This document shows, in pieces, positions 1 to 64,000 of a DNA stretch of 64,000 bases. The position numbers and the translations under genes are program-made. The stretch comes from Pseudonocardia autotrophica. Lineage in GTDB: Bacteria; Actinomycetota; Actinomycetes; Mycobacteriales; Pseudonocardiaceae. Location: the NCBI RefSeq assembly GCF_000717175.1, contig NZ_JNYD01000012.1, forward strand, positions 62,001-126,000, given 5' to 3'. Within the stretch, counting starts at the first letter, position 1. Every line of letters begins with the position of its first letter. Below the pieces are notes generated by a model. That model saw only the letters and a program-made list of their open reading frames with translations, was not told where the DNA came from and did no database searches.

Positions 1-20
1 CCTGGCGGCACCGGCGGGTC

Positions 21-60
21 CACGAACGGCACTTCCGCTCGCGCGGAAGTGCCGTTCGTG
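21..60. terminator. Perfect 17-bp hairpin, probable terminator
   Basis: Positions 21-37 and 44-60 are exact reverse complements, with a 6-base loop (CTCGCG). The hairpin lies 6 bases beyond the stop codon of the minus-strand acyl-CoA synthetase gene, where a rho-independent terminator is expected. There is no clear T tract, as is usual in high-GC actinobacteria. Because it is symmetric it could also stop transcription arriving from the left. Confidence 0.7.
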
Positions 61-65
61 CGTTC

Positions 66-1730
66 TCAGGAGTTCTCGCGGTCCCGCAGCTCGCGGCGCA
101 GGAGCTTGCCGCTGACCGTCTTCGGGATCTCGTCGAGGAACTCGACCTGCCGCGGGTACTTGTAGGCCGCCATCCGCTCCTTGGTGAAGGCGATCAGCTC
201 CTCGGCGGTGACCTGCTTGCCCGCCCGGAGGCTGACGAAGGCCTTCACGGTCTCGCCGCGGTACTCGTCGGGGACCCCGACGACGGCCGCCTCGCGCACC
301 GCCTCGTGCTCGTAGAGCACGTCCTCGACCTCGCGCGGCCACACCTTGTAGCCGCCCGCGTTGATCTGGTCCTTCTTGCGGTCGACGATGTAGAACCAGC
401 CCTGGTCGTCCATGTACCCGACGTCGCCGGTGTGCAGGGAGCCGCCGGGCAGCGCCCGCTCGGTCTCCTCCGGCTTGTTCCAGTAGCCCTTCACGACCTG
501 CGGGCCCGTGGTGACGATCTCGCCGACCTCGCCGGGCGGGAGGTCCTGCCCGGCCTCGCCGACGATCCGCACGACGGTGTCGTAGACCGGCACGCCCACC
601 GACAGCGCCCCGGAGGCCTCGTCGACCGGCGCCTCGGCGCGCCTGGGGGTGCAGTGGCTGGGCGAGGTGGTCTCGGTGAGCCCGTAGATGTTGTGGATGT
701 ACTGGCCGAAGGCCTGCTGGAAGGCCTTCACCGTCGACGGCGGGATGGGCGCCCCGCCGGACCAGATCTTGTCGAGCGTGCGCAGCGCGTCCTGGTCGGC
801 GTTGGGGGCGTTCATCAGCGCGATGAACACGGTGATCGAGCCGACCGTGAACGTCGGCCGCTCCTCGCGGATGATGTCGATCGCCGCCGACGGCTCGAAG
901 CGGTGGAACAGCACGAGCGGCGCCCCGAGCAGCATGGCGATCGTGACGTGCCCGATCAGCCCGGTGATGTGGAAGAGCGGCGCGATCCCGAGGACGACGT
1001 CGTCGGGGCCGAGCTCGCAGAAGCCGCGGTAGGTCTGCGAGTTGAACACCAGGTTGGCGTGGGTGTTCATGGCGCCCTTGGGCGGGCCCGTGGTGCCCGA
1101 GGTGTAGGTGAGCACCGCGGTGTCCTGCGGGTCGAAGGACACCGCCGGCGGCCGCTGCCCGCGGAAGCGCTCCACGAGCTCGCCGAGGTCGACGGTGCCG
1201 TCGACCGCGCCGATGCGCTCGACGCCGCCGAGGATGCGCGCGTCGTTCCGGGTCTGGTGGTCGAGCTCGCTGGTGGTGAGCACCGTCCGGACGGAGGTGT
1301 CGCCGACCACCTTCGACGCGACGTCCCGGTACAGGCTCTCGAGCGTGACCAGCACGCTGGCCCCGGAGTCGGTGAGCAGCAGGTGCAGCTCGCGCTCCCG
1401 GTTCATGGGGTTGACGTTGACGGCGATGCCGCCCGCCTTCCACGTGCCGACCAGCGCGATCACGTACTGCGGGTCGTTCTGCAGGAACAGCGCGACGCGC
1501 TCTCCCGCGGAGAACCCGGAGTCGAGCAGGCCGGCGGCGACGGCGTCGGACAGCTCGTCGAGCTCGCGGTAGGTGATCCGGCCGTCGAAGTAGCGGATCG
1601 CGTCCCGGTCGCCGTGCTGCTCCACGGTGGCCCGGAACAGCGCCAGCATGTCCGGGAACTCGGGGGTGATCGAGGTGGGCTGGCCCTCGTCGTAGCGGGC
1701 GAGCCAGGGCTTGTCGTCGTAGACGGACAC
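66..1730 (-). CDS. AMP-forming acyl-CoA synthetase (ANL superfamily)
   Basis: A 554-residue enzyme of the acyl-CoA synthetase/AMP ligase family, expected to activate a carboxylic acid as an acyl-adenylate and pass it to CoA. The family marks are present in order: the P-loop-like YTSGTTGPPKG, the adenine-contacting YGLTETT, HTGDVGYMD with the ATP-ribose aspartate, and the C-terminal PKTVSGKLLRR with the catalytic lysine. I chose the GTG at 1730 (VSVYDDKPW) because AGGAG lies just upstream; the open frame continues further but looks like the out-of-frame end of the neighbour. It follows the cyclase-family gene by 8 bases, so the two probably form one transcript and act on the same acid. The substrate cannot be read from sequence. 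Confidence 0.9.
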   Translation of the reverse strand: MSVYDDKPWLARYDEGQPTSITPEFPDMLALFRATVEQHGDRDAIRYFDGRITYRELDELSDAVAAGLLDSGFSAGERVALFLQNDPQYVIALVGTWKAGGIAVNVNPMNRERELHLLLTDSGASVLVTLESLYRDVASKVVGDTSVRTVLTTSELDHQTRNDARILGGVERIGAVDGTVDLGELVERFRGQRPPAVSFDPQDTAVLTYTSGTTGPPKGAMNTHANLVFNSQTYRGFCELGPDDVVLGIAPLFHITGLIGHVTIAMLLGAPLVLFHRFEPSAAIDIIREERPTFTVGSITVFIALMNAPNADQDALRTLDKIWSGGAPIPPSTVKAFQQAFGQYIHNIYGLTETTSPSHCTPRRAEAPVDEASGALSVGVPVYDTVVRIVGEAGQDLPPGEVGEIVTTGPQVVKGYWNKPEETERALPGGSLHTGDVGYMDDQGWFYIVDRKKDQINAGGYKVWPREVEDVLYEHEAVREAAVVGVPDEYRGETVKAFVSLRAGKQVTAEELIAFTKERMAAYKYPRQVEFLDEIPKTVSGKLLRRELRDRENS

Positions 1731-1738
1731 CGGGTCTC

Positions 1739-2713
1739 CTAGCGGATGGCGATGGGGTTGACCGGCGCGCCCGTGCCGTGCACGACCTTCAGCGGGGCGG
1801 CCGCGTAGAGGAAGGACCAACGGTTGTCGGCGGCGCAGGCGTCGGCCAGGTCGTCGAGCCAGGCGATCTCGGTGAGGGTCACGCCCAGGTTGCGCATCAG
1901 CGCACAGTGCAGCGGCAGCGCGACGCCGGAGTCGGGGTCGGCGGTCACCTCGTTGGCGATGGTGTCGGTGACGAGGTTCGGGATCTCACGCTGCTGGAAC
2001 CACTCGACGAGCTCGCGGGAGTAGGTCAGCCCGGGCTCGACGAAGCCGTCGTAGAACTTCTCGGGGTCGTTCAGCTCGTACCAGTACTTCATCCAGCCCG
2101 TGCGGATCAGCAGCACGTCCCGCGGCTCGATCTCCACGCCCTGGTTCTTGGCCGCGGCCTCCAGGTCGGTGTGGTCGAACGTCTCGCCCTTGTCGAGCCA
2201 CTGCTTGCCGCGGTGCCGGGCCATGTCGATCAGCACCCCGCGCCCGACGACGCCCTTCTCGGCGATGGGCAGCACCGAGGCCTTGTCCATGGCGTCGATG
2301 GTCGTACGGGCGTCGTAGCCGTTCCAGAGCTTGCCGTCGTACCAGACGTGCCCGAGGGCGTCGTACTGCGTGGAGCCCTGCAGGAAGATGTGGGCGGTGT
2401 CGTCGGCGTAGTGCAGGCCGCCCGGGAAGGCCGGTGCGTCGGGGGAGTCCCAGGTGCCCTCGTCGAGCTCGTTCTTGCGGGACATCCCCCGGCGGCCCGG
2501 CCAGATCGGGTCGCCCGGGCTGTCGGTGCGGCCCATGTGGATCTGGAGGGTGAAGACCTCGCCGGACCTCACGTGCCGGATCCCGCGCAGGACCTGGCCG
2601 GCGTCGAGGTAGTTGAGACAGCCCAGCTCGTCGTCCGGGCCCCACTTCCCCCAGTTCGTCGGGGCGTCCGCGCCCAGCAGCTCGCCCATCGTCGGCACGG
2701 TGTTCTCGGCCAT
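1739..2713 (-). CDS. Cyclase-family (kynurenine-formamidase-like) metal hydrolase
   Basis: A 324-residue protein of the cyclase family, which includes bacterial kynurenine formamidases and isatin-hydrolase-like enzymes and uses a Mn or Zn site made of His and Asp residues. The metal-site region reads QGSTQYDALGHVWYDGK, a variant of the usual HxGTHxDxPxH, so the first histidine is replaced. TVHG-like C-terminal positions are replaced by VVHGTGAPVNP. The ATG at 2713 has GAAGGGG about 7 bases upstream. It is the first gene of a two-gene minus-strand unit with the acyl-CoA synthetase, which suggests breakdown of a small cyclic or aromatic compound followed by CoA activation. That pathway is an inference. 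Confidence 0.75.
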   Translation of the reverse strand: MAENTVPTMGELLGADAPTNWGKWGPDDELGCLNYLDAGQVLRGIRHVRSGEVFTLQIHMGRTDSPGDPIWPGRRGMSRKNELDEGTWDSPDAPAFPGGLHYADDTAHIFLQGSTQYDALGHVWYDGKLWNGYDARTTIDAMDKASVLPIAEKGVVGRGVLIDMARHRGKQWLDKGETFDHTDLEAAAKNQGVEIEPRDVLLIRTGWMKYWYELNDPEKFYDGFVEPGLTYSRELVEWFQQREIPNLVTDTIANEVTADPDSGVALPLHCALMRNLGVTLTEIAWLDDLADACAADNRWSFLYAAAPLKVVHGTGAPVNPIAIR

Positions 2714-3377
2714 TCGTCGACCCCTTCGTCAACGGGTGTGAGGCAGGTGCATGATCACGCCCGATCCTTCTGTCGGCCGTCTGCGGGCGTCAAGGCCGGT
2801 GGGCGAGGCGGCCTGACCGGAGGATCGGGCCGGGGCGTAGGGTGGAGGTCGAACCCAGGCCCGTTGCTCCGGACGAGTGAATTCCGTGCGGCGCGACGGG
2901 CGGCAGGCCGGGCCCGCGGGCCCGCCGACGGACGGTCCACCGGGGGGCCGGGAGCCCTGAGCTGCCGGTCGTCCTCCGGGAGGGACCACTTACCGACGCG
3001 TACGGTCTTGACTCGGTGCGCCTGCCGGGTCACTCTTACGTCACGGTGCTTGGCTCCGGTGGTGAGCTGAGCGACGTGTCTCGACAGCGGCTGCCTTCGC
3101 GGCTAGACTGACTCTTTGCGCTGCCTCCGCCCAGGTTCGGCGTGCACGCTGTCGGAAGTCCGCCGGTCCGAGAAGGCCGGGTCCGGAAGGTCCGCCAGGG
3201 TGCTCGGCGGACCTGGTCGGAGCGTGGCGTTCTGACAACGAACGGCGAGTTCAGCTCCCCGGCCACACCCGACACGTCGCCAGATCGCCGGACCGGTACC
3301 GGTGCGGTGACGCCGAACGGTAGCGCCTCGGGGGCAGTGCCCGCCAGACGAGAGCGTAGTTCTCGGAAGGACGCATC
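2714..3377. other. Intergenic region between divergent cyclase and rpoB genes
   Basis: About 660 bases without a convincing gene. It separates the minus-strand cyclase unit from the rpoB operon. Short open frames on both strands are rich in Arg, Pro and Gly and look like chance frames of GC-rich DNA. It holds the best rpoB promoter candidate (3081-3109), and therefore an rpoB leader of roughly 260 bases. Confidence 0.6.
3081..3109 (+). promoter_or_regulatory. Candidate rpoB-rpoC promoter
   Basis: TCGACA at 3081-3086, a 17-base spacer, and TAGACT at 3104-3109 match the actinobacterial housekeeping-sigma consensus (TTGACA-17-TANNNT) with one -35 mismatch. A second possible -35 (TTGACT, 3008-3013) lies upstream without a good -10. 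Transcription from here would leave a long 5' leader before the TTG start of rpoB at 3378. Confidence 0.5.
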
Positions 3378-6887
<3,510 letters not shown>

Positions 6888-6929
6888 CCCAGAGCCGAGA
6901 CTCGCGAATTCCGAGAGAAGGACACACTC

Positions 6930-10832
<3,903 letters not shown>

Positions 10833-10862
10833 TCGCACCGCGTGGTCCGCACGAGGTCGGAC

Positions 10863-10890
10863 GGGGCCGGCGCCTTCGGGCGCCGGCCCC
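10863..10890 (+). terminator. rpoC terminator hairpin with UUCG loop
   Basis: A perfect 12-bp stem (10863-10874 with 10879-10890) closed by a TTCG tetraloop, 30 bases after the rpoC stop. A very stable GC stem with a UUCG loop and no T tract is a normal actinobacterial terminator form. Confidence 0.85.
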
Positions 10891-10990
10891 GCCGCCGTTC
10901 TCGGGCCGCGCTCGCTGTGCCGGCGGCACGCGAGGAAGGGGCGGAGAACGACGCACCCCTCCGGCGGGCACATGCCGGAGGGGTGCGAGG

Positions 10991-11130
10991 CGTTATGGAG
11001 CCATGACGCGCTCTGAGGCCCGCTCCACGCGTGTTATGGAGCCATAACGCGTTCTGAGGGCGCTCTACCCGCGTTATGGAGCCATAACGCGTTCTGAGGG
11101 CGGCTCCGCGCGCGTTATGGAGCCATAACG
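10991..11130. repeat. Four tandem palindromic repeats, period 40-41 bp
   Basis: Four copies of an 18-bp dyad (CGTTATGG-AG-CCATAACG) start at 10991, 11032, 11072 and 11113. The spacers between them, GCGCTCTGAGG-type, are themselves similar. Copy 1 has one change in the right arm and copy 2 one at its first base; copies 3 and 4 are perfect. The array lies between the rpoC terminator and the convergent monooxygenase gene. It could serve as a bidirectional terminator cluster or a protein-binding array; nothing decides between these. Confidence 0.9.
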
Positions 11131-11146
11131 CGTTCTTCTAGGTCGG

Positions 11147-13480
11147 TCAAGCAGTGAGGTACTCGCCCTCGTCGAGGGTGGAGGTGCGGCGGCGGTACTC
11201 GAGCATCGTGCCGGGCCAGTTGTTGGTGATCCGGCCCGAGTCGGTGCGGTACCAGCTCACGCACTCCGTCCACACGCTGTCCGTGAGCCGCGACTGCATC
11301 TCGGTGTCGTAGGCGGTGGCGGCGCCGGGCCGCACCTCCAGCGAGCGCGTTCCGGTGGCGAGCCGCCGGATGCCTTCGCGGGCGTAGCGGATCTGGCACT
11401 CGAGCATGTGCACGATCGAGCCCGAGCCGACGTTGGTGTTGGGGCCGTAGAGCAGGAACAGGTTGGGGAAGCCGGGCACGGTGATACCCAGGTGCGCCCG
11501 CGCCCCCTCACGCCACTCCTCGGACAGCTCGCGGCCCTCCCGGCCCACCACCCGCATCGGTGCCAGGAAGTCCTGGGTGCGGAAGCCGGTCCCGAAGATG
11601 ACGACGTCGGCCGGGTACAGCGTGCCGTCGGCGGCGACCACGCCCTCCTCGGTCACCTCGGAGATCTTCTCGGTGACGACGTCGACGTTCGGCCGGGCGA
11701 GCGCGCGGAACCAGTCGGAGGAGATCAGCACCCGCTTGCAGCCGACGGGGTAGTCGGGCGCGACGCGGTCGCGCAGCTCCGCGTCGGGGACCTGCAGCCG
11801 CAGCTGGGCGCGGTGCAGCAGGCCGAAGGTCGAGGCGAAGGGCCTGATCGCGGTGAAGCCGAGCGCGCCGAACTCGAAGAACCCGGCCCAGAACGTCCGC
11901 GCGGCCCGGCTCCAGCCGCGGAACCGCAAGGAGAAGGCCCGCGGGCCGTACGGGCGGTCCAGCTTGGGGATGACGTACGGCGCCGAGCGCTGGAACACGG
12001 TGACCTGCGCGGCGTCGGGGGCGATCGCCGGCACGAACTGGATGGCGCTGGCCCCCGTCCCGACGACCGCGACCCGCTTGCCGCGGAGGTCGACCGAGTC
12101 GTCCCAGCGCGCGGAGTGGAAGACCGGCCCGGGGAAGCGCTCGATCCCGGGCAGGTCGGGCGTTGCGGGCTGCGAGAGCTGCCCGCACGCCGCCACCAGG
12201 GCCTCGGCCTCCAGGTCCCCGCCGCTGGTCCGGATCCGCCAGACGGCGGCGTCGTCGTCCCACCTGGCGTCCGTGACCTCGGTGCCGAGCTTGATGTCCC
12301 GCTCCAGGTCATGGTCGGCCGCCACGCTCTGCAGGTAGCGCAGGATGTCCGGCTGCGGGGCGAAGCGACGGCTCCAGTCCCCGGGAGCGAACGAGTACGA
12401 GTACAGGTTCGACGGGACGTCGCAGGCCGCACCCGGGTAGGTGTTGTCCCGCCAGACCCCGCCGACCTGCGGCGCCTTCTCCAGGACGGTGACGTCGGCG
12501 AGGTCGTCCTCGCGCAGGGCGACGCCCATGCCGATCCCGCCGAAGCCGGCGCCGACGACCGCGACCCGCACCCGCCGGTCCGCCACGTCGCGCCGCAGGG
12601 CCGCCCCGAGCTCCCGCAGGTCCGCGTGGGCCCGCCCGAGCAGCCCGGCCTCCAGGACGTGGTCGTGCCACATGCCCTCGGCGCGCGTGTACGTGACCGT
12701 CCCGCCGGCCGCGCGGACCCGCTCGACCAGCCGGTCGGCGTCGCCCACCAGGACCTCGTCCGCCCCGGCGACGACGTGCAGCGGCGGCAGGCCGGACAGG
12801 TCGGCCTCCAGCGGCCGCAGCTCCGGGTCGACGGCCTCGCCCCCGCGCAGGTACGACCGCTTGCCCTCGCGCAGCAGGCCCGGCCCCAGCATCGCGTCCC
12901 GCCCGGTGTTGCGGGCGATGGCCGGGTCGGTGAGGTCGAGGTCCAGCCAGGGGGAGATCAGCCCGACGCTCCCGGGCAGCGGCAGGCCCGTCGCACGCAG
13001 CCGCAGGAGCAGGGCCACGGCCAGTCCGCCGCCCGCGGAATCTCCGGCGAGGGCGATGCGTTGTGACTGGTGTCCCGCGTCGAGGAGCGCCCGGTAGGCG
13101 CGCTCGGCGTCGTCGAGCGCGGCGGGGTGCGGATGTTCGGGCGCCAGCCGGTAGTCCAGCAGGTGCACCGTCCCGCCGCTCGCCTCGGCCAGCCACGCCC
13201 CGAGCGATCGGTGCGAGGCGGGGGAGCCGACCACGTAGCCGCCGCCGTGCAGGAAGAGCACGGGGCGGTCGTCGCGGCTGCCGGGGACCGACACGCGGAC
13301 CGACGGCCGGCCGCCGAGCGACGAGGGGGTGGAGCGGGTGCCACGGGGCACGGGGAGCAGTCGGCCCTGGAGGTCGACGAGCGCCCGCGAGACCGGGATC
13401 GGCAGCCGGGGCGAGAGTGCGGGGGCCACGAGCAACCGGGTGGCGGCCCGGACGGCGGCGCACGGCAGTGTGAGGCGCAT
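11147..13480 (-). CDS. Fused alpha/beta hydrolase (HSL type) and Baeyer-Villiger-like flavin monooxygenase
   Basis: A 777-residue two-domain enzyme. Residues 1-300 form a hormone-sensitive-lipase-type hydrolase: oxyanion motif HGGGY (78-82), nucleophile S148 in GDSAGGG, D241, and H272 in GMWHDH. Residues 305-777 form a class B flavin monooxygenase: FAD motif VVGAGFGGIGMG, GVWRDNTYPGAACDVPS, the Baeyer-Villiger signature F-x-G-x3-H-x3-W as FPGPVFHSARW (449-459), and the NADPH motif VVGTGASA. The chemistry would join: the monooxygenase turns a ketone into an ester and the hydrolase could cleave it. The ATG at 13480 has no ribosome site but has TACGGT 6 bases upstream, suggesting a leaderless transcript. 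The ketone substrate is unknown. Confidence 0.88.
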   Translation of the reverse strand: MRLTLPCAAVRAATRLLVAPALSPRLPIPVSRALVDLQGRLLPVPRGTRSTPSSLGGRPSVRVSVPGSRDDRPVLFLHGGGYVVGSPASHRSLGAWLAEASGGTVHLLDYRLAPEHPHPAALDDAERAYRALLDAGHQSQRIALAGDSAGGGLAVALLLRLRATGLPLPGSVGLISPWLDLDLTDPAIARNTGRDAMLGPGLLREGKRSYLRGGEAVDPELRPLEADLSGLPPLHVVAGADEVLVGDADRLVERVRAAGGTVTYTRAEGMWHDHVLEAGLLGRAHADLRELGAALRRDVADRRVRVAVVGAGFGGIGMGVALREDDLADVTVLEKAPQVGGVWRDNTYPGAACDVPSNLYSYSFAPGDWSRRFAPQPDILRYLQSVAADHDLERDIKLGTEVTDARWDDDAAVWRIRTSGGDLEAEALVAACGQLSQPATPDLPGIERFPGPVFHSARWDDSVDLRGKRVAVVGTGASAIQFVPAIAPDAAQVTVFQRSAPYVIPKLDRPYGPRAFSLRFRGWSRAARTFWAGFFEFGALGFTAIRPFASTFGLLHRAQLRLQVPDAELRDRVAPDYPVGCKRVLISSDWFRALARPNVDVVTEKISEVTEEGVVAADGTLYPADVVIFGTGFRTQDFLAPMRVVGREGRELSEEWREGARAHLGITVPGFPNLFLLYGPNTNVGSGSIVHMLECQIRYAREGIRRLATGTRSLEVRPGAATAYDTEMQSRLTDSVWTECVSWYRTDSGRITNNWPGTMLEYRRRTSTLDEGEYLTA

Positions 13481-13504
13481 GATCGAACCGTAGGGTCGCG
13501 CCAC

Positions 13505-13992
13505 GGGCCCGCGGACCGGGGCGGCCGGGGCAACGGCGGCCCGCGCGGGCCAGGCCGGTGACCGGGGCGTCCGCAGGTCGTCGACGTGCGACGAGCGCGG
13601 GTCGATCTGCGACGAGCGGGTGAGCCTGCTTGCGTCGGCGTACGGGCTGCGGCAGCCTCCCAGGCGACGCGCGAGTGGCCCGGAGATGGCCGGCGGAAGG
13701 CCCGCAGGCCCCGCCGCGGCCCCTGGGCGGACCCGTTTTGACCCTCGTCAGACGGGCCGCGTACCCTTGGGACCTGCGCGCGATCACGCGTGCCCTCGTC
13801 CGTCCTGGACGCCTCCGCGGAGTTCCCCGACTCCGGGCCGGTGCGCAGGGCGCGACACGCCCGACCTCGCGGTCCGGCGGGCCGGGGTGGAAGCGGCCCG
13901 TGACCACGATCGGGCGGCGCACGACCGCCCGCCCGGGCAGCCGCACGGGCGAGACACCTGAGCATCACGAGTAGGGAAGAAGCAGAGGGTTC
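13505..13992. other. Intergenic region upstream of rpsL
   Basis: About 490 bases between the divergent monooxygenase and rpsL genes. It contains the str-operon promoter (13738-13767). Near 13587-13620 a short motif TGCGACGAGCG occurs twice, 21 bases apart. Open frames here are chance, with strong Arg and Pro bias. The long leader before rpsL could hold a regulatory structure, but I cannot define one. Confidence 0.5.
13738..13767 (+). promoter_or_regulatory. Candidate str operon promoter
   Basis: TTGACC (13738-13743), an 18-base spacer and TACCCT (13762-13767) closely match the actinobacterial vegetative promoter. It lies about 225 bases upstream of rpsL and points toward it. A strong promoter is expected for a ribosomal protein and elongation-factor operon. 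Confidence 0.65.
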
Positions 13993-14367
13993 ATGCCCAC
14001 GATCCAGCAGTTGGTCCGCAAGGGCCGCGAGGACAAGGTCGCGAAGACCAAGACCGCCGCGCTCAAGGGCTCGCCCCAGCGCCGCGGGGTCTGCACGCGC
14101 GTCTACACCACGACCCCGAAGAAGCCGAACTCCGCACTGCGGAAGGTCGCTCGCGTCAAGCTGAGCAGCGGCATCGAGGTCACCGCGTACATCCCCGGCG
14201 AGGGCCACAACCTGCAGGAGCACAGCATCGTGCTCGTCCGCGGCGGCCGCGTGAAGGACCTGCCGGGAGTCCGGTACAAGGTCATCCGCGGGTCGCTCGA
14301 CACCCAGGGTGTGAAGAACCGGAAGCAGTCCCGTAGCCGCTACGGCGCCAAGAAGGAGAAGAGCTGA
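13993..14367 (+). CDS. rpsL: 30S ribosomal protein S12
   Basis: The 124-residue S12 protein of the decoding centre of the small ribosomal subunit. The streptomycin-relevant lysines lie in [12 protein letters not shown] and [12 protein letters not shown] and are of the wild-type, sensitive form. The first gene of the str operon; AGGGAAGAAGCAGAGGG before the ATG supplies the ribosome site. The stop codon overlaps the next ATG (TGATG), coupling it to rpsG. Confidence 0.98.
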
Positions 14368-14837
14368 TGCCTCGTAAGGGCCCCGCCCCGAAGCGGCCGC
14401 TGGTCTCCGACCCGGTCTACAGCTCGCCCCTCGTGACGCAGCTGATCAACAAGGTGCTGAAGGACGGCAAGCGCTCGCTCGCCGAGCGGATCGTGTACGC
14501 CGCGCTCGAGGGCACCCGCGAGAAGACCGGCACCGACCCGGTCGTCACGCTCAAGCGCGCGCTGGACAACGTCAAGCCGGCCCTCGAGGTCCGCAGCCGC
14601 CGTGTCGGTGGCGCGACCTACCAGGTTCCGGTCGAGGTCCGCGCCGTCCGGCAGACCACCCTCGGCCTCCGCTGGCTCGTGAGCTACGCCGGCCAGCGTC
14701 GCGAGAAGACGATGGTCGAGCGCCTCATGAACGAGCTGCTCGACGCGAGCAACGGCCTCGGCGCCAGCGTGAAGCGGCGCGAGGACATGCACAAGATGGC
14801 GGAGTCCAACAAGGCCTTCGCCCACTACCGCTGGTGA
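14367..14837 (+). CDS. rpsG: 30S ribosomal protein S7
   Basis: The 156-residue S7 protein, which starts assembly of the 30S head and contacts the E-site t[13 protein letters not shown] at the N-terminus and [15 protein letters not shown] at the C-terminus are typical of actinobacterial S7. It begins at TGATG over the rpsL stop. In many bacteria S7 represses its own operon by binding mRNA; no such site is evident here. Confidence 0.98.
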
Positions 14838-14885
14838 CGGGCCGACCGTCCGCGCCAACCTTTTCCCAGGGGAAGTGAGCTGAAC

Positions 14886-16985
14886 GTGGCACGGGACGTG
14901 CTGACGGACCTGACGAAGGTCCGCAACATCGGCATCATGGCGCACATCGACGCCGGCAAGACCACCACCACCGAGCGGATCCTGTACTACACCGGGATCA
15001 ACTACAAGATCGGTGAGGTCCACGACGGCGCCGCCACGATGGACTGGATGGAGGAGGAGCAGAAGCGCGGCATCACGATCACGTCCGCCGCGACGACCTG
15101 CTTCTGGAAAGACCACCAGATCAACATCATCGACACGCCCGGCCACGTCGACTTCACCGTCGAGGTGGAGCGCTCGCTGCGCGTGCTCGACGGCGCGGTC
15201 GCGGTCTTCGACGGCAAGGAGGGGGTCGAGCCGCAGTCCGAGCAGGTCTGGCGGCAGGCCACCAAGTACGACGTCCCCCGCATCTGCTTCGTCAACAAGA
15301 TGGACAAGCTGGGCGCGGACTTCTACTTCACCGTCGGCACGATCCAGGACCGGCTCGCGGCCAAGCCGCTGCCGCTCCAGCTGCCGATCGGCTCGGAGAG
15401 CGAGTTCATCGGCGTCGTCGACCTGGTCGAGATGCGCGCGCTGACCTGGCGTGGCGACGTCCAGAAGGGCGAGGACTACGCCGTCGAGGAGATCCCGGCC
15501 GACCTGCAGGAGAAGGCGGAGGAGTACCGCACCGCCCTTCTCGAGGCCGTCGCCGAGACCGACGACGAGCTCATGGAGATCTACCTCGGCGGCGAGGAGC
15601 TCACCGTCGAGCAGATCAAGGCCGGCGTCCGGCAGATCGTGAAGGACCGCTCGGCGTACCCGGTGCTCTGCGGCTCCGCGTTCAAGAACAAGGGCGTCCA
15701 GCCCATGCTCGACGCGGTGATCGACTACCTGCCGTCGCCGTACGACGTGCCGCCGGTCGAGGGCACGCTGACGGACGGGGAGACCCCGGCCAGCCGCAAG
15801 CCCTCGAAGGAGGAGCCCTTCTCGGCGCTCGCCTTCAAGATCGCCGCGCACCCGTTCTTCGGCAAGCTGACCTACGTCCGGGTGTACTCGGGCCGGGTCG
15901 CCGCGGGCTCCCAGGTCATCAACTCGACCAAGGACCGCAAGGAGCGCATCGGGAAGCTCTTCCAGATGCACGCCAACAAGGAGAACCCGGTCGACGAGGC
16001 CCTGGCCGGCCACATCTACGCGGTCATCGGCCTGAAGGACACGACCACCGGCGACACGCTCAGCGACCCGCAGGCACCGATCGTGCTCGAGTCGATGACG
16101 TTCCCGGACCCGGTCATCCAGGTCGCGGTCGAGCCGAAGACCAAGGCGGACCAGGAGAAGCTCTCCACGGCGATCCAGAAGCTCGCCGAGGAGGACCCGA
16201 CCTTCCAGGTCTCGCTGGACGACGAGACCGGGCAGACGATCATCGCCGGCATGGGCGAGCTCCACCTCGAGGTGCTCGTCAACCGGATGAAGAGCGACTT
16301 CAAGGTCGAGGCGAACATCGGTAAGCCGCAGGTGGCCTACCGGGAGACGATCCGCAAGACCGTCGACAAGTACGAGTACACGCACAAGAAGCAGACCGGT
16401 GGGTCGGGGCAGTTCGCCCGGGTCATCATCAAGCTGGAGCCGCTCGACACGGCGGACGGTGCGCTGTACGAGTTCGAGAACAAGGTCACCGGTGGTCGCG
16501 TGCCGCGGGAGTACATCCCGTCCGTCGACGCCGGCGCGCAGGACGCCATGCAGTACGGCGTGCTCGCGGGCTACCCCCTCACGGGGATCAAGCTGACCCT
16601 GCTCGACGGTCAGTACCACGAGGTCGACTCGTCCGAGATGGCGTTCAAGGTCGCCGGCTCGATGGCCCTCAAGGAGGCCGCGCGCCAGGCGTCCCCCGCC
16701 ATCCTCGAGCCGATGATGGCGGTCGAGGTCACCACGCCCGAGGACTACATGGGCGACGTGATCGGCGACCTCAACTCCCGCCGCGGCCAGATCCAGGCCA
16801 TGGAGGAGCGGGCGGGCGCCCGCGTCGTCAAGGCGCTGGTCCCGCTCTCGGAGATGTTCGGCTACGTCGGCGACCTCCGGTCGCGGACCCAGGGCCGGGC
16901 GAACTACACGATGGTGTTCGACAGCTACGCCGAGGTCCCCTCGAACGTCGCCAAGGAGATCATCGCGAAGGCGACCGGCGAGTAA
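14886..16985 (+). CDS. fusA: Translation elongation factor G
   Basis: The 699-residue GTPase that moves tRNA and mRNA during translocation and helps recycle ribosomes. The G1 motif [10 protein letters not shown]2/G3 [11 protein letters not shown] and DTPGHVDFT, and G4 NKMDK are intact, followed by domains II to V. It starts at GTG, 48 bases after rpsG, with AGGGGAAG upstream. Length and motifs match housekeeping EF-G. No paralogue is seen in the window. Confidence 0.98.
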
Positions 16986-17116
16986 GTCCGGACCGCTCGC
17001 GAGGCGCGGTCCGCGGACGGGTAGGGTCACCCGCCTGTTCGCGGCCCGCACCTCGAAACCCCCAGACCTGCCGTCAGCACGGCGGAGAAGAAGATCAAGT
17101 CCAGGAGGACACTGCA

Positions 17117-18310
17117 GTGGCGAAGGCGAAGTTCGAGCGGACCAAGCCGCACGTCAACATCGGCACCATCGGTCACATCGACCACGGCAAGACCACGCTG
17201 ACGGCGGCCATCACCAAGGTTCTGCACGACAAGTACCCGGACCTCAACGAGGCCTCGGCGTTCGAGAACATCGACAAGGCGCCCGAGGAGCGCCAGCGCG
17301 GTATCACGATCTCCATCGCGCACGTCGAGTACCAGACCGAGAAGCGGCACTACGCGCACGTGGACTGCCCCGGTCACGCCGACTACATCAAGAACATGAT
17401 CACCGGTGCGGCGCAGATGGACGGCGCCATCCTGGTGGTCGCGGCGACCGACGGCCCGATGCCGCAGACGCGTGAGCACGTGCTGCTCGCCCGCCAGGTC
17501 GGCGTGCCCTACATCGTGGTCGCGCTGAACAAGGCCGACATGGTCGACGACGAGGAGATCCTCGAGCTCGTCGAGCTCGAGGTCCGTGAGCTCCTGTCCT
17601 CGCAGGAGTACCCGGGCGACGACCTCCCGATCGTCCGCGTCTCGGCGCTCAAGGCCCTCGAGGGCGACGCCGAGTGGGGCGCCAAGCTCCTCGAGCTGAT
17701 GGACGCCGTCGACGAGGCGATCCCGGAGCCGGAGCGCGACACCGACAAGCCGTTCCTCATGCCGGTCGAGGACGTCTTCACGATCACCGGTCGCGGCACG
17801 GTCGTCACGGGCCGTATCGAGCGCGGCATCGTGAAGGTCAACGAGACCGTCGAGATCGTCGGCATCCGCGAGAAGTCGACCTCGACCACCGTCACCGGTG
17901 TCGAGATGTTCCGCAAGATCCTCGACGAGGGTCGTGCGGGCGAGAACGTCGGCCTCCTGCTCCGCGGCATCAAGCGCGAGGACGTCGAGCGCGGCCAGGT
18001 CGTCGTGAAGCCGGGCTCCATCACGCCGCACACCGAGTTCGAGGGCCAGGTCTACATCCTGGGCAAGGACGAGGGCGGCCGGCACACGCCGTTCTTCAAC
18101 AACTACCGTCCGCAGTTCTACTTCCGGACGACGGACGTGACCGGCGTGGTGACCCTCCCGCAGGGCACCGAGATGGTCATGCCGGGTGACAACACCACCA
18201 TGAGCGTTCAGCTGATCCAGCCGATCGCCATGGAGGAGGGCCTGCAGTTCGCCATCCGCGAGGGTGGTCGGACCGTCGGCGCCGGCCAGGTCACCAAGAT
18301 CACCAAGTAA
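17117..18310 (+). CDS. tuf: Translation elongation factor Tu
   Basis: The 397-residue GTPase that delivers aminoacyl-tRNA to the ribosome. [11 protein letters not shown] (G1), [12 protein letters not shown] (G3) and NKADM (G4) are present, and the C-terminal barrel domains are complete. It starts at GTG with CAGGAGGAC upstream. The 131-base gap after fusA contains a small dyad (GGACCG/CGGTCC) that might partly terminate, so tuf may also have its own promoter. A hairpin terminator follows. Confidence 0.98.
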
Positions 18311-18320
18311 GACCCCTTCC

Positions 18321-18353
18321 GCGGCCCGTGGACCCCTGTGGTCCACGGGCCGC
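18321..18353 (+). terminator. tuf/str operon terminator
   Basis: A perfect 13-bp GC stem (18321-18333 with 18341-18353) and a 7-base loop, starting 10 bases after the tuf stop. It separates the str operon from the S10 operon. Confidence 0.8.
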
Positions 18354-18743
18354 ACCCCGGTCGAGGGCCACCCGAACCGGTGTGGCATCCTTGACGGGTT
18401 GCGCGCGGACGGCGGGCACACGGCAGCCGGGATCTCCCGGGACTCCGTGAGTCGTCGGAAGCGCCGACCCCGGATCGACAGGCGACCCCCCTGGGGGAAG
18501 CGGTGACCCGGGGACCGGTATGCGGGTAGCAGGGCGACACGCCCGACCTCGTGGACCGGAGCCCAGTGGGTGAGACCTGAACAGAGCGCGGACGCCCGGT
18601 CCGCATCGGATGCCCGAGTCCGCACGGACTCGCGCGCGTCGGTGCCGGTGGTTGCGACGTAGAGCTGGTCGGGGCTCCCCTCGGGGCGGGACACCCGGAG
18701 ACACCGTGAAGCAGCGGCAGGAAGAAGAGGACGACCCACGACC
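18354..18743. other. Leader and promoter region of the S10 ribosomal operon
   Basis: About 390 bases upstream of rpsJ. No gene is supported. The S10 operon promoter must lie here or just downstream; TTGACG near 18391 is a possible -35, but I see no convincing -10 at the right distance. A long leader is common for S10 operons that are regulated by L4. Confidence 0.5.
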
Positions 18744-19049
18744 ATGGCGGGACAGAAGATCCGCATCAGGCTCAAGGCCTACGACCACGAGGCAATCGAC
18801 GCGTCTGCTCGCAAGATCGTGGAGACGGTGACGCGTACCGGTGCTCGTGTCGTCGGTCCGGTGCCGCTGCCGACCGAGAAGAACGTGTACTGCGTCATCC
18901 GCTCGCCGCACAAGTACAAGGACTCGCGCGAGCACTTCGAGATGCGCACGCACAAGCGGCTGATCGACATCCTCGACCCGACGCCGAAGACGGTCGACGC
19001 GCTCATGCGCATCGACCTGCCGGCCAGCGTCGACGTCAACATCCAGTAG
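18744..19049 (+). CDS. rpsJ: 30S ribosomal protein S10
   Basis: The 101-residue S10 of the 30S head (also NusE, which partners NusB in antitermination). [19 protein letters not shown] is the usual start, and [19 protein letters not shown] is the conserved loop. It is the first gene of the S10 cluster, which runs without a gap larger than about 80 bases to rplO. rplC starts 7 bases later. Confidence 0.98.
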
Positions 19050-19056
19050 GGCACCG

Positions 19057-19710
19057 ATGAGCGACAGGCAGATCACCGGGATCCTGGGCCGGAAGCTCGG
19101 GATGACCCAGGTATTCGACGAGAACAACCGGGTGGTTCCGGTCACCGTGGTCCAGGCCGGGCCCAACGTCGTGACGCAGATCCGCTCGCAGGAGAAGGAC
19201 GGGTACGAGGCGGTCCAGCTCGCCTTCGGTGCGGTCGACCCGCGCCGGGTGAACAAGCCGGAGACCGGGCACTTCGCGAAGGCCGGCGTGACCCCGCGCC
19301 GCTTCACCGTCGAGCTGCGCACGACGGACGCCGCGAGCTACGAGCTCGGCCAGGAGATCACCGCCGAGGCCTTCGAGGCCGGTGCCGTGGTCGACGTCGT
19401 CGGCACCACCAAGGGCAAGGGCACCGCGGGTGTCATGAAGCGCCACGGCTTCAAGGGCCTCGGCGCCTCGCACGGCACCCAGCGCAAGCACCGCTCGCCG
19501 GGCTCGATCGGTGGTTGTGCCACCCCGGGCCGCGTCTTCAAGGGCGTGCGCATGGCGGGTCGGATGGGTGTCGCCCGGCAGACCACGCAGAACCTGAAGA
19601 TCCACCGCGTCGACGCCGAGCGCGGGCTGCTGCTGATCAAGGGCGCCGTCCCCGGCCCCCGTGGCGGGCTCGTCGTGGTGAAGAGTGCCGCGAAGGGTGG
19701 TGCCCAGTGA
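19057..19710 (+). CDS. rplC: 50S ribosomal protein L3
   Basis: A 217-residue L3, which nucleates 50S assembly and reaches toward the peptidyl transferase centre. [18 protein letters not shown] at the N-terminus and the [22 protein letters not shown] tail loop are characteristic. Its stop overlaps the GTG of rplD (GTGA), so the two are translationally coupled. Confidence 0.98.
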
Positions 19711-20384
19711 GCACCGTCGAGATCAAGGACGCGTCGGGCGCGAAGTCCGGCTCGGTCGAGCTCCCGGACCACGTCTTCGACGTGACCGCGAACGTGCCGT
19801 TGATGCACCAGGTCGTCGTGGCCCAGCAGGCCGCGGCCCGCCAGGGCACGCACGACACGAAGACCCGCGGCGAGGTCCGTGGCGGCGGCAAGAAGCCGTA
19901 CCGCCAGAAGGGCACCGGCCGTGCCCGTCAGGGCTCGACCCGCGCGCCGCAGTTCGCCGGCGGTGGCACCGTCCACGGCCCGACGCCGCGCGACTACAGC
20001 CAGCGGACCCCGAAGAAGATGAAGGCCGCCGCGCTGCGCGGCGCACTGTCGGACCGGGCCCGCGCGGGCCTCGTCCACGTCGTCTCCGGGATCGTCGACG
20101 GGGACACCCCCTCGACGAAGTCCGCCCGCCAGGCCGTCGCGGCCGTCGCCGGCGCCGACACCCGCGTGCTCGCGGTGGTCGACCGGGACGACTCGGTGAA
20201 CCTGCTGAGCCTGCGCAACCTGCCGCAGGTCCACCTGATCGCACCGGACCAGCTGAACACGTACGACGTGCTCGTGAACGACGTCGTGCTGTTCACCCAG
20301 GCCTCGCTGGACGCGTTCCTGGCCGGTCCGGTCGCGGTCAAGACCAAGCGTGCCGAGCGTGCGGAGAAGGAGGAGGGCAAGTGA
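19707..20384 (+). CDS. rplD: 50S ribosomal protein L4
   Basis: A 225-residue L4, which lines the exit tunnel. In several bacteria L4 represses the S10 operon. The tunnel loop region [20 protein letters not shown] is intact. The start is GTG at 19707, inside the rplC stop (GTGA); the longer open frame upstream belongs to another frame of rplC. A Lys/Glu-rich tail ends the protein. Confidence 0.97.
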
Positions 20385-20680
20385 TCCCCGACCCGCGCGA
20401 CATCCTGCTCGCGCCGGTGGTGTCCGAGAAGAGCTACTCGCTGCTCGACGAGAAGCAGTACACCTTCCTCGTCCACCCCGACGCGAACAAGACCCAGATC
20501 AAGATCGCCGTGGAGCAGGTGTTCGGGGTGAAGGTCGTCAGCGTGAACACGCTGAACCGCCCCGGGAAGCGGAAGCGCTCGCGCACCGGCTACGGCAAGC
20601 GCAAGGACACCAAGCGCGCGATCGTCACGCTCTCCGCGGAGAGCAAGGACATCGACGTGTTCGGTGCCCGGGCGAGCTGA
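20381..20680 (+). CDS. rplW: 50S ribosomal protein L23
   Basis: A 99-residue L23 at the tunnel exit, the docking site for trigger factor and [23 protein letters not shown] and the KKxRxGRRxGRRK-like stretch [17 protein letters not shown] identify it. It starts with GTG at 20381, overlapping the rplD stop as GTGA. Confidence 0.97.
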
Positions 20681-20696
20681 GGGAGCGAGCTGACCC

Positions 20697-21530
20697 ATGG
20701 GTATCCGTAAGTACAAGCCGACGACTCCCGGCCGCCGCGGTTCCAGCGTCTCCGACTTCGCGGAGATCACCCGCGACACCCCGGAGAAGTCCCTGATCCG
20801 TCCGCTGCACGGCAAGGGCGGCCGCAACGCGCACGGCAAGGTCACCACCCGCCACCAGGGCGGCGGCCACAAGCGCGCGTACCGCTTGATCGACTTCCGG
20901 CGGAACGACAAGGACGGCATCCCGGCCAAGGTCGCGCACATCGAGTACGACCCCAACCGGACGTCCCGCATCGCGCTGCTGCACTACGCCGACGGCGAGA
21001 AGCGCTACATCATCGCGCCGGCGCGGCTCAAGCAGGGCGACAAGGTCGAGGCCGGCCCGAAGGCCGACATCAAGGTCGGCAACAACCTGCCGCTGCGCAA
21101 CATCCCGACCGGCACCGTGGTGCACGCGATCGAGCTCCGCCCCGGTGGCGGCGCGAAGATCGCCCGCTCCGCCGGGTCGAGCGTGCAGCTGGTGGCGAAG
21201 GACGGCCCGTACGCGCAGTTGCGCATGCCGTCCGGCGAGATCCGCAACGTCGACGTGCGCTGCCGCGCCACCGTCGGCGAGGTGGGCAACGCCGAGCACT
21301 CCAACATCAACTGGGGCAAGGCCGGCCGCATGCGGTGGAAGGGCAAGCGCCCGACCGTCCGCGGTGTCGCCATGAACCCGGTCGACCACCCGCACGGTGG
21401 TGGTGAGGGGAAGACCTCCGGTGGCCGCCACCCGGTCAACCCCGCGGGCAAGCCCGAGGGCCGCACCCGCCGCACCAAGCCGTCCGACAAGTTGATCGTC
21501 CGCCGGCGTCGTACCGGCAAGAAGCGCTGA
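20697..21530 (+). CDS. rplB: 50S ribosomal protein L2
   Basis: A 277-residue L2 needed for subunit joining and peptidyl transferase activity. [15 protein letters not shown] starts it. The functional histidine region appears as [33 protein letters not shown] before the ATG gives the ribosome site. Confidence 0.98.
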
Positions 21531-21546
21531 GCAGGGAGGTTAAGAC

Positions 21547-21828
21547 ATGCCGCGCAGCCTGAAGAAGGGCCCGTTCGTGGACGACCACCTGCTCAAGAAG
21601 GTGGACGCCCTCAACGAGTCCGGCAAGAAGACCGTCATCCGGACCTGGTCCCGACGGTCCACCATCATCCCGGACATGATCGGCCACACGATCGCGGTGC
21701 ACGACGGCCGCAAGCACGTGCCGGTGTTCGTGTCCGACTCGATGGTCGGCCACAAGCTGGGGGAGTTCGCTCCCACCCGCACGTTCCGTGGCCACATCAG
21801 GGACGACCGCAAGGCGCGCAGGCGCTGA
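21547..21828 (+). CDS. rpsS: 30S ribosomal protein S19
   Basis: A 93-residue S19 of the 30S head, which binds S13 and 16S rRNA near the decoding centre. [15 protein letters not shown] and the [13 protein letters not shown] block are conserved. GGGAGG lies 7 bases before the ATG. Confidence 0.98.
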
Positions 21829-21868
21829 GGCGGACCGAGTAGCGACCAAGGAGAGGTGGAGAAACAGC

Positions 21869-22291
21869 ATGGCTGACACAGCCAGCAGCACCGCCGACGC
21901 CGCGCTCGAGCCCGCTCGTGCGCTCGCGAAGGCCCGGTTCGTGCGGATGTCGCCGACCAAGTGCCGTCGTGTCGTGGACCTGGTCCGCGGCCTGCCGGTG
22001 AACGAGGCGCTGGCGATCCTGCGGTACTCGCCGCAGGCCGCCGCGGAGCCGGTGGCGAAGGTCGTGGCGAGCGCCGCGGCCAACGCCGAGAACAACTTCG
22101 ACATGGACCCGGAGACCCTCGTGGTCGCCGTCGCCATGGTCGACGAGGGGCCGACGCTCAAGCGCATCCGGCCGCGGGCCCAGGGCCGCGCGTACCGGAT
22201 CCGCAAGCGGACGAGCCACATCACCATCGAGGTCGAGTCCGCGCCCGCGAAGGCCGGCCGTTCCCGTGGTGCGAAGGGGAGGGCCCGCTGA
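21869..22291 (+). CDS. rplV: 50S ribosomal protein L22
   Basis: A 140-residue L22, which lines the exit tunnel beside L4 and is a site of macrolide resistance. [20 protein letters not shown] and [16 protein letters not shown] are conserved. The ATG at 21869 was chosen because AGGAGAGG precedes it; the frame is open further into rpsS. The stop overlaps the rpsC ATG (TGATG). Confidence 0.97.
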
Positions 22292-23121
22292 TGGGGCAGA
22301 AGATCAACCCGCACGGCTTCCGCCTGGGCATCACCACGGACTGGAAGTCGCGCTGGTACGCCGACAAGCAGTACGCGGAGTACGTGAAGGAGGACGTCGA
22401 GATCCGCCGCATGCTCTCCAAGGGCATGGAGCGGGCCGGCATCTCCAAGGTCGAGATCGAGCGGACCCGGGACCGTGTGCGGGTGGACATCCACACCGCC
22501 CGCCCGGGCATCGTGATCGGCCGGCGCGGCGCCGAGGCCGACCGCATCCGCGGCAACCTCGAGAAGCTGACCAAGAAGCAGGTCCAGCTCAACATCCTCG
22601 AGGTCAAGAACTCCGAGTCGGACGCACAGCTCGTGGCGCAGGGCGTCGCCGAGCAGCTGTCCAACCGCGTGGCCTTCCGCCGCGCGATGCGCAAGGCCAT
22701 CCAGTCGGCCATGCGCTCGCCGCAGGTGAAGGGCATCCGGGTGCAGTGCTCCGGCCGCCTCGGCGGCGCGGAGATGTCGCGCTCCGAGTTCTACCGCGAG
22801 GGTCGCGTCCCGCTGCACACGCTGCGCGCGGACATCGACTACGGCCTGTTCGAGGCCCGGACGACCTTCGGCCGCATCGGCGTGAAGGTCTGGATCTACA
22901 AGGGCGACGTCGTCGGCGGCCGCCGCGAGAACGCCCCCGCCGCCGAGGCGCCGGGCCGCGGACCGCGTCGCGAGCGTCCGGCCCGCCGTCGATCCGGAGC
23001 CTCGGGCACGACCGCGACCAGCACCGACGCCGGGCGTGCGGCTGCCGAGCAGTCGGGTGGCACCGCCACCGCGACCGCTGCGCCGTCGGAGGCCCCGGCC
23101 TCGAGCAACGGGGAGAACTGA
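22291..23121 (+). CDS. rpsC: 30S ribosomal protein S3
   Basis: A 276-residue S3 at the mRNA entry channel, with a type II KH domain ([17 protein letters not shown]; the GxxG is GRRG). [13 protein letters not shown] is the standard start. The last 55 residues form an Arg-rich then Ala/Thr/Ser-rich low-complexity tail, longer than in E. coli (233 residues) but common in actinobacteria. Confidence 0.98.
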
Positions 23122-23124
23122 GCC

Positions 23125-23544
23125 ATGCTGATCCCCCGCAAGGTGAAGCACCGCAAGCAGCACCGTCCGCACCGGACGGGGATGTCGACCGGTGGCACCC
23201 GGGTCACGTTCGGCGAGTTCGGGATCCAGGCGCTGGAGCCCGCCTACGTCACCAACCGCCAGATCGAGTCGGCGCGTATCGCGATCAACCGGCACATCAA
23301 GCGTGGTGGCAAGGTCTGGATCAACGTCTTCCCGGACCGTCCGCTGACCAAGAAGCCCGCCGAGACCCGCATGGGTTCCGGTAAGGGCTCCCCCGAGAAG
23401 TGGGTGACCAACGTCAAGCCCGGCCGGGTGCTCTTCGAGATGAGCTACCCGAACGAGGCTCTCGCGCGGGAGGCCCTGCGCCGCGCCATCCACAAGCTGC
23501 CCATGAAGTGCCGGATCGTGACCCGTGAGGGTGGTGACATCTGA
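23125..23544 (+). CDS. rplP: 50S ribosomal protein L16
   Basis: A 139-residue L16 that helps position A-site t[18 protein letters not shown] and [13 protein letters not shown] are conserved; an arginine in this loop is hydroxylated in some bacteria. The last base of its stop codon is the first base of the rpmC ATG. Confidence 0.98.
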
Positions 23545-23780
23545 TGGCGGCCACCACTGCTGCCGAGCTGCGTGAGCTGACCGACGAGGAGCTCGTGCTG
23601 CGGGTCAAGGAGGCCAAGGAGGAGCTGTTCAACCTCCGCTTCCAGATGGCGACCGGGCAGCTGGACAACAACCGGCGGCTGCGTACCGTCCGGCACGACA
23701 TCGCGCGGATCTACACGGTCATGCGCGAGCGCGAGCTGGGCCTCTCGGCCGCCCCGAGCGACAACGAGGGCGCGGCATGA
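23544..23780 (+). CDS. rpmC: 50S ribosomal protein L29
   Basis: A 78-residue L29 of the tunnel-exit rim, a simple two-helix hairpin. [27 protein letters not shown] and the [18 protein letters not shown] end are typical. It overlaps both neighbours (TGATG with rplP, ATGA with rpsQ). Confidence 0.97.
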
Positions 23781-24049
23781 GCGAGAAGACTCAGGAGCAG
23801 CGCGGGGAGCGGAAGGTCCGCGAGGGCCTGGTCGTGTCCGACAAGATGGACAAGACCATCGTGGTCACCCTCGAGGACCGCGTGAAGCACCCGCTGTACG
23901 GCAAGGTCATCCGGCGGACCAGCAAGGTCAAGGCGCACGACGAGGCCAACACGGCCGGCGTCGGCGACCGCGTCCGGCTGATGGAGACCCGGCCGCTGTC
24001 CGCCACCAAGCGGTGGCGGCTGGTCGAGATCCTGGAGAAGGCGAAGTGA
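23777..24049 (+). CDS. rpsQ: 30S ribosomal protein S17
   Basis: A 90-residue S17, an early-binding 30S protein with an OB fold. [19 protein letters not shown] and the [19 protein letters not shown] end are conserved. ATGA overlap with rpmC and GTGA overlap with rplN show tight coupling. Confidence 0.97.
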
Positions 24050-24414
24050 TCCAGCAGGAGTCGCGGCTGCGCGTCGCCGACAACACCGGTGCCAAGGAGA
24101 TCCTGTGCATCCGGGTGCTGGGCGGTTCGGCGCGACGCTACGCGGGGATCGGCGACACCATCGTCGCCACCGTCAAGGAGGCCATCCCCGCGGCCGGCGT
24201 GAAGCGCGGTGACGTCGTCAAGGCGGTCATCGTGCGCACGGTCAAGGAGAAGCGCCGCCCGGACGGCAGCTACATCCGGTTCGACGAGAACGCCGCCGTC
24301 CTGATCAAGGACAACGGTGAGCCGCGGGGGACCCGTATCTTCGGCCCGGTCGGCCGCGAGCTCCGTGACCGCCGGTTCATGAAGATCATCTCCCTCGCCC
24401 CGGAGGTGCTGTAG
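24046..24414 (+). CDS. rplN: 50S ribosomal protein L14
   Basis: A 122-residue L14, which forms an intersubunit bridge; this is exactly the usual length. It starts with GTG ([18 protein letters not shown]) inside the rpsQ stop. [24 protein letters not shown] is the standard C-terminus. Confidence 0.98.
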
Positions 24415-24417
24415 AGC

Positions 24418-24747
24418 ATGAAGGTCAAGAAGGGCGACACGGTCCTCGTCATCGCCGGCAAGGACAAGGGCGCGAAGGGCAAGGTCATCCAGGCCTACCC
24501 GGACCGCGACCGCGTCCTCGTCGAGGGCGTGAACCGTATCAAGAAGCACACGCGGGTGAGCCAGAACCAGCGGGGCGCGCAGTCCGGCGGGATCGTCACC
24601 CAGGAGGCGCCCATCCACGTCTCGAACGTGATGGTCGTCGACTCCGACGGGAAGCCGACCCGTGTCGGCAAGAAGCTCGTCGAGTCCGAGGACGGCGGCA
24701 AGGCCAGACGCGTCCGGATCTCCCGCAAGTCCGGGAAGGAGATCTGA
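24418..24747 (+). CDS. rplX: 50S ribosomal protein L24
   Basis: A 109-residue L24, one of the two assembly initiators of the 50S. The KOW motif is seen as [20 protein letters not shown]. The stop overlaps the rplE ATG (TGATG). Confidence 0.98.
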
Positions 24748-25310
24748 TGACCACCACGGAGAAGGTCAACCCGCGCCTCAAGCAGCGCTACGTCGACGAG
24801 ATCAAGGGCGAGCTGCAGAAGCAGTTCTCCTACGGCAACGTCATGCAGATCCCCGGCGTCGTGAAGGTCGTCGTGAACATGGGCGTCGGCGACGCCGCCC
24901 GTGACTCGAAGCTGATCGACGGCGCCGTGCGGGACCTGGCCACCATCACCGGCCAGAAGCCGCAGGTCCGGCGGGCCACCAAGTCCATCGCGCAGTTCAA
25001 GCTGCGCGAGGGCATGCCGATCGGCGCGAAGGTCACCCTGCGCAACGACCGGATGTGGGAGTTCCTGGACCGGCTGCTGACGATCGCGCTGCCGCGTATC
25101 CGCGACTTCCGCGGCCTCTCGCCGAACCAGTTCGACGGGCGGGGCAACTACACGTTCGGTCTCACGGAGCAGTCCATGTTCCACGAGATCGACCCGGACT
25201 CGATCGACCGGCCGCGTGGCATGGACATCACCGTCGTGACCACCGCGACCACGGACGAGGAAGGCCGGGCGCTCCTGCGCCAGCTCGGCTTCCCCTTCAA
25301 GGAGAACTGA
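24747..25310 (+). CDS. rplE: 50S ribosomal protein L5
   Basis: A 187-residue L5 that binds 5S rRNA in the central protuberance. [19 protein letters not shown] and the [20 protein letters not shown] block are conserved. rpsN follows after 3 bases. Confidence 0.98.
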
Positions 25311-25313
25311 GAG

Positions 25314-25499
25314 ATGGCGAAGAAGGCGCTTCGCATCAAGGCGGAGAAGACCCCCAAGTTCAAGGTCCGCGGCTACACCCGCTGCCAGAAGTGCGGGCGT
25401 CCGCGCGCGGTCCTGCGCAAGTTCGGCCTCTGCCGCGTGTGCGTCCGCGAGATGGCACACGCCGGCGAGCTGCCGGGCGTCAGCAAGAGCAGCTGGTAA
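25314..25499 (+). CDS. rpsN: 30S ribosomal protein S14, zinc-binding (type Z)
   Basis: A 61-residue S14 of the short, zinc-binding form. The four cysteines sit in RCQKCG and LCRVCV (CxxC-x12-CxxC). Bacteria with this form often also carry a zinc-free copy elsewhere under Zur control; none is in the window. AGAG precedes the ATG. Confidence 0.97.
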
Positions 25500-25529
25500 T
25501 CACTCAGCTGTCGTTTCGTTCGCCGCAGG

Positions 25530-25550
25530 CCCCCCGTGAGTCACGGGGGG
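25530..25550 (+). terminator. Short perfect hairpin between rpsN and rpsH
   Basis: A 9-bp perfect stem (25530-25538 with 25542-25550) and a 3-base loop in the 79-base gap, the widest in the S10-spc cluster upstream of rplO. It may cause attenuation or mark a processing site between the S10 and spc parts. Confidence 0.4.
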
Positions 25551-25578
25551 AACCACGGCGGGAAAGAGACACCACACC

Positions 25579-25977
25579 ATGACGATGACCGATCCGATCG
25601 CAGACATGCTCACGCGTCTGCGGAACGCGAACTCGGCCTATCACGACCAGGTCGTGATGCCGCACTCCAAGCTGAAGGTCGCCATTGCGGAGATCCTGCA
25701 GAAGGAGGGCTACATCGCGAGCCACCACACCGAGGACGCCGAGGTCGGCAAGTCCCTGGTGATCGAGCTGAAGTACGGGCGCAACCGCGAGCGCAGCGTC
25801 GCGGGCCTGCGCCGGGTCTCGAAGCCGGGCCTGCGGGTCTACGCGAAGTCGACCAACCTGCCGCGCGTTCTCGGCGGCCTGGGCATCGCGATCATCTCGA
25901 CGAGCCAGGGCCTCCTCACGGACAAGCAGGCCTACCGGAGCGGCGTGGGCGGGGAAGTCCTCGCCTACGTCTGGTGA
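25579..25977 (+). CDS. rpsH: 30S ribosomal protein S8
   Basis: A 132-residue S8, a central 30S assembly protein and, in E. coli, the translational repressor of the spc operon. [18 protein letters not shown] is typical; [20 protein letters not shown] is the conserved end. GGGAAAGAGAC precedes the ATG. Confidence 0.98.
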
Positions 25978-25992
25978 GAAGGGAGTAGAGCG

Positions 25993-26529
25993 ATGTCCCG
26001 CATCGGGAAGCTGCCGATCACCGTGCCGTCCGGCGTCGACGTGACCATCGAGGGCCGCACGGTCACCGTCAAGGGGCCCAAGGGCACCCTGTCGCACACC
26101 GTCATCGCGCCGATCACGGTCGCGCTGAACGACGGCGTCGTCTCGGTCGAGCGGCCGGACGACGAGCGGAAGACCAAGGCCTACCACGGCCTGTCCCGCA
26201 CCCTGGTGAGCAACCTCGTCGAGGGCGTCACCAAGGGCTACGAGAAGAAGCTCGAGATCGTCGGTGTCGGTTACCGCGTCGCGCTCAAGGGCTCGAACCT
26301 GGAGTTCGCCCTCGGGTTCAGCCACCCCGTCGTCATCCAGCCGCCGGAGGGCATCACCTTCGCCGTCGAGTCGCCCACCAAGTTCTCGGTGAGCGGCATC
26401 GACAAGCAGCTGGTGGGCGAGACCGCGGCGAACATCCGCAAGATCCGCAAGCCGGAGCCCTACAAGGGCAAGGGCGTGCGGTACGCCGGCGAGAACGTCC
26501 GCCGCAAGGTCGGGAAGACGGGTAAGTAA
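25993..26529 (+). CDS. rplF: 50S ribosomal protein L6
   Basis: A 178-residue L6 near the factor-binding site, made of two similar domains. [17 protein letters not shown] and [24 protein letters not shown] are conserved. GAAGGGAG lies before the ATG. Confidence 0.98.
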
Positions 26530-26532
26530 GCC

Positions 26533-26937
26533 ATGGCCGACACGATTTCTGCGAACGCGAAGAAGCGCACCGCCTCGCGGGTGTCCGCCACCCGCCGCAA
26601 GGGGCTGGCCCGCCGGCACGCCCGGCTGCGCAAGAAGATCAGCGGGACGCCGGCGCGTCCGCGGCTGGCCGTCAAGCGCTCCTCGCGCCACCTGCACGTG
26701 CAGCTGATCGACGACGTCGCGGGCCACACGCTGGCCGCCGCCTCGTCGCTCGACGCGGACGTGCGCTCGGTCGAGGGCGACAAGAAGGCCAAGGCCGCCA
26801 AGGTCGGCGAGCTCATCGCCGACCGGGCCAAGGCCGCCGGTGTCGAGGCCGTCGTGTTCGACCACGGTGGCTTCGGCTACCACGGCCGGATCGCGGCGCT
26901 GGCCGACGCCGCCCGCGAGGGAGGCCTGAAGTTCTGA
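26533..26937 (+). CDS. rplR: 50S ribosomal protein L18
   Basis: A 134-residue L18, a 5S rRNA-binding protein. [21 protein letters not shown] and [26 protein letters not shown] identify it. It follows rplF by 3 bases. Confidence 0.98.
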
Positions 26938-26968
26938 TGAACACCAACATGATGGAAGGGACCGTCTG

Positions 26969-27589
26969 ATGCCGGGACGTACGCGGCGCGAAGGCGGTGG
27001 CCCGGGCGGTAACGACCGCCGGGACCGCCGCGACGGTGGCCGTGGCGGGGCGGCCCAGGACAAGACCCCGTACATCGAGCGACTCGTCACGATCAACCGC
27101 GTGGCCAAGGTCGTGAAGGGTGGTCGTCGCTTCAGCTTCACCGCCCTCATGATCGTCGGCGACGGCGACGGCCTGGTCGGCGTGGGCTACGGCAAGGCCA
27201 AGGAGGTGCCGGCCGCGATCGCCAAGGGTGTCGAGGAGGCGAAGAAGAACTTCTTCCGCGTCCCCCGCATCGGCGGCACGATCGTGCACCGCGTCCAGGG
27301 TGAGGCGGCCGCGGGCGTGGTCCTGCTCCGCCCGGCCAGCCCCGGTACCGGTGTCATCGCCGGTGGCCCGGTGCGCGCCGTCCTGGAGTGCGCCGGCATC
27401 CACGACATCCTGTCGAAGTCGCTGGGTAGCGACAACGCGATCAACATCGTGCACGCCACGGTGGACGCGCTGAAGCAGATCCAGCGGCCCGAGGAGGTCG
27501 CGGCCCGCCGTGGCCTGCCCCTCGAGGACGTCGCGCCCGCGTCGATGCTCCGTGCCCGCGCCGAGGCCGCCCAGGCTGCGAGGGTGTGA
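26969..27589 (+). CDS. rpsE: 30S ribosomal protein S5
   Basis: A 206-residue S5, important for accuracy and the site of spectinomycin resistance. The spectinomycin loop lies in [19 protein letters not shown]. The N-terminus has an actinobacterial Gly/Arg-rich extension. The stop overlaps a GTG start option for rpmD. Confidence 0.98.
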
Positions 27590-27594
27590 GCGTC

Positions 27595-27783
27595 ATGGCC
27601 GACAAGAAGCTGAGGATCACGCAGGTGAAGTCCGCCATCGGCGGGCAGCGCAACCAGCGTGAGTCGCTGAAGGCCCTCGGCCTGCGCAAGATCCGCCAGT
27701 CCCAGGAGTGGCCGGACACGCAGCAGGTCCGCGGGCTCGTCAACACCGTGCGTCACCTCGTGACCGTGGAGGAGGTGTCCTGA
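27595..27783 (+). CDS. rpmD: 50S ribosomal protein L30
   Basis: A 62-residue L30. [26 protein letters not shown] matches the family. I chose the ATG at 27595 because GAGGG lies 10 bases upstream and the length fits. The GTG at 27586, which overlaps the rpsE stop (GTGA), would add three residues. The stop overlaps the rplO ATG. Confidence 0.95.
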
Positions 27784-28232
27784 TGAGCGAGACGATCAAG
27801 GTTCACCACCTGCGCCCGGCGCCCGGCGCCAAGACCGCCAAGACCCGCGTCGGTCGCGGTGAGGGCAGCAAGGGCAAGACCGCCGGTCGCGGTACCAAGG
27901 GCACCAAGGCCCGGAAGACCGTGTCCCCGGCCTTCGAGGGCGGGCAGATGCCGCTGCACATGCGGCTGCCCAAGCTCAAGGGCTTCAAGAACCGGTTCCG
28001 GACCGAGTACCAGGTCGTGAACGTCGGCGACCTGGCGGCCCTCTTCCCGCAGGGCGGCGAGGTCGGCCCGGCCGAGCTCGCCGAGGCCGGTGCGGTCCGC
28101 AAGGGCCAGCCGGTCAAGGTCCTCGGCAACGGGGACCTCGACGGTGTCACGCTCACCGTCAGCGCCCACGCCTTCTCCGGCTCCGCCAAGGAGAAGATCG
28201 CGGCCGCGGGTGGCACCGCCACCGAGCTCTGA
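27783..28232 (+). CDS. rplO: 50S ribosomal protein L15
   Basis: A 149-residue L15, a late-assembly 50S protein. The Gly-rich N-terminus ([18 protein letters not shown]) and [20 protein letters not shown] are conserved. It starts at TGATG over the rpmD stop; the longer upstream frame is not used. It closes the S10-spc ribosomal stretch before a hairpin. Confidence 0.97.
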
Positions 28233-28261
28233 CCTGTCCCAGACAGGGCTTCACCCGGCGA

Positions 28262-28310
28262 CGCCGTCCGAGCGGCCCGCCCCCGTCGAGGGGCGGCCGA
28301 GCGGGCGGCG
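28262..28310 (+). terminator. Long GC hairpin between rplO and secY
   Basis: An interrupted stem of about 20 pairs folds 28262-28283 onto 28290-28310; the inner part CGCCCC/GGGGCG is perfect. It lies 30 bases after rplO and about 80 before secY, so it may end or attenuate the ribosomal transcript. CTGTTAGAG just downstream may be part of a secY promoter. Confidence 0.5.
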
Positions 28311-28392
28311 TCGTCGCTGTTAGAGTCGTCTTTCGCCCAGGTGCGTCGCGACGCACGGACCGTGCGGGCAGCAGACCAGGAGGATCACCGAG

Positions 28393-29703
28393 GTGCTCAG
28401 CGCTTTCCGGGCGGCCCTCACGACCCCGGATCTCCGGAAGAAGATCCTCTTCACCCTCGGGGTCGTGGCCGTCTACCGGCTCGGGGCGAACATCCCGTCG
28501 CCCGGCGTGTCCTACCCGAACGTGCAGGAGTGCATCCGGCAGGTCGAGGGCAGCGACAACGCGGGCATCTACTCGCTCATCAACCTGTTCTCCGGCGGCG
28601 CGCTCCTGCAGCTGTCGATCCTGGCCCTCGGGATCATGCCGTACATCACGGCGTCGATCATCATCCAGCTGCTCACCGTGGTCATCCCGCGGTTCGAGGT
28701 GCTGAAGAAGGAGGGCCAGTCCGGGCAGGCCAAGCTCACGCAGTACACCCGCTACCTCACGATCGCGCTGGCGATCCTGCAGGCCACCGGGATCGTGGCG
28801 CTGGCGGACCGCGGCGCGTTGCTCGGCAACTGCGACCGGCCGATCATCCCGGACTCCAACGTCTTCTCGCTGTCGATCATCGTCATCGTCATGACCGCGG
28901 GCACCGCGGTCGTCATGTGGCTGGGTGAGCAGGTCACGGAGAAGGGCATCGGCAACGGCATGTCGTTGCTGATCTTCGCCTCGATCGCGCACCGCATCCC
29001 CGCCGAGGGCAAGAACATCCTCGACAACGCCGGCCCGCTGGCCTTCGCGGCCGTCTGCGTGTTCGGCCTGGCGATCATCGTCAGCGTCGTGTTCGTCGAG
29101 CAGGGCCAGCGCCGGATCCCGGTGCAGTACGCCAAGCGGATGGTCGGGCGCCGGATGTACGGCGGCACGTCGACGTACCTGCCGCTCAAGGTGAACCAGG
29201 CCGGCGTCATCCCGGTGATCTTCGGCAGCTCGCTGCTGTACCTGCCGGACCTGGTGTCCCGGCTGCTCGGCAACGAGGGCGGCGCCTTCCAGCAGTTCGT
29301 CCAGACCTACCTGGTCGACCAGTCCAACTGGCTGCACATCACCCTGTACGTGGCGCTCATCATCTTCTTCACCTACTTCTACGTCGGCATCACCTTCAAC
29401 CCGGAGGAGCGGGCCGACGAGATGAAGAAGTTCGGCGGCTTCATCCCGGGCATCCGGCCGGGCCGGCCGACCGCCGAGTACCTGAACTTCGTGCTCAGCC
29501 GCATCACCCTCCCCGGATCGCTCTACCTGGGCATCATCGCCGTCCTGCCGAACTTCTTCCTCGGCGTCACGGGCAGCGGGCAGAACCAGAACTTCCCCTT
29601 CGGCGGCACCGCCGTACTGATCATGGTCGGGGTCGGGCTGGACACCGTGAAGCAGATCGAGAGCCAGCTGATGCAGCGGAACTACGAAGGTTTCCTGCGT
29701 TAG
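28393..29703 (+). CDS. secY: Preprotein translocase subunit SecY
   Basis: A 436-residue integral membrane protein forming the Sec channel with SecE and SecG. Ten hydrophobic segments can be picked out. LGIMPYITASIIIQLL (plug and helix 2 region) and the PGIRPGRPTAEYL cytoplasmic loop used by SecA and ribosomes are conserved. It starts with GTG at 28393, with AGGAGGATCACC upstream. adk follows after a 156-base gap. Confidence 0.97.
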   Translation: MLSAFRAALTTPDLRKKILFTLGVVAVYRLGANIPSPGVSYPNVQECIRQVEGSDNAGIYSLINLFSGGALLQLSILALGIMPYITASIIIQLLTVVIPRFEVLKKEGQSGQAKLTQYTRYLTIALAILQATGIVALADRGALLGNCDRPIIPDSNVFSLSIIVIVMTAGTAVVMWLGEQVTEKGIGNGMSLLIFASIAHRIPAEGKNILDNAGPLAFAAVCVFGLAIIVSVVFVEQGQRRIPVQYAKRMVGRRMYGGTSTYLPLKVNQAGVIPVIFGSSLLYLPDLVSRLLGNEGGAFQQFVQTYLVDQSNWLHITLYVALIIFFTYFYVGITFNPEERADEMKKFGGFIPGIRPGRPTAEYLNFVLSRITLPGSLYLGIIAVLPNFFLGVTGSGQNQNFPFGGTAVLIMVGVGLDTVKQIESQLMQRNYEGFLR

Positions 29704-29859
29704 AGTCGGGGTAGAGGGCCTTGTTCGACGGGCCGTCGAAGATGCAGTATCGACGCCTCGGCGACCGGGCCCTCGAGCCCGACGGTCCCGTCGAGGATCA
29801 CCTCGTTCGTCGCCAGAGCAGGCGGCAGAGCAGAAGAGAGCAGGGAGGTCGGGTTCCAA

Positions 29860-30411
29860 GTGCGACTCGTTCTTGTCGGTCCGCCGGGTGCGGGTAAGGG
29901 GACCCAGGCCGAGCGCCTGGCCCAGCAGCTGGACGTCCCCCACATCTCGACCGGAGACCTGTTCCGGGCGAACCTGAAGGACGAGACGCCGCTCGGCCTC
30001 GAGGCCAGGTCGTACATGGACGCCGGCAACCTCGTGCCGGACTCGGTCACCGTCGCGATGGTGAAGGACCGCCTCGCGGACCCCGACGCCGCGAAGGGCT
30101 TCATCCTCGACGGCTTCCCGCGGACCGTCCCGCAGGCGGACGCGCTGGCCGGGATCCTGGCCGAGTACGGTGTCGAGCTCGACGCCGTCGTCGAGTTCCA
30201 GGTGGACGACGAGGTCGTCGTGCAGCGGCTGCTCGGCCGCGGCCGGTCGGACGACAACGAAGAGGTCATCCGCAACCGCCAGCAGGTGTACCGGGACGAG
30301 ACGGCGCCGCTGCTGCGGTACTACGCCGACCGGCTCGTCACCGTCGACGCCGTCGGTGAGGTCCCCGAGATCACGGACCGGGTGACCACCGCACTCGAGG
30401 CACGCAAGTAG
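29860..30411 (+). CDS. adk: Adenylate kinase
   Basis: A 183-residue kinase interconverting ATP, AMP and two ADP. The P-loop [10 protein letters not shown], the AMP site STGDLFR and DGFPRTVPQ are intact. It is of the short-lid actinobacterial type (E. coli has 214). It starts with GTG and GGGAGG lies about 12 bases upstream. The position after secY is conserved in bacteria. Confidence 0.97.
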
Positions 30412-30433
30412 CACCCATCGACAGGAGGCCCGC

Positions 30434-31258
30434 ATGACCGGCAGGAAGGGCGGCGTGCGCGGCGCGATCGCACGGCTTCGGGGGCGCGACATCGAGCTCA
30501 AGAGCCCGGCCGAGATCGAGGCCATGCGGGCGGCGGGGGCCGTGGTGGCCGCCGCGCTGGCGGCGGTCGCCGACCTCGCCAAGCCGGGGGTCTCCACGGC
30601 GGAGCTGGACGCGCTGGCCGAGCAGGTCATCCGGGACGCCGGCGCCGTCCCCTCCTTCAAGGGCTACCACGGGTTCCCGGCGAGCATCTGCGCGTCGGTG
30701 AACGAGCAGATCGTCCACGGCATCCCGTCGTCGGCCCAGGTGCTGGCCGACGGGGACCTGGTCTCCGTGGACTGCGGCGCGATCCTCGACGGCTGGCACG
30801 GCGACTCCGCCGTCACGCTGGCCGTCGGGGAGGTGGCCGCCGCGGACCTCGCGCTGTCGAAGGCGTGCGAGGGCGCGATGTGGGCGGGGATCGAGGCCGT
30901 GCGCCCGGGGGCCCGGCTCACCGACATCTCGTACGCGATCCAGGAGGCCTGCCGCGCCGCCGCGATCGCGGACCGGGCGGACTACGGGATCGTCGCCGAG
31001 TACGGCGGCCACGGCATCGGCACGTCGATGCACATGGACCCGTTCCTGCCCAACCACGGCGAGCCCGGGCACGGCCCGAAGCTGCGCCCCGGCATGGCCC
31101 TGGCGATCGAGCCGATGCTCACCGGGGGCGACCCCGAGACCCACGAGCTCGAGGACGGCTGGACCGTCGTCACCGCGAACGGCGGGCGGGCCGTGCACTG
31201 GGAGCACACCGTCGCCGTCACCGAGGACGGGCATTCCGTCCTCACACTCCCCGGCTGA
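30434..31258 (+). CDS. map: Methionine aminopeptidase, type I
   Basis: A 274-residue metalloenzyme that removes the initiator methionine from new proteins. The five metal ligands are visible: D in VDCGA, D in WHGDSAV, H in GGHGIGT, E in AIEPML and E in WEHTVAV. ACAGGAGGCCC precedes the ATG. It follows adk by 22 bases in the secY-adk-map unit. Confidence 0.97.
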
Positions 31259-31360
31259 CCGGTCCCGCGGTCCCCGCCCGGCGGGTACCGCCCGGTCGGG
31301 CAGGGTCTCGGATTGATCCGGAGAGGGCCTCCCGGCGCCCGGCTGGTCTACGTTCCACGC

Positions 31361-32473
31361 ATGAGTGCTGATGCCGCAGCGCAGCGGCCTCCGGGAGCGA
31401 CCGTGGGCGTGCCCCGCGAGTCGGGCTCCGGCGAGCGTCGCGTCGCGCTGGTGCCGAAGGTCGTGGAACGGCTCCGGTCGAAGAACGTGTCCGTGGTCGT
31501 CGAGTCGGGCGCCGGCCTCGGTGCCCTGATCCCGGACCAGCTGTACGTCGACGCGGGCGCGACGGTCGGCGATCCGTGGTCGTGCGACGTGGTGGTGAAG
31601 GTGGCCCCGCCGACCGCGGAGGAGATCGGCAGGCTCCGCTCGGGGGCCACGCTGATCGGCTTCCTGGCCCCGCTGACGTCGCCGGACACGACCTCCGCGC
31701 TGCGCGACGCCGGGGTCACGGCGTTCGCGATGGAGTCGGTCCCGCGGATCTCGCGGGCGCAGTCGATGGACGCGCTGTCCTCGCAGGCGAACGTGGCCGG
31801 GTACAAGGCGGTGCTGCTCGCGGCGGAGCGCTCGACGCGGTTCTTCCCGATGCTCACCACCGCGGCCGGCACGGTGAAGCCCGCGACCGCCCTGGTGCTC
31901 GGCGTGGGCGTGGCGGGGCTGCAGGCGTTGGCCACCGCGAAGCGGCTCGGCGCCCGCACGACCGGCTACGACGTGCGGCCCGAGGTGGCCGACCAGGTGC
32001 GTTCGCTGGGCGCGCAGTGGCTGGACCTCGGCATTGACGCAGCCGGCGAGGGCGGCTACGCCCGGGAGCTGACGGAGGACGAGCGGGCCGATCAGCAGAA
32101 GCGCCTCGAGGAGGCCATCACCGGGTTCGACGTCGTGATCACCACGGCGCTGGTGCCCGGGCGCAAGGCTCCGACCCTGGTCACCGCGAAGGCCGTGGAG
32201 GGGATGAAGCCGGGCAGCGTCGTCGTCGACCTGGCGGGGGAGACCGGCGGCAACTGCGAGCTGACCGAGCCGGGCGAGGTCGTCGTCAAGCACGACGTCA
32301 CCGTCGCCTCGCCGCTGAACCTGCCCGCCGGGATGCCCGAGCACGCGTCGGAGCTCTACGCCCGCAACGTCTCGGCCCTGCTCGAACTCATGCTCGACGA
32401 CGGCGGCGCCGTGGCGCCGGACTGGTCGGACGAGGTCCTGGCGAAGTCCTGCGTGACGCGAGAGGCGGAGTGA
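31361..32473 (+). CDS. pntAA: NAD(P) transhydrogenase subunit alpha, part 1
   Basis: The 370-residue soluble NAD(H)-binding domain of the proton-translocating transhydrogenase, which reduces NADP+ with NADH using the proton gradient. The start GVPRESGSGERRVALVP and the nucleotide fold VLGVGVAGLQALATAKRLGA are diagnostic. I chose the ATG at 31361: there is no ribosome site, but TACGTT ends 6 bases before it, so the mRNA is probably leaderless. The next two genes complete the enzyme and overlap. Confidence 0.93.
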   Translation: MSADAAAQRPPGATVGVPRESGSGERRVALVPKVVERLRSKNVSVVVESGAGLGALIPDQLYVDAGATVGDPWSCDVVVKVAPPTAEEIGRLRSGATLIGFLAPLTSPDTTSALRDAGVTAFAMESVPRISRAQSMDALSSQANVAGYKAVLLAAERSTRFFPMLTTAAGTVKPATALVLGVGVAGLQALATAKRLGARTTGYDVRPEVADQVRSLGAQWLDLGIDAAGEGGYARELTEDERADQQKRLEEAITGFDVVITTALVPGRKAPTLVTAKAVEGMKPGSVVVDLAGETGGNCELTEPGEVVVKHDVTVASPLNLPAGMPEHASELYARNVSALLELMLDDGGAVAPDWSDEVLAKSCVTREAE

Positions 32474-32835
32474 TGCAGAGCGGGTCCCTGCTGGCGAACA
32501 TCGCGATCCTGGTGCTGGCCGGGTTCGTCGGGTTCGCGGTCATCTCGAAGGTGCCGAACACGCTGCACACGCCGCTGATGTCCGGCACGAACGCGATCCA
32601 CGGGATCGTGCTGCTCGGCGGGCTGATCGTGCTCGGTGAGCTGGAGAACCCGTCGGTGCTCGACGCGATCATCCTCGTCGTCGCGATCGCCTTCGGCACG
32701 ATCAACGTCGTCGGTGGCTTCCTGGTCACCGACCGCATGCTGGGCATGTTCAAGGCCAAGCCTGCCGAGAAGGTCAGCGCCGAGAAGGTCAGCGCCGACG
32801 CGGAGCAGAGCGCGGACGGTCAGGTGCAGCGCTGA
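32470..32835 (+). CDS. pntAB: NAD(P) transhydrogenase subunit alpha, part 2
   Basis: A 121-residue membrane subunit with about three transmembrane helices (NIAILVLAGFVGFAVIS, GIVLLGGLIVLGEL, AIILVVAIAFGTINVVGG), part of the proton channel. GTG at 32470 or ATG at 32473 can start it; both overlap the pntAA stop. A charged tail with a direct AEKVS-AEKVS repeat follows the helices. The split alpha subunit is the usual form in actinobacteria and alphaproteobacteria. Confidence 0.93.
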   Translation: MMQSGSLLANIAILVLAGFVGFAVISKVPNTLHTPLMSGTNAIHGIVLLGGLIVLGELENPSVLDAIILVVAIAFGTINVVGGFLVTDRMLGMFKAKPAEKVSAEKVSADAEQSADGQVQR

Positions 32836-34229
32836 TGGACGCCGCGGTCCTGGACGTCCTCGTCCCGATCCTCTACATCGTCGCGTTCGCGCTGTTCATC
32901 TACGGCCTGATGGGCCTGACCGGGCCGAAGACGGCGGTGCGCGGCAACAAGATCGCCGCTGTCGGCATGCTGATCGCGGTCGTCGCGACGCTGCTGCGGG
33001 TGCACCACAACTGGATCCTGATCGTGGTCGGCCTGGTCGTGGGCGCGGCGCTGGGCGTGCCGTCGGCGCGGCAGGTGAAGATGACCGCGATGCCGCAGAT
33101 GGTGGCGCTGTTCAACGGCGTCGGCGGCGGGGCGGTCGCGCTCATCGCCTGGTCGGAGTTCCGCACGTCCGGCGGCTTCCTCGACACCGCGACCTACGTC
33201 GTCGTCGCCTCGCTGTTCGCGGCGATCGTGGGGTCGGTGTCGTTCTGGGGCTCGCTGATCGCGTTCGGCAAGCTGCAGGAGATCCTGCCGGGCCGGCCGA
33301 TGGGGCTGGGCAGGGCGCAGCAGGCGGTCAACGTGCTGCTGCTGGTCGCGGCGGTCGTCTGCGCCGTGGTCGCCGGGCTGGGCGGGGCGTCGGAGCTGTG
33401 GATCGTGCTGGTCCTGCTGCTGGCGGCGGTGCTCGGGGTGATGGTGGTGCTGCCGATCGGCGGCGCGGACATGCCCGTGGTGATCTCGCTGCTCAACGCC
33501 CTGACCGGGCTCTCGGCCGCGGCCGCCGGTCTCGCGCTGGACAACACGGCGATGATCGTCGCCGGCATGATCGTCGGCGCGTCCGGTTCGATCCTGACCA
33601 ACCAGATGGCCGTGGCGATGAACCGGACGATCCCGGCCATCGTGGCCGGCGGGTTCGGCGGCACGGGCGTGGCGGCGTCGGACGACGGCGTGGAGCGGAC
33701 CGTGAAGTCGACCTCGGCGTCGGACGCGGCGATCCAGATGGCCTACGCCTCGCAGGTGATCGTGGTGCCGGGCTACGGGATGGCGGTCGCGCAGGCCCAG
33801 CACGCGGTCAAGGACATGGCCAAGCTGCTCGAGGCCAAGGGGGTGGAGGTCAAGTACGCCATCCATCCCGTGGCCGGGCGCATGCCGGGGCACATGAACG
33901 TGCTGCTGGCCGAGGCCGACGTCGCCTACGACGCGCTCAAGGAGATGGACGAGATCAACGACGAGTTCGCCCGCACGGACGTCACGCTCGTCATCGGGGC
34001 CAACGACGTCACCAACCCGGCGGCGCGCAACGACCCCAGCTCGCCCATCCACGGCATGCCGATCCTCAACGTCGACGAGTCCCGCACCGTCATCGTGCTC
34101 AAGCGCTCGATGAACAGCGGCTTCGCCGGCATCGACAACCCGCTGTTCTACGCCGAGCGCACCAGCATGCTCTTCGGCGACGCGAAGAAGTCCGTCATGG
34201 AGGTCACCGAGGAGCTCAAGGCGCTCTGA
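32835..34229 (+). CDS. pntB: NAD(P) transhydrogenase subunit beta
   Basis: A 464-residue subunit with about nine N-terminal membrane helices (residues 1-270) and a C-terminal NADP(H)-binding domain: VPGYGMAVAQAQHAV and LVIGANDVTNPAARNDP are conserved. It starts at TGATG over the pntAB stop, so all three subunits are coupled. Its product supplies NADPH for biosynthesis. A hairpin shared with the convergent MFS gene follows. Confidence 0.96.
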   Translation: MDAAVLDVLVPILYIVAFALFIYGLMGLTGPKTAVRGNKIAAVGMLIAVVATLLRVHHNWILIVVGLVVGAALGVPSARQVKMTAMPQMVALFNGVGGGAVALIAWSEFRTSGGFLDTATYVVVASLFAAIVGSVSFWGSLIAFGKLQEILPGRPMGLGRAQQAVNVLLLVAAVVCAVVAGLGGASELWIVLVLLLAAVLGVMVVLPIGGADMPVVISLLNALTGLSAAAAGLALDNTAMIVAGMIVGASGSILTNQMAVAMNRTIPAIVAGGFGGTGVAASDDGVERTVKSTSASDAAIQMAYASQVIVVPGYGMAVAQAQHAVKDMAKLLEAKGVEVKYAIHPVAGRMPGHMNVLLAEADVAYDALKEMDEINDEFARTDVTLVIGANDVTNPAARNDPSSPIHGMPILNVDESRTVIVLKRSMNSGFAGIDNPLFYAERTSMLFGDAKKSVMEVTEELKAL

Positions 34230-34239
34230 CCTGCCCGGC

Positions 34240-34282
34240 GAACGGCGCTCCCGCTCACCGGGAACGAGCGAGAGCGCCGTTC
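34240..34282. terminator. Two-level hairpin between convergent pntB and MFS genes
   Basis: An 11-bp perfect outer stem (34240-34250 with 34272-34282) encloses a 5-bp inner stem (34252-34256 with 34266-34270). It lies 10 bases after pntB and covers the stop of the minus-strand transporter gene, so it can terminate both. Confidence 0.65.
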
Positions 34283-35561
34283 ACCGTTCGGGGGTGGGGT
34301 CGAGGGGGTGCTGCAGCTCGTCGCGGTGCAGGCGCCAGCCCACGACCGCGGCGACGGCGAGCAGCACCGGGGCGAGGCCGGCGATCGCGAAGGTGAGCGG
34401 GATGCCGACCGCCTCCCCGACCGGGCCGGCGAGCGCGGTCGAGACCGGCATCAGCGCGAGCGACACGAAGAAGTCGAGGCTCGAGACGCGGCCGAGCAGG
34501 TGCGACGGGACGCGGCGCTGCAGCAGCGTTCCCCAGATCACCATGGCCGCGCCGTGCGCCGCCCCGACCACGCCGACGATCGCGCCCATGACCCACAGCC
34601 GGTCGGTGAACCCGATCGCGGCCAGCGGGACGCCGCCGACACCCCACAGCAGGATCATCACCGTGAGGTAGCGGCGTGGCATCCGGCCCGCCGAGGCGAT
34701 CAGCGAGCCCGCCGCGCCGCCCAGCCCGAACGCGGCCAGCACCAGCGCGTACCCGCCCGGTCCGCTCGCCGTCTGGTCCCGGACGGCGAAGGGCAGCAGC
34801 ACCTCGATCGGGCCGATCACGACCAGCACCAGCAGCACCGCGAAGGCGAGCGTGGCGAAGAGCCAGCCGGTGCGCAGCAGGTAGGCGAAGCCCTCGCGCA
34901 GGTCGGCGAGGACCGAGCTGTGCTCCCGCTCCTCCTCCGCGGACGGCGGCACCCGCATGGCGAGCAGCGGCAGCAGCGCCAGCGCGTACCCCGCGGCGGC
35001 GCCGCCGAGCGCGACGCCCGGCCCGAACGCGGCGACCAGTCCGCCGGCCAGCGCGGGGCCCGCGGCGTACATCGCGACCGGCCGCAGGACGCCCTCGAGG
35101 CCGTTGGCGGCCAGCAGCTCGTCGGCCGGCAGCAGTGTCGGCAGGATCGCCGAGTAGGCCGGGTAGAAGAAGGCCTCGGCCGCACCGACGACGAACGCGA
35201 CGGCCGCCAGGTGCCAGAGCTGCAGGGTGCCGGTCAGCGCGAGCGTCGCGGCGAGGCCGGCCATGACGATCCGCACCGCTTCGACGAGCCGGAGCAGCAG
35301 CCGTCGGGAGACCCGGTCCGCCGCCACCCCGCCCAGCAGGACGCTCGCCAGCAGGCCGGTGGCCGCGGCCGCGGACACCAGGGACAGGTCCGACGGCCCG
35401 CCGCCCAGCGCGATGACCTGGTAGACCAGCGCGACGATCCACAGCCCGCTGGCGAACAACGACGCCGCCATGGACAGCGCGAGCATCGTGTAGTCGCGGT
35501 GCCGGAAGGGCCGCAGCGGCCGGGGCAGGCGCTGCGGGACGGGTGCCGTTCCGGTGCTCAC
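34281..35561 (-). CDS. MFS transporter, enterobactin-exporter/drug-efflux-like
   Basis: A 426-residue membrane protein with about 12 hydrophobic segments. HRDYTMLALSMAASLFASGLW resembles the start of MFS_3/EntS-type exporters, and GGVAADRVSRRLLLR is the cytoplasmic loop 2-3 motif A. I chose the GTG at 35561 (VSTGTAPVPQRL); the frame is open further but Cys/Arg-rich and not protein-like. CAGTAT lies 5 bases before the GTG, again suggesting a leaderless start. Substrate unknown; its place between transhydrogenase and infA gives no clue. Confidence 0.85.
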   Translation of the reverse strand: MSTGTAPVPQRLPRPLRPFRHRDYTMLALSMAASLFASGLWIVALVYQVIALGGGPSDLSLVSAAAATGLLASVLLGGVAADRVSRRLLLRLVEAVRIVMAGLAATLALTGTLQLWHLAAVAFVVGAAEAFFYPAYSAILPTLLPADELLAANGLEGVLRPVAMYAAGPALAGGLVAAFGPGVALGGAAAGYALALLPLLAMRVPPSAEEEREHSSVLADLREGFAYLLRTGWLFATLAFAVLLVLVVIGPIEVLLPFAVRDQTASGPGGYALVLAAFGLGGAAGSLIASAGRMPRRYLTVMILLWGVGGVPLAAIGFTDRLWVMGAIVGVVGAAHGAAMVIWGTLLQRRVPSHLLGRVSSLDFFVSLALMPVSTALAGPVGEAVGIPLTFAIAGLAPVLLAVAAVVGWRLHRDELQHPLDPTPER

Positions 35562-35887
35562 GAGGCATACTGGAGCACCTGCACCGGGGTCGAGGTCAAC
35601 CGGATTCCGGGCGAAGCGGACAGGAGCGGGGTGCCCGGGGCCCGTGTCGCGGGGCCGGCGGCTTCCCGCGCGCGTACCCCATGTGCCGGGCCCTGTAAAG
35701 CACACGTACACTGGGTCCTCGGCGCGCCGTGTGGCGCCGGTTCCGCTCGTGCGCGTGCGCACCCTCCGGTCCCGTCCCCGCCCCGTGGTGCGCCCGCAGC
35801 AAGGCGAGCAGTACCCCAGAAGTACCCAGCAGTACCTGCAGTACCAGCACGACCGACAACAGTCACCTGTCACGGAACGCGGAGGAC
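35562..35887. promoter_or_regulatory. Divergent region with candidate infA operon promoter
   Basis: A 326-base gap between the MFS gene and infA. TACACT at 35707-35712 is a perfect TANNNT -10 pointing toward infA; the -35 is weak (TGTGCC near 35682). From there to the infA ATG is a leader of about 170 bases with several AGTACC/CAGTACC motifs between 35809 and 35842. Confidence 0.45.
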
Positions 35888-36109
35888 ATGGCCAAGAAGG
35901 ACGGGGCGATCGAGGTCGAGGGCCGGGTCGTCGAACCCCTGCCGAACGCGATGTTCCGCGTGGAGCTGGAGAACGGGCACCGGGTCCTCGCGCACATCAG
36001 CGGGAAGATGCGGCAGCACTACATCCGGATCCTCCCCGAGGACCGGGTGGTCGTGGAGCTCTCTCCCTACGACCTCTCCCGCGGCCGCATCGTCTACCGC
36101 TACAAGTGA
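35888..36109 (+). CDS. infA: Translation initiation factor IF-1
   Basis: A 73-residue OB-fold protein that binds the 30S A site during initiation. [20 protein letters not shown] and [20 protein letters not shown] are nearly invariant. The ATG at 35888 has GGAGG 5 bases upstream, which settles the start over longer open frames. Confidence 0.98.
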
Positions 36110-36163
36110 CACATCCGGGGGCTCCGCCCCCGGAGACCCACACGGAACGGCAAAAGGACAGAC

Positions 36164-36277
36164 GTGAAGGTCAAGCCGAGCGTCAAGCCGATCTGCGACA
36201 AGTGCAAGGTGATCCGCCGTCACGGCCGGGTCATGGTGATCTGCGAGAACCTGCGCCACAAGCAGCGCCAGGGCTGA
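36164..36277 (+). CDS. rpmJ: 50S ribosomal protein L36
   Basis: A 37-residue protein: [19 protein letters not shown] then [17 protein letters not shown]. It has the zinc-binding C-x2-C, a third Cys and a His of the zinc-binding L36 type. It starts with GTG at 36164, with AAAGGACAGAC upstream. It is too small for usual ORF cut-offs but lies exactly where expected between infA and rpsM. Confidence 0.97.
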
Positions 36278-36443
36278 TCACCGCACTCCACGCGGAGACG
36301 CTCACAGCTCAACAGAGGAACCCGACGGACCTGCCGCGCCACCCGAGGCGCGGTGACACCTCCGGTACCGGGCCGGTGCCCTGGCCAGTCACCAGGGACG
36401 GCCGTCGGGAGTACCCGGCACGACCCAAGGAGACACCAGCCGC

Positions 36444-36824
36444 ATGGCACGACTCTCTGGTGTCGACCTCCCCCGCGACAAGCGGATGGAGGTCGCACTG
36501 ACCTACATCTACGGGATCGGGCGCTCGCGCTCGCTCGAGATCCTCGCCGCCACGGGCATCAGCGTGGACCTGCGCTCGAAGGACCTGACCGACGAGCAGC
36601 TCGCCACCCTGCGCGAGTACATCGAGAACAACTTCCGTGTCGAGGGCGACCTGCGCCGTGAGGTGCAGGCCGACATCCGCCGGAAGATCGAGATCGGGTG
36701 CTACCAGGGCATCCGCCACCGTCGTGGGCTTCCGGTCCGCGGCCAGCGCACGAAGACCAACGCGCGCGGCCGCAAGGGCCCGAAGAAGACCGTGGCGGGC
36801 AAGAAGAAGGCAGGTAAGAAGTAA
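36444..36824 (+). CDS. rpsM: 30S ribosomal protein S13
   Basis: A 126-residue S13 of the 30S head that contacts the P-site tRNA and the 50[27 protein letters not shown] and [22 protein letters not shown] are conserved. It follows a 166-base gap after rpmJ. AAGGAGAC precedes the ATG. The stop overlaps rpsK (TAATG). Confidence 0.98.
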
Positions 36825-37231
36825 TGCCGCCCCGCACCCGTGGCGCGGCCGGACCCAAGAAGGTCCGCCGCAAGGAGAAGAAGAACGTCGCGCACGGCCA
36901 CGCGCACATCAAGAGCACGTTCAACAACACCATCGTGTCCATCACGGACCCGACCGGTGCCGTGATCGCGTGGGCCTCCGCCGGGCACGTGGGCTTCAAG
37001 GGCTCGCGCAAGTCCACGCCGTTCGCGGCGCAGATGGCCGCCGAGAACGCCGCCCGCAAGGCGGCCGAGCACGGCATGAAGAAGGTCGACGTCTTCGTGA
37101 AGGGCCCGGGCTCGGGCCGCGAGACCGCGATCCGCTCGCTGCAGGCCGCCGGCCTCGAGGTGGGCACGATCTCCGACGTCACGCCCCAGCCGCACAACGG
37201 ATGCCGCCCGCCCAAGCGGCGCCGGGTCTAA
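36824..37231 (+). CDS. rpsK: 30S ribosomal protein S11
   Basis: A 135-residue S11 on the 30S platform. [21 protein letters not shown] and the C-terminal [19 protein letters not shown] are conserved. The N-terminal 20 residues are basic and variable. Confidence 0.98.
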
Positions 37232-37251
37232 GGGAGAGGGAGTAACCAGAG

Positions 37252-37857
37252 ATGGCTCGTTACACCGGCCCCATGACCCGCAAGTCCCGCCGGCTGAAGG
37301 TCGACCTCGTCGGCGGCGACCAGGCGTTCGAGCGCCGTCCCTACCCGCCCGGCCAGCACGGCCGGATCCGGATCAAGGAGACCGAGTACCTCCTGCAGAT
37401 GCAGGAGAAGCAGAAGGCGCGCTTCGCCTACGGCGTGCTGGAGAAGCAGTTCCGCTCGTACTACGAGGAGGCGCACCGCCGTTCCGGCAAGACCGGTGAC
37501 GAGCTGCTCCGCATCCTCGAGTCGCGGCTGGACAACGTCGTCTACCGGGCGGGCCTCGCGCGCACCCGGCGGATGGCCCGGCAGCTGGTGAACCACGGGC
37601 ACTTCCTGGTCAACGGCCAGAAGGTGAACATCCCCAGCTTCCGCGTCTCGCAGTACGACATCATCGACGTCAGGCCGAAGAGCCTGAACCTCGACCCGTT
37701 CGTCATCGCCAAGGAGACCCAGGGCGACCGCCCGGTCCCGGCGTGGCTGCAGGTCGTCCCGTCGAACCTGCGCATCCTCGTGCACCAGCTGCCCGAGCGC
37801 GCGCAGATCGACACGCAGGTCACCGAGCAGCTGATCGTCGAGCTCTACTCCAAGTAG
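37252..37857 (+). CDS. rpsD: 30S ribosomal protein S4
   Basis: A 201-residue S4, a primary 16S-binding protein and, in many bacteria, the repressor of the alpha operon. Its S4 RNA-binding domain is seen at [20 protein letters not shown]. It lacks the N-terminal zinc cysteines of the other S4 form. GGGAGAGGGAG precedes the ATG. Confidence 0.97.
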
Positions 37858-37879
37858 CCCTCGCCGGTCTCCTGTTCGT

Positions 37880-37906
37880 CCCCCCGCCCTGCAGTGGGGC
37901 GGGGGG
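37880..37906 (+). terminator. Hairpin between rpsD and rpoA
   Basis: A 10-bp perfect GC stem (37880-37889 with 37897-37906) in the 100-base rpsD-rpoA gap. It may lower or end read-through so that rpoA is set separately; CAAATA just downstream could be part of an rpoA promoter. Confidence 0.5.
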
Positions 37907-37957
37907 CTCACTGCGACATCAAATAGTGGGTGTCGCGGCATACGAAGGAGACACACA

Positions 37958-39007
37958 GTGCTGATCTCTCAGCGCCCCACCCTGACCGAGGACTCGGTCA
38001 CCGAGACCCGCTCCCGGTTCGTCATCGAGCCGCTCGAGCCGGGCTTCGGCTACACGCTGGGCAACTCGCTCCGGCGCACCCTGCTGTCCTCCATCCCGGG
38101 GGCGGCGGTGACCAGCATCCGCATCGACGGCGTGCTGCACGAGTTCACCACCGTGCCGGGGGTGAAGGAGGACGTCACCGACATCATCCTCAACCTCAAG
38201 GAGCTGGTCGTCAGCTCCGAGGAGGACGAGCCGGTGACGATGTACCTGCGCAAGCAGGGCCCGGGCGCGGTCACCGCGGGGGACATCGTCCCGCCGGCCG
38301 GTGTCACCGTGCACAACCCGGACCTGCACATCGCCACGCTCAACGACAAGGGCCGGCTCGAGGTCGAGCTCGTCGTCGAGCGGGGCCGCGGCTACGTGCC
38401 GGCGATGCAGAACAAGGCCACCGGCGCCGAGATCGGCCGGATCCCGGTCGACTCGATCTACTCGCCGGTCCTCAAGGTGACCTACAAGGTCGAGGCCACC
38501 CGTGTCGAGCAGCGCACGGACTTCGACAAGCTCGTGCTCGACGTCGAGACCAAGCCGAGCATCGGCCCGCGCGACGCGCTGGCCTCGGCCGGCAAGACCC
38601 TCGTCGAGCTGTTCGGCCTCGCCCGCGAGCTGAACGTCGACGCCGAGGGCATCGAGATCGGTCCGTCGCCGCAGGAGGCGGACACCATCGCGGCCTTCGC
38701 GATGCCGATCGAGGAGCTCGACCTCACCGTCCGCTCCTACAACTGCCTCAAGCGCGAGGGCATCCACACCGTGGGTGAGCTCGTCGGGCGCAGCGAGGCG
38801 GACCTGCTGGACATCCGCAACTTCGGCGCGAAGTCGATCGACGAGGTCAAGATGAAGCTCGTCGGCCTCGGCCTCGCGCTCAAGGACAGCCCGCCCGGGT
38901 TCGACCCGTCTGCGGCCGCCTCGGACTACGGGACCGACACCGGCGGCTACGACGCCGACCCGTTCTCCGACGACGGCCAGGACTACGCAGAAACGGAGCA
39001 GTTGTAG
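37958..39007 (+). CDS. rpoA: DNA-directed RNA polymerase subunit alpha
   Basis: The 349-residue alpha subunit: an N-terminal domain that dimerises and recruits beta and beta' ([20 protein letters not shown]), a linker, and a C-terminal domain that binds UP elements and activators ([22 protein letters not shown]). An acidic tail of about 30 residues rich in Asp and Tyr ends it. GTG start at 37958 with GAAGGAGAC upstream. Confidence 0.98.
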
Positions 39008-39009
39008 CC

Positions 39010-39666
39010 ATGCCTCAGCCCACCAAGGGGCCCCGCCTCGGCGGTTCGCCCGCTCACCAGCGGCTGATCCTGGCCAACCTGGCGACCGCGCTGTTCCAGC
39101 ACGGCCGGATCACCACGACGGAGGCCAAGGCCCGCCGGCTGCGGCCCTACGCCGAGCGGCTGATCACCAAGGCCAAGCGGGGCGACCTGCACAACCGCCG
39201 CGAGATCCTCAAGGTCATCCGCGACAAGGGCGTCGTCCACCGCCTCATCGAGGAGATCGGCCCGTTCTACGCGGACCGCAACGGTGGCTACACCCGGATC
39301 ACCAAGACGCTGCCGCGCAAGGGCGACAACGCCCCCATGGCCGTGATCGAGCTGATCCAGCAGAAGACCGTCACGGACGAGGCCAACCGGGCCCGGCGCG
39401 CGGCGGCCTCGCAGGCCACGCAGTCCGCCCCGGCGGCCGAGGCGACGGCGACCGAGGAGACCGCGACCGAGGAGACGGCGGCCGACCAGCCGGTCTCCGA
39501 GGAGACGGTGGCCGCGGCGGGTCAGCCGCAGCCCACCGACGCCGAGGCGATCGAGGAGGCCGAGGCGGCCACCGCCCCGGCGTCCGACGCCGAGGAGTCC
39601 GCGGGCGCCGAGGCGAAGGCCGACGACGCGTCGGACAAGGACGACAAGGGCACCGAGAAGGCCTGA
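39010..39666 (+). CDS. rplQ: 50S ribosomal protein L17 with long acidic tail
   Basis: A 218-residue L17. The core, residues 1-125 ([18 protein letters not shown], NRRRxI-like [32 protein letters not shown]), is normal. The remaining 90 residues are Ala, Glu, Thr and Asp only, with few others. E. coli L17 has 127 residues; actinobacteria often have tails of 50-70. It starts 3 bases after rpoA. Confidence 0.96.
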
Positions 39667-39682
39667 TCAGGGGTCCACTCGC

Positions 39683-40549
39683 GTGACCACGCAGTATCCG
39701 GACGAGCCCGCCACCCGCGAGGGTGGCGGGCTCGCCCGCTTTCGTCTCGACATCACCTACGACGGCACGGACTTCTCCGGCTGGGCGGTACAGCCGACCC
39801 GCCGCACGGTGTGCGGTGTGCTCGTCGACGCGTTGAGCCGCATCCTGCGCACCGAGGTCGGGCTCACCGTCGCCGGGCGTACGGACGCCGGGGTGCACGC
39901 CACCGGCCAGGTCGCCCACGCCGACCTCGCGGCGGACGTCGACACCGCGCGGCTGGTCCGCCGGCTCGCCCGGTTCCTGCCGCCCGACGTGCGGGTCCGC
40001 GCCGTCACCCCCGTCCCCGCGGCGTTCGACGCCCGGTTCTCGGCGCTGCGCCGGCACTACGTCTACCGCGTGGCGACCACCCCGTACGGGGCCGAGCCGC
40101 TGCGCGCGCGGGACACCGTGTCCTGGCCGTACCCGATCGACCTCGACGCCGTGAACGCCGCCTCGGAGCGGCTGCTCGGCGAGCACGACTTCGCGGCCTT
40201 CTGCAAGCGCCGCGAGGGCGCCACGACCGTCCGCGCGCTGGAGCGGTTCTCGTGGACCGGGGACGCGGACGGCGTGGTGTCGGCGGCCGTGTCGGCCGAC
40301 GCCTTCTGCCACTCGATGGTCCGCAGCCTCGTCGGTGCGCTGCTCGACGTCGGGCGCGGGCGTCGCGCCGTCGACTGGCCGGCCGCGCTGCTCGGCCGGG
40401 CGGAGCGGCAGGGCGTGGCCGTGGCCCCGGCGCACGGGCTCACCCTCGTCGGCGTGGACTACCCGGACGACGCCGCGCTCGCCGCGCGGGCCGAGGTCAC
40501 CCGCAACCTGCGGGTCCCGACCGGACCTACCGCCCCCGCAGCTCCCTGA
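39683..40549 (+). CDS. truA: tRNA pseudouridine(38-40) synthase
   Basis: A 288-residue enzyme converting uridines 38-40 of the anticodon arm to pseudouridine. The catalytic aspartate lies in [30 protein letters not shown] starts the fold. GTG at 39683. It is the last gene of the alpha cluster and overlaps the convergent membrane-protein gene by 23 bases at the 3' end. Confidence 0.95.
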
Positions 40550-42413
40550 CGTTCACCACGAGCAGGACCAGCGCCGCCAGGGCCAGCGACCCGGCCAGCA
40601 CGATCTTCCAGCCGGACAGCAGTGCGATCACCCCGCTGGTGATCACGAGCGCGGTGATCGCGAGCCCGGCCATGGTGGCGGCGAACTCGATCGACCGGCG
40701 CCGGGCCACGGCCTCCACCACGGCGAACAGCACGAGGCCGACGGCGAACCACACCAGGGTCGACAGGTGCGGCCAGAACAGCAGGGCGCCGAGGCCGCCG
40801 ATGAGCACCGGGATCGACAGCGCCGCCCACACCCGCAGGAACCGGGACCGGAGGTCCGCCGGTACCACGTACGGCATGTGCGGCCGGCGCAGGTGGGCAT
40901 CGGGCGGGCCGGGCGGGCGCGGGCCCGCCAGGCGGTCCGCCTGGACGTCGATCTCCTCGGTCAGCCGCACCCGCTCGGCCACCAGCTCCGCGAGCTCGCG
41001 CTCCCGCCGTTCGAGCTCCTCGAGGTGGGCGGGGCGGCCGGGGGCGGCGTCGGAGCGGGCGGCGAGGAACCGCAGCTCCGCGTGGAGGCCGCGGACCCCC
41101 GCGCGCTCGGTCTCGATCTCGTCCTCCAGCTCGTCGACCCGGGTCTGCAGGACCTTCATCCGCTCCTGCAGCGCCGCGGCCTCCTCCTCGGCCGTCGCGG
41201 CCACCTTGTCCAGGCCCGCCCAGCCCAACGGGTCGGCCCAGGAGCGGCGGACCGTCCGGTCGCGCTCGTAGCGGGGCCCGGCGGGGGCGCGCTCGCCGCC
41301 GAAGGAGTCGCGGGTGTCGAGCCCCCACAGGCCGCGGAAGTCACGGATCCAGGTGGTGCCGTCGTCGACGAGCACCGCGGTCCACGAGCGTCCCCCCGGA
41401 CCCAGCCGGACGCCGTCGCCGCGCGCGTAGTCGATGAACGGGATGTCGAAGCCGCCGGTCCCGGGTTCGGGCGCGAACGGCATCAGCCAGCGCCGCACGC
41501 GTTGGAGCGTGCGCAGGACCGCGCGGAGGGGGGGAAGGCCGACGCTGACGACGTAGTCCCCGGCCACGAACGCGTGCGAGTGCGACCCGGCGCCCGGGTA
41601 GAGCACCGCGTGGGTGCCGTCCCGGTCGAGCCGCGGGTCGTCCCAGCGGCGGCGCAGGTCGTCGCCGTGGTCGTCGTGCGTGGAGGCGGCGACCCACGCC
41701 GGCACGAGGCCCCCGGCCCCGTCCGGCACGAGGTAGACGGCGACGGTCTCCCAGTCGGCCTCGTGGTCGTTGACGCCGTGGAAGGTCGAGCGCCAGTCGT
41801 TGAAGGCGTAGAAGAACCAGTACTGCAGGACCGTGTAGCCCGCGGTGCGCACGACACGCCCGTAGTAGGTCGCGCCGGTCAGGTCGCGGGCGCGCTGGTG
41901 GGCGGCCGCGACGAGGCCGTTGGGCACCTTGCCGCGGACGAGCAGGGACAGCCGCAGCAGGACGTCGATCAGCCGGGCGATCACCCCGACCGCGGCGAAG
42001 CGGCCGATGCCGCCCAGCCGCGGGCGCTCGGCGCGGCGCCACCGCTGGACCTCGCGCGCCCCGAGGGACTCCTGCACGAACCGAAGGTGCAGACGACGTT
42101 CCCGGTAGCGGCGGCCGGCCTCGCCGAGGCCCTCGAGCGTGAGCTCGCCGGCTGGGACGAGCGGCTCGCCGGGGCGCTTGCGGTCGCCCGCCGGCTCGTC
42201 CCACAGGCTGCAGCGGCGGACGTAGTCCCCGACCGTCACCGGCAGGAACAGCTCGCCCTTCGTGTAGCGCAGGACCGGCTCGTACCGGCGGAGCAGCGTG
42301 AGGTCGTCGGCGGTCTCGGGGACGGAGTCGAGGGTGGGGTCGGGCGTGGCGGCGCCGGCGTCGGGGGCGGCGTCGGTGGTGGACTCACCGGGGGTCTCTC
42401 GGGGCGTGTCCAC
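40527..42413 (-). CDS. Vps62-like domain protein with coiled coil and C-terminal membrane helices
   Basis: A 628-residue protein I do not fully recognise. Its middle resembles Vps62/DUF-type proteins: [16 protein letters not shown], then a [16 protein letters not shown] segment with clustered His and Asp, which might bind metal. Around residues 410-510 is a Glu/Arg-rich coiled coil ([19 protein letters not shown]). The C-terminus has four or so membrane helices starting at [17 protein letters not shown] chose the GTG at 42413 ([11 protein letters not shown]). Function unknown. It ends inside truA on the other strand and is divergent from the deaminase. Confidence 0.7.
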
Positions 42414-42499
42414 GCTTCCCACAGTAGCCAGCGGAACGGTGTGTTTCGCGTGGGTTGCCCGGGCACCGCACGGGCGCCCCGGATGGGAGGCTGGGCCGC

Positions 42500-42949
42500 G
42501 TGGACGCACACGCCGCCCTGGAGATCGCGCTCGAGGAGGCCCGCGCCGGGCTCGCGTCGGGAGGCATCCCGATCGGCGCCGCGCTGCTCGGGCCCGGGGG
42601 CGAGGTGCTCGGCCGCGGGCACAACCGCCGGGTCCAGGACGACGACCCGTCGGTCCACGGCGAGACGGCCGCCTTCCGCAACGCGGGCCGGCAGCGGGAC
42701 TACCGGCGCACCACGATGGTCACCACGCTCTCGCCGTGCTGGTACTGCAGCGGGCTGATCCGGCAGTTCGGCATCGGCGCGGTGATCATCGGGGAGAGCC
42801 GGACCTTCACCGGCGGGCACGACTGGCTCGCCGAACACGGGGTCCGGGTGACCCTGCTCGACGACGAGCGCTGCGTCCGGCTCATGGAGGACTTCATCGC
42901 CGCCCGCCCCGACCTGTGGAACGAGGACATCGGGGTGGCGGAGGAGTAG
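42500..42949 (+). CDS. Cytosine deaminase-like (CDA-fold) nucleobase deaminase
   Basis: A 149-residue zinc deaminase closest in pattern to fungal-type cytosine deaminases. The zinc ligands and catalytic Glu are in SVHGETAAFRNAG (HxE) and TTLSPCWYCSGLIRQFGIG (PCxxC). RFTGGHDWL-like FTGGHDWLAEHGV and the C-terminal EDFIAARPDLWNEDIG fit this family rather than tRNA adenosine deaminase. It would turn cytosine (or a related base) into uracil. GTG at 42500. Confidence 0.85.
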   Translation: MDAHAALEIALEEARAGLASGGIPIGAALLGPGGEVLGRGHNRRVQDDDPSVHGETAAFRNAGRQRDYRRTTMVTTLSPCWYCSGLIRQFGIGAVIIGESRTFTGGHDWLAEHGVRVTLLDDERCVRLMEDFIAARPDLWNEDIGVAEE

Positions 42950-42950
42950 C

Positions 42951-43010
42951 GCGAGTCGGGAGTTCCGGCACCGCGAGTCGGGAGTTCCGGCACCGCGAGT
43001 CGGGAGTTCT
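42951..43010. repeat. Three tandem 22-bp repeats downstream of the deaminase
   Basis: The unit GCGAGTCGGGAGTTCCGGCA plus CC occurs at 42951-42972 and 42973-42994, and most of it (to GAGTTC) again from 42995. It starts 2 bases after the deaminase stop. Function unknown; it lies about 90 bases before eccB. Confidence 0.85.
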
Positions 43011-43097
43011 GTGCGTCCGAGGTGGCGATCCGGGAGGCCGGGCACGAGTTCTCCCGTTTCGCCTCGGTCGAGGGCGCCGCGGAGCTAGCGTCCGGAC

Positions 43098-44426
43098 GTG
43101 CCGTTCCCGGTCCCGCCGCCCGCGACCCGCGACCAGGCCGACGCCCACCGCTACGCGTTCCGGCGGCTCGAGGCCGCGCTCGTGCGGGCCGACCCGGTGC
43201 CGCTGCACGAGCAGCTGCGCGCGCAGCGCCGGGCCACGCTGGTCGGCGTCGTCCTCGCGCTGCTCGGGCTCGGTGCCGCCGCGGTGCAGGCGGCGCTCGC
43301 GCCCCGGCCGGACTGGAGCCGGCAGGCGCTGGTGGTCGGCACGCCGTCGGGCGCGGTGTACGCCGTCGCCCACGAGCCGGACCGGCTGGTCCCGGTGCCT
43401 GACGCCGTCGCCGGGCGCCTCGTCCTCGCCGCACTCGGGCAACCACCGGGCGAGCCGCGGATGGTGCCGGACGCCGACCTCGTGACTGTGGCGCGGAACC
43501 CGCCCGCCGAGCTACCGGGCGCGGTAGGAGTCGCGATCGACGGGCCCGCGGTGCCGGAGCGCTGGGCGGTCTGCGACGCGCCGGAGGGCACGACGGTACT
43601 GGCCGGGACGCTGGGGGCCGGGACTCCGGCGGCACCGGCGCTGTTCGTCGAGGCGCCCGGCGGGGAGCGCTTCGCGGTGCTCGACGGCGTCCGGCACGCG
43701 GTGGGCGCGGATCCCACCGTGCTGACCGGTCTCGGCCTCGCGGGCGCCGCGCCCCGGAAGGTCGGCGCGTCGACGCTCTCCGCGATCCCCGAGGGACCGG
43801 CCCTGGCGCCGCCCGTCCTGCCCGACGGCCCGGGCCCGCGCGGGGTGCCAGGCCGGCCCGGCGACGTCCTGACGACCACCGGTCTCGACGGCGGCCGCGC
43901 CTTCCTGGCGATCGTGCCGGGCGGCGCGCAGGAGGTACCCGCGACCCTCGCCGAGGTGCTGCGGGCACAGGGTGGAGCGGGTCCGCGCGAGGTCGCGCCC
44001 GCCGTCGTCGCCGAGGCCCCGCGGCTCACCACGTTGCCGACCGCCGGGTGGCCGGACCGGGTGCCCGCGTGGTCGTCGGACGGCGGGATCGTGTGCGCGA
44101 CGGCGGCCGACGCGCGCCCCGGGGTGAGCCTGACGCCGATGCTGCCGGCGGTCCGGGAGGGTGTGCGGGTGCCGCTGACCGGTGGTGAGGCGGCCGCGGC
44201 CGTGCTGCTCGGCGGCGGGCCGGTGCGGGCGGTCTCGCCGACCGGGGGCGGCACGGTCTGGCTGTTGTCGGCGAGCGGGATCGCCCACGGCGTGGCCGAC
44301 GCCGACACGGCCGCCGCGCTCGGCCTGCCGGCCGCCCTCCCGGCCGCGCCCGAGGCCGCGCTCCGACTGCTCCCGCAGGGCGGGCGCCTGGACCTCGCCG
44401 ACGCCCGCCGCGCCGTCGGGTCCTAA
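43098..44426 (+). CDS. eccB: Type VII secretion protein EccB (ESX-4-like)
   Basis: A 442-residue component of the type VII secretion membrane complex. The cytoplasmic N-terminus (QADAHRYAFRRLEAALVR) is the EccB signature, followed by one membrane helix near residues 48-70 and a large periplasmic domain. GTG at 43098 has TAGCGT 6 bases upstream and no ribosome site, so a leaderless start is likely. eccB and eccC on one strand and mycP and eccD on the other is the arrangement of mycobacterial ESX-4. Its stop shares bases with the convergent LysR stop. Confidence 0.9.
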   Translation: MPFPVPPPATRDQADAHRYAFRRLEAALVRADPVPLHEQLRAQRRATLVGVVLALLGLGAAAVQAALAPRPDWSRQALVVGTPSGAVYAVAHEPDRLVPVPDAVAGRLVLAALGQPPGEPRMVPDADLVTVARNPPAELPGAVGVAIDGPAVPERWAVCDAPEGTTVLAGTLGAGTPAAPALFVEAPGGERFAVLDGVRHAVGADPTVLTGLGLAGAAPRKVGASTLSAIPEGPALAPPVLPDGPGPRGVPGRPGDVLTTTGLDGGRAFLAIVPGGAQEVPATLAEVLRAQGGAGPREVAPAVVAEAPRLTTLPTAGWPDRVPAWSSDGGIVCATAADARPGVSLTPMLPAVREGVRVPLTGGEAAAAVLLGGGPVRAVSPTGGGTVWLLSASGIAHGVADADTAAALGLPAALPAAPEAALRLLPQGGRLDLADARRAVGS

Positions 44427-45295
44427 GGCCTCAGCTCGCTGCGGATCCGGTCGGCCAGGGCGCGTGCGGGCCGGCTGAGCCCGGCGAGGTCACGGGTCGC
44501 GAGGACGAGGTCGCGGTCGGCCCAGGCGTCGGCGAGGGGAACGCGGACGAGCCCGTCGGCGATGCTGCGCGCATGCAGGACCGCGATCCCGACGCCGGCC
44601 GCGACCGCCCGGCAGACGGACGCCGCGTCGGGGAAGCGGCCGCGGTGCCGGGGATGCGCGCCCAGCGGCAGGGCCTGCCGGCGGAGGTGCTCCTCGAACG
44701 CGCTCCCCTCGGCGTAGCCGACGAAGGGCCGGTCGAGGACCTCGGCGAACGTGAGGGTCGCGGCCCTCGCCAACGGGTCGTCCGGGGTGCACGCGACCTG
44801 CAGCGGGTCGGGGCAGAGCCGGACCGTCTCCAGCCCGGCGAGGTCGACGGTGTCGGCGAGGAGCCCGAACTCGGCCCGCCCGGACGTCAGCCCGACGACG
44901 ATCCGGTGGCTCGGCCGCTCGAGGAGGTCGACGTCGGCGTCGGGATGCTCGGCCAGGAAGCCGATGAGGACGTCCGGTAGCAGGGTCGCCGCGGAGGTGT
45001 TGGCCAGCACGGTGACCGTCGCAGGCCGGCCCGCGAGGTCCGCGAGCTCCAGGCGCATCCGGTCGTGGCGCTCGACGATCTCCCGCGCGTGCGTCAGCAG
45101 CAGGACACCGGGGCGCGTGGGGACGACTCCGCGCCGGTGCCGGTCGAGCAGCGGCGCGCCCGAGGCCGCCTCCATCGCCCGGATCCGGCCGCTCGCCGAG
45201 GCCAGCGAGAGGTGCACGAGCTCGGCGGCGCGGGTGATGCTGCCGTGCTCGGCCGCCGCGAGGAAGAGCCGGAGATCGAGCAGGTCGAACGCCAT
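44423..45295 (-). CDS. LysR-family transcriptional regulator
   Basis: A 290-residue regulator: N-terminal winged helix (LRLFLAAAEHGSITRAAELVHL) and a substrate-binding domain. The ATG at 45295 has TACGGT 6 bases upstream, a leaderless arrangement. It is divergent from the Rv1733c-like gene with a gap of 89 bases, the usual place for a LysR site, so that gene is its likely target. Its stop overlaps that of eccB (CTAA). The ligand is unknown. Confidence 0.88.
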   Translation of the reverse strand: MAFDLLDLRLFLAAAEHGSITRAAELVHLSLASASGRIRAMEAASGAPLLDRHRRGVVPTRPGVLLLTHAREIVERHDRMRLELADLAGRPATVTVLANTSAATLLPDVLIGFLAEHPDADVDLLERPSHRIVVGLTSGRAEFGLLADTVDLAGLETVRLCPDPLQVACTPDDPLARAATLTFAEVLDRPFVGYAEGSAFEEHLRRQALPLGAHPRHRGRFPDAASVCRAVAAGVGIAVLHARSIADGLVRVPLADAWADRDLVLATRDLAGLSRPARALADRIRSELRP

Positions 45296-45384
45296 GCCCG
45301 GACCGTACAGCCTTCGGATCCGCCGAAGTCTCACCCGACGATCGGCACATTGTGCTTCCGTCACGACCGGCCGATTCTCGATCC

Positions 45385-45969
45385 GTGACACACACCGGGT
45401 TCGACGTCGAGCGGGTGGCAGCCGTGGTGCGGCGGATCGCGCCGGCCGCGGCCTTCGTCGTGCTCGTCCTGGCGGTCCTCTTCGGCGACGCGGCCGGGGC
45501 GCGGGCGGTGTCCCGCGCGGCGCCGGACCTGCACCGCACCAAGGCGACCACCGTCGCCGGCGCCCCCGTCCGCGCGCCGGACGAGAACGCCCTGGTCTCG
45601 CAGGTCCCGGTGCAGGCCGTGTGGCTCGCCCCGGACGGCACGGGTCGCCGCGGGCCGGTGACGGTCGCGCCGGGCACCCCCGCGGGCCGGACCGTGCCGC
45701 TGTGGGTCGATACCGCCGGGCGCCCCGTCGCTCCGCCGGCGACGGGCACGGCCGACGCGGTCGTCGTCGGTGGCCTGATCGTGCTGCTCGGCGGGGCGGC
45801 GATCGCCGCAGCGGTGTGGCTGACAGCGGCGGCCGCGGCCCGGCAGCGTTCCCGCCGGCTCGCTGCGGAGTGGGCCGCGGCGGAGCCGCTGTGGAGCGGG
45901 CGTCGGATCAGGGACGGAGCCGACGCACCAGGAGCGGAGAGGCGGCGGCGAGGACGCAGAGCGCCGTGA
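45385..45969 (+). CDS. Rv1733c-like two-helix membrane protein
   Basis: A 194-residue protein with a membrane helix near residues 20-40 (AAAFVVLVLAVLFGDAAGA), an extracytoplasmic domain of about 90 residues, and a second helix (AVVVGGLIVLLGGAAIAAAVWL). This is the plan of the Rv1733c family of actinobacterial membrane proteins of unknown function. GTG at 45385 is the preferred start. The 3' end overlaps mycP on the other strand by 62 bases. It lies under or beside the LysR regulator inside the ESX locus. Confidence 0.65.
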   Translation: MTHTGFDVERVAAVVRRIAPAAAFVVLVLAVLFGDAAGARAVSRAAPDLHRTKATTVAGAPVRAPDENALVSQVPVQAVWLAPDGTGRRGPVTVAPGTPAGRTVPLWVDTAGRPVAPPATGTADAVVVGGLIVLLGGAAIAAAVWLTAAAAARQRSRRLAAEWAAAEPLWSGRRIRDGADAPGAERRRRGRRAP

Positions 45970-47080
45970 CCGCGGCGATCGGCACCCAGGCGGGCGTCGG
46001 GCGCGCGGGCGGGCGGGACGCGACCGCGGAGGCGGCCGGGCGCGGGTCGGCCGCGGTGAGGAGGGTCAGGGCGGAGAGCGGATCGACGACGCCGGCACCG
46101 AGCGCGTCGGACCGACCGCCCGGGACCCGCCGGGCCGTGGCGACCAGGCGTTCGGCGACAGCCGTCGCGTCGAGCACGGGGAAGCGTTGCCGGACCAGCG
46201 CGGCCGTGCCCGCGACGATCGGCACCGCGAGGCTCGTGCCCTGCAGGTCGGGACCGGTGAGCCCGGAGCCGGGGGCGAGCGACCGCAGACCCGTTCCGCG
46301 GGCGGCGAGGTCGACCCAGGGGCCGTGGACGGTGAACGGGGCCGGGGCGTCGTCGGGGGTCGTGGCGGCGACGGCGAGCACCCCGTCGTCGAGCACGCCC
46401 GGGCCGCCGGCGAAGCCCGCGGCGGCGGGCAGGGGTACCTCGCCCGGCTCGCCCGTGCAGCCGCCGGAGCCGACGTTGCCGGCGGCGGCGACCACGAGCA
46501 CATCCGCCGCCTTCGCCGCCCGCACCGCGGCCCGCAACGGCCGCCCGACGACGGCGGCGCGAGCGGCGTCGAGGCAGACGGCCTCGCTGATCGTCACGAC
46601 CGAGGCGCCGAGGCCGACCGCCCGCAGCACCGCCTGGGCCAGCGTGGCGGTGTCGCCGGCGGGCAGGGTCTCGCCGCTCGCCGTCGTCACCGTGAACGAC
46701 GGGCTGGCCTGCCGGATCGCGACGACCTCGACGCCCGGTGCCACGCCGACGACGTCGTCGTCGGGGCTCGGGGCGGCGGCGAGCAGCCCCGCGACGGCGG
46801 TGCCGTGACCGTCGCAGTCGGTGAGTCCGTCGCCGCCGGTGAGGTAGTCGCCGCCGCCGGTCAGCCGGGCCAGGCGCGGGTGCGGGGCGACGCCGGTGTC
46901 GATCACCGCGACCCGGATGCCGGTGCCGTCGGCCAACGCGTGCACCTGGGCCAGTGGCAGCCCACCGCCCCGCTCCGTGCCGCCCGCCCCGACGCACTCG
47001 GTCACCTGGCTCAGTCCGCCGTCCGGTCCCGGCGCCAGCGCGAGCAGCAGCGCGGCGACCGGGACGAGCGCGCTCACCAT
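45908..47080 (-). CDS. mycP: Mycosin, subtilisin-like serine protease of type VII secretion
   Basis: A 390-residue secreted, membrane-anchored protease. A short signal sequence (VSALVPVAALLLALAPG) is followed by the catalytic triad D61 (VIDTG), H92 (DGHGTAVAG) and S283 (QGTSLAVPIVAG), and a C-terminal membrane helix (WVPIAAVTALCVLAAASPLLV). Mycosins stabilise the ESX membrane complex. I chose the ATG at 47080, which overlaps the eccD stop; the frame runs far upstream only because it is antisense to eccC. Confidence 0.9.
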   Translation of the reverse strand: MVSALVPVAALLLALAPGPDGGLSQVTECVGAGGTERGGGLPLAQVHALADGTGIRVAVIDTGVAPHPRLARLTGGGDYLTGGDGLTDCDGHGTAVAGLLAAAPSPDDDVVGVAPGVEVVAIRQASPSFTVTTASGETLPAGDTATLAQAVLRAVGLGASVVTISEAVCLDAARAAVVGRPLRAAVRAAKAADVLVVAAAGNVGSGGCTGEPGEVPLPAAAGFAGGPGVLDDGVLAVAATTPDDAPAPFTVHGPWVDLAARGTGLRSLAPGSGLTGPDLQGTSLAVPIVAGTAALVRQRFPVLDATAVAERLVATARRVPGGRSDALGAGVVDPLSALTLLTAADPRPAASAVASRPPARPTPAWVPIAAVTALCVLAAASPLLVRRLRP

Positions 47081-48432
47081 CCGCGGGCCAGCGCGAACAG
47101 GCCGAGCGCTGCCGCCGCGAGCGGCACGCACGAGGCGGTCAGCACGAGTTCGGCGAGGTCGAGGGTGCGGCGGCCGACCGGTCCGGAGCGGCGCGGCCGG
47201 GCGTGCAGCGCGAGCACGACGAGCAGGGCGGCCAGGCTCGCGAGCGCCGCCAGGAGACGGATCGGGGCGGGGGCGGCAAGGATTCCCGCTGCCGCCGCGC
47301 CGCACCCGCCGAGCAGCCCCGCCACCTGCAGCGCGCGGGAGGGGAGCGGCTCGGCGAACCCCCTGGCGCGCAGCAGGAGCACGACGCAGACGGCCGCCGC
47401 GAGGAGCGGACCCCACGGCCCCGGGGCGGTGGCGGCGAGCCCCGCGCCGCCGGCGGTGACGACTGCGCCGCCGAGCACCAGACCGGCGAGGTGGCGGCGG
47501 GCGAGATCGGCCCGGGGCTCCGGTTCGGGTGGTGGGTGCACGGGATCCTCGGGGCCCGGTAGCCCCGCGAGCCGGAGCGCCAGCCGCGGTACCAGAGGAG
47601 CGACGAGCACACCGACGGCCGCGCACACCGCTCCGGCCGCGGCGGGAGTGCCGCGGGTGAGCAGGAGAACGGCGCAGCTCAGGGCCGCCGTCGCACCGAC
47701 GAGAGCGGCGGCGGTGAGGACGGGTGCGACGATCCGCACCACGGCCTGGGCGGTCGCCGCGGCCAGGGCGAGGAGCAGCGCCGCACCCAGCGCCGCGGCC
47801 GTCGGCGAGCCGGGGGCCAGGAGCCAACCCGCCGCAGCGGCCGGCGGGAGGGCGCAGAGAGCGGCCAGGAGGTTCCGCGCCCTGTCCTCGGATCCCGCCG
47901 GCGCAGGTCCGGCCCCCACCCCCCGCCCACTGACCCGCGCCACCACCAGAGCACCGACCGCCGCCCCGACCCCCACCACCATCCCGGCCGCGGAGAGGAG
48001 CAGCCCACCCCCGCGCACCCCCGCGAGCAGCGCCGACGTGGCCGTCACCGCGACGAGAACCGCGAGCGGGAGGACCCGGTCGCCGCCCCGAACCCCGGCC
48101 TCGACCGCCGCGGCGAGGGCCTCGGGCAGGTCGTCGTACTGCGGCGGTGGCGGCGGGGCGAGCGCGGGACCGATCCGCAGCAGCTCGCCGTCGTGCACGC
48201 CGAGCTGCGCGAGCGTGGCGCCCGGCGGGAGCGGTGCCCCGGCCGCGCCGTCGAGCCGCCACGGGACCGGGGCCCGTCCGGCGGCGGGCACGGGGTCGCC
48301 CAGCAGCTCCCGCACCATCGGGACCAGCTCGGCCACGGCGAGGTCGGCCGGCAGCGCGACGTCGAGCCGGCAGGCCGGGGCCAGCACCGTCACCCGGCGG
48401 TAGGCGTCCACACGCGACCTCCCAGTACTCAC
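47074..48432 (-). CDS. eccD: Type VII secretion protein EccD
   Basis: A 452-residue membrane component of the ESX complex. The first 90 residues form a YukD/ubiquitin-like domain (RRVTVLAPACRLDVALPADL ... LGVHDGELLRIG). About eleven hydrophobic helices follow. GTG at 48432. It precedes mycP with a 7-base overlap and is divergent from eccC, with 97 bases between the two starts. Confidence 0.9.
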   Translation of the reverse strand: MSTGRSRVDAYRRVTVLAPACRLDVALPADLAVAELVPMVRELLGDPVPAAGRAPVPWRLDGAAGAPLPPGATLAQLGVHDGELLRIGPALAPPPPPQYDDLPEALAAAVEAGVRGGDRVLPLAVLVAVTATSALLAGVRGGGLLLSAAGMVVGVGAAVGALVVARVSGRGVGAGPAPAGSEDRARNLLAALCALPPAAAAGWLLAPGSPTAAALGAALLLALAAATAQAVVRIVAPVLTAAALVGATAALSCAVLLLTRGTPAAAGAVCAAVGVLVAPLVPRLALRLAGLPGPEDPVHPPPEPEPRADLARRHLAGLVLGGAVVTAGGAGLAATAPGPWGPLLAAAVCVVLLLRARGFAEPLPSRALQVAGLLGGCGAAAAGILAAPAPIRLLAALASLAALLVVLALHARPRRSGPVGRRTLDLAELVLTASCVPLAAAALGLFALARGW

Positions 48433-48529
48433 GACTTCGGCGAAACCGCCCCGCGAGAGCGCCTCGCGTTGCGATCATCGGGCCGCAGTATCGGCCGAAC
48501 GGGGGTCCGCCCGCGGCCGTTCGGCGAAA

Positions 48530-49882
48530 GTGGGGCACGAGTTGGGGACGGTCGAGGTGGCACGGCACCGCCGGCGCACGCCGCCGCTGCCCACCGGCGA
48601 GATCCGGGTGGAGCCGCCGCCGGAGCCGGAGCGCGCGGTCCCGCCCGGGCTGCTCGCCCGGGTCCTGCCGGTCGCGATGCTGCTCGGCTCGCTCGGCGTG
48701 GTCGCCGTGGGGTCGAGCGAGCCGTCGGCGTGGGTGTTCGGCGGGATGTTCGCCTTGTCGTCGGTCGGCATGCTGCTCACGGGCGGTACCGCCCGCGGCT
48801 CCGAGCGCACCGCGACCGTCGACGAGGACCGCCGCGACTACCTGCGCTATCTCGCCCAGCTGCGCGCACGCGCGGACCGTGCGGCCGCGGCACAGCGGGC
48901 GGCGCTGGAGGAGCTGTACCCGCATCCCGCCGCCTGGCCCGAGATGCTCGCGGCCGGCCGGCTGTGGGAACACGACCCCGGCGACGCGGACTTCGCCCGC
49001 GTCCGGGTCGGCCTCGGACCGCAGCGGCTCGCCACCCCGCTCGTTCCGCCCCGCACCGGGCCCGTCGACGGCGTCGAGCCGGTGAGCGCCCGCGCCCTCC
49101 GCCGCCTGCTGGCCCGGCGCTCGGTCGTGCCGGACCTTCCCGTCGCGGTCGACCTGCGGGCGGCGTCGGCGGTGTGGCTCGACGGCGGTCCGGAGCGGGC
49201 ACGGGCGGTCGCGCGGGCCGTCGTCGCCGGGTTCGTGCTCGGGCACGGCCCGTCCGACGTCCACGTCGCGGCACTCACCGGCGACCAGGCCTGGGACTGG
49301 CTGAAGTGGTTGCCGCACAACGCCCATGCCGTCGAGCGGGACGCCCTCGGCCCGGTCCGCATGATCACCTCCGATCCGGACGAGCTGCGCCGCTGGTGGG
49401 CCGCGGACCCCGGGCCACGGCATCTGCTCGTCGTCGTCGACGGCCCGGTCGACGGGCCCGGTGCGTGGGCGGCGGCGGAGGGTGTGACGGTGCTGCGGGT
49501 CGGGGTGCCCGCGGCCCGGCGGGAGTCCGCGTCGGTCGTGCGGTTGCGGCTCGACGAGCCCGGCGCCGTCGCGCGCCCGGACGAGCTCGACGCCGCCGAC
49601 GCGCTCGCCCTCGCCCGCCGCCTCGCCCGGTACCGGCCCGCGGGCACCGAGCGGACCCGGCCGGCGGCGGAGGGCCTGCCGGACCTGCTGGGACTCGGCG
49701 GGATCGGCCCCGCGGACGTCGCGACGCTGCGCCGGTCGCGCTCGACGGCCGACCGGATGCGGGTCCCGCTCGGGCTCGACGACGCCGGCCGCCCGCTCCT
49801 GCTCGACCTCAAGGAGTCCGCGCGGGGCGGCAGCGGTCCGCACGGGCTGTGCGTCGGCGCGACGGGGTCGGGCAACGCCTAG
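48530..49882 (+). pseudogene. eccC: eccC, 5' part, interrupted at the first Walker A motif
   Basis: The first 450 residues of EccC, the FtsK/SpoIIIE-type ATPase motor of type VII secretion. Two membrane helices lie at about residues 41-90, then the DUF/first ATPase domain. The reading ends GLCVGATGSGNA-stop: the P-loop GATGSGK is cut in its lysine codon by the integrated element, and AAC GCC TAG come from the element. The rest of the gene resumes at 63716. GTG at 48530 is the likely start. As it stands no EccC with a complete first ATPase can be made from this end. Confidence 0.92.
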
Positions 49883-49890
49883 CGGGACTA
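49861..49890. other. attL, left junction of the integrated element
   Basis: Host sequence GACGGGGTCGGGC meets element sequence CGCCTAGCGGGACTA at the dinucleotide AA (49874-49875). The right junction has the same AA at 63716-63717. Joining the outer halves gives the uninterrupted eccC codons for GATGSGKSELL. Joining the inner halves gives a putative attP, TTAGGG-AA-CGCCTAG, with an imperfect dyad (AGG/CCT centred on AA). A serine integrase gene starts 32 bases inside, which fits. Confidence 0.8.
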
Positions 49891-49906
49891 TGACACACTA
49901 CGGCTC

Positions 49907-51331
49907 GTGCAGGCAACAGGACCCCGGCGATGCGCCATCTACGCGAGGATCAGTCGCGACAAGACCGGGGCCGGCCTCGGCGTCGAGCGGCAGGTCAGCG
50001 ATTGTCGACAACTCGCCGCAGACCTCGGCTGGGAGGTCGTCTTACCGCCGTTCGAGGACAACGACATGTCCGCGTACTCGGGCAAGCCACGTCCGGCATA
50101 CCGCGCGCTGCTCGACGCGATCAGGGCCGGGAAGGTCGACGCGGTCCTGACGTGGCACAGCGACCGGCTTCACCGCTCACCGACGGAGCTCGAGGAGTGG
50201 ATCGAGGTCTGTGACCCGCGCGGCGTCGGCGTTCACACGGTGAAGGCCGGACCGCTCGATCTGGCGACTCCGGCGGGCCGGATGGTTGCGCGGCAGCTTG
50301 GCGCTGTGGCCCGCTACGAGTCGGAGCACCGGTCGGAGCGTGTCGCGGCGAAGATGCTGCAGATCGCGCAGGACGGCGGGTTCCTTGGCGGCGTCCGTCC
50401 GTTCGGGTACAAGAGCGGCGGCATGGAGTTGGAGTCGGCCGAGGCGCGTGCAATCGCAGAGGCGACGCGGTCGATGCTGCAGGGCGGTTCACTTCGGATG
50501 ATCGTGCGGTCGTGGAACGAGGCCGGATTCACGACTACGAAGGCCGAGCGCGCGTGGACTCCGGACGCCGTGCGGGACGTGTTGAAGCGGGCCCGGAACG
50601 CCGGTCTGCTCGAGCACCGCGGCCGCGTCGTCGGTGTAGCCAAGTGGCCAGCGATCGTCAGCGAGGAGGAGTGGCAAGGTGTCGTGACCGTGCTCGGTGA
50701 CAAGTCGCGCCGGACCAGCCGGGGCAACACGCCGCGGTGGCTGCTGAGCGGCATCGCTCGTTGCTCGACGTGCGGCGAGGGGATGGTGGTCGGCACGTCT
50801 GGGACGCACCGTCACCCGTCGTACCGGTGCCGGTCGAACGAGCGCGGCGGCCCGCGGCATGTGACCCGCGCGGCGCACAGCCTGGACGAGTTCGTGTCGC
50901 AGCTGACAGTGGCGCGCCTGTCAATGGACGACGCTCGCGACCTGTTCGCGCCGGCGGCTCCCGAGGTGGACATCGCGCAGGTCCGTGGGGACCTGGCTGG
51001 AATCGACGAGCAGCGCACGGAACTCGCAGCACGGTTGGGCCGTGGAGAGATCAGTTTGGCGATGATGGACGCGGCGAACCGGCCCCTGTTGGAGCGGCAG
51101 CTGCAGCTGGAGGCGACGCTCGCGCAGGCGACAATCCATTCGCCTCTGGTGGACGTCGTGACTGCCGACGACGTGGCCGGCGCGTGGGCAAAGCTGGATC
51201 TGCAGCGTCGTCGCGGGATCGTCGACGCGCTGATGTCCATCACGGTGCTGCCAGCTCCGCGGGGCCGCCGGCCGGGGGGCGCTTGGTTCGATCCGGACTC
51301 CGTGCAGATCGAGTGGCGGCCACCGTCGTGA
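49907..51331 (+). CDS. Large serine integrase
   Basis: A 474-residue large serine recombinase. Order: resolvase-type catalytic domain with nucleophile S16 in AIYARISRDK; recombinase domain (VRPFGYKSGGMELE onward); zinc ribbon with CSTCGEGM and YRCRS; then a helical region likely to be the coiled coil. GTG at 49907 lies 24 bases after the truncated eccC stop, same strand, with no ribosome site, so it may be driven by the eccC promoter when integrated. It should catalyse attP x attB integration without host factors. Its stop overlaps the next start (GTGA). Confidence 0.93.
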   Translation: MQATGPRRCAIYARISRDKTGAGLGVERQVSDCRQLAADLGWEVVLPPFEDNDMSAYSGKPRPAYRALLDAIRAGKVDAVLTWHSDRLHRSPTELEEWIEVCDPRGVGVHTVKAGPLDLATPAGRMVARQLGAVARYESEHRSERVAAKMLQIAQDGGFLGGVRPFGYKSGGMELESAEARAIAEATRSMLQGGSLRMIVRSWNEAGFTTTKAERAWTPDAVRDVLKRARNAGLLEHRGRVVGVAKWPAIVSEEEWQGVVTVLGDKSRRTSRGNTPRWLLSGIARCSTCGEGMVVGTSGTHRHPSYRCRSNERGGPRHVTRAAHSLDEFVSQLTVARLSMDDARDLFAPAAPEVDIAQVRGDLAGIDEQRTELAARLGRGEISLAMMDAANRPLLERQLQLEATLAQATIHSPLVDVVTADDVAGAWAKLDLQRRRGIVDALMSITVLPAPRGRRPGGAWFDPDSVQIEWRPPS

Positions 51332-51573
51332 GCTCGGCCAGCGGGGAGGACTACTACGGCGGGGAGTACCTGCAGGACATGGCCGAACAGCGGCTAATCG
51401 AGTTCGGAGGCGAGCGGCTCAGACTTGCGGCGCACGACCTCGCCGGCCGGTACGTCGACGAGCGCTATCCCTGGGACGGCCGCGGCGACGAACCGGCCGA
51501 TCGGCTGTCGGCGTACATCGCGATGCTGTGGCAAGTAGGGGATGCGTACGAACCCGGAGGAGAAGGAACCTGA
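51328..51573 (+). CDS. Small protein coupled to the serine integrase
   Basis: An 81-residue protein with no family I recognise: VSSASGEDYYGGEYLQDMAE at the start, a helical middle, and an acidic C-terminus. GTG at 51328 overlaps the integrase stop, so it is made in ratio with the integrase. This position makes it a candidate recombination directionality factor, but that is only an inference from linkage. Confidence 0.6.
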   Translation: MSSASGEDYYGGEYLQDMAEQRLIEFGGERLRLAAHDLAGRYVDERYPWDGRGDEPADRLSAYIAMLWQVGDAYEPGGEGT

Positions 51574-51773
51574 TGTCGTTGCACGTGCTGTACGTCGACC
51601 CGGCGTCGGAGGCTGCCCGCTGGATGGACATCCCGGGCGCGGACCACGAGAACCCGCCGGTGTCGCTGGAGTACCTGTCGACGGAGTCGCCGGACCCGTT
51701 GCGGGCGGGAACCTACCGGCGCACCGGTGAGCAGCGTGACGGCCGCTGGGTGTACCGGCGCGTGGCCGAGTGA
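51573..51773 (+). CDS. Small hypothetical protein
   Basis: A 66-residue protein (MSLHVLYVDPASEAARWMD...). GGAGAAGGAA lies 5 bases before the ATG, and the ATG shares a base with the previous stop. The end GTYRRTGEQRDGRWVYRRVAE looks like a compact beta structure. No function can be assigned; it belongs to the integrase unit. Confidence 0.6.
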   Translation: MSLHVLYVDPASEAARWMDIPGADHENPPVSLEYLSTESPDPLRAGTYRRTGEQRDGRWVYRRVAE

Positions 51774-52780
51774 CGCGGCAGCCGTTCAGCTGGGAGGTCG
51801 TCCCGAGATCAGGCGAGGGGCCGTCGTTTTTCGGGGCCACGCTGCGGTACACACAGGGGAACGACGCGGCGGCAAAGATGGACGAGGTGGCCGAACGGAT
51901 CTCGGCGCGCATCGCTGCCCACCAGTGGGACTACGTCCGCTTCCCGCGGGACAATCCCCAGGCTGGCCCGCTCGACGCGGAGAACCTCTACGGGTTCATC
52001 CAGCCTGAGGACAAGCGCAGCGTGAGCCTGTGGGCCAGCGAAACCCTGCACTGCCTGCGCAGCTCCCTCGACCACGCCGTCTACACGGCGTCTTGGCTGG
52101 CACGAGGGAAACCGGCCGACGGCACTCAGTTCCCGGTGTGCTTCACGCCGGACGAATGGGCATCGGACAGGACGGCGAGGCAGCTGGGCCAGATGCGGGC
52201 CGAGCACGCCGCCTGGATCGAGGCTGTGCAGCCCTGCCGGGGGGTCGCGTGGACGAAGGAGCTGCACAGCCTCCACAACATGGACAAGCACCGGAAGCCG
52301 ATCGAGGCGACACCGACGGTGCAGTTCGACGTGGACCTGTCGAGGACCTACAGGGACCCGCGGGACTCCTCCGTGCTGCTGGTGCCTGTCGAGCACGTCG
52401 GGATCCGGGTCCGGCTCGTCGGAATCAAGCGCAAGAAGCGTGAGCAGAAGCGGCGCGACATCGCCGAGGTCTTCAACCCGATCTTCCGAGGCGCAGGAGA
52501 GCTGCTGAACAGGTTCCTCGCGGAGGAGGGGCTCCCGCTGCTCCGTATCCCGGAGACAGATCCGCCGCGCGGGGGCCTGATCCCACGCCGTCTGTGCGAC
52601 GGCATCTCATCTCCTCCGGCGGCACGCCTGGTGCCGCGGTCCGCTCCTCCGGCCGGGGCCAGCCCGCCCCGGAGGGGAAATCTGGACGCCACGACCCCAA
52701 ACCTGTACAAAGCGTGGGACGGCACGGCGGCCCGGGAATCGAGAGGCTGCGGGTCTTCAGCCGAGCAGGACCCGCGATAG
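51770..52780 (+). CDS. Hypothetical cargo protein with R-x4-H and DKH motifs
   Basis: A 336-residue protein starting at GTG, overlapping the previous stop (GTGA). Residues 1-240 are well-behaved; conserved-looking blocks are LHCLRSSLDHAVYTASWL (R97-x4-H102), TQFPVCFTPDEW, and LHSLHNMDKHRKP (170-176). The R-x4-H pattern in a helix recalls HEPN ribonuclease folds, but this is weak evidence. After residue 250 the sequence is Pro/Arg-rich and disordered, so the true end may have been lost by a frameshift. It is the last gene of the integrase-coupled group. Confidence 0.6.
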   Translation: MTRQPFSWEVVPRSGEGPSFFGATLRYTQGNDAAAKMDEVAERISARIAAHQWDYVRFPRDNPQAGPLDAENLYGFIQPEDKRSVSLWASETLHCLRSSLDHAVYTASWLARGKPADGTQFPVCFTPDEWASDRTARQLGQMRAEHAAWIEAVQPCRGVAWTKELHSLHNMDKHRKPIEATPTVQFDVDLSRTYRDPRDSSVLLVPVEHVGIRVRLVGIKRKKREQKRRDIAEVFNPIFRGAGELLNRFLAEEGLPLLRIPETDPPRGGLIPRRLCDGISSPPAARLVPRSAPPAGASPPRRGNLDATTPNLYKAWDGTAARESRGCGSSAEQDPR

Positions 52781-52900
52781 CGCGGCCGTCCTCAGGGGTC
52801 CGCACCGTCGGGCTCATCCCGCAGGGGCCGGGACGGCCGTGCTGTCGGATCCCGCTGAGCGAAGAAGCACATCACCGTCGTCGCACAACAGGGCCTTGAC

Positions 52901-53233
52901 GTGACAGCTATTCCCGGAAGTCGGCTCGGGCACATCCACGCGCTCCGTGTCCGGGAACGCGTCGATAAGGCGCGCTTCATAGATGCAACGCTGGACGTGA
53001 AGCTTGCTGGTGATCGCTGGGAAGCGAATCCGTCCGAGGAGCAACGAGTTGAGTTCAAGGCCGCTCTGGAGCGGCATCTCTTCGACGGTCGCCGTTACGT
53101 GGCGGCCGTGAAAGACCTTCTCGGTGAACTCGGGGGCGCGGCGCCAGAGGTGGTTGCGGCGATCCGCTCGGATGTGTGCGAGATCGAGAGACAGCTGTTG
53201 GCCACCGTTCTGCTGCTTCGGCACGTTCGTTGA
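52901..53233 (+). CDS. Hypothetical helical protein
   Basis: A 110-residue protein starting at GTG (VTAIPGSRLGHIHALRVRER). It is mostly helical with normal composition (FKAALERHLFDGRRYVAAVKD). Unlike its neighbours it is separated by 120 bases. A 142-residue frame on the opposite strand (52814-53242) overlaps it completely and cannot be excluded; the plus-strand reading looks better in composition and direction. Confidence 0.45.
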   Translation: MTAIPGSRLGHIHALRVRERVDKARFIDATLDVKLAGDRWEANPSEEQRVEFKAALERHLFDGRRYVAAVKDLLGELGGAAPEVVAAIRSDVCEIERQLLATVLLLRHVR

Positions 53234-53936
53234 TGTCACCACCCCGCGTCTCTGATGCGCGACGTCTCGGCGTAAGAGCCAGCTGCCGCCACTCGACCGG
53301 ACTCGCGAGACACGTTGAGCAGCCGCGGGCGCTGTGCCCAGCTACCCGCGCACCCGGCGCGGCCGTCCTCGTCGAGTCCCCTCCCCTCGAGGGCGGTCGC
53401 GCTGGCGCTACGGTCGGCTCCCCCGGCCAGCACTGCCGGGAGGTAACTCCAACGGGCGGTAAAGCGAACATGCAGTCGGTCACCGCGTGAACGGCAGCAA
53501 GATCGGGCACACCCAGACCGTGGATCCCAGGCCCCTCCGGGATCCGCTGAGCGGCGCGGCCGTCCCCGCCCAGACCCCCGCGGCGGATGGCCGCGCCGTG
53601 CTACGTCCGGAGCACGACGTCCCGTTCACCACGAGCTATCCGGTTCCGGGCCCTTGGCCACACGACTGACCGACCTCCGCCCGGTATTTCCCAAGCTGGT
53701 ATCGGGGTCCTATCTGTACGGGGGGTCGCAGGAGGCGGTCGGCTCGTCGGAGGGAACACCGGCGGGCCGGCCGTCCCACGTCGGCCGAAGCGTAGAGACC
53801 AAAGTCCGCAGAGCCACACGGGCGAAGACTCACGCCCGGGGAGGGGGTCCCCCCCACCCCCGCAGCGCGGGCCGCGGCCGGGCGTCTGTGGGGTGCGCGT
53901 GGCATGGGTCGTTCTCCCCGGGGTAGTGGACCAGCT
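53234..53936. other. Apparently non-coding stretch of the element's left arm
   Basis: About 700 bases without a convincing gene on either strand. It includes a 7-bp hairpin (53522-53528 with 53539-53545, GGATCCC/GGGATCC) and a G-run/C-run block near 53845-53865. The motif GCGGCCGTCC recurs at about 52782, 53359 and 53556. It could be an origin, a regulatory RNA or a decayed gene. Confidence 0.4.
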
Positions 53937-54329
53937 ATGTCGGTTCCAGCGAGGCAGCCGGCCGAGGTCGATGCCGATGACATAACCGAGACCATGCGCA
54001 GTGCGCTCGAAGCGAAGGTGCATGCCGCGGAGGCGCAGACTCGGGCGATAGCCGTGATTGAGCAGGCGCAAGCGGTACGAAGGGCGGCTCAGTCGTTGCG
54101 GGCGGACATCAGGGCGGCTCATTCGCGGGGTGCAGCGTTGGATGGTGCGAGGTGCCCTGGCCGGCGGTCTGGAACCAGGGACCAGCCGGTGGCCAGGGCA
54201 CCTCGCGGGGCGCTGGGCTCGTCTATGCGTGGGAAGTTCGGCGATTCCACGCTCGGAGGCCCATGGCTCCCGTCCTCCGCCCGACCCGGTCGGAGGAGTT
54301 GGGTGACGTTGACGCCCCAGCTCGGTTAG
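53937..54329 (+). CDS. Hypothetical protein, helical N-terminus
   Basis: A 130-residue frame from the ATG at 53937 (MSVPARQPAEVDADDITETM). The first 65 residues form a convincing Ala/Glu/Arg helix; the rest is Gly/Arg/Ser-rich and less protein-like. Its stop overlaps by 4 bases the stop of the convergent minus-strand gene at 54326. Function unknown. Confidence 0.4.
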   Translation: MSVPARQPAEVDADDITETMRSALEAKVHAAEAQTRAIAVIEQAQAVRRAAQSLRADIRAAHSRGAALDGARCPGRRSGTRDQPVARAPRGALGSSMRGKFGDSTLGGPWLPSSARPGRRSWVTLTPQLG

Positions 54330-54571
54330 ACCGGGTCGGTCTTGGTGGTGGGCTGGTAGTTCGGGGTCCGCCCAGTGACGGGGCCTTGGCCGCGGCGTGC
54401 GACCCGTTCGCGGCGCATCTGCCGGCCACGCTGAACGCCGGTGAGCTTGCCGCTCTCGCCTGGCTCGGCGTCAGGTTGGCGCGGAGATGGTTCCTTCTGC
54501 TGCTCGGCAGGTTGGCCGTGGCGGGTGCGCTTGCGGCGCAGACGGCGGCCGTCCTCGATGCCGCTCACCAC
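54326..54571 (-). CDS. Small basic hypothetical protein
   Basis: An 81-residue, strongly basic and Gln-rich protein (GRRLRRKRTRHGQPAEQQKE) starting with GTG at 54571 and overlapping the stop of the upstream 322-residue gene. It is the last gene of the long minus-strand arm. A basic disordered protein could bind DNA, but no motif is seen. A plus-strand frame over the same bases (54152-54694) has a hydrophobic stretch and is an alternative. Confidence 0.4.
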   Translation of the reverse strand: MVSGIEDGRRLRRKRTRHGQPAEQQKEPSPRQPDAEPGESGKLTGVQRGRQMRRERVARRGQGPVTGRTPNYQPTTKTDPV

Positions 54572-55533
54572 TCGGTCCCGGTGCGGCGGCGCAGGCCCTT
54601 GCTGTTCCGGTCGGCATTGACGATCGCGGCGACTCGGGCAGGGGTGGCCTTGCTGCGCCCCTGGCCGGGGTGGAGCTCGTCGGGCGCGATCTGAGGCTTG
54701 TACGGGTCCTGGTGCGGCCGCACGGTGATGACCTGGTTGGGCCGGACCGGGGCGGGCTTACTGGCGTCATGGTCGGTCTGTGCCCGGGTCTCGACGGTGA
54801 CCGGGTCGGCGATGTCCACGCCGTCGAGCTGGAGCACTCGGAACATGAGCGCGGTGTCGTCGTCGGGCAGGTCCACGGGCGGGCCGGCGACGGGGAACGC
54901 GGCGGCGGCTTCCTTGGGCCACCATCCGAGGTCGCTGCCGGGCTTACGGCCCCACCGGGGCACCGGCCGGCCACCTTCACGTTCGGGGACGCTGCCGACC
55001 ACGGCGAGGTGGATCAGGTCGGCGTGGGCCTTGCGCAGGGTGCGGTAGCGGGCCGCGGACTCGCGGATGGCGCGCAGCGCGGCTGCGGCATCGGGGCCGG
55101 CGTCGACGGCCTGCTCGGCGGTGCGGGCATCGCCGAGGTTGGCGGCGGCGGCGCGAGCCGCGGTCAGGAGCTCGTCGAGCTCGGCGCGGAGGACGTCGAG
55201 CGCGAAGTCGACGTGTTCCTCGATCAGCTCGTCGGCGCGGTGATTGACCTCGGCGGCGGCCAGGCGCAGAGCGGTGGCGCCGGCCTTGAGGCGCTCGCCG
55301 GCCTGGGCGGCGTCGAAGGCTTGGACGTGGAGGTCGTCGGGGAGCTTCTTCCCGTCGGTCGCGGTGGTCGCGAGGTCGTTGGCCAGGGCGCGGGTGGCGC
55401 CGGCGCCTTCGGGTCCGCGGGCGCGGCGGGCGAGGTCCTCGGCGTGCTCGAGGAGCCGTTGACGGGCGGTGGTGGCGTCGCGGTAGCCGGGGATGGCGTC
55501 GAGGGCGCGGTCAAGGAGCTGGTTGGTCGGCAC
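54565..55533 (-). CDS. Hypothetical helical protein
   Basis: A 322-residue protein. Residues 1-170 are a long run of Ala/Leu/Glu/Arg helices, probably coiled coil (ATTARQRLLEHAEDLARRAR). The second half has FPVAGPPVDLPDDDTALMFRVLQLDG and ends in a basic tail. AGGAGG lies near the ATG at 55533. It follows the WhiB-like gene by 36 bases. Proteins of this shape are often carried by actinomycete plasmids, but I cannot name a function. Confidence 0.65.
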   Translation of the reverse strand: MPTNQLLDRALDAIPGYRDATTARQRLLEHAEDLARRARGPEGAGATRALANDLATTATDGKKLPDDLHVQAFDAAQAGERLKAGATALRLAAAEVNHRADELIEEHVDFALDVLRAELDELLTAARAAAANLGDARTAEQAVDAGPDAAAALRAIRESAARYRTLRKAHADLIHLAVVGSVPEREGGRPVPRWGRKPGSDLGWWPKEAAAAFPVAGPPVDLPDDDTALMFRVLQLDGVDIADPVTVETRAQTDHDASKPAPVRPNQVITVRPHQDPYKPQIAPDELHPGQGRSKATPARVAAIVNADRNSKGLRRRTGTEW

Positions 55534-55569
55534 GGGTTTCCTCCTGGTTGCGTGTGTCGTGGCTGGTGG

Positions 55570-55887
55570 TCATGCGGCGCCGCGGCGGACGTGTGGCAGG
55601 CCGTGAGCGCGGCCGGCCCAGATGCCGACGCGGAATCGCTCGGGCAGTTCGGCGGCGATCTGGGCGCACGTTGTCGAGGCGGGGCAGTCGGCGCAGCGGG
55701 CGGCGGCGCGGGTGAGGCGTGCGGCGTGCTGGTCGTGGGTTTCGCCGGGGAGCGGGTCGACGTCGTGTTCGGGGGCGAGGCCGGCGCAGCGGGCGCCCGG
55801 CAGTGCTGGGCCGGCGAGCAGGTCCGCGAGTAGGTCGGGGACGGCGCGGCGGGTGCGGACCTCGGTGCGGTTGAGCGACGGGGTCAT
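55570..55887 (-). CDS. WhiB-like iron-sulfur transcription factor
   Basis: A 105-residue WhiB-family protein. The four iron-sulfur cysteines are C34, C65, C68 and C74 (C-x30-C-x2-C-x5-C), followed by the turn GIWAG (usual GVWGG). Such proteins bind the sigma-A region 4 and tune promoters in response to redox or NO. I chose the ATG at 55887: it overlaps the previous stop (ATGA) and has GAGGAG upstream; the longer open frame is Arg/Pro-rich and antisense. It may control the element's own transfer genes. Confidence 0.85.
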   Translation of the reverse strand: MTPSLNRTEVRTRRAVPDLLADLLAGPALPGARCAGLAPEHDVDPLPGETHDQHAARLTRAAARCADCPASTTCAQIAAELPERFRVGIWAGRAHGLPHVRRGAA

Positions 55888-56171
55888 GTCGGGCTCCTCG
55901 TGTCGTCGGGCCATCGGTGCGGAAGCACTGGTCGGCGGTACAGGGGGTGGCCGCGCTGGCGGCGCAGGAGCGCGGCCCAGGCGAGCGGTCCGACGGTGTC
56001 GGGGTGCACGGCCAGGGCGAGGAGGTCGGCGCGGAAGTCGGCGACGGTGCCGATGCCGGCGAGCTGACCGCGGCGGTAGAGCGGGCCGATGAGGATGTCG
56101 TCGTCGAGCTGGGCGAGCAGCTGCAGCGTGCGGCGGATCGCCGGCCAGTCCGTGCGGCGGGTCATCGACAT
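55884..56171 (-). CDS. Hypothetical protein, WhiB-coupled
   Basis: A 95-residue protein (MSMTRRTDWPAIRRTLQLLA). It has a helical first half, an IGPLYRRGQLAGIGTVADF middle and a basic Pro-rich end. Start overlaps the upstream stop by about 10 bases and its stop overlaps the WhiB ATG, so it is made with WhiB. Function unknown. Confidence 0.6.
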   Translation of the reverse strand: MSMTRRTDWPAIRRTLQLLAQLDDDILIGPLYRRGQLAGIGTVADFRADLLALAVHPDTVGPLAWAALLRRQRGHPLYRRPVLPHRWPDDTRSPT

Positions 56172-56524
56172 CTCGGCGGGACGAGGGTCGAGGAGTGCAC
56201 GGGGCGGCCGGTCTGGTCGAGGTCAACGTAGAACGGCGGGTACGTGTGGCGGTCGTGGCCGAGGAACTCGCGGTCACCCGCGGCGGTAGCGACGGGGGTG
56301 CCGTCCTCGTGGCGCCAAATGGGCCAGCGGCCGCGGTGCGGTCGGGCGGGCTGGCCGTCGAGCGGGCCACCGATGTAGACCTCTTCCGTCCGGGACGGGG
56401 TCAGCTCTGAGGTGGTCCTCCAGTCAGTGACCCCGTCCCCATAGGGGGGGACGGGGGACGGGGTCACGCTGACCCCGTCCGGGACGGGGTGGGACGGGGT
56501 GGGACGGGGTCGGTCGGTGGTCAT
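56162..56524 (-). CDS. Hypothetical protein with repeat-bearing N-terminus
   Basis: A 120-residue frame. From residue 48 it contains VYIGGPLDGQPARP, a segment typical of small phage and plasmid proteins whose start is often IGGPLDG-like. The first 45 residues are Pro/Thr/Ser-rich and are encoded by the GACGGGGT repeats at 56394-56510, so the true start may be further in. ATG at 56524 overlaps the upstream stop (ATGA). Function unknown. Confidence 0.5.
   Translation of the reverse strand: MTTDRPRPTPSHPVPDGVSVTPSPVPPYGDGVTDWRTTSELTPSRTEEVYIGGPLDGQPARPHRGRWPIWRHEDGTPVATAAGDREFLGHDRHTYPPFYVDLDQTGRPVHSSTLVPPRCR
56394..56510. repeat. Seven-copy GACGGGGT direct and inverted repeat cluster
   Basis: GACGGGGT occurs directly at 56394, 56457, 56483, 56493 and 56503, and inverted (ACCCCGTC) at 56430 and 56472. 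The last three form perfect 10-bp tandem units GGGACGGGGT. The cluster lies just past the end of the DnaB/RepA-like gene. It may be an iteron-type origin, an operator, or simply a low-complexity coding repeat. Confidence 0.75.
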
Positions 56525-58062
56525 GCTGCGGACTCCTCGAAGGGCTTCACGAGGCGGTGGTTCTTGGCTCCGCGCGGCCCGTCCTCTTCGACGACGAAGC
56601 CCTCGTCGACGAGGGCGGCGAGGGCGGCGCGGGTATCGGCGGCGCGCCGGCCGCGGACCCGGTCGGTGATCTCTGTCTTGGACAGCGGGCGTGGCGCGCC
56701 GGCGAGCGCAGCGGCGACCTTGGCCATCAGGGCGGTTGGGCGGAAGGTCGACAGCTCCTCGCCGCGGTGGTGGGGAGACACGAGGCTGGCGTCGAGGACG
56801 GGCCGGCCGTCGACGACGACGCTCTCCAGGGTCAGGTCGGCGAACCAGTGCAGGCCGTCGCGTGCGGGGAGCGCGTGCTGGCGAAGCTGTGCGGGTCGGT
56901 CCTTGGCGACGTAGACGGTTGATCGGCCGGTGACACCGATCCCGAACGGGGTGCGGTTCTCCAGGACGTAGGCCGCGCCGTTGAGGCCGGCGAGCTTGTG
57001 CTGACCGCCGATCGAGTAGCGGCCGCGGCCCTCGCGGTCCTTGGTGACGTGGTCGAGGTCGACGACGGCCGGTCCGCGGTCGGCGATCCAGCGGGGCAGC
57101 ATCGCCCCGAACCTGGCGATGTCGCCGTTGTCGATGAGCTCCATGCCGTGGAGGGTCATCGCCTCGGTGACGCCGTCGAGGACCACGAGGGTCGGATCGA
57201 AGTGCTCGAGCAGGTCGGCGAGGATCGCGCGGTTGCGTCCGACGTTGATTGCCTCCATCGGGCGGACGTAGGCGAACCCGTGGCGGATGGCGTCGGGGTC
57301 GGCGCCCAGGGCGAGCAGGCGGCCGACGACGCCACCCTCGTCGTCCTCGAAGTCGAGGTAGACCACCGAGTGCCCACGATCGAGTTCGATCCGTGCGGCG
57401 AGCAGCGCGAACCAGCTCTTGCCGGCCTCTGACTCGGCCGAGACGCTGTGAACGCGGCCGGGGTAGAACAGGCCGACGCCGTCCGCGCGCCGGCTGACCG
57501 TCGGCTGAGCCGGCCGGTACGTGCCATCGAGGACGGCGGTGAGGTCGACGGCTGCCCAGGAGGTCGCCGGCCGGTCCCGGAGGGTGCTGCCGGCGGCGAG
57601 CTTCGCGGCGGCGTCGGCGACCAGGTCGTCGACGTCATCGAACCCGGTGCCGGCTTGCCGGACGCGTTGCAGCGCCAGGGTGAGTTCTTCGATCGCGCGC
57701 CGTTTCCTGGCCTGTGCGGCAACGATCTCGGCGTGGAACGCCGCGCTGGCCGGCGTTGAGACCGAAGCGATGAGCGTGTGCAGGTAGGGAAGGCCACCGA
57801 CACGCGCGAGCTGGCCCCGGCTGTCCAGCTCGTGGCCGACAGTGACCGCATCGGCGGGGTCGCCGCGGTGGTGGAGGTCGACGATCGCGGCGAAGACGTC
57901 GGCATGCGCGGGCCGGTAGAAGTCGCGTGGTTCGAGCTGCTGCAGCACGTCGTCGATCGCAGCGCGGCTGAGCAGCATTGATCCGAGGACGCTCTGTTCG
58001 GCCGGGACGTCGGCCGGCGGGAGCTGCTCGACCGGAGCTGCTCTATCTGCAGCTGCGGTCAT
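56521..58062 (-). CDS. DnaB N-domain / RepA-like AAA ATPase
   Basis: A 513-residue protein. Residues 15-130 match the DnaB N-terminal helicase-loading domain (AEQSVLGSMLLSRAAIDDVL). Then a RecA-type ATPase of the AAA_25/RepA group: Walker A SAESEAGKSWF (GKS 214-216), YLDFEDDEGG, Walker B TLVVLDGVTE, and DLDHVTKD. A winged-helix-like C-terminus (PLSKTEITDRVRGRRAADTRAAL) follows. I chose the ATG at 58062 because CCGGAGG lies 8 bases upstream and it overlaps the previous stop (ATGA). Likely role: helicase or helicase loader for element replication. Confidence 0.8.
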   Translation of the reverse strand: MTAAADRAAPVEQLPPADVPAEQSVLGSMLLSRAAIDDVLQQLEPRDFYRPAHADVFAAIVDLHHRGDPADAVTVGHELDSRGQLARVGGLPYLHTLIASVSTPASAAFHAEIVAAQARKRRAIEELTLALQRVRQAGTGFDDVDDLVADAAAKLAAGSTLRDRPATSWAAVDLTAVLDGTYRPAQPTVSRRADGVGLFYPGRVHSVSAESEAGKSWFALLAARIELDRGHSVVYLDFEDDEGGVVGRLLALGADPDAIRHGFAYVRPMEAINVGRNRAILADLLEHFDPTLVVLDGVTEAMTLHGMELIDNGDIARFGAMLPRWIADRGPAVVDLDHVTKDREGRGRYSIGGQHKLAGLNGAAYVLENRTPFGIGVTGRSTVYVAKDRPAQLRQHALPARDGLHWFADLTLESVVVDGRPVLDASLVSPHHRGEELSTFRPTALMAKVAAALAGAPRPLSKTEITDRVRGRRAADTRAALAALVDEGFVVEEDGPRGAKNHRLVKPFEESAA

Positions 58063-58259
58063 GCCTGTCGCCTCCGGCGGCAACGGCGTGGCCAGATCCA
58101 GCAGGCGCACGCGTCATGTGCATCGAGGTGGTCGAGGGCCTTCCACAGCGCCAGGGCGGCGACGTCGTCGATTCGGTTACGCTGGCCCTGCCCACCGCCT
58201 GGGTTGCTAGTGCTGAGCGCCGGCCGCATGTCCCGCGGCCGGCGTTCCTGCGTTCTCAT
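58059..58259 (-). CDS. Small hypothetical protein
   Basis: A 66-residue protein. NRIDDVAALALWKALDHLDAHDACACWIW is followed by a basic tail. The ATG at 58259 overlaps the upstream stop and its own stop overlaps the DnaB-like ATG, both as ATGA. The C-A-C-W-I-W end is unusual. Longer upstream frame is rejected as Arg/Pro-rich. Function unknown. Confidence 0.55.
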   Translation of the reverse strand: MRTQERRPRDMRPALSTSNPGGGQGQRNRIDDVAALALWKALDHLDAHDACACWIWPRRCRRRRQA

Positions 58260-58498
58260 GGCGTGCTCGCCTCCGTCTGGCGAGCGGGTGCGAGGAGCGA
58301 AGCGATTCGAGATCGCTGCTCGTTGGTGAGCGGCGGAGCGGTGGCGAGGACGTTGGCAACGTGCTGCTCGAGGCGCAGCGCGGCCAGCTCGGCGCGGTCG
58401 GCGCTCAGGCGCGGATCGTTGGGGTTCTGCTTGGCGCGACCCGCGATGCGGGCGCGGACGTGGTGGACGTCCTTGGCGAGGGGCGATTCGGTCGTCAC
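58256..58498 (-). CDS. Small hypothetical protein, first of the coupled series
   Basis: An 80-residue helical protein (MTTESPLAKDVHHVRARIAG ... PPLTNEQRSRIASLLAP). It heads eight genes running to 54326 that are overlapped or nearly so. The end resembles short proteins that often accompany actinomycete plasmid replication genes. Its promoter should lie in 58499-58785. Confidence 0.6.
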   Translation of the reverse strand: MTTESPLAKDVHHVRARIAGRAKQNPNDPRLSADRAELAALRLEQHVANVLATAPPLTNEQRSRIASLLAPARQTEASTP

Positions 58499-58785
58499 GG
58501 GGCTGTCCCTTGTGGGTCAGCGCCTGCGTCCAGCGTCCACGGGTGGGAGACGGGATCGCAGGCGCGTATGGCCTGGTGATCTCGCTCGACCTGTCGGAGA
58601 CGCCTGGTCCGTGACGGAAGCTGGCGTCGCCTGGACGCCGCTGCACTTCACTAGATCGTTCGGTTCGGGGGTCGCGATTGCGCGATCGCGCGGCGCCTGG
58701 CCGTGTGGCGATCGGGACGGTTGACGATCCCGTTCCCTAGCGGGGTATTCGGTTGTGCCGGTGGACGTTAGCACTCGGTCTGCGA
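58499..58785. other. Non-coding gap with a 12-bp palindrome
   Basis: A 287-base gap between the tyrosine recombinase stop and the first gene of the next minus-strand unit. It contains the perfect palindrome GCGCGATCGCGC (58680-58691) within a region rich in CGATC. It is the likely promoter/operator region, and since tyrosine integrases usually have their attP just downstream, it could also hold a second attachment site. No tRNA-like sequence is seen. Confidence 0.5.
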
Positions 58786-59733
58786 TCACGACAAAGGTCC
58801 GCGGCGAGGTCCGAGAAGCGAGCCCAGGTGTGCAACTACAGCTGCGGCGTGGTCCTGGCTGAACTGCGTATAGATCTGCGTGGTGGCCGGCGAGGAGTGC
58901 CCGAGCAGCTCTTGGGTGAGCCGAAGGTCTCGCGACAGCTGGTAGATCCGGGTCCCGTAGCGGTGCCGCAGCGAATGGCAGGTGTGCGGGATGCCGAGCT
59001 GCCGCAGGTGCGCGTTGACCAGGATCGACACGTGATAGCCGGGACGGTCCGGCTGCTGGTCTAGTGCCCAGAGCCGGCCGCGGCGGCCGGTCATGTGCGG
59101 TGCCAGCTCGGCGAGCACCTCGGCCGGGAGCGGCACCTTGCGAGGCCGGCCGCCCTTGCCCTCCGGGATGTCGAGGATCGGCGGGTCGAGGTGGTCAAGG
59201 ATGTCCTCGCGGCGCACCTGGTGGATTTCCATCGCGCGGAGCCCGCAGTAGGAACCGAGGACCAGCCAGGCGCGCATCCGCTGGTCGGCAGTGGTTAGGG
59301 CGAGTTCGAGATCGGCCTCGGGGATCGGTCGTGGGCGGGCATGGGGTCGGCGCGGAAGCGGGATCTCGCGGGTCGGGTCCTCGGTGAGGTAGCCGCGGCG
59401 GGCGAGCCAGCCGTAGAAGCTGCGGATGTTCGCGGTGTAGGACACGCGGGTGGCCTGGGAGAGGCCGCGGTTGACCTGCGCGTCGAGCCACTGCTCGATG
59501 TCGGCGGTGGTGGCCTGCAGCAGAGTCCGTGGCGCGAGGTGGGTGGCAAGGTCGAGCACCCGCATTTCCCGGTTCCTCAAGGTGGGCGGCCTCAGACCGC
59601 GGCGTTTCATGTCGCGGATGTGCTCGGCGAGGGCGTCGCGGTCGGCGGCGTCGAGGATCGAGCGGTCGAAGCGTGGTCTCATCGCCCGGCCGCCCGGAAC
59701 GTCACTGAGTCGTGCGCTGCGTTGGGGCAGCAC
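58786..59733 (-). CDS. Tyrosine recombinase (XerC/integrase type)
   Basis: A 315-residue protein (298 if the ATG at 59682, MRPRFDRSILDAAD, is used). It has the SAM-like core-binding domain, then the catalytic set: R in SYCGLRAMEIHQ, K in PEGKGGRPRKVPL, H-x-x-R in CHSLRHRYGT, H in LLGHSSPATT, and Y in TTQIYTQF. It has no arm-binding domain, so it is of the short Xer type. It follows Rep closely with no excisionase between. It may resolve element multimers or be a second integrase. Confidence 0.9.
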   Translation of the reverse strand: MLPQRSARLSDVPGGRAMRPRFDRSILDAADRDALAEHIRDMKRRGLRPPTLRNREMRVLDLATHLAPRTLLQATTADIEQWLDAQVNRGLSQATRVSYTANIRSFYGWLARRGYLTEDPTREIPLPRRPHARPRPIPEADLELALTTADQRMRAWLVLGSYCGLRAMEIHQVRREDILDHLDPPILDIPEGKGGRPRKVPLPAEVLAELAPHMTGRRGRLWALDQQPDRPGYHVSILVNAHLRQLGIPHTCHSLRHRYGTRIYQLSRDLRLTQELLGHSSPATTQIYTQFSQDHAAAVVAHLGSLLGPRRGPLS

Positions 59734-59842
59734 GAGGTGGAACCATCGTTCATGGGTCAGCTCCCTTGTAGCTGATCAAGGTCCGGGTAGCCGGCGTTGC
59801 AGCGCCGGTCCGGGCCGTCCAATCGGGGGCGGGACGGGTTTC

Positions 59843-61084
59843 TCAGACGGGTCTTGCTGTCACTGGTCGTCGGGGCGCGGGTAGGAACCAGTCCAGACAC
59901 CGGGCAGTGAGCCAGGCCTTCACGGCGTCGACGCCCTGGGTTTCGGCGAGGTCGAGCAGCTCGGCCACGTGCAGGCGCACGGCGGGCCATGCCTCGGGGG
60001 TGACACCGATGGTGTCCTCGCCGCCCAGGTCCTCGGCGACGATGTCGTCGTCGGTGCGTTCGGTGCGCAGGCCCGCCCAGGCGCGGAGGTCCCGCGACCA
60101 GGACACCTGTCGGCGGTTGAAGCTGGCCTGTTCCCACTCCCACCACAGTTCGCAGTCGTCGGCGAGCCCGGTGGCCAGGGCGTCGCGGAGGATCGCGAAC
60201 GGGGAGCGGTTGCCGTCGCGGCCCTCCTTCGCAGAGGAGGCGACGACCTCGGCGGTGATCTTCGCGAGGTAGTCGGAGACCTGCTCCAGCGACGCGGCGG
60301 TCATCTGCACGGCGCGGACGTCGAGGCCTCCGCGGTCTTCGACGGCGTCCATGCCGCGGCGAGCCAGGGCGCGCTGCCAGCGGGCGAACCAGCGGCCGCC
60401 GAGTTCTTCGGCCATCAGATCTGAGATCGGGCCGTCGAAGACCGCGAGGGCGTGGACGTGGAGGTGCCAACCGTGCTCGCCGTGGGTGGCTTCGACGACC
60501 CGGACCCATCCGAGTAGGCCCCAGGTGTCGCGTTCGCGTTCGCACTGCCGCCCGGACACGACCGCACCCCAGGCCGCGGACAGCGCGGTCCACAGGTCGG
60601 CGAGGCGCTGACCGCGACGGTGCCGCATGGTGAGGGTGATCAGGTGCGCCGACCCGCGCGCGGCGGCGACCGTGGACAGCACGTCGAGCAGCTCGGCAGA
60701 GCGTTCCCCGGCGATCCGGCGGGCGCACACCGGGCACGCCCACGGCGACCCGCAAGACTGCAGGCCGGCCAGACCCGCTCGACGACCCTCCGGCGTCTCG
60801 GACACCCGCAGCACCGGGCCACCCGCCGCGGTGTGCGTCACCCGGCCGCAGTGCCGCAGCCGCTTGAGGGACGTCCAGGACCACAACCGTGAGCGCCAGG
60901 CGATCGCCTCCGCGCGCCGGTGCCGACGGCGCCTCTCCCGGTCAGCCACGACGGGCGGCTGACCAGCGGCGGAAGGGGCGTCCGCAGGAGTACCAAGGGT
61001 CGCGGCCTTCGGCCGCTCCCGGCCGCCCGCTCCCGCCTCCGGCGTCGCGGCGGCCGGACGGCCAGGCCTCACCGTGGAGCTCAT
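59843..61084 (-). CDS. Rolling-circle replication initiator (RepSA-like)
   Basis: A 413-residue HUH-type Rep protein. Motif I HLITLTMRH (147-155), HUH motif II GWHLHVHALAVF (H209, H211), and motif III EQVSDYLAKI with nicking Y272 and K275. A zinc-like cluster, C111, C117 and C120 (SCGSPWACPVC), precedes them. This is the set found in pSAM2-type and pIJ101-type plasmids. I chose the ATG at 61084, overlapping the upstream stop (ATGA). It should nick a double-strand origin, which is often within or near the gene. Confidence 0.88.
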   Translation of the reverse strand: MSSTVRPGRPAAATPEAGAGGRERPKAATLGTPADAPSAAGQPPVVADRERRRRHRRAEAIAWRSRLWSWTSLKRLRHCGRVTHTAAGGPVLRVSETPEGRRAGLAGLQSCGSPWACPVCARRIAGERSAELLDVLSTVAAARGSAHLITLTMRHRRGQRLADLWTALSAAWGAVVSGRQCERERDTWGLLGWVRVVEATHGEHGWHLHVHALAVFDGPISDLMAEELGGRWFARWQRALARRGMDAVEDRGGLDVRAVQMTAASLEQVSDYLAKITAEVVASSAKEGRDGNRSPFAILRDALATGLADDCELWWEWEQASFNRRQVSWSRDLRAWAGLRTERTDDDIVAEDLGGEDTIGVTPEAWPAVRLHVAELLDLAETQGVDAVKAWLTARCLDWFLPAPRRPVTARPV

Positions 61085-61341
61085 CGGACACGCTCCCCGC
61101 GGGATGCCTCCGGCGGCCCTGCCGGGGGCACCTCGGCTCCGGGCAGGGGGAGCCGCTCCCTGCCCATCACGTCGGCCCCGGAGGGCAGCACGGCCGGCGC
61201 ACGACCCGCGAGCACGCGCAGGCGGGTGGCGGTGGCGTGGGCGGGTCGCGGGCCGCACACCGGCCGTGCCGGAGCAGGCTCGCCGACGTGACGGGCAGGG
61301 AGCTTGAGCAGGACCACCGCGAGGATCAGCAGGGGGATCAC
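61081..61341 (-). CDS. Small membrane protein between Tra and Rep
   Basis: An 86-residue protein starting with GTG (VIPLLILAVVLLKLPARHVG), giving one N-terminal membrane helix and a Pro/Ala-rich cytoplasmic or exported tail. Its start overlaps the translocase stop (GTGA) and its stop overlaps the Rep ATG (ATGA). Its position fits the small spread or transfer proteins of actinomycete elements; role inferred only. Confidence 0.65.
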   Translation of the reverse strand: MIPLLILAVVLLKLPARHVGEPAPARPVCGPRPAHATATRLRVLAGRAPAVLPSGADVMGRERLPLPGAEVPPAGPPEASRGERVR

Positions 61342-62510
61342 GGGGCGACCGCCCGGGCGTACTCGGCGTAGGACAGGTACGGAGCCCGTAGGCGGCCCAC
61401 GGGCAGGCCAGGCCACGTGTAGAGGGCGATGCCCGGGTCGGCGCCGGCGTGATCGGGGGCGAGGTCTTCGGCGCCGGCGTGGAGCAGCTTGACGGCCTCG
61501 GGGGAGTCGACGCGGAACGAGAGCCGACCCGCGCACTGGGCCCGCTCGGCAGCGCCGACGATGGTGGCCTCGGCGCGCTGGGCGAGCAGCAGGACCCGCA
61601 TTCCGACCTTGTGTGACTCGGCGAGCAGCCGCGCGACCAGCGCGCGGACGCGCTTGCCCTGCCTGGTGTCGGCGGTGTCGAGGGCGCGCAGGATCCCGGG
61701 CCACTCCTCGAGGACGACCAGGATCAGCGGGTGGTGGTCGTCGACGGGCAGGACGTCGCGGTCGACGGGCATCGCGGTGAGGCGGGTATCCATGTCGTCG
61801 ACCAGGGCGGCGAGAACATGCTCGACGCGGTCGAGGTCGGCCAGCCCGGACACCACCCGGTCGGCAACGGCGAAGGGGCGCAGGGTGAGCCCAGAGGCGT
61901 CGACACCGGCGATCCGCACCGTCCGGCGGTGGGCGAGCTGCGCGAGCAGCCCGTAGGTCCAGGTGGACTTCCCGGACCGGGTCTGCCCTTGGCAGATCAT
62001 GTGCGGCAGGTCGGGCGGGTCGACCCACAGCGGACCGGACTCGGTGAGGCCGAGGAGGACGGGGCCGGCGTGGTGGTGGCGGATCCGGTAGGGGTCGGCG
62101 AGCGGGTCGCGGTCGAGGAGCTCCACGCGGGCCCACCCGAGGCCGCGCGGTTCAACGCGCAGTGCGACGGCCCCGAGGTGCGGGGCGAGGCGGGGCGCGG
62201 CCTTGCGCAGGTCCTCGGGGAGCTGGCCGGGCAGCAGGCGCACGATCAGCACGGTGGGCGGGCCGAGGGTGACCGAGGCGACGGCGGGGGTGGAGACGGT
62301 GGGCCCGGACGGGGTGTCGACGGTGCGGGACGCGCCGGCGCCTTCGCAGGCCTGCCGCCATGCCCAGATCAGCCGCTCGGCGGTGAGGGCGGCGGCGTGC
62401 TGGTCGGCGCGGTGCTCGGCGTGGTGTCGGCGGCGGGTGCGCCACCCCGGACGGGCCGGAGCCCCTACCCCAGGGAAGCGGGCAGGGGCTCCGGAGTTGG
62501 TGGCGGTCAT
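61338..62510 (-). CDS. FtsK/SpoIIIE-type DNA translocase, probable conjugal Tra
   Basis: A 390-residue protein with an FtsK-type ATPase. Walker A is GQTRSGKST (175-183) and Walker B is LILVVLEEWPG; QRAEATIVGAAERAQC is the usual sensor-like segment. It has no clear membrane helices of its own. In mycelial actinomycetes one such hexameric motor moves double-stranded plasmid DNA between cells. I chose the ATG at 62510, which overlaps the previous stop (ATGA); the longer frame is antisense-like. Small membrane proteins on both sides may supply anchoring. Confidence 0.85.
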   Translation of the reverse strand: MTATNSGAPARFPGVGAPARPGWRTRRRHHAEHRADQHAAALTAERLIWAWRQACEGAGASRTVDTPSGPTVSTPAVASVTLGPPTVLIVRLLPGQLPEDLRKAAPRLAPHLGAVALRVEPRGLGWARVELLDRDPLADPYRIRHHHAGPVLLGLTESGPLWVDPPDLPHMICQGQTRSGKSTWTYGLLAQLAHRRTVRIAGVDASGLTLRPFAVADRVVSGLADLDRVEHVLAALVDDMDTRLTAMPVDRDVLPVDDHHPLILVVLEEWPGILRALDTADTRQGKRVRALVARLLAESHKVGMRVLLLAQRAEATIVGAAERAQCAGRLSFRVDSPEAVKLLHAGAEDLAPDHAGADPGIALYTWPGLPVGRLRAPYLSYAEYARAVAP

Positions 62511-62833
62511 GCTGCGTGCCGCCGCGGTCGGATCGGGATGATCTCGGCGAGCGGTTCGGCCGCGGGACGTGGTGGCGCGGCGGACACGTCGGCGCTGATG
62601 TCGTCGGGCACCTCGACGGCCTGTACGGCGTCGTCCGGGTCGTGTCCGACGGCCCACGGAGCTGGCCTGCGGACGCGGAGGGTGGGCCGCATCCACGGGC
62701 GGTCTCGGGGGACGAGTAGGACGGCGAGGTAGCCGAAGAACATCCCGGCGAGGACGAGGGAGATCGGCAGCGGGGCGAGCCACCAGATGGCGGCGGCGAC
62801 CCGGCCGAGGAAGGCGAGGACGTCCCACATCAC
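62507..62833 (-). CDS. Two-helix membrane protein upstream of Tra
   Basis: A 108-residue protein with two membrane helices (WDVLAFLGRVAAAIWWLAP and ISLVLAGMFFGYLAVLLV) and a Pro/Asp-rich tail ending PIRPRRHAA. GTG at 62833 or ATG at 62830 both overlap the upstream stop. It may anchor the Tra motor; this is inferred from coupling. Confidence 0.65.
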   Translation of the reverse strand: MMWDVLAFLGRVAAAIWWLAPLPISLVLAGMFFGYLAVLLVPRDRPWMRPTLRVRRPAPWAVGHDPDDAVQAVEVPDDISADVSAAPPRPAAEPLAEIIPIRPRRHAA

Positions 62834-63198
62834 GCGGCCGCCGGCTTCTGCTGGCCCTGTCCGTCGATGCCGTCGGCGCGCATCGAGAGGGCGACGCGGC
62901 CGGTGGAGCGGTCGGCGTAGGGGACGGCGACGAGGTTGATGAACCGGACCGGCTTCCACTTGTCGACCTTCGGCTCGTCCCAGGAGGCGACGCGGACGCC
63001 GATGACCTCGGCGCGGTCGGCGTCGTCGTCGTCGACCAGGACGTCGATGACCCACAGCGGGACGCCGTGTTCGTCCTTGTCCTGCTCGCCGGTGCGGCGC
63101 CGGGAGCCGTCGGAGAGTTCGGCGTACTGGGCGCGGGCGGCGGCCTTGCCGGTGCCGATGAACTGGGCGCGGGTGGAGTCGACAGGGATGGTGCGCAT
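62830..63198 (-). CDS. Conserved-looking element protein, unknown function
   Basis: A 122-residue protein starting at the ATG at 63198 with CAGGAGACACCC upstream. MRTIPVDSTRAQFIGTGKAA and VPLWVIDVLVDDDDADRAEV suggest an OB- or beta-rich fold, and FINLVAVPYADRS continues it. Such proteins commonly precede tra in actinomycete elements and may bind single-stranded DNA; I cannot confirm that. Confidence 0.6.
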   Translation of the reverse strand: MRTIPVDSTRAQFIGTGKAAARAQYAELSDGSRRRTGEQDKDEHGVPLWVIDVLVDDDDADRAEVIGVRVASWDEPKVDKWKPVRFINLVAVPYADRSTGRVALSMRADGIDGQGQQKPAAA

Positions 63199-63295
63199 GG
63201 GTGTCTCCTGGTGTGAGTGCAGGGGTGAGGCCCGCCGGGTGTCGGCGGACAGGTGTGGGCGCCCGTGGGCGCGCAGGGGTGAGCCCCGGCCGGCG

Positions 63296-63619
63296 TCAGC
63301 TGGTCGGGGCGGTGAGGGTGTCGGCGGCGCGGCGCAGGGCGGGGCCGTCGAGGTGCGCGAGGGTGGTGCGGTAGTCGTCGAGGACGCCCGCGAGGAGTCC
63401 ACGGCGCTGTATGTCTGCCCATTCCGCGGGTGGCACCGTCGTCGGTCCCCAGACCTCGGGGTCGGGTCCGCGCTCGATGAGACGGTCGGCGACCGCAAGG
63501 GAACGCAGGATGTCGCCGACGGGGATCGCGAACGCGGCGGGCAGCGTGTTCACGGCCGCATACAGGGCGCGATTGGCCTCGGTCTGGTCGCCGCGGACGG
63601 CAGGGGGCATGATGCCCAT
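63296..63619 (-). CDS. Hypothetical protein at the right end of the element
   Basis: A 107-residue helical protein. The ATG at 63619 (MGIMPPAVRGDQTEANRALY) has AGGAGC about 9 bases upstream; MPPAVRG at 63610 is an alternative. RSLAVADRLIERGPDPEVWG and DYRTTLAHLDGPALRRAAD are its ordered parts. It is the first minus-strand gene, 97 bases from the attR half. Confidence 0.55.
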   Translation of the reverse strand: MGIMPPAVRGDQTEANRALYAAVNTLPAAFAIPVGDILRSLAVADRLIERGPDPEVWGPTTVPPAEWADIQRRGLLAGVLDDYRTTLAHLDGPALRRAADTLTAPTS

Positions 63620-63700
63620 GGGCGGAGCTCCTACTCCGTCAAGGCCTCGGATCACGGTGTTGGCGCACCGCCCGGGGCCGTCTGCATTTATGGGTGCGGC

Positions 63701-63735
63701 AGTTCCGGGTTAGGGAAGAGCGAGCTGCTGCGGAC
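63701..63735. other. attR, right junction of the integrated element
   Basis: Element sequence AGTTCCGGGTTAGGG meets host sequence GAGCGAGCTGCTGCGG at AA (63716-63717). The five bases around the crossover are GGCAA at the left end and GGGAA at the right, so the exact crossover is uncertain by up to three bases. Either choice restores GSGKS in eccC. Confidence 0.8.
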
Positions 63736-64000
63736 GCTCGTCGTCGGCCTGGTGCTCGCGCACGGTCCCGACGAGCTGAACCTCGTGCTCGTCGACTTCA
63801 AGGGCGGCGCGACCTTCCTCGGCCTCGGCGGGCTGCCGCACGTCTCCGCCGTGATCACGAACCTGGTCGACGAGCTGGCCCTGGTCGACCGGATGGCCGA
63901 CGCGCTCGAGGGCGAGATCACCCGGCGGCAGGAGCTGCTGCGGGCGGCCGGGAACCTCGCCGGGATCGCCGAGTACGAGCGGGAACGCGCCGCGGGCCGG
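63716..64000 (+). pseudogene. eccC: eccC, 3' part, continuing beyond the window
   Basis: Host eccC resumes with K-S-E-L-L-R-T-L-V, then the first ATPase Walker B region NLVLVDFKGGATF and GLPHVSAVITNLVDELALV, as in FtsK-type EccC. There is no in-frame ATG or GTG in at least 350 bases of element DNA upstream; the nearest in-frame option is the GTG at 63752, after the P-loop. This half is therefore probably silent unless the element excises. The frame is open to the window end; the second and third ATPase domains should follow. Confidence 0.88.

What the first reader, a model, noticed from the sequence alone, without database searches (positions are those of the whole stretch)
49860..63735. An integrative element splits the ESX-4 motor gene eccC exactly at its catalytic P-loop lysine
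The left half of eccC ends GATGSG followed by three element-derived codons and stop; the right half begins with the K-S-E-L-L-R that belongs to the same P-loop. Both junctions share AA in a GG(C/G)AA context, and joining the outer halves restores the gene. The P-loop is among the most conserved stretches of any ATPase, so it is a safe target for the element, but its use silences the host secretion system. Because a serine integrase with a directionality factor can reverse this, the element may work as an on/off switch for type VII secretion, like prophages in comK or sigK.
Basis: partly seen in the sequence, partly recalled or inferred. Interest (0 to 1): 0.85.

Follow-up and report, generated by a model that had tools for sequence, protein, structure and literature searches.

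The report
Mobile element breaks secretion motor's ATP-site
A mobile DNA element in a soil bacterium sits in the two DNA letters that begin the key lysine of a secretion motor's ATP-binding site, and relatives of its integration enzyme sit at the same spot, in the same gene, or in genes linked to DNA uptake in many other bacteria.

Summary
In a Pseudonocardia halophobica genome a 13.84-kb element splits the ESX-4 gene eccC inside its first Walker A motif. The crossover dinucleotide is most likely AA, the first two bases of the Walker A lysine codon. eccC is uninterrupted there in 27 of 30 Pseudonocardia loci read.

The element has the core genes of an AICE-type conjugative element and a large serine integrase. 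The case is one of a series: Walker A insertions by related integrases occur in eccC in four species and in the Tad-pilus motor gene tadA at eight loci (both junctions read in nine of the twelve). The eleven placed in a tree fall in one integrase group. Relatives outside it sit in eccC at two other sites, in yifB/comM (14 loci), in a pilin-like gene (5) and in tadA elsewhere (1): 34 of 74 loci in all.

A regulated switch is not supported: no excised form or directionality factor was seen. Best reading: an integrase clade that recognises P-loop DNA and moves between P-loop genes. Not excluded, and more interesting: such elements gain by breaking DNA-acquisition genes, ESX-4 among them. That large serine recombinases favour competence genes is already published.

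The parts
48557..49873 (+). eccC left half (N-terminal part of EccCa up to Walker A GATGSG); start codon not certain
   Evidence: TIGR03924 positions 1-462; 87.5% identical to intact eccC of G019
49874..49875 (.). attL core dinucleotide AA (first two bases of the Walker A Lys codon)
   Evidence: in the G088 case only AA is shared between the two junctions; CTATGACAC 12 nt further on
49907..51331 (+). large serine integrase, 474 aa (Resolvase, Recombinase, Zn-ribbon domains)
51770..52780 (+). element ORF, no family found
54565..55533 (-). element ORF, no family found
55570..56370 (-). open frame with a WhiB-like stretch (residues 214-253); true start uncertain
56521..58110 (-). DnaB-N / AAA_25 replication protein
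58786..59733 (-). second recombinase, tyrosine type (XerC-like)
59843..61258 (-). Rep_1 replication initiator
61338..62510 (-). FtsK/SpoIIIE-like transfer protein (TraB type; that name is recalled)
   Evidence: 54-57% identical homologues in the G008 and G058 elements
62830..63198 (-). SCO3933-family regulatory protein (46.8 bits, below the curated cut-off of 80)
   Evidence: homologues in the G058 and G008 elements
63716..63717 (.). attR core dinucleotide AA
63718..64000 (+). eccC right half (rest of EccCa, then EccCb), continuing to C12:128049
43098..44426 (+). eccB of the same ESX locus
45908..47062 (-). mycosin protease of the ESX locus
47074..48432 (-). eccD of the ESX locus

Best explanation
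An AICE-type element carrying a large serine integrase integrated by one crossover at the AA of the Walker A lysine codon of ESX-4 eccC. The integrase belongs to a clade that recognises P-loop (GxxGSGK) DNA and has moved between the two P-loop genes eccC and tadA. Shown: the junctions, the shared core, the integrase, the element content, the uninterrupted site in relatives, and the recurrence in other species and families. Inferred: that integration was catalysed by this integrase, that EccC and so ESX-4 are inactive, and that excision could restore them. The P-loop is a good target because its DNA is conserved across hosts while these two genes are presumably dispensable.
For: The integrase gene starts 32 bp from the attL core. 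Core AA: in G088 only AA is shared at the two junctions, and all 9 cases with both junctions read align on it. A CTATGACAC-like motif lies 12-13 nt from the core in 9 of 10 Walker A loci examined (the search pattern was made after seeing the arms, no chance control was run, and in the 3 loci of opposite orientation the script's core index was one base off and was corrected by hand). Of the 12 Walker A loci 11 were in the tree, and all 11 fall in one 20-row group (SH-aLRT 92) of 67 integrases, with eccC and tadA users interleaved. The 25-nt attB arms of eccC and tadA sites share 14-19 of 25 bases on the left and 9-16 of 25 on the right (3 eccC by 5 tadA sites, no chance control). Different element types use the site: AICE-like (own, G058) and prophage (G314).
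Against: Nine of the 20 rows in that group have other or unresolved targets (such as L016, Y-family polymerase, and L112, MgsA/RarA type), so the clade is not purely P-loop-specific. Two opposite orientations occur in tadA (G314, G504, G999, G1211 against G088, G118, G131, G1202), so either specificity changed or P-loops were acquired more than once. The group's support is moderate and comes from a quick tree without bootstrap; in the earlier, smaller tree the P-loop users were not one clade. G088 lacks the arm motif. No recombination was tested.
Confidence: 0.82

Rival explanations
1. Anti-uptake conflict: elements with these integrases are favoured because they break genes for taking up or recombining foreign DNA (comM/yifB, Tad pilus, and by extension ESX-4), so the cell cannot replace the occupied locus by an empty copy. 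This can hold together with the best explanation.
For: 34 of 74 integrase loci sit beside a broken-off eccC (6), tadA (9), yifB (14) or DUF4244 pilin-like gene (5) (4 of the 5 pilin cases by Pfam, 1 by eye). eccC is hit at three different sites and yifB at two, by integrases in different branches, which DNA similarity alone would not explain. An uninterrupted tadA lies within 8 kb of the DUF4244 gene in 3 of 4 such regions fetched. P. halophobica carries related elements in both eccC and yifB. Literature: in Micrococcus luteus deletion of any tad gene but tadB abolished transformation (PMC4322843); mobile elements break comM and other competence genes (PMC4774983, PMC11472951); 12.4% of site-specific large serine recombinases hit magnesium chelatase homologues and competence genes are enriched (PMC10083194); ESX-4 is reported indispensable in M. 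smegmatis recipients (PMC8262963).
Against: The loci are related by descent, so 34 is not 34 events, and 40 of 74 have other or unresolved targets. For most census loci only the integrase-side junction was read. Natural transformation is not known to me in these hosts. ComEC-domain proteins occur in 11 of 11 hosts, but also in 10 of 14 control genomes, E. coli among them. The passages read tie ESX-4 to DNA transfer only in M. smegmatis. G1202 carries integrases beside tadA, yifB and a TadE-like gene, but one of its integrases has a stop codon.
Confidence: 0.3
2. Regulated on/off switch: the element excises under some condition to restore eccC, as described for prophages in comK or sigK (recalled).
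For: Serine integrases can excise with a directionality factor (recalled); the broken halves show no relaxed constraint; a Frankia AICE with a serine recombinase and no identifiable directionality factor did excise (PMC3218068, passage).
Against: No directionality factor identified; no excised form seen; elements at the same codon are of different types and sizes (about 9.5 to 57 kb), which does not suggest a domesticated host switch.
Confidence: 0.06
3. Assembly artefact or scaffolding error.
For: Draft genome in 152 contigs.
Against: Both junctions lie within one contig; a second assembly is identical; eight other genomes have both junctions of the same kind.
Confidence: 0.01
4. Receptor loss: breaking surface machines (ESX-4, Tad pilus) protects the element's host from further phages or conjugative elements.
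For: Both P-loop targets drive envelope machines.
Against: yifB/comM, whose product is a helicase acting on DNA inside the cell (PMC11472951 passage; location recalled), is the commonest target (14 of 74). No receptor role was tested.
Confidence: 0.07

Closest known systems
Actinomycete integrative and conjugative elements (AICEs) with serine recombinases (PMC3218068: 19 of 144 AICEs)
   Same: Integrase, Rep and FtsK/SpoIIIE transfer gene; insertion in a protein-coding gene is also reported there
   Different: Target is the Walker A codon of ESX-4 eccC; a tyrosine recombinase is carried as well
Large serine recombinases targeting magnesium chelatase homologues (the family of yifB/comM) and competence genes (PMC10083194)
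   Same: Enzyme family, insertion in coding sequence, and the yifB target, found here in 14 of 74 loci including a second element of this same strain
   Different: eccC and the Walker A lysine codon were not found in the main text (the terms ATPase and secretion occur 0 times); the supplements could not be read
Mobile elements breaking competence genes such as comM and comYC (PMC4774983)
   Same: Gene disruption by integration; proposed benefit to the element
   Different: Main text has 0 occurrences of Actinobacteria, serine or tadA; ESX-4 was not searched in it
Bxb1 in groEL1 and other serine-integrase phages (passage in PMC8092301)
   Same: Integration inside a coding sequence with a short core
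   Different: Other gene; the 30 phage integrases listed (of 123 records matched) are 35-37% identical, such as Kumao and phiCAM

Membership tests
Large serine integrase | Resolvase catalytic domain, Recombinase domain and zinc ribbon | tested here: met
   PF00239, PF07508, PF13408 all above cut-off
Large serine integrase | Short identical core at attL and attR next to the int gene | tested here: met
Large serine integrase | Catalyses attP x attB recombination | not testable with these tools
   needs a recombination assay
AICE | Integrase + Rep + FtsK/SpoIIIE transfer protein (criteria in passages of PMC3218068) | tested here: met
   PF00239/PF07508, PF01446 (Rep_1, among that paper's profiles), PF01580
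AICE | Excision and conjugative transfer | not testable with these tools
   no experiment
Reversible gene-switch prophage (comK, sigK type) | Regulated precise excision that restores the host gene | not testable with these tools
   only integrated assemblies seen; no directionality factor identified
ESX-4 eccC | EccCa and EccCb domains in one gene beside eccB, eccD, mycosin, WXG100 | tested here: met
   (EccCa profile split 1-462 and 462-672 across the junctions)
Competence-gene-breaking element | The broken gene is needed for DNA acquisition in this host | not tested
   known elsewhere for tad (PMC4322843) and ESX-4 (PMC8262963), not in Pseudonocardia

The most novel reading that the evidence does not exclude
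The target list of this integrase family is a readout of the machines that bring foreign DNA into actinobacteria. Because eccC is hit at three separate sites by different branches of a family whose other main targets are comM/yifB and Tad-pilus genes, ESX-4 would itself be a DNA-acquisition (recipient) machine beyond mycobacteria, and the Walker A codon a shared target that lets one integrase clade disarm either of two such machines.
Probability: 0.22. Interest if true: 0.82.

Novelty: new variant of a known kind. Interest (0 to 1): 0.62.

Why it matters
The core and target rule (AA of a Walker A lysine codon, shared by eccC and tadA) is precise enough to test with purified integrase, and shows how an integrase clade can change genes without changing motif. 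If the target set reflects selection, it offers a testable clue to what ESX-4 does outside mycobacteria, and says that one soil strain has had two genes (eccC and yifB) disabled by elements with related integrases.

Tried and rejected
Switch reading: looked for a directionality factor by Pfam, PHROGs and NCBIfam among the element ORFs submitted; none identified, and some small ORFs were never searched because one search failed. Pseudogene reading: dN/dS of the halves is not raised. A second intact eccC: none found; the 1004-aa FtsK-like protein on C40 was judged not EccC by eye from its P-loop context. First idea that G008's element sits in the second P-loop: rejected, it lies about 16 residues before it. 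Idea that P-loop integrases form a clean clade by target: only partly. One search used a wrong reading frame of yifB as query; it is used only for the place of the right half in this genome, which was then read directly. A 10,083-mismatch comparison was my off-by-one; the corrected value is 0 of 39,536. A loose P-loop attB pattern in the own genome gave 4 matches with 2 mismatches, 0 in its control, not studied further. A wrong frame printed (P0002) was not used. The 57-kb G088 element was not annotated.
Full report
What is there. The window lies in a genome (8.02 Mb, 152 contigs) that is identical to Pseudonocardia halophobica VKM Ac-1069 over 39,536 bases around the site, so the two assemblies count as one strain. 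eccC is split: left half 48557-49873, ending GATGSG, then N-A-stop; right half from GKSELLR at 63713 to C12:128049. The EccCa profile ends at position 462 in the left half and resumes at 462 in the right half; EccCb is complete in the right half. The neighbours are eccB, mycosin and eccD on the left, WXG100 and then rplM and rpsI on the right. The distance between the AA cores is 13,842 bp.

Uninterrupted site. In 30 Pseudonocardia loci read at this point (the 30 returned out of 62 genomes searched), the P-loop is contiguous in 27; the three exceptions are this strain twice and P. sulfidoxydans. G019 and G059 are 92% identical in the right half and uninterrupted. No second eccC was found in the genome (in one search only 16 of 50 candidates were scored).

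Element. It carries a serine integrase, Rep_1, an FtsK-like protein, a DnaB/AAA_25 protein, a XerC-like tyrosine recombinase and a weak SCO3933-family match. Integrase, Rep and FtsK/SpoIIIE are the AICE criteria in PMC3218068 (passages). The elements in P. sulfidoxydans (G058) and in G008 carry homologues of the rep, FtsK-like and SCO3933-like genes.

Recurrence at the same codon. eccC is split at the same Walker A in P. sulfidoxydans (integrase 67% identical), G695 and G1086 (43% and 42%; family f8). Among the rows with a short open frame I followed up two: G1086 is split and G1161 is whole. G1070, G1081 and G1089 also have short frames and were not examined. The Tad-pilus motor gene tadA is split at its Walker A in G088, G118, G131, G314 and G504 with both junctions read; one junction only was read in G999, G1211 and G1202. 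In G088 only AA is common to the two junctions, and all nine cases with both junctions align on AA. The integrase-side arm carries a CTATGACAC-like motif 12-13 nt from the core in nine of ten loci; G088 lacks it (pattern chosen after seeing the arms, three spacings corrected by hand for an index slip). In G314, G504, G999 and G1211 the integrase lies beside the right half in the opposite orientation. The G314 element is a prophage: 21 of its 30 candidate ORFs, scanned together, gave portal, major head, tape-measure and endolysin families. Twenty-seven ORFs pooled from G118, G695 and G504 include one capsid and one prohead protease, not assigned to an element.

Census. I examined 74 distinct integrase loci: 53 and 24, with three repeats removed. 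L014, L119, L142 and L147, copies of loci already counted, were left out beforehand. Gene adjacent to the integrase: eccC 6, tadA 9, yifB 14 by tblastn; DUF4244 pilin-like 5 (four by Pfam, L166 by eye). That is 34 of 74. For most of these only the integrase-side junction was read, so that the gene is split there is inferred. A TadE-like case (L179) is below the Pfam cut-off and not counted. The remaining 40 have other targets (Y-family polymerase, AraC type, DUF34/NIF3 neighbourhood, glyoxalase-like, DNA ligase, MgsA/RarA type, NlpC/P60 and others) or are unresolved (in one search, 73 of 97 candidate flank ORFs were scanned). Searches and yields, with different queries: genus, P0001, 37 of 62 genomes at 1e-3; family, P0001, 28 of 390 at 1e-80; order, L080 integrase, 12 of 397 at 1e-100; class, P0001, 6 of 394 at 1e-85, where the five foreign loci lie in tadA (3) or yifB (2); family f8, G1086 integrase, 21 of 401 at 1e-90. 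Only loci returned by the tool (20 or 30 per search) were examined. No background rate for other genes was measured.

Tree. In a quick tree of 67 integrases, the 11 Walker A loci included (L181 failed the length filter) fall in one 20-row group, SH-aLRT 92, with eccC users in two separate places (Pseudonocardia; f8) and tadA users around them; nine rows of the group have other or unresolved targets. The integrases at eccC's other sites (L018, before P-loop 2; L180, after the DFKGGATFLG stretch, one junction read) lie elsewhere in the tree. In an earlier tree of 39 the P-loop users were not one clade.

Prior art. Searches: serine integrase + attB + P-loop (0 papers); eccC + integrase + ESX-4 (8, listing only); large serine + Walker A and others (5, listing only); serine integrase + type VII secretion and others (41, 12 listed, two searched for passages); serine integrase + ComM and others (12, 10 listed); magnesium chelatase + attB (3, 2 listed). 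None of what I saw reports this target. PMC10083194 (passages, section 6) reports that magnesium chelatase homologues are targeted by 12.4% of site-specific large serine recombinases and that competence genes are enriched; its supplements could not be read, so eccC or tadA may be listed there. PMC4774983 (passages) gives the conflict model, and PMC11472951 (passages) discusses comM. PMC4322843 (discussion section) shows that deletion of any tad gene but tadB abolished transformation in Micrococcus luteus. PMC8262963 (passages) states that ESX-4 in M. smegmatis recipients is indispensable for conjugation. The link between the Pfam Mg-chelatase family hit here, yifB and ComM rests on shared domains (ChlI, Mg_chelatase, Mg_chelatase_C).

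Judgement. The site-specific insertion and its codon-level rule are well supported. The switch idea is not. The anti-uptake idea is attractive because gene-level convergence (three sites in eccC, two in yifB, and tadA plus a pilin-like gene in Tad clusters) is not explained by DNA similarity, but loci share descent, 40 of 74 targets are other or unresolved, and no host here has been shown to take up DNA.

Noticed in passing
G000:C13 about 109957 to about 136500 (L035, L152): The same strain carries a second element, with a 50%-identical integrase, that splits yifB/comM.
   Followed up: partly
63698-63721: The element-derived codons before the right half read GSSGLGKS in frame, again a Walker A consensus; in the eight other cases with both junctions read this is not so. 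Probably chance.
   Followed up: no
L015 (G058): In P. sulfidoxydans the eccC left half reads on in frame into the integrase (one open frame of 1007 codons).
   Followed up: no
58786-59733: The element carries a tyrosine recombinase besides the serine integrase; its role is unknown.
   Followed up: no
55268-55362 and 62561-62659: ARAGORN calls tRNA-Gln and tRNA-Ile inside the element, overlapping reading frames; likely false.
   Followed up: no
L173, L177 (G1161, G1179): A near-identical integrase pair sits beside an ATP-dependent DNA ligase gene in two f8 species (Pfam checked for L173).
   Followed up: no
L166, L168, L170, L172, L176: Integrases sit in a DUF4244 gene (pilin-like STAEYAIGT motif) at or just after the same YTVV; tadA is nearby in 3 of the 4 of these regions that were fetched.
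   Followed up: partly
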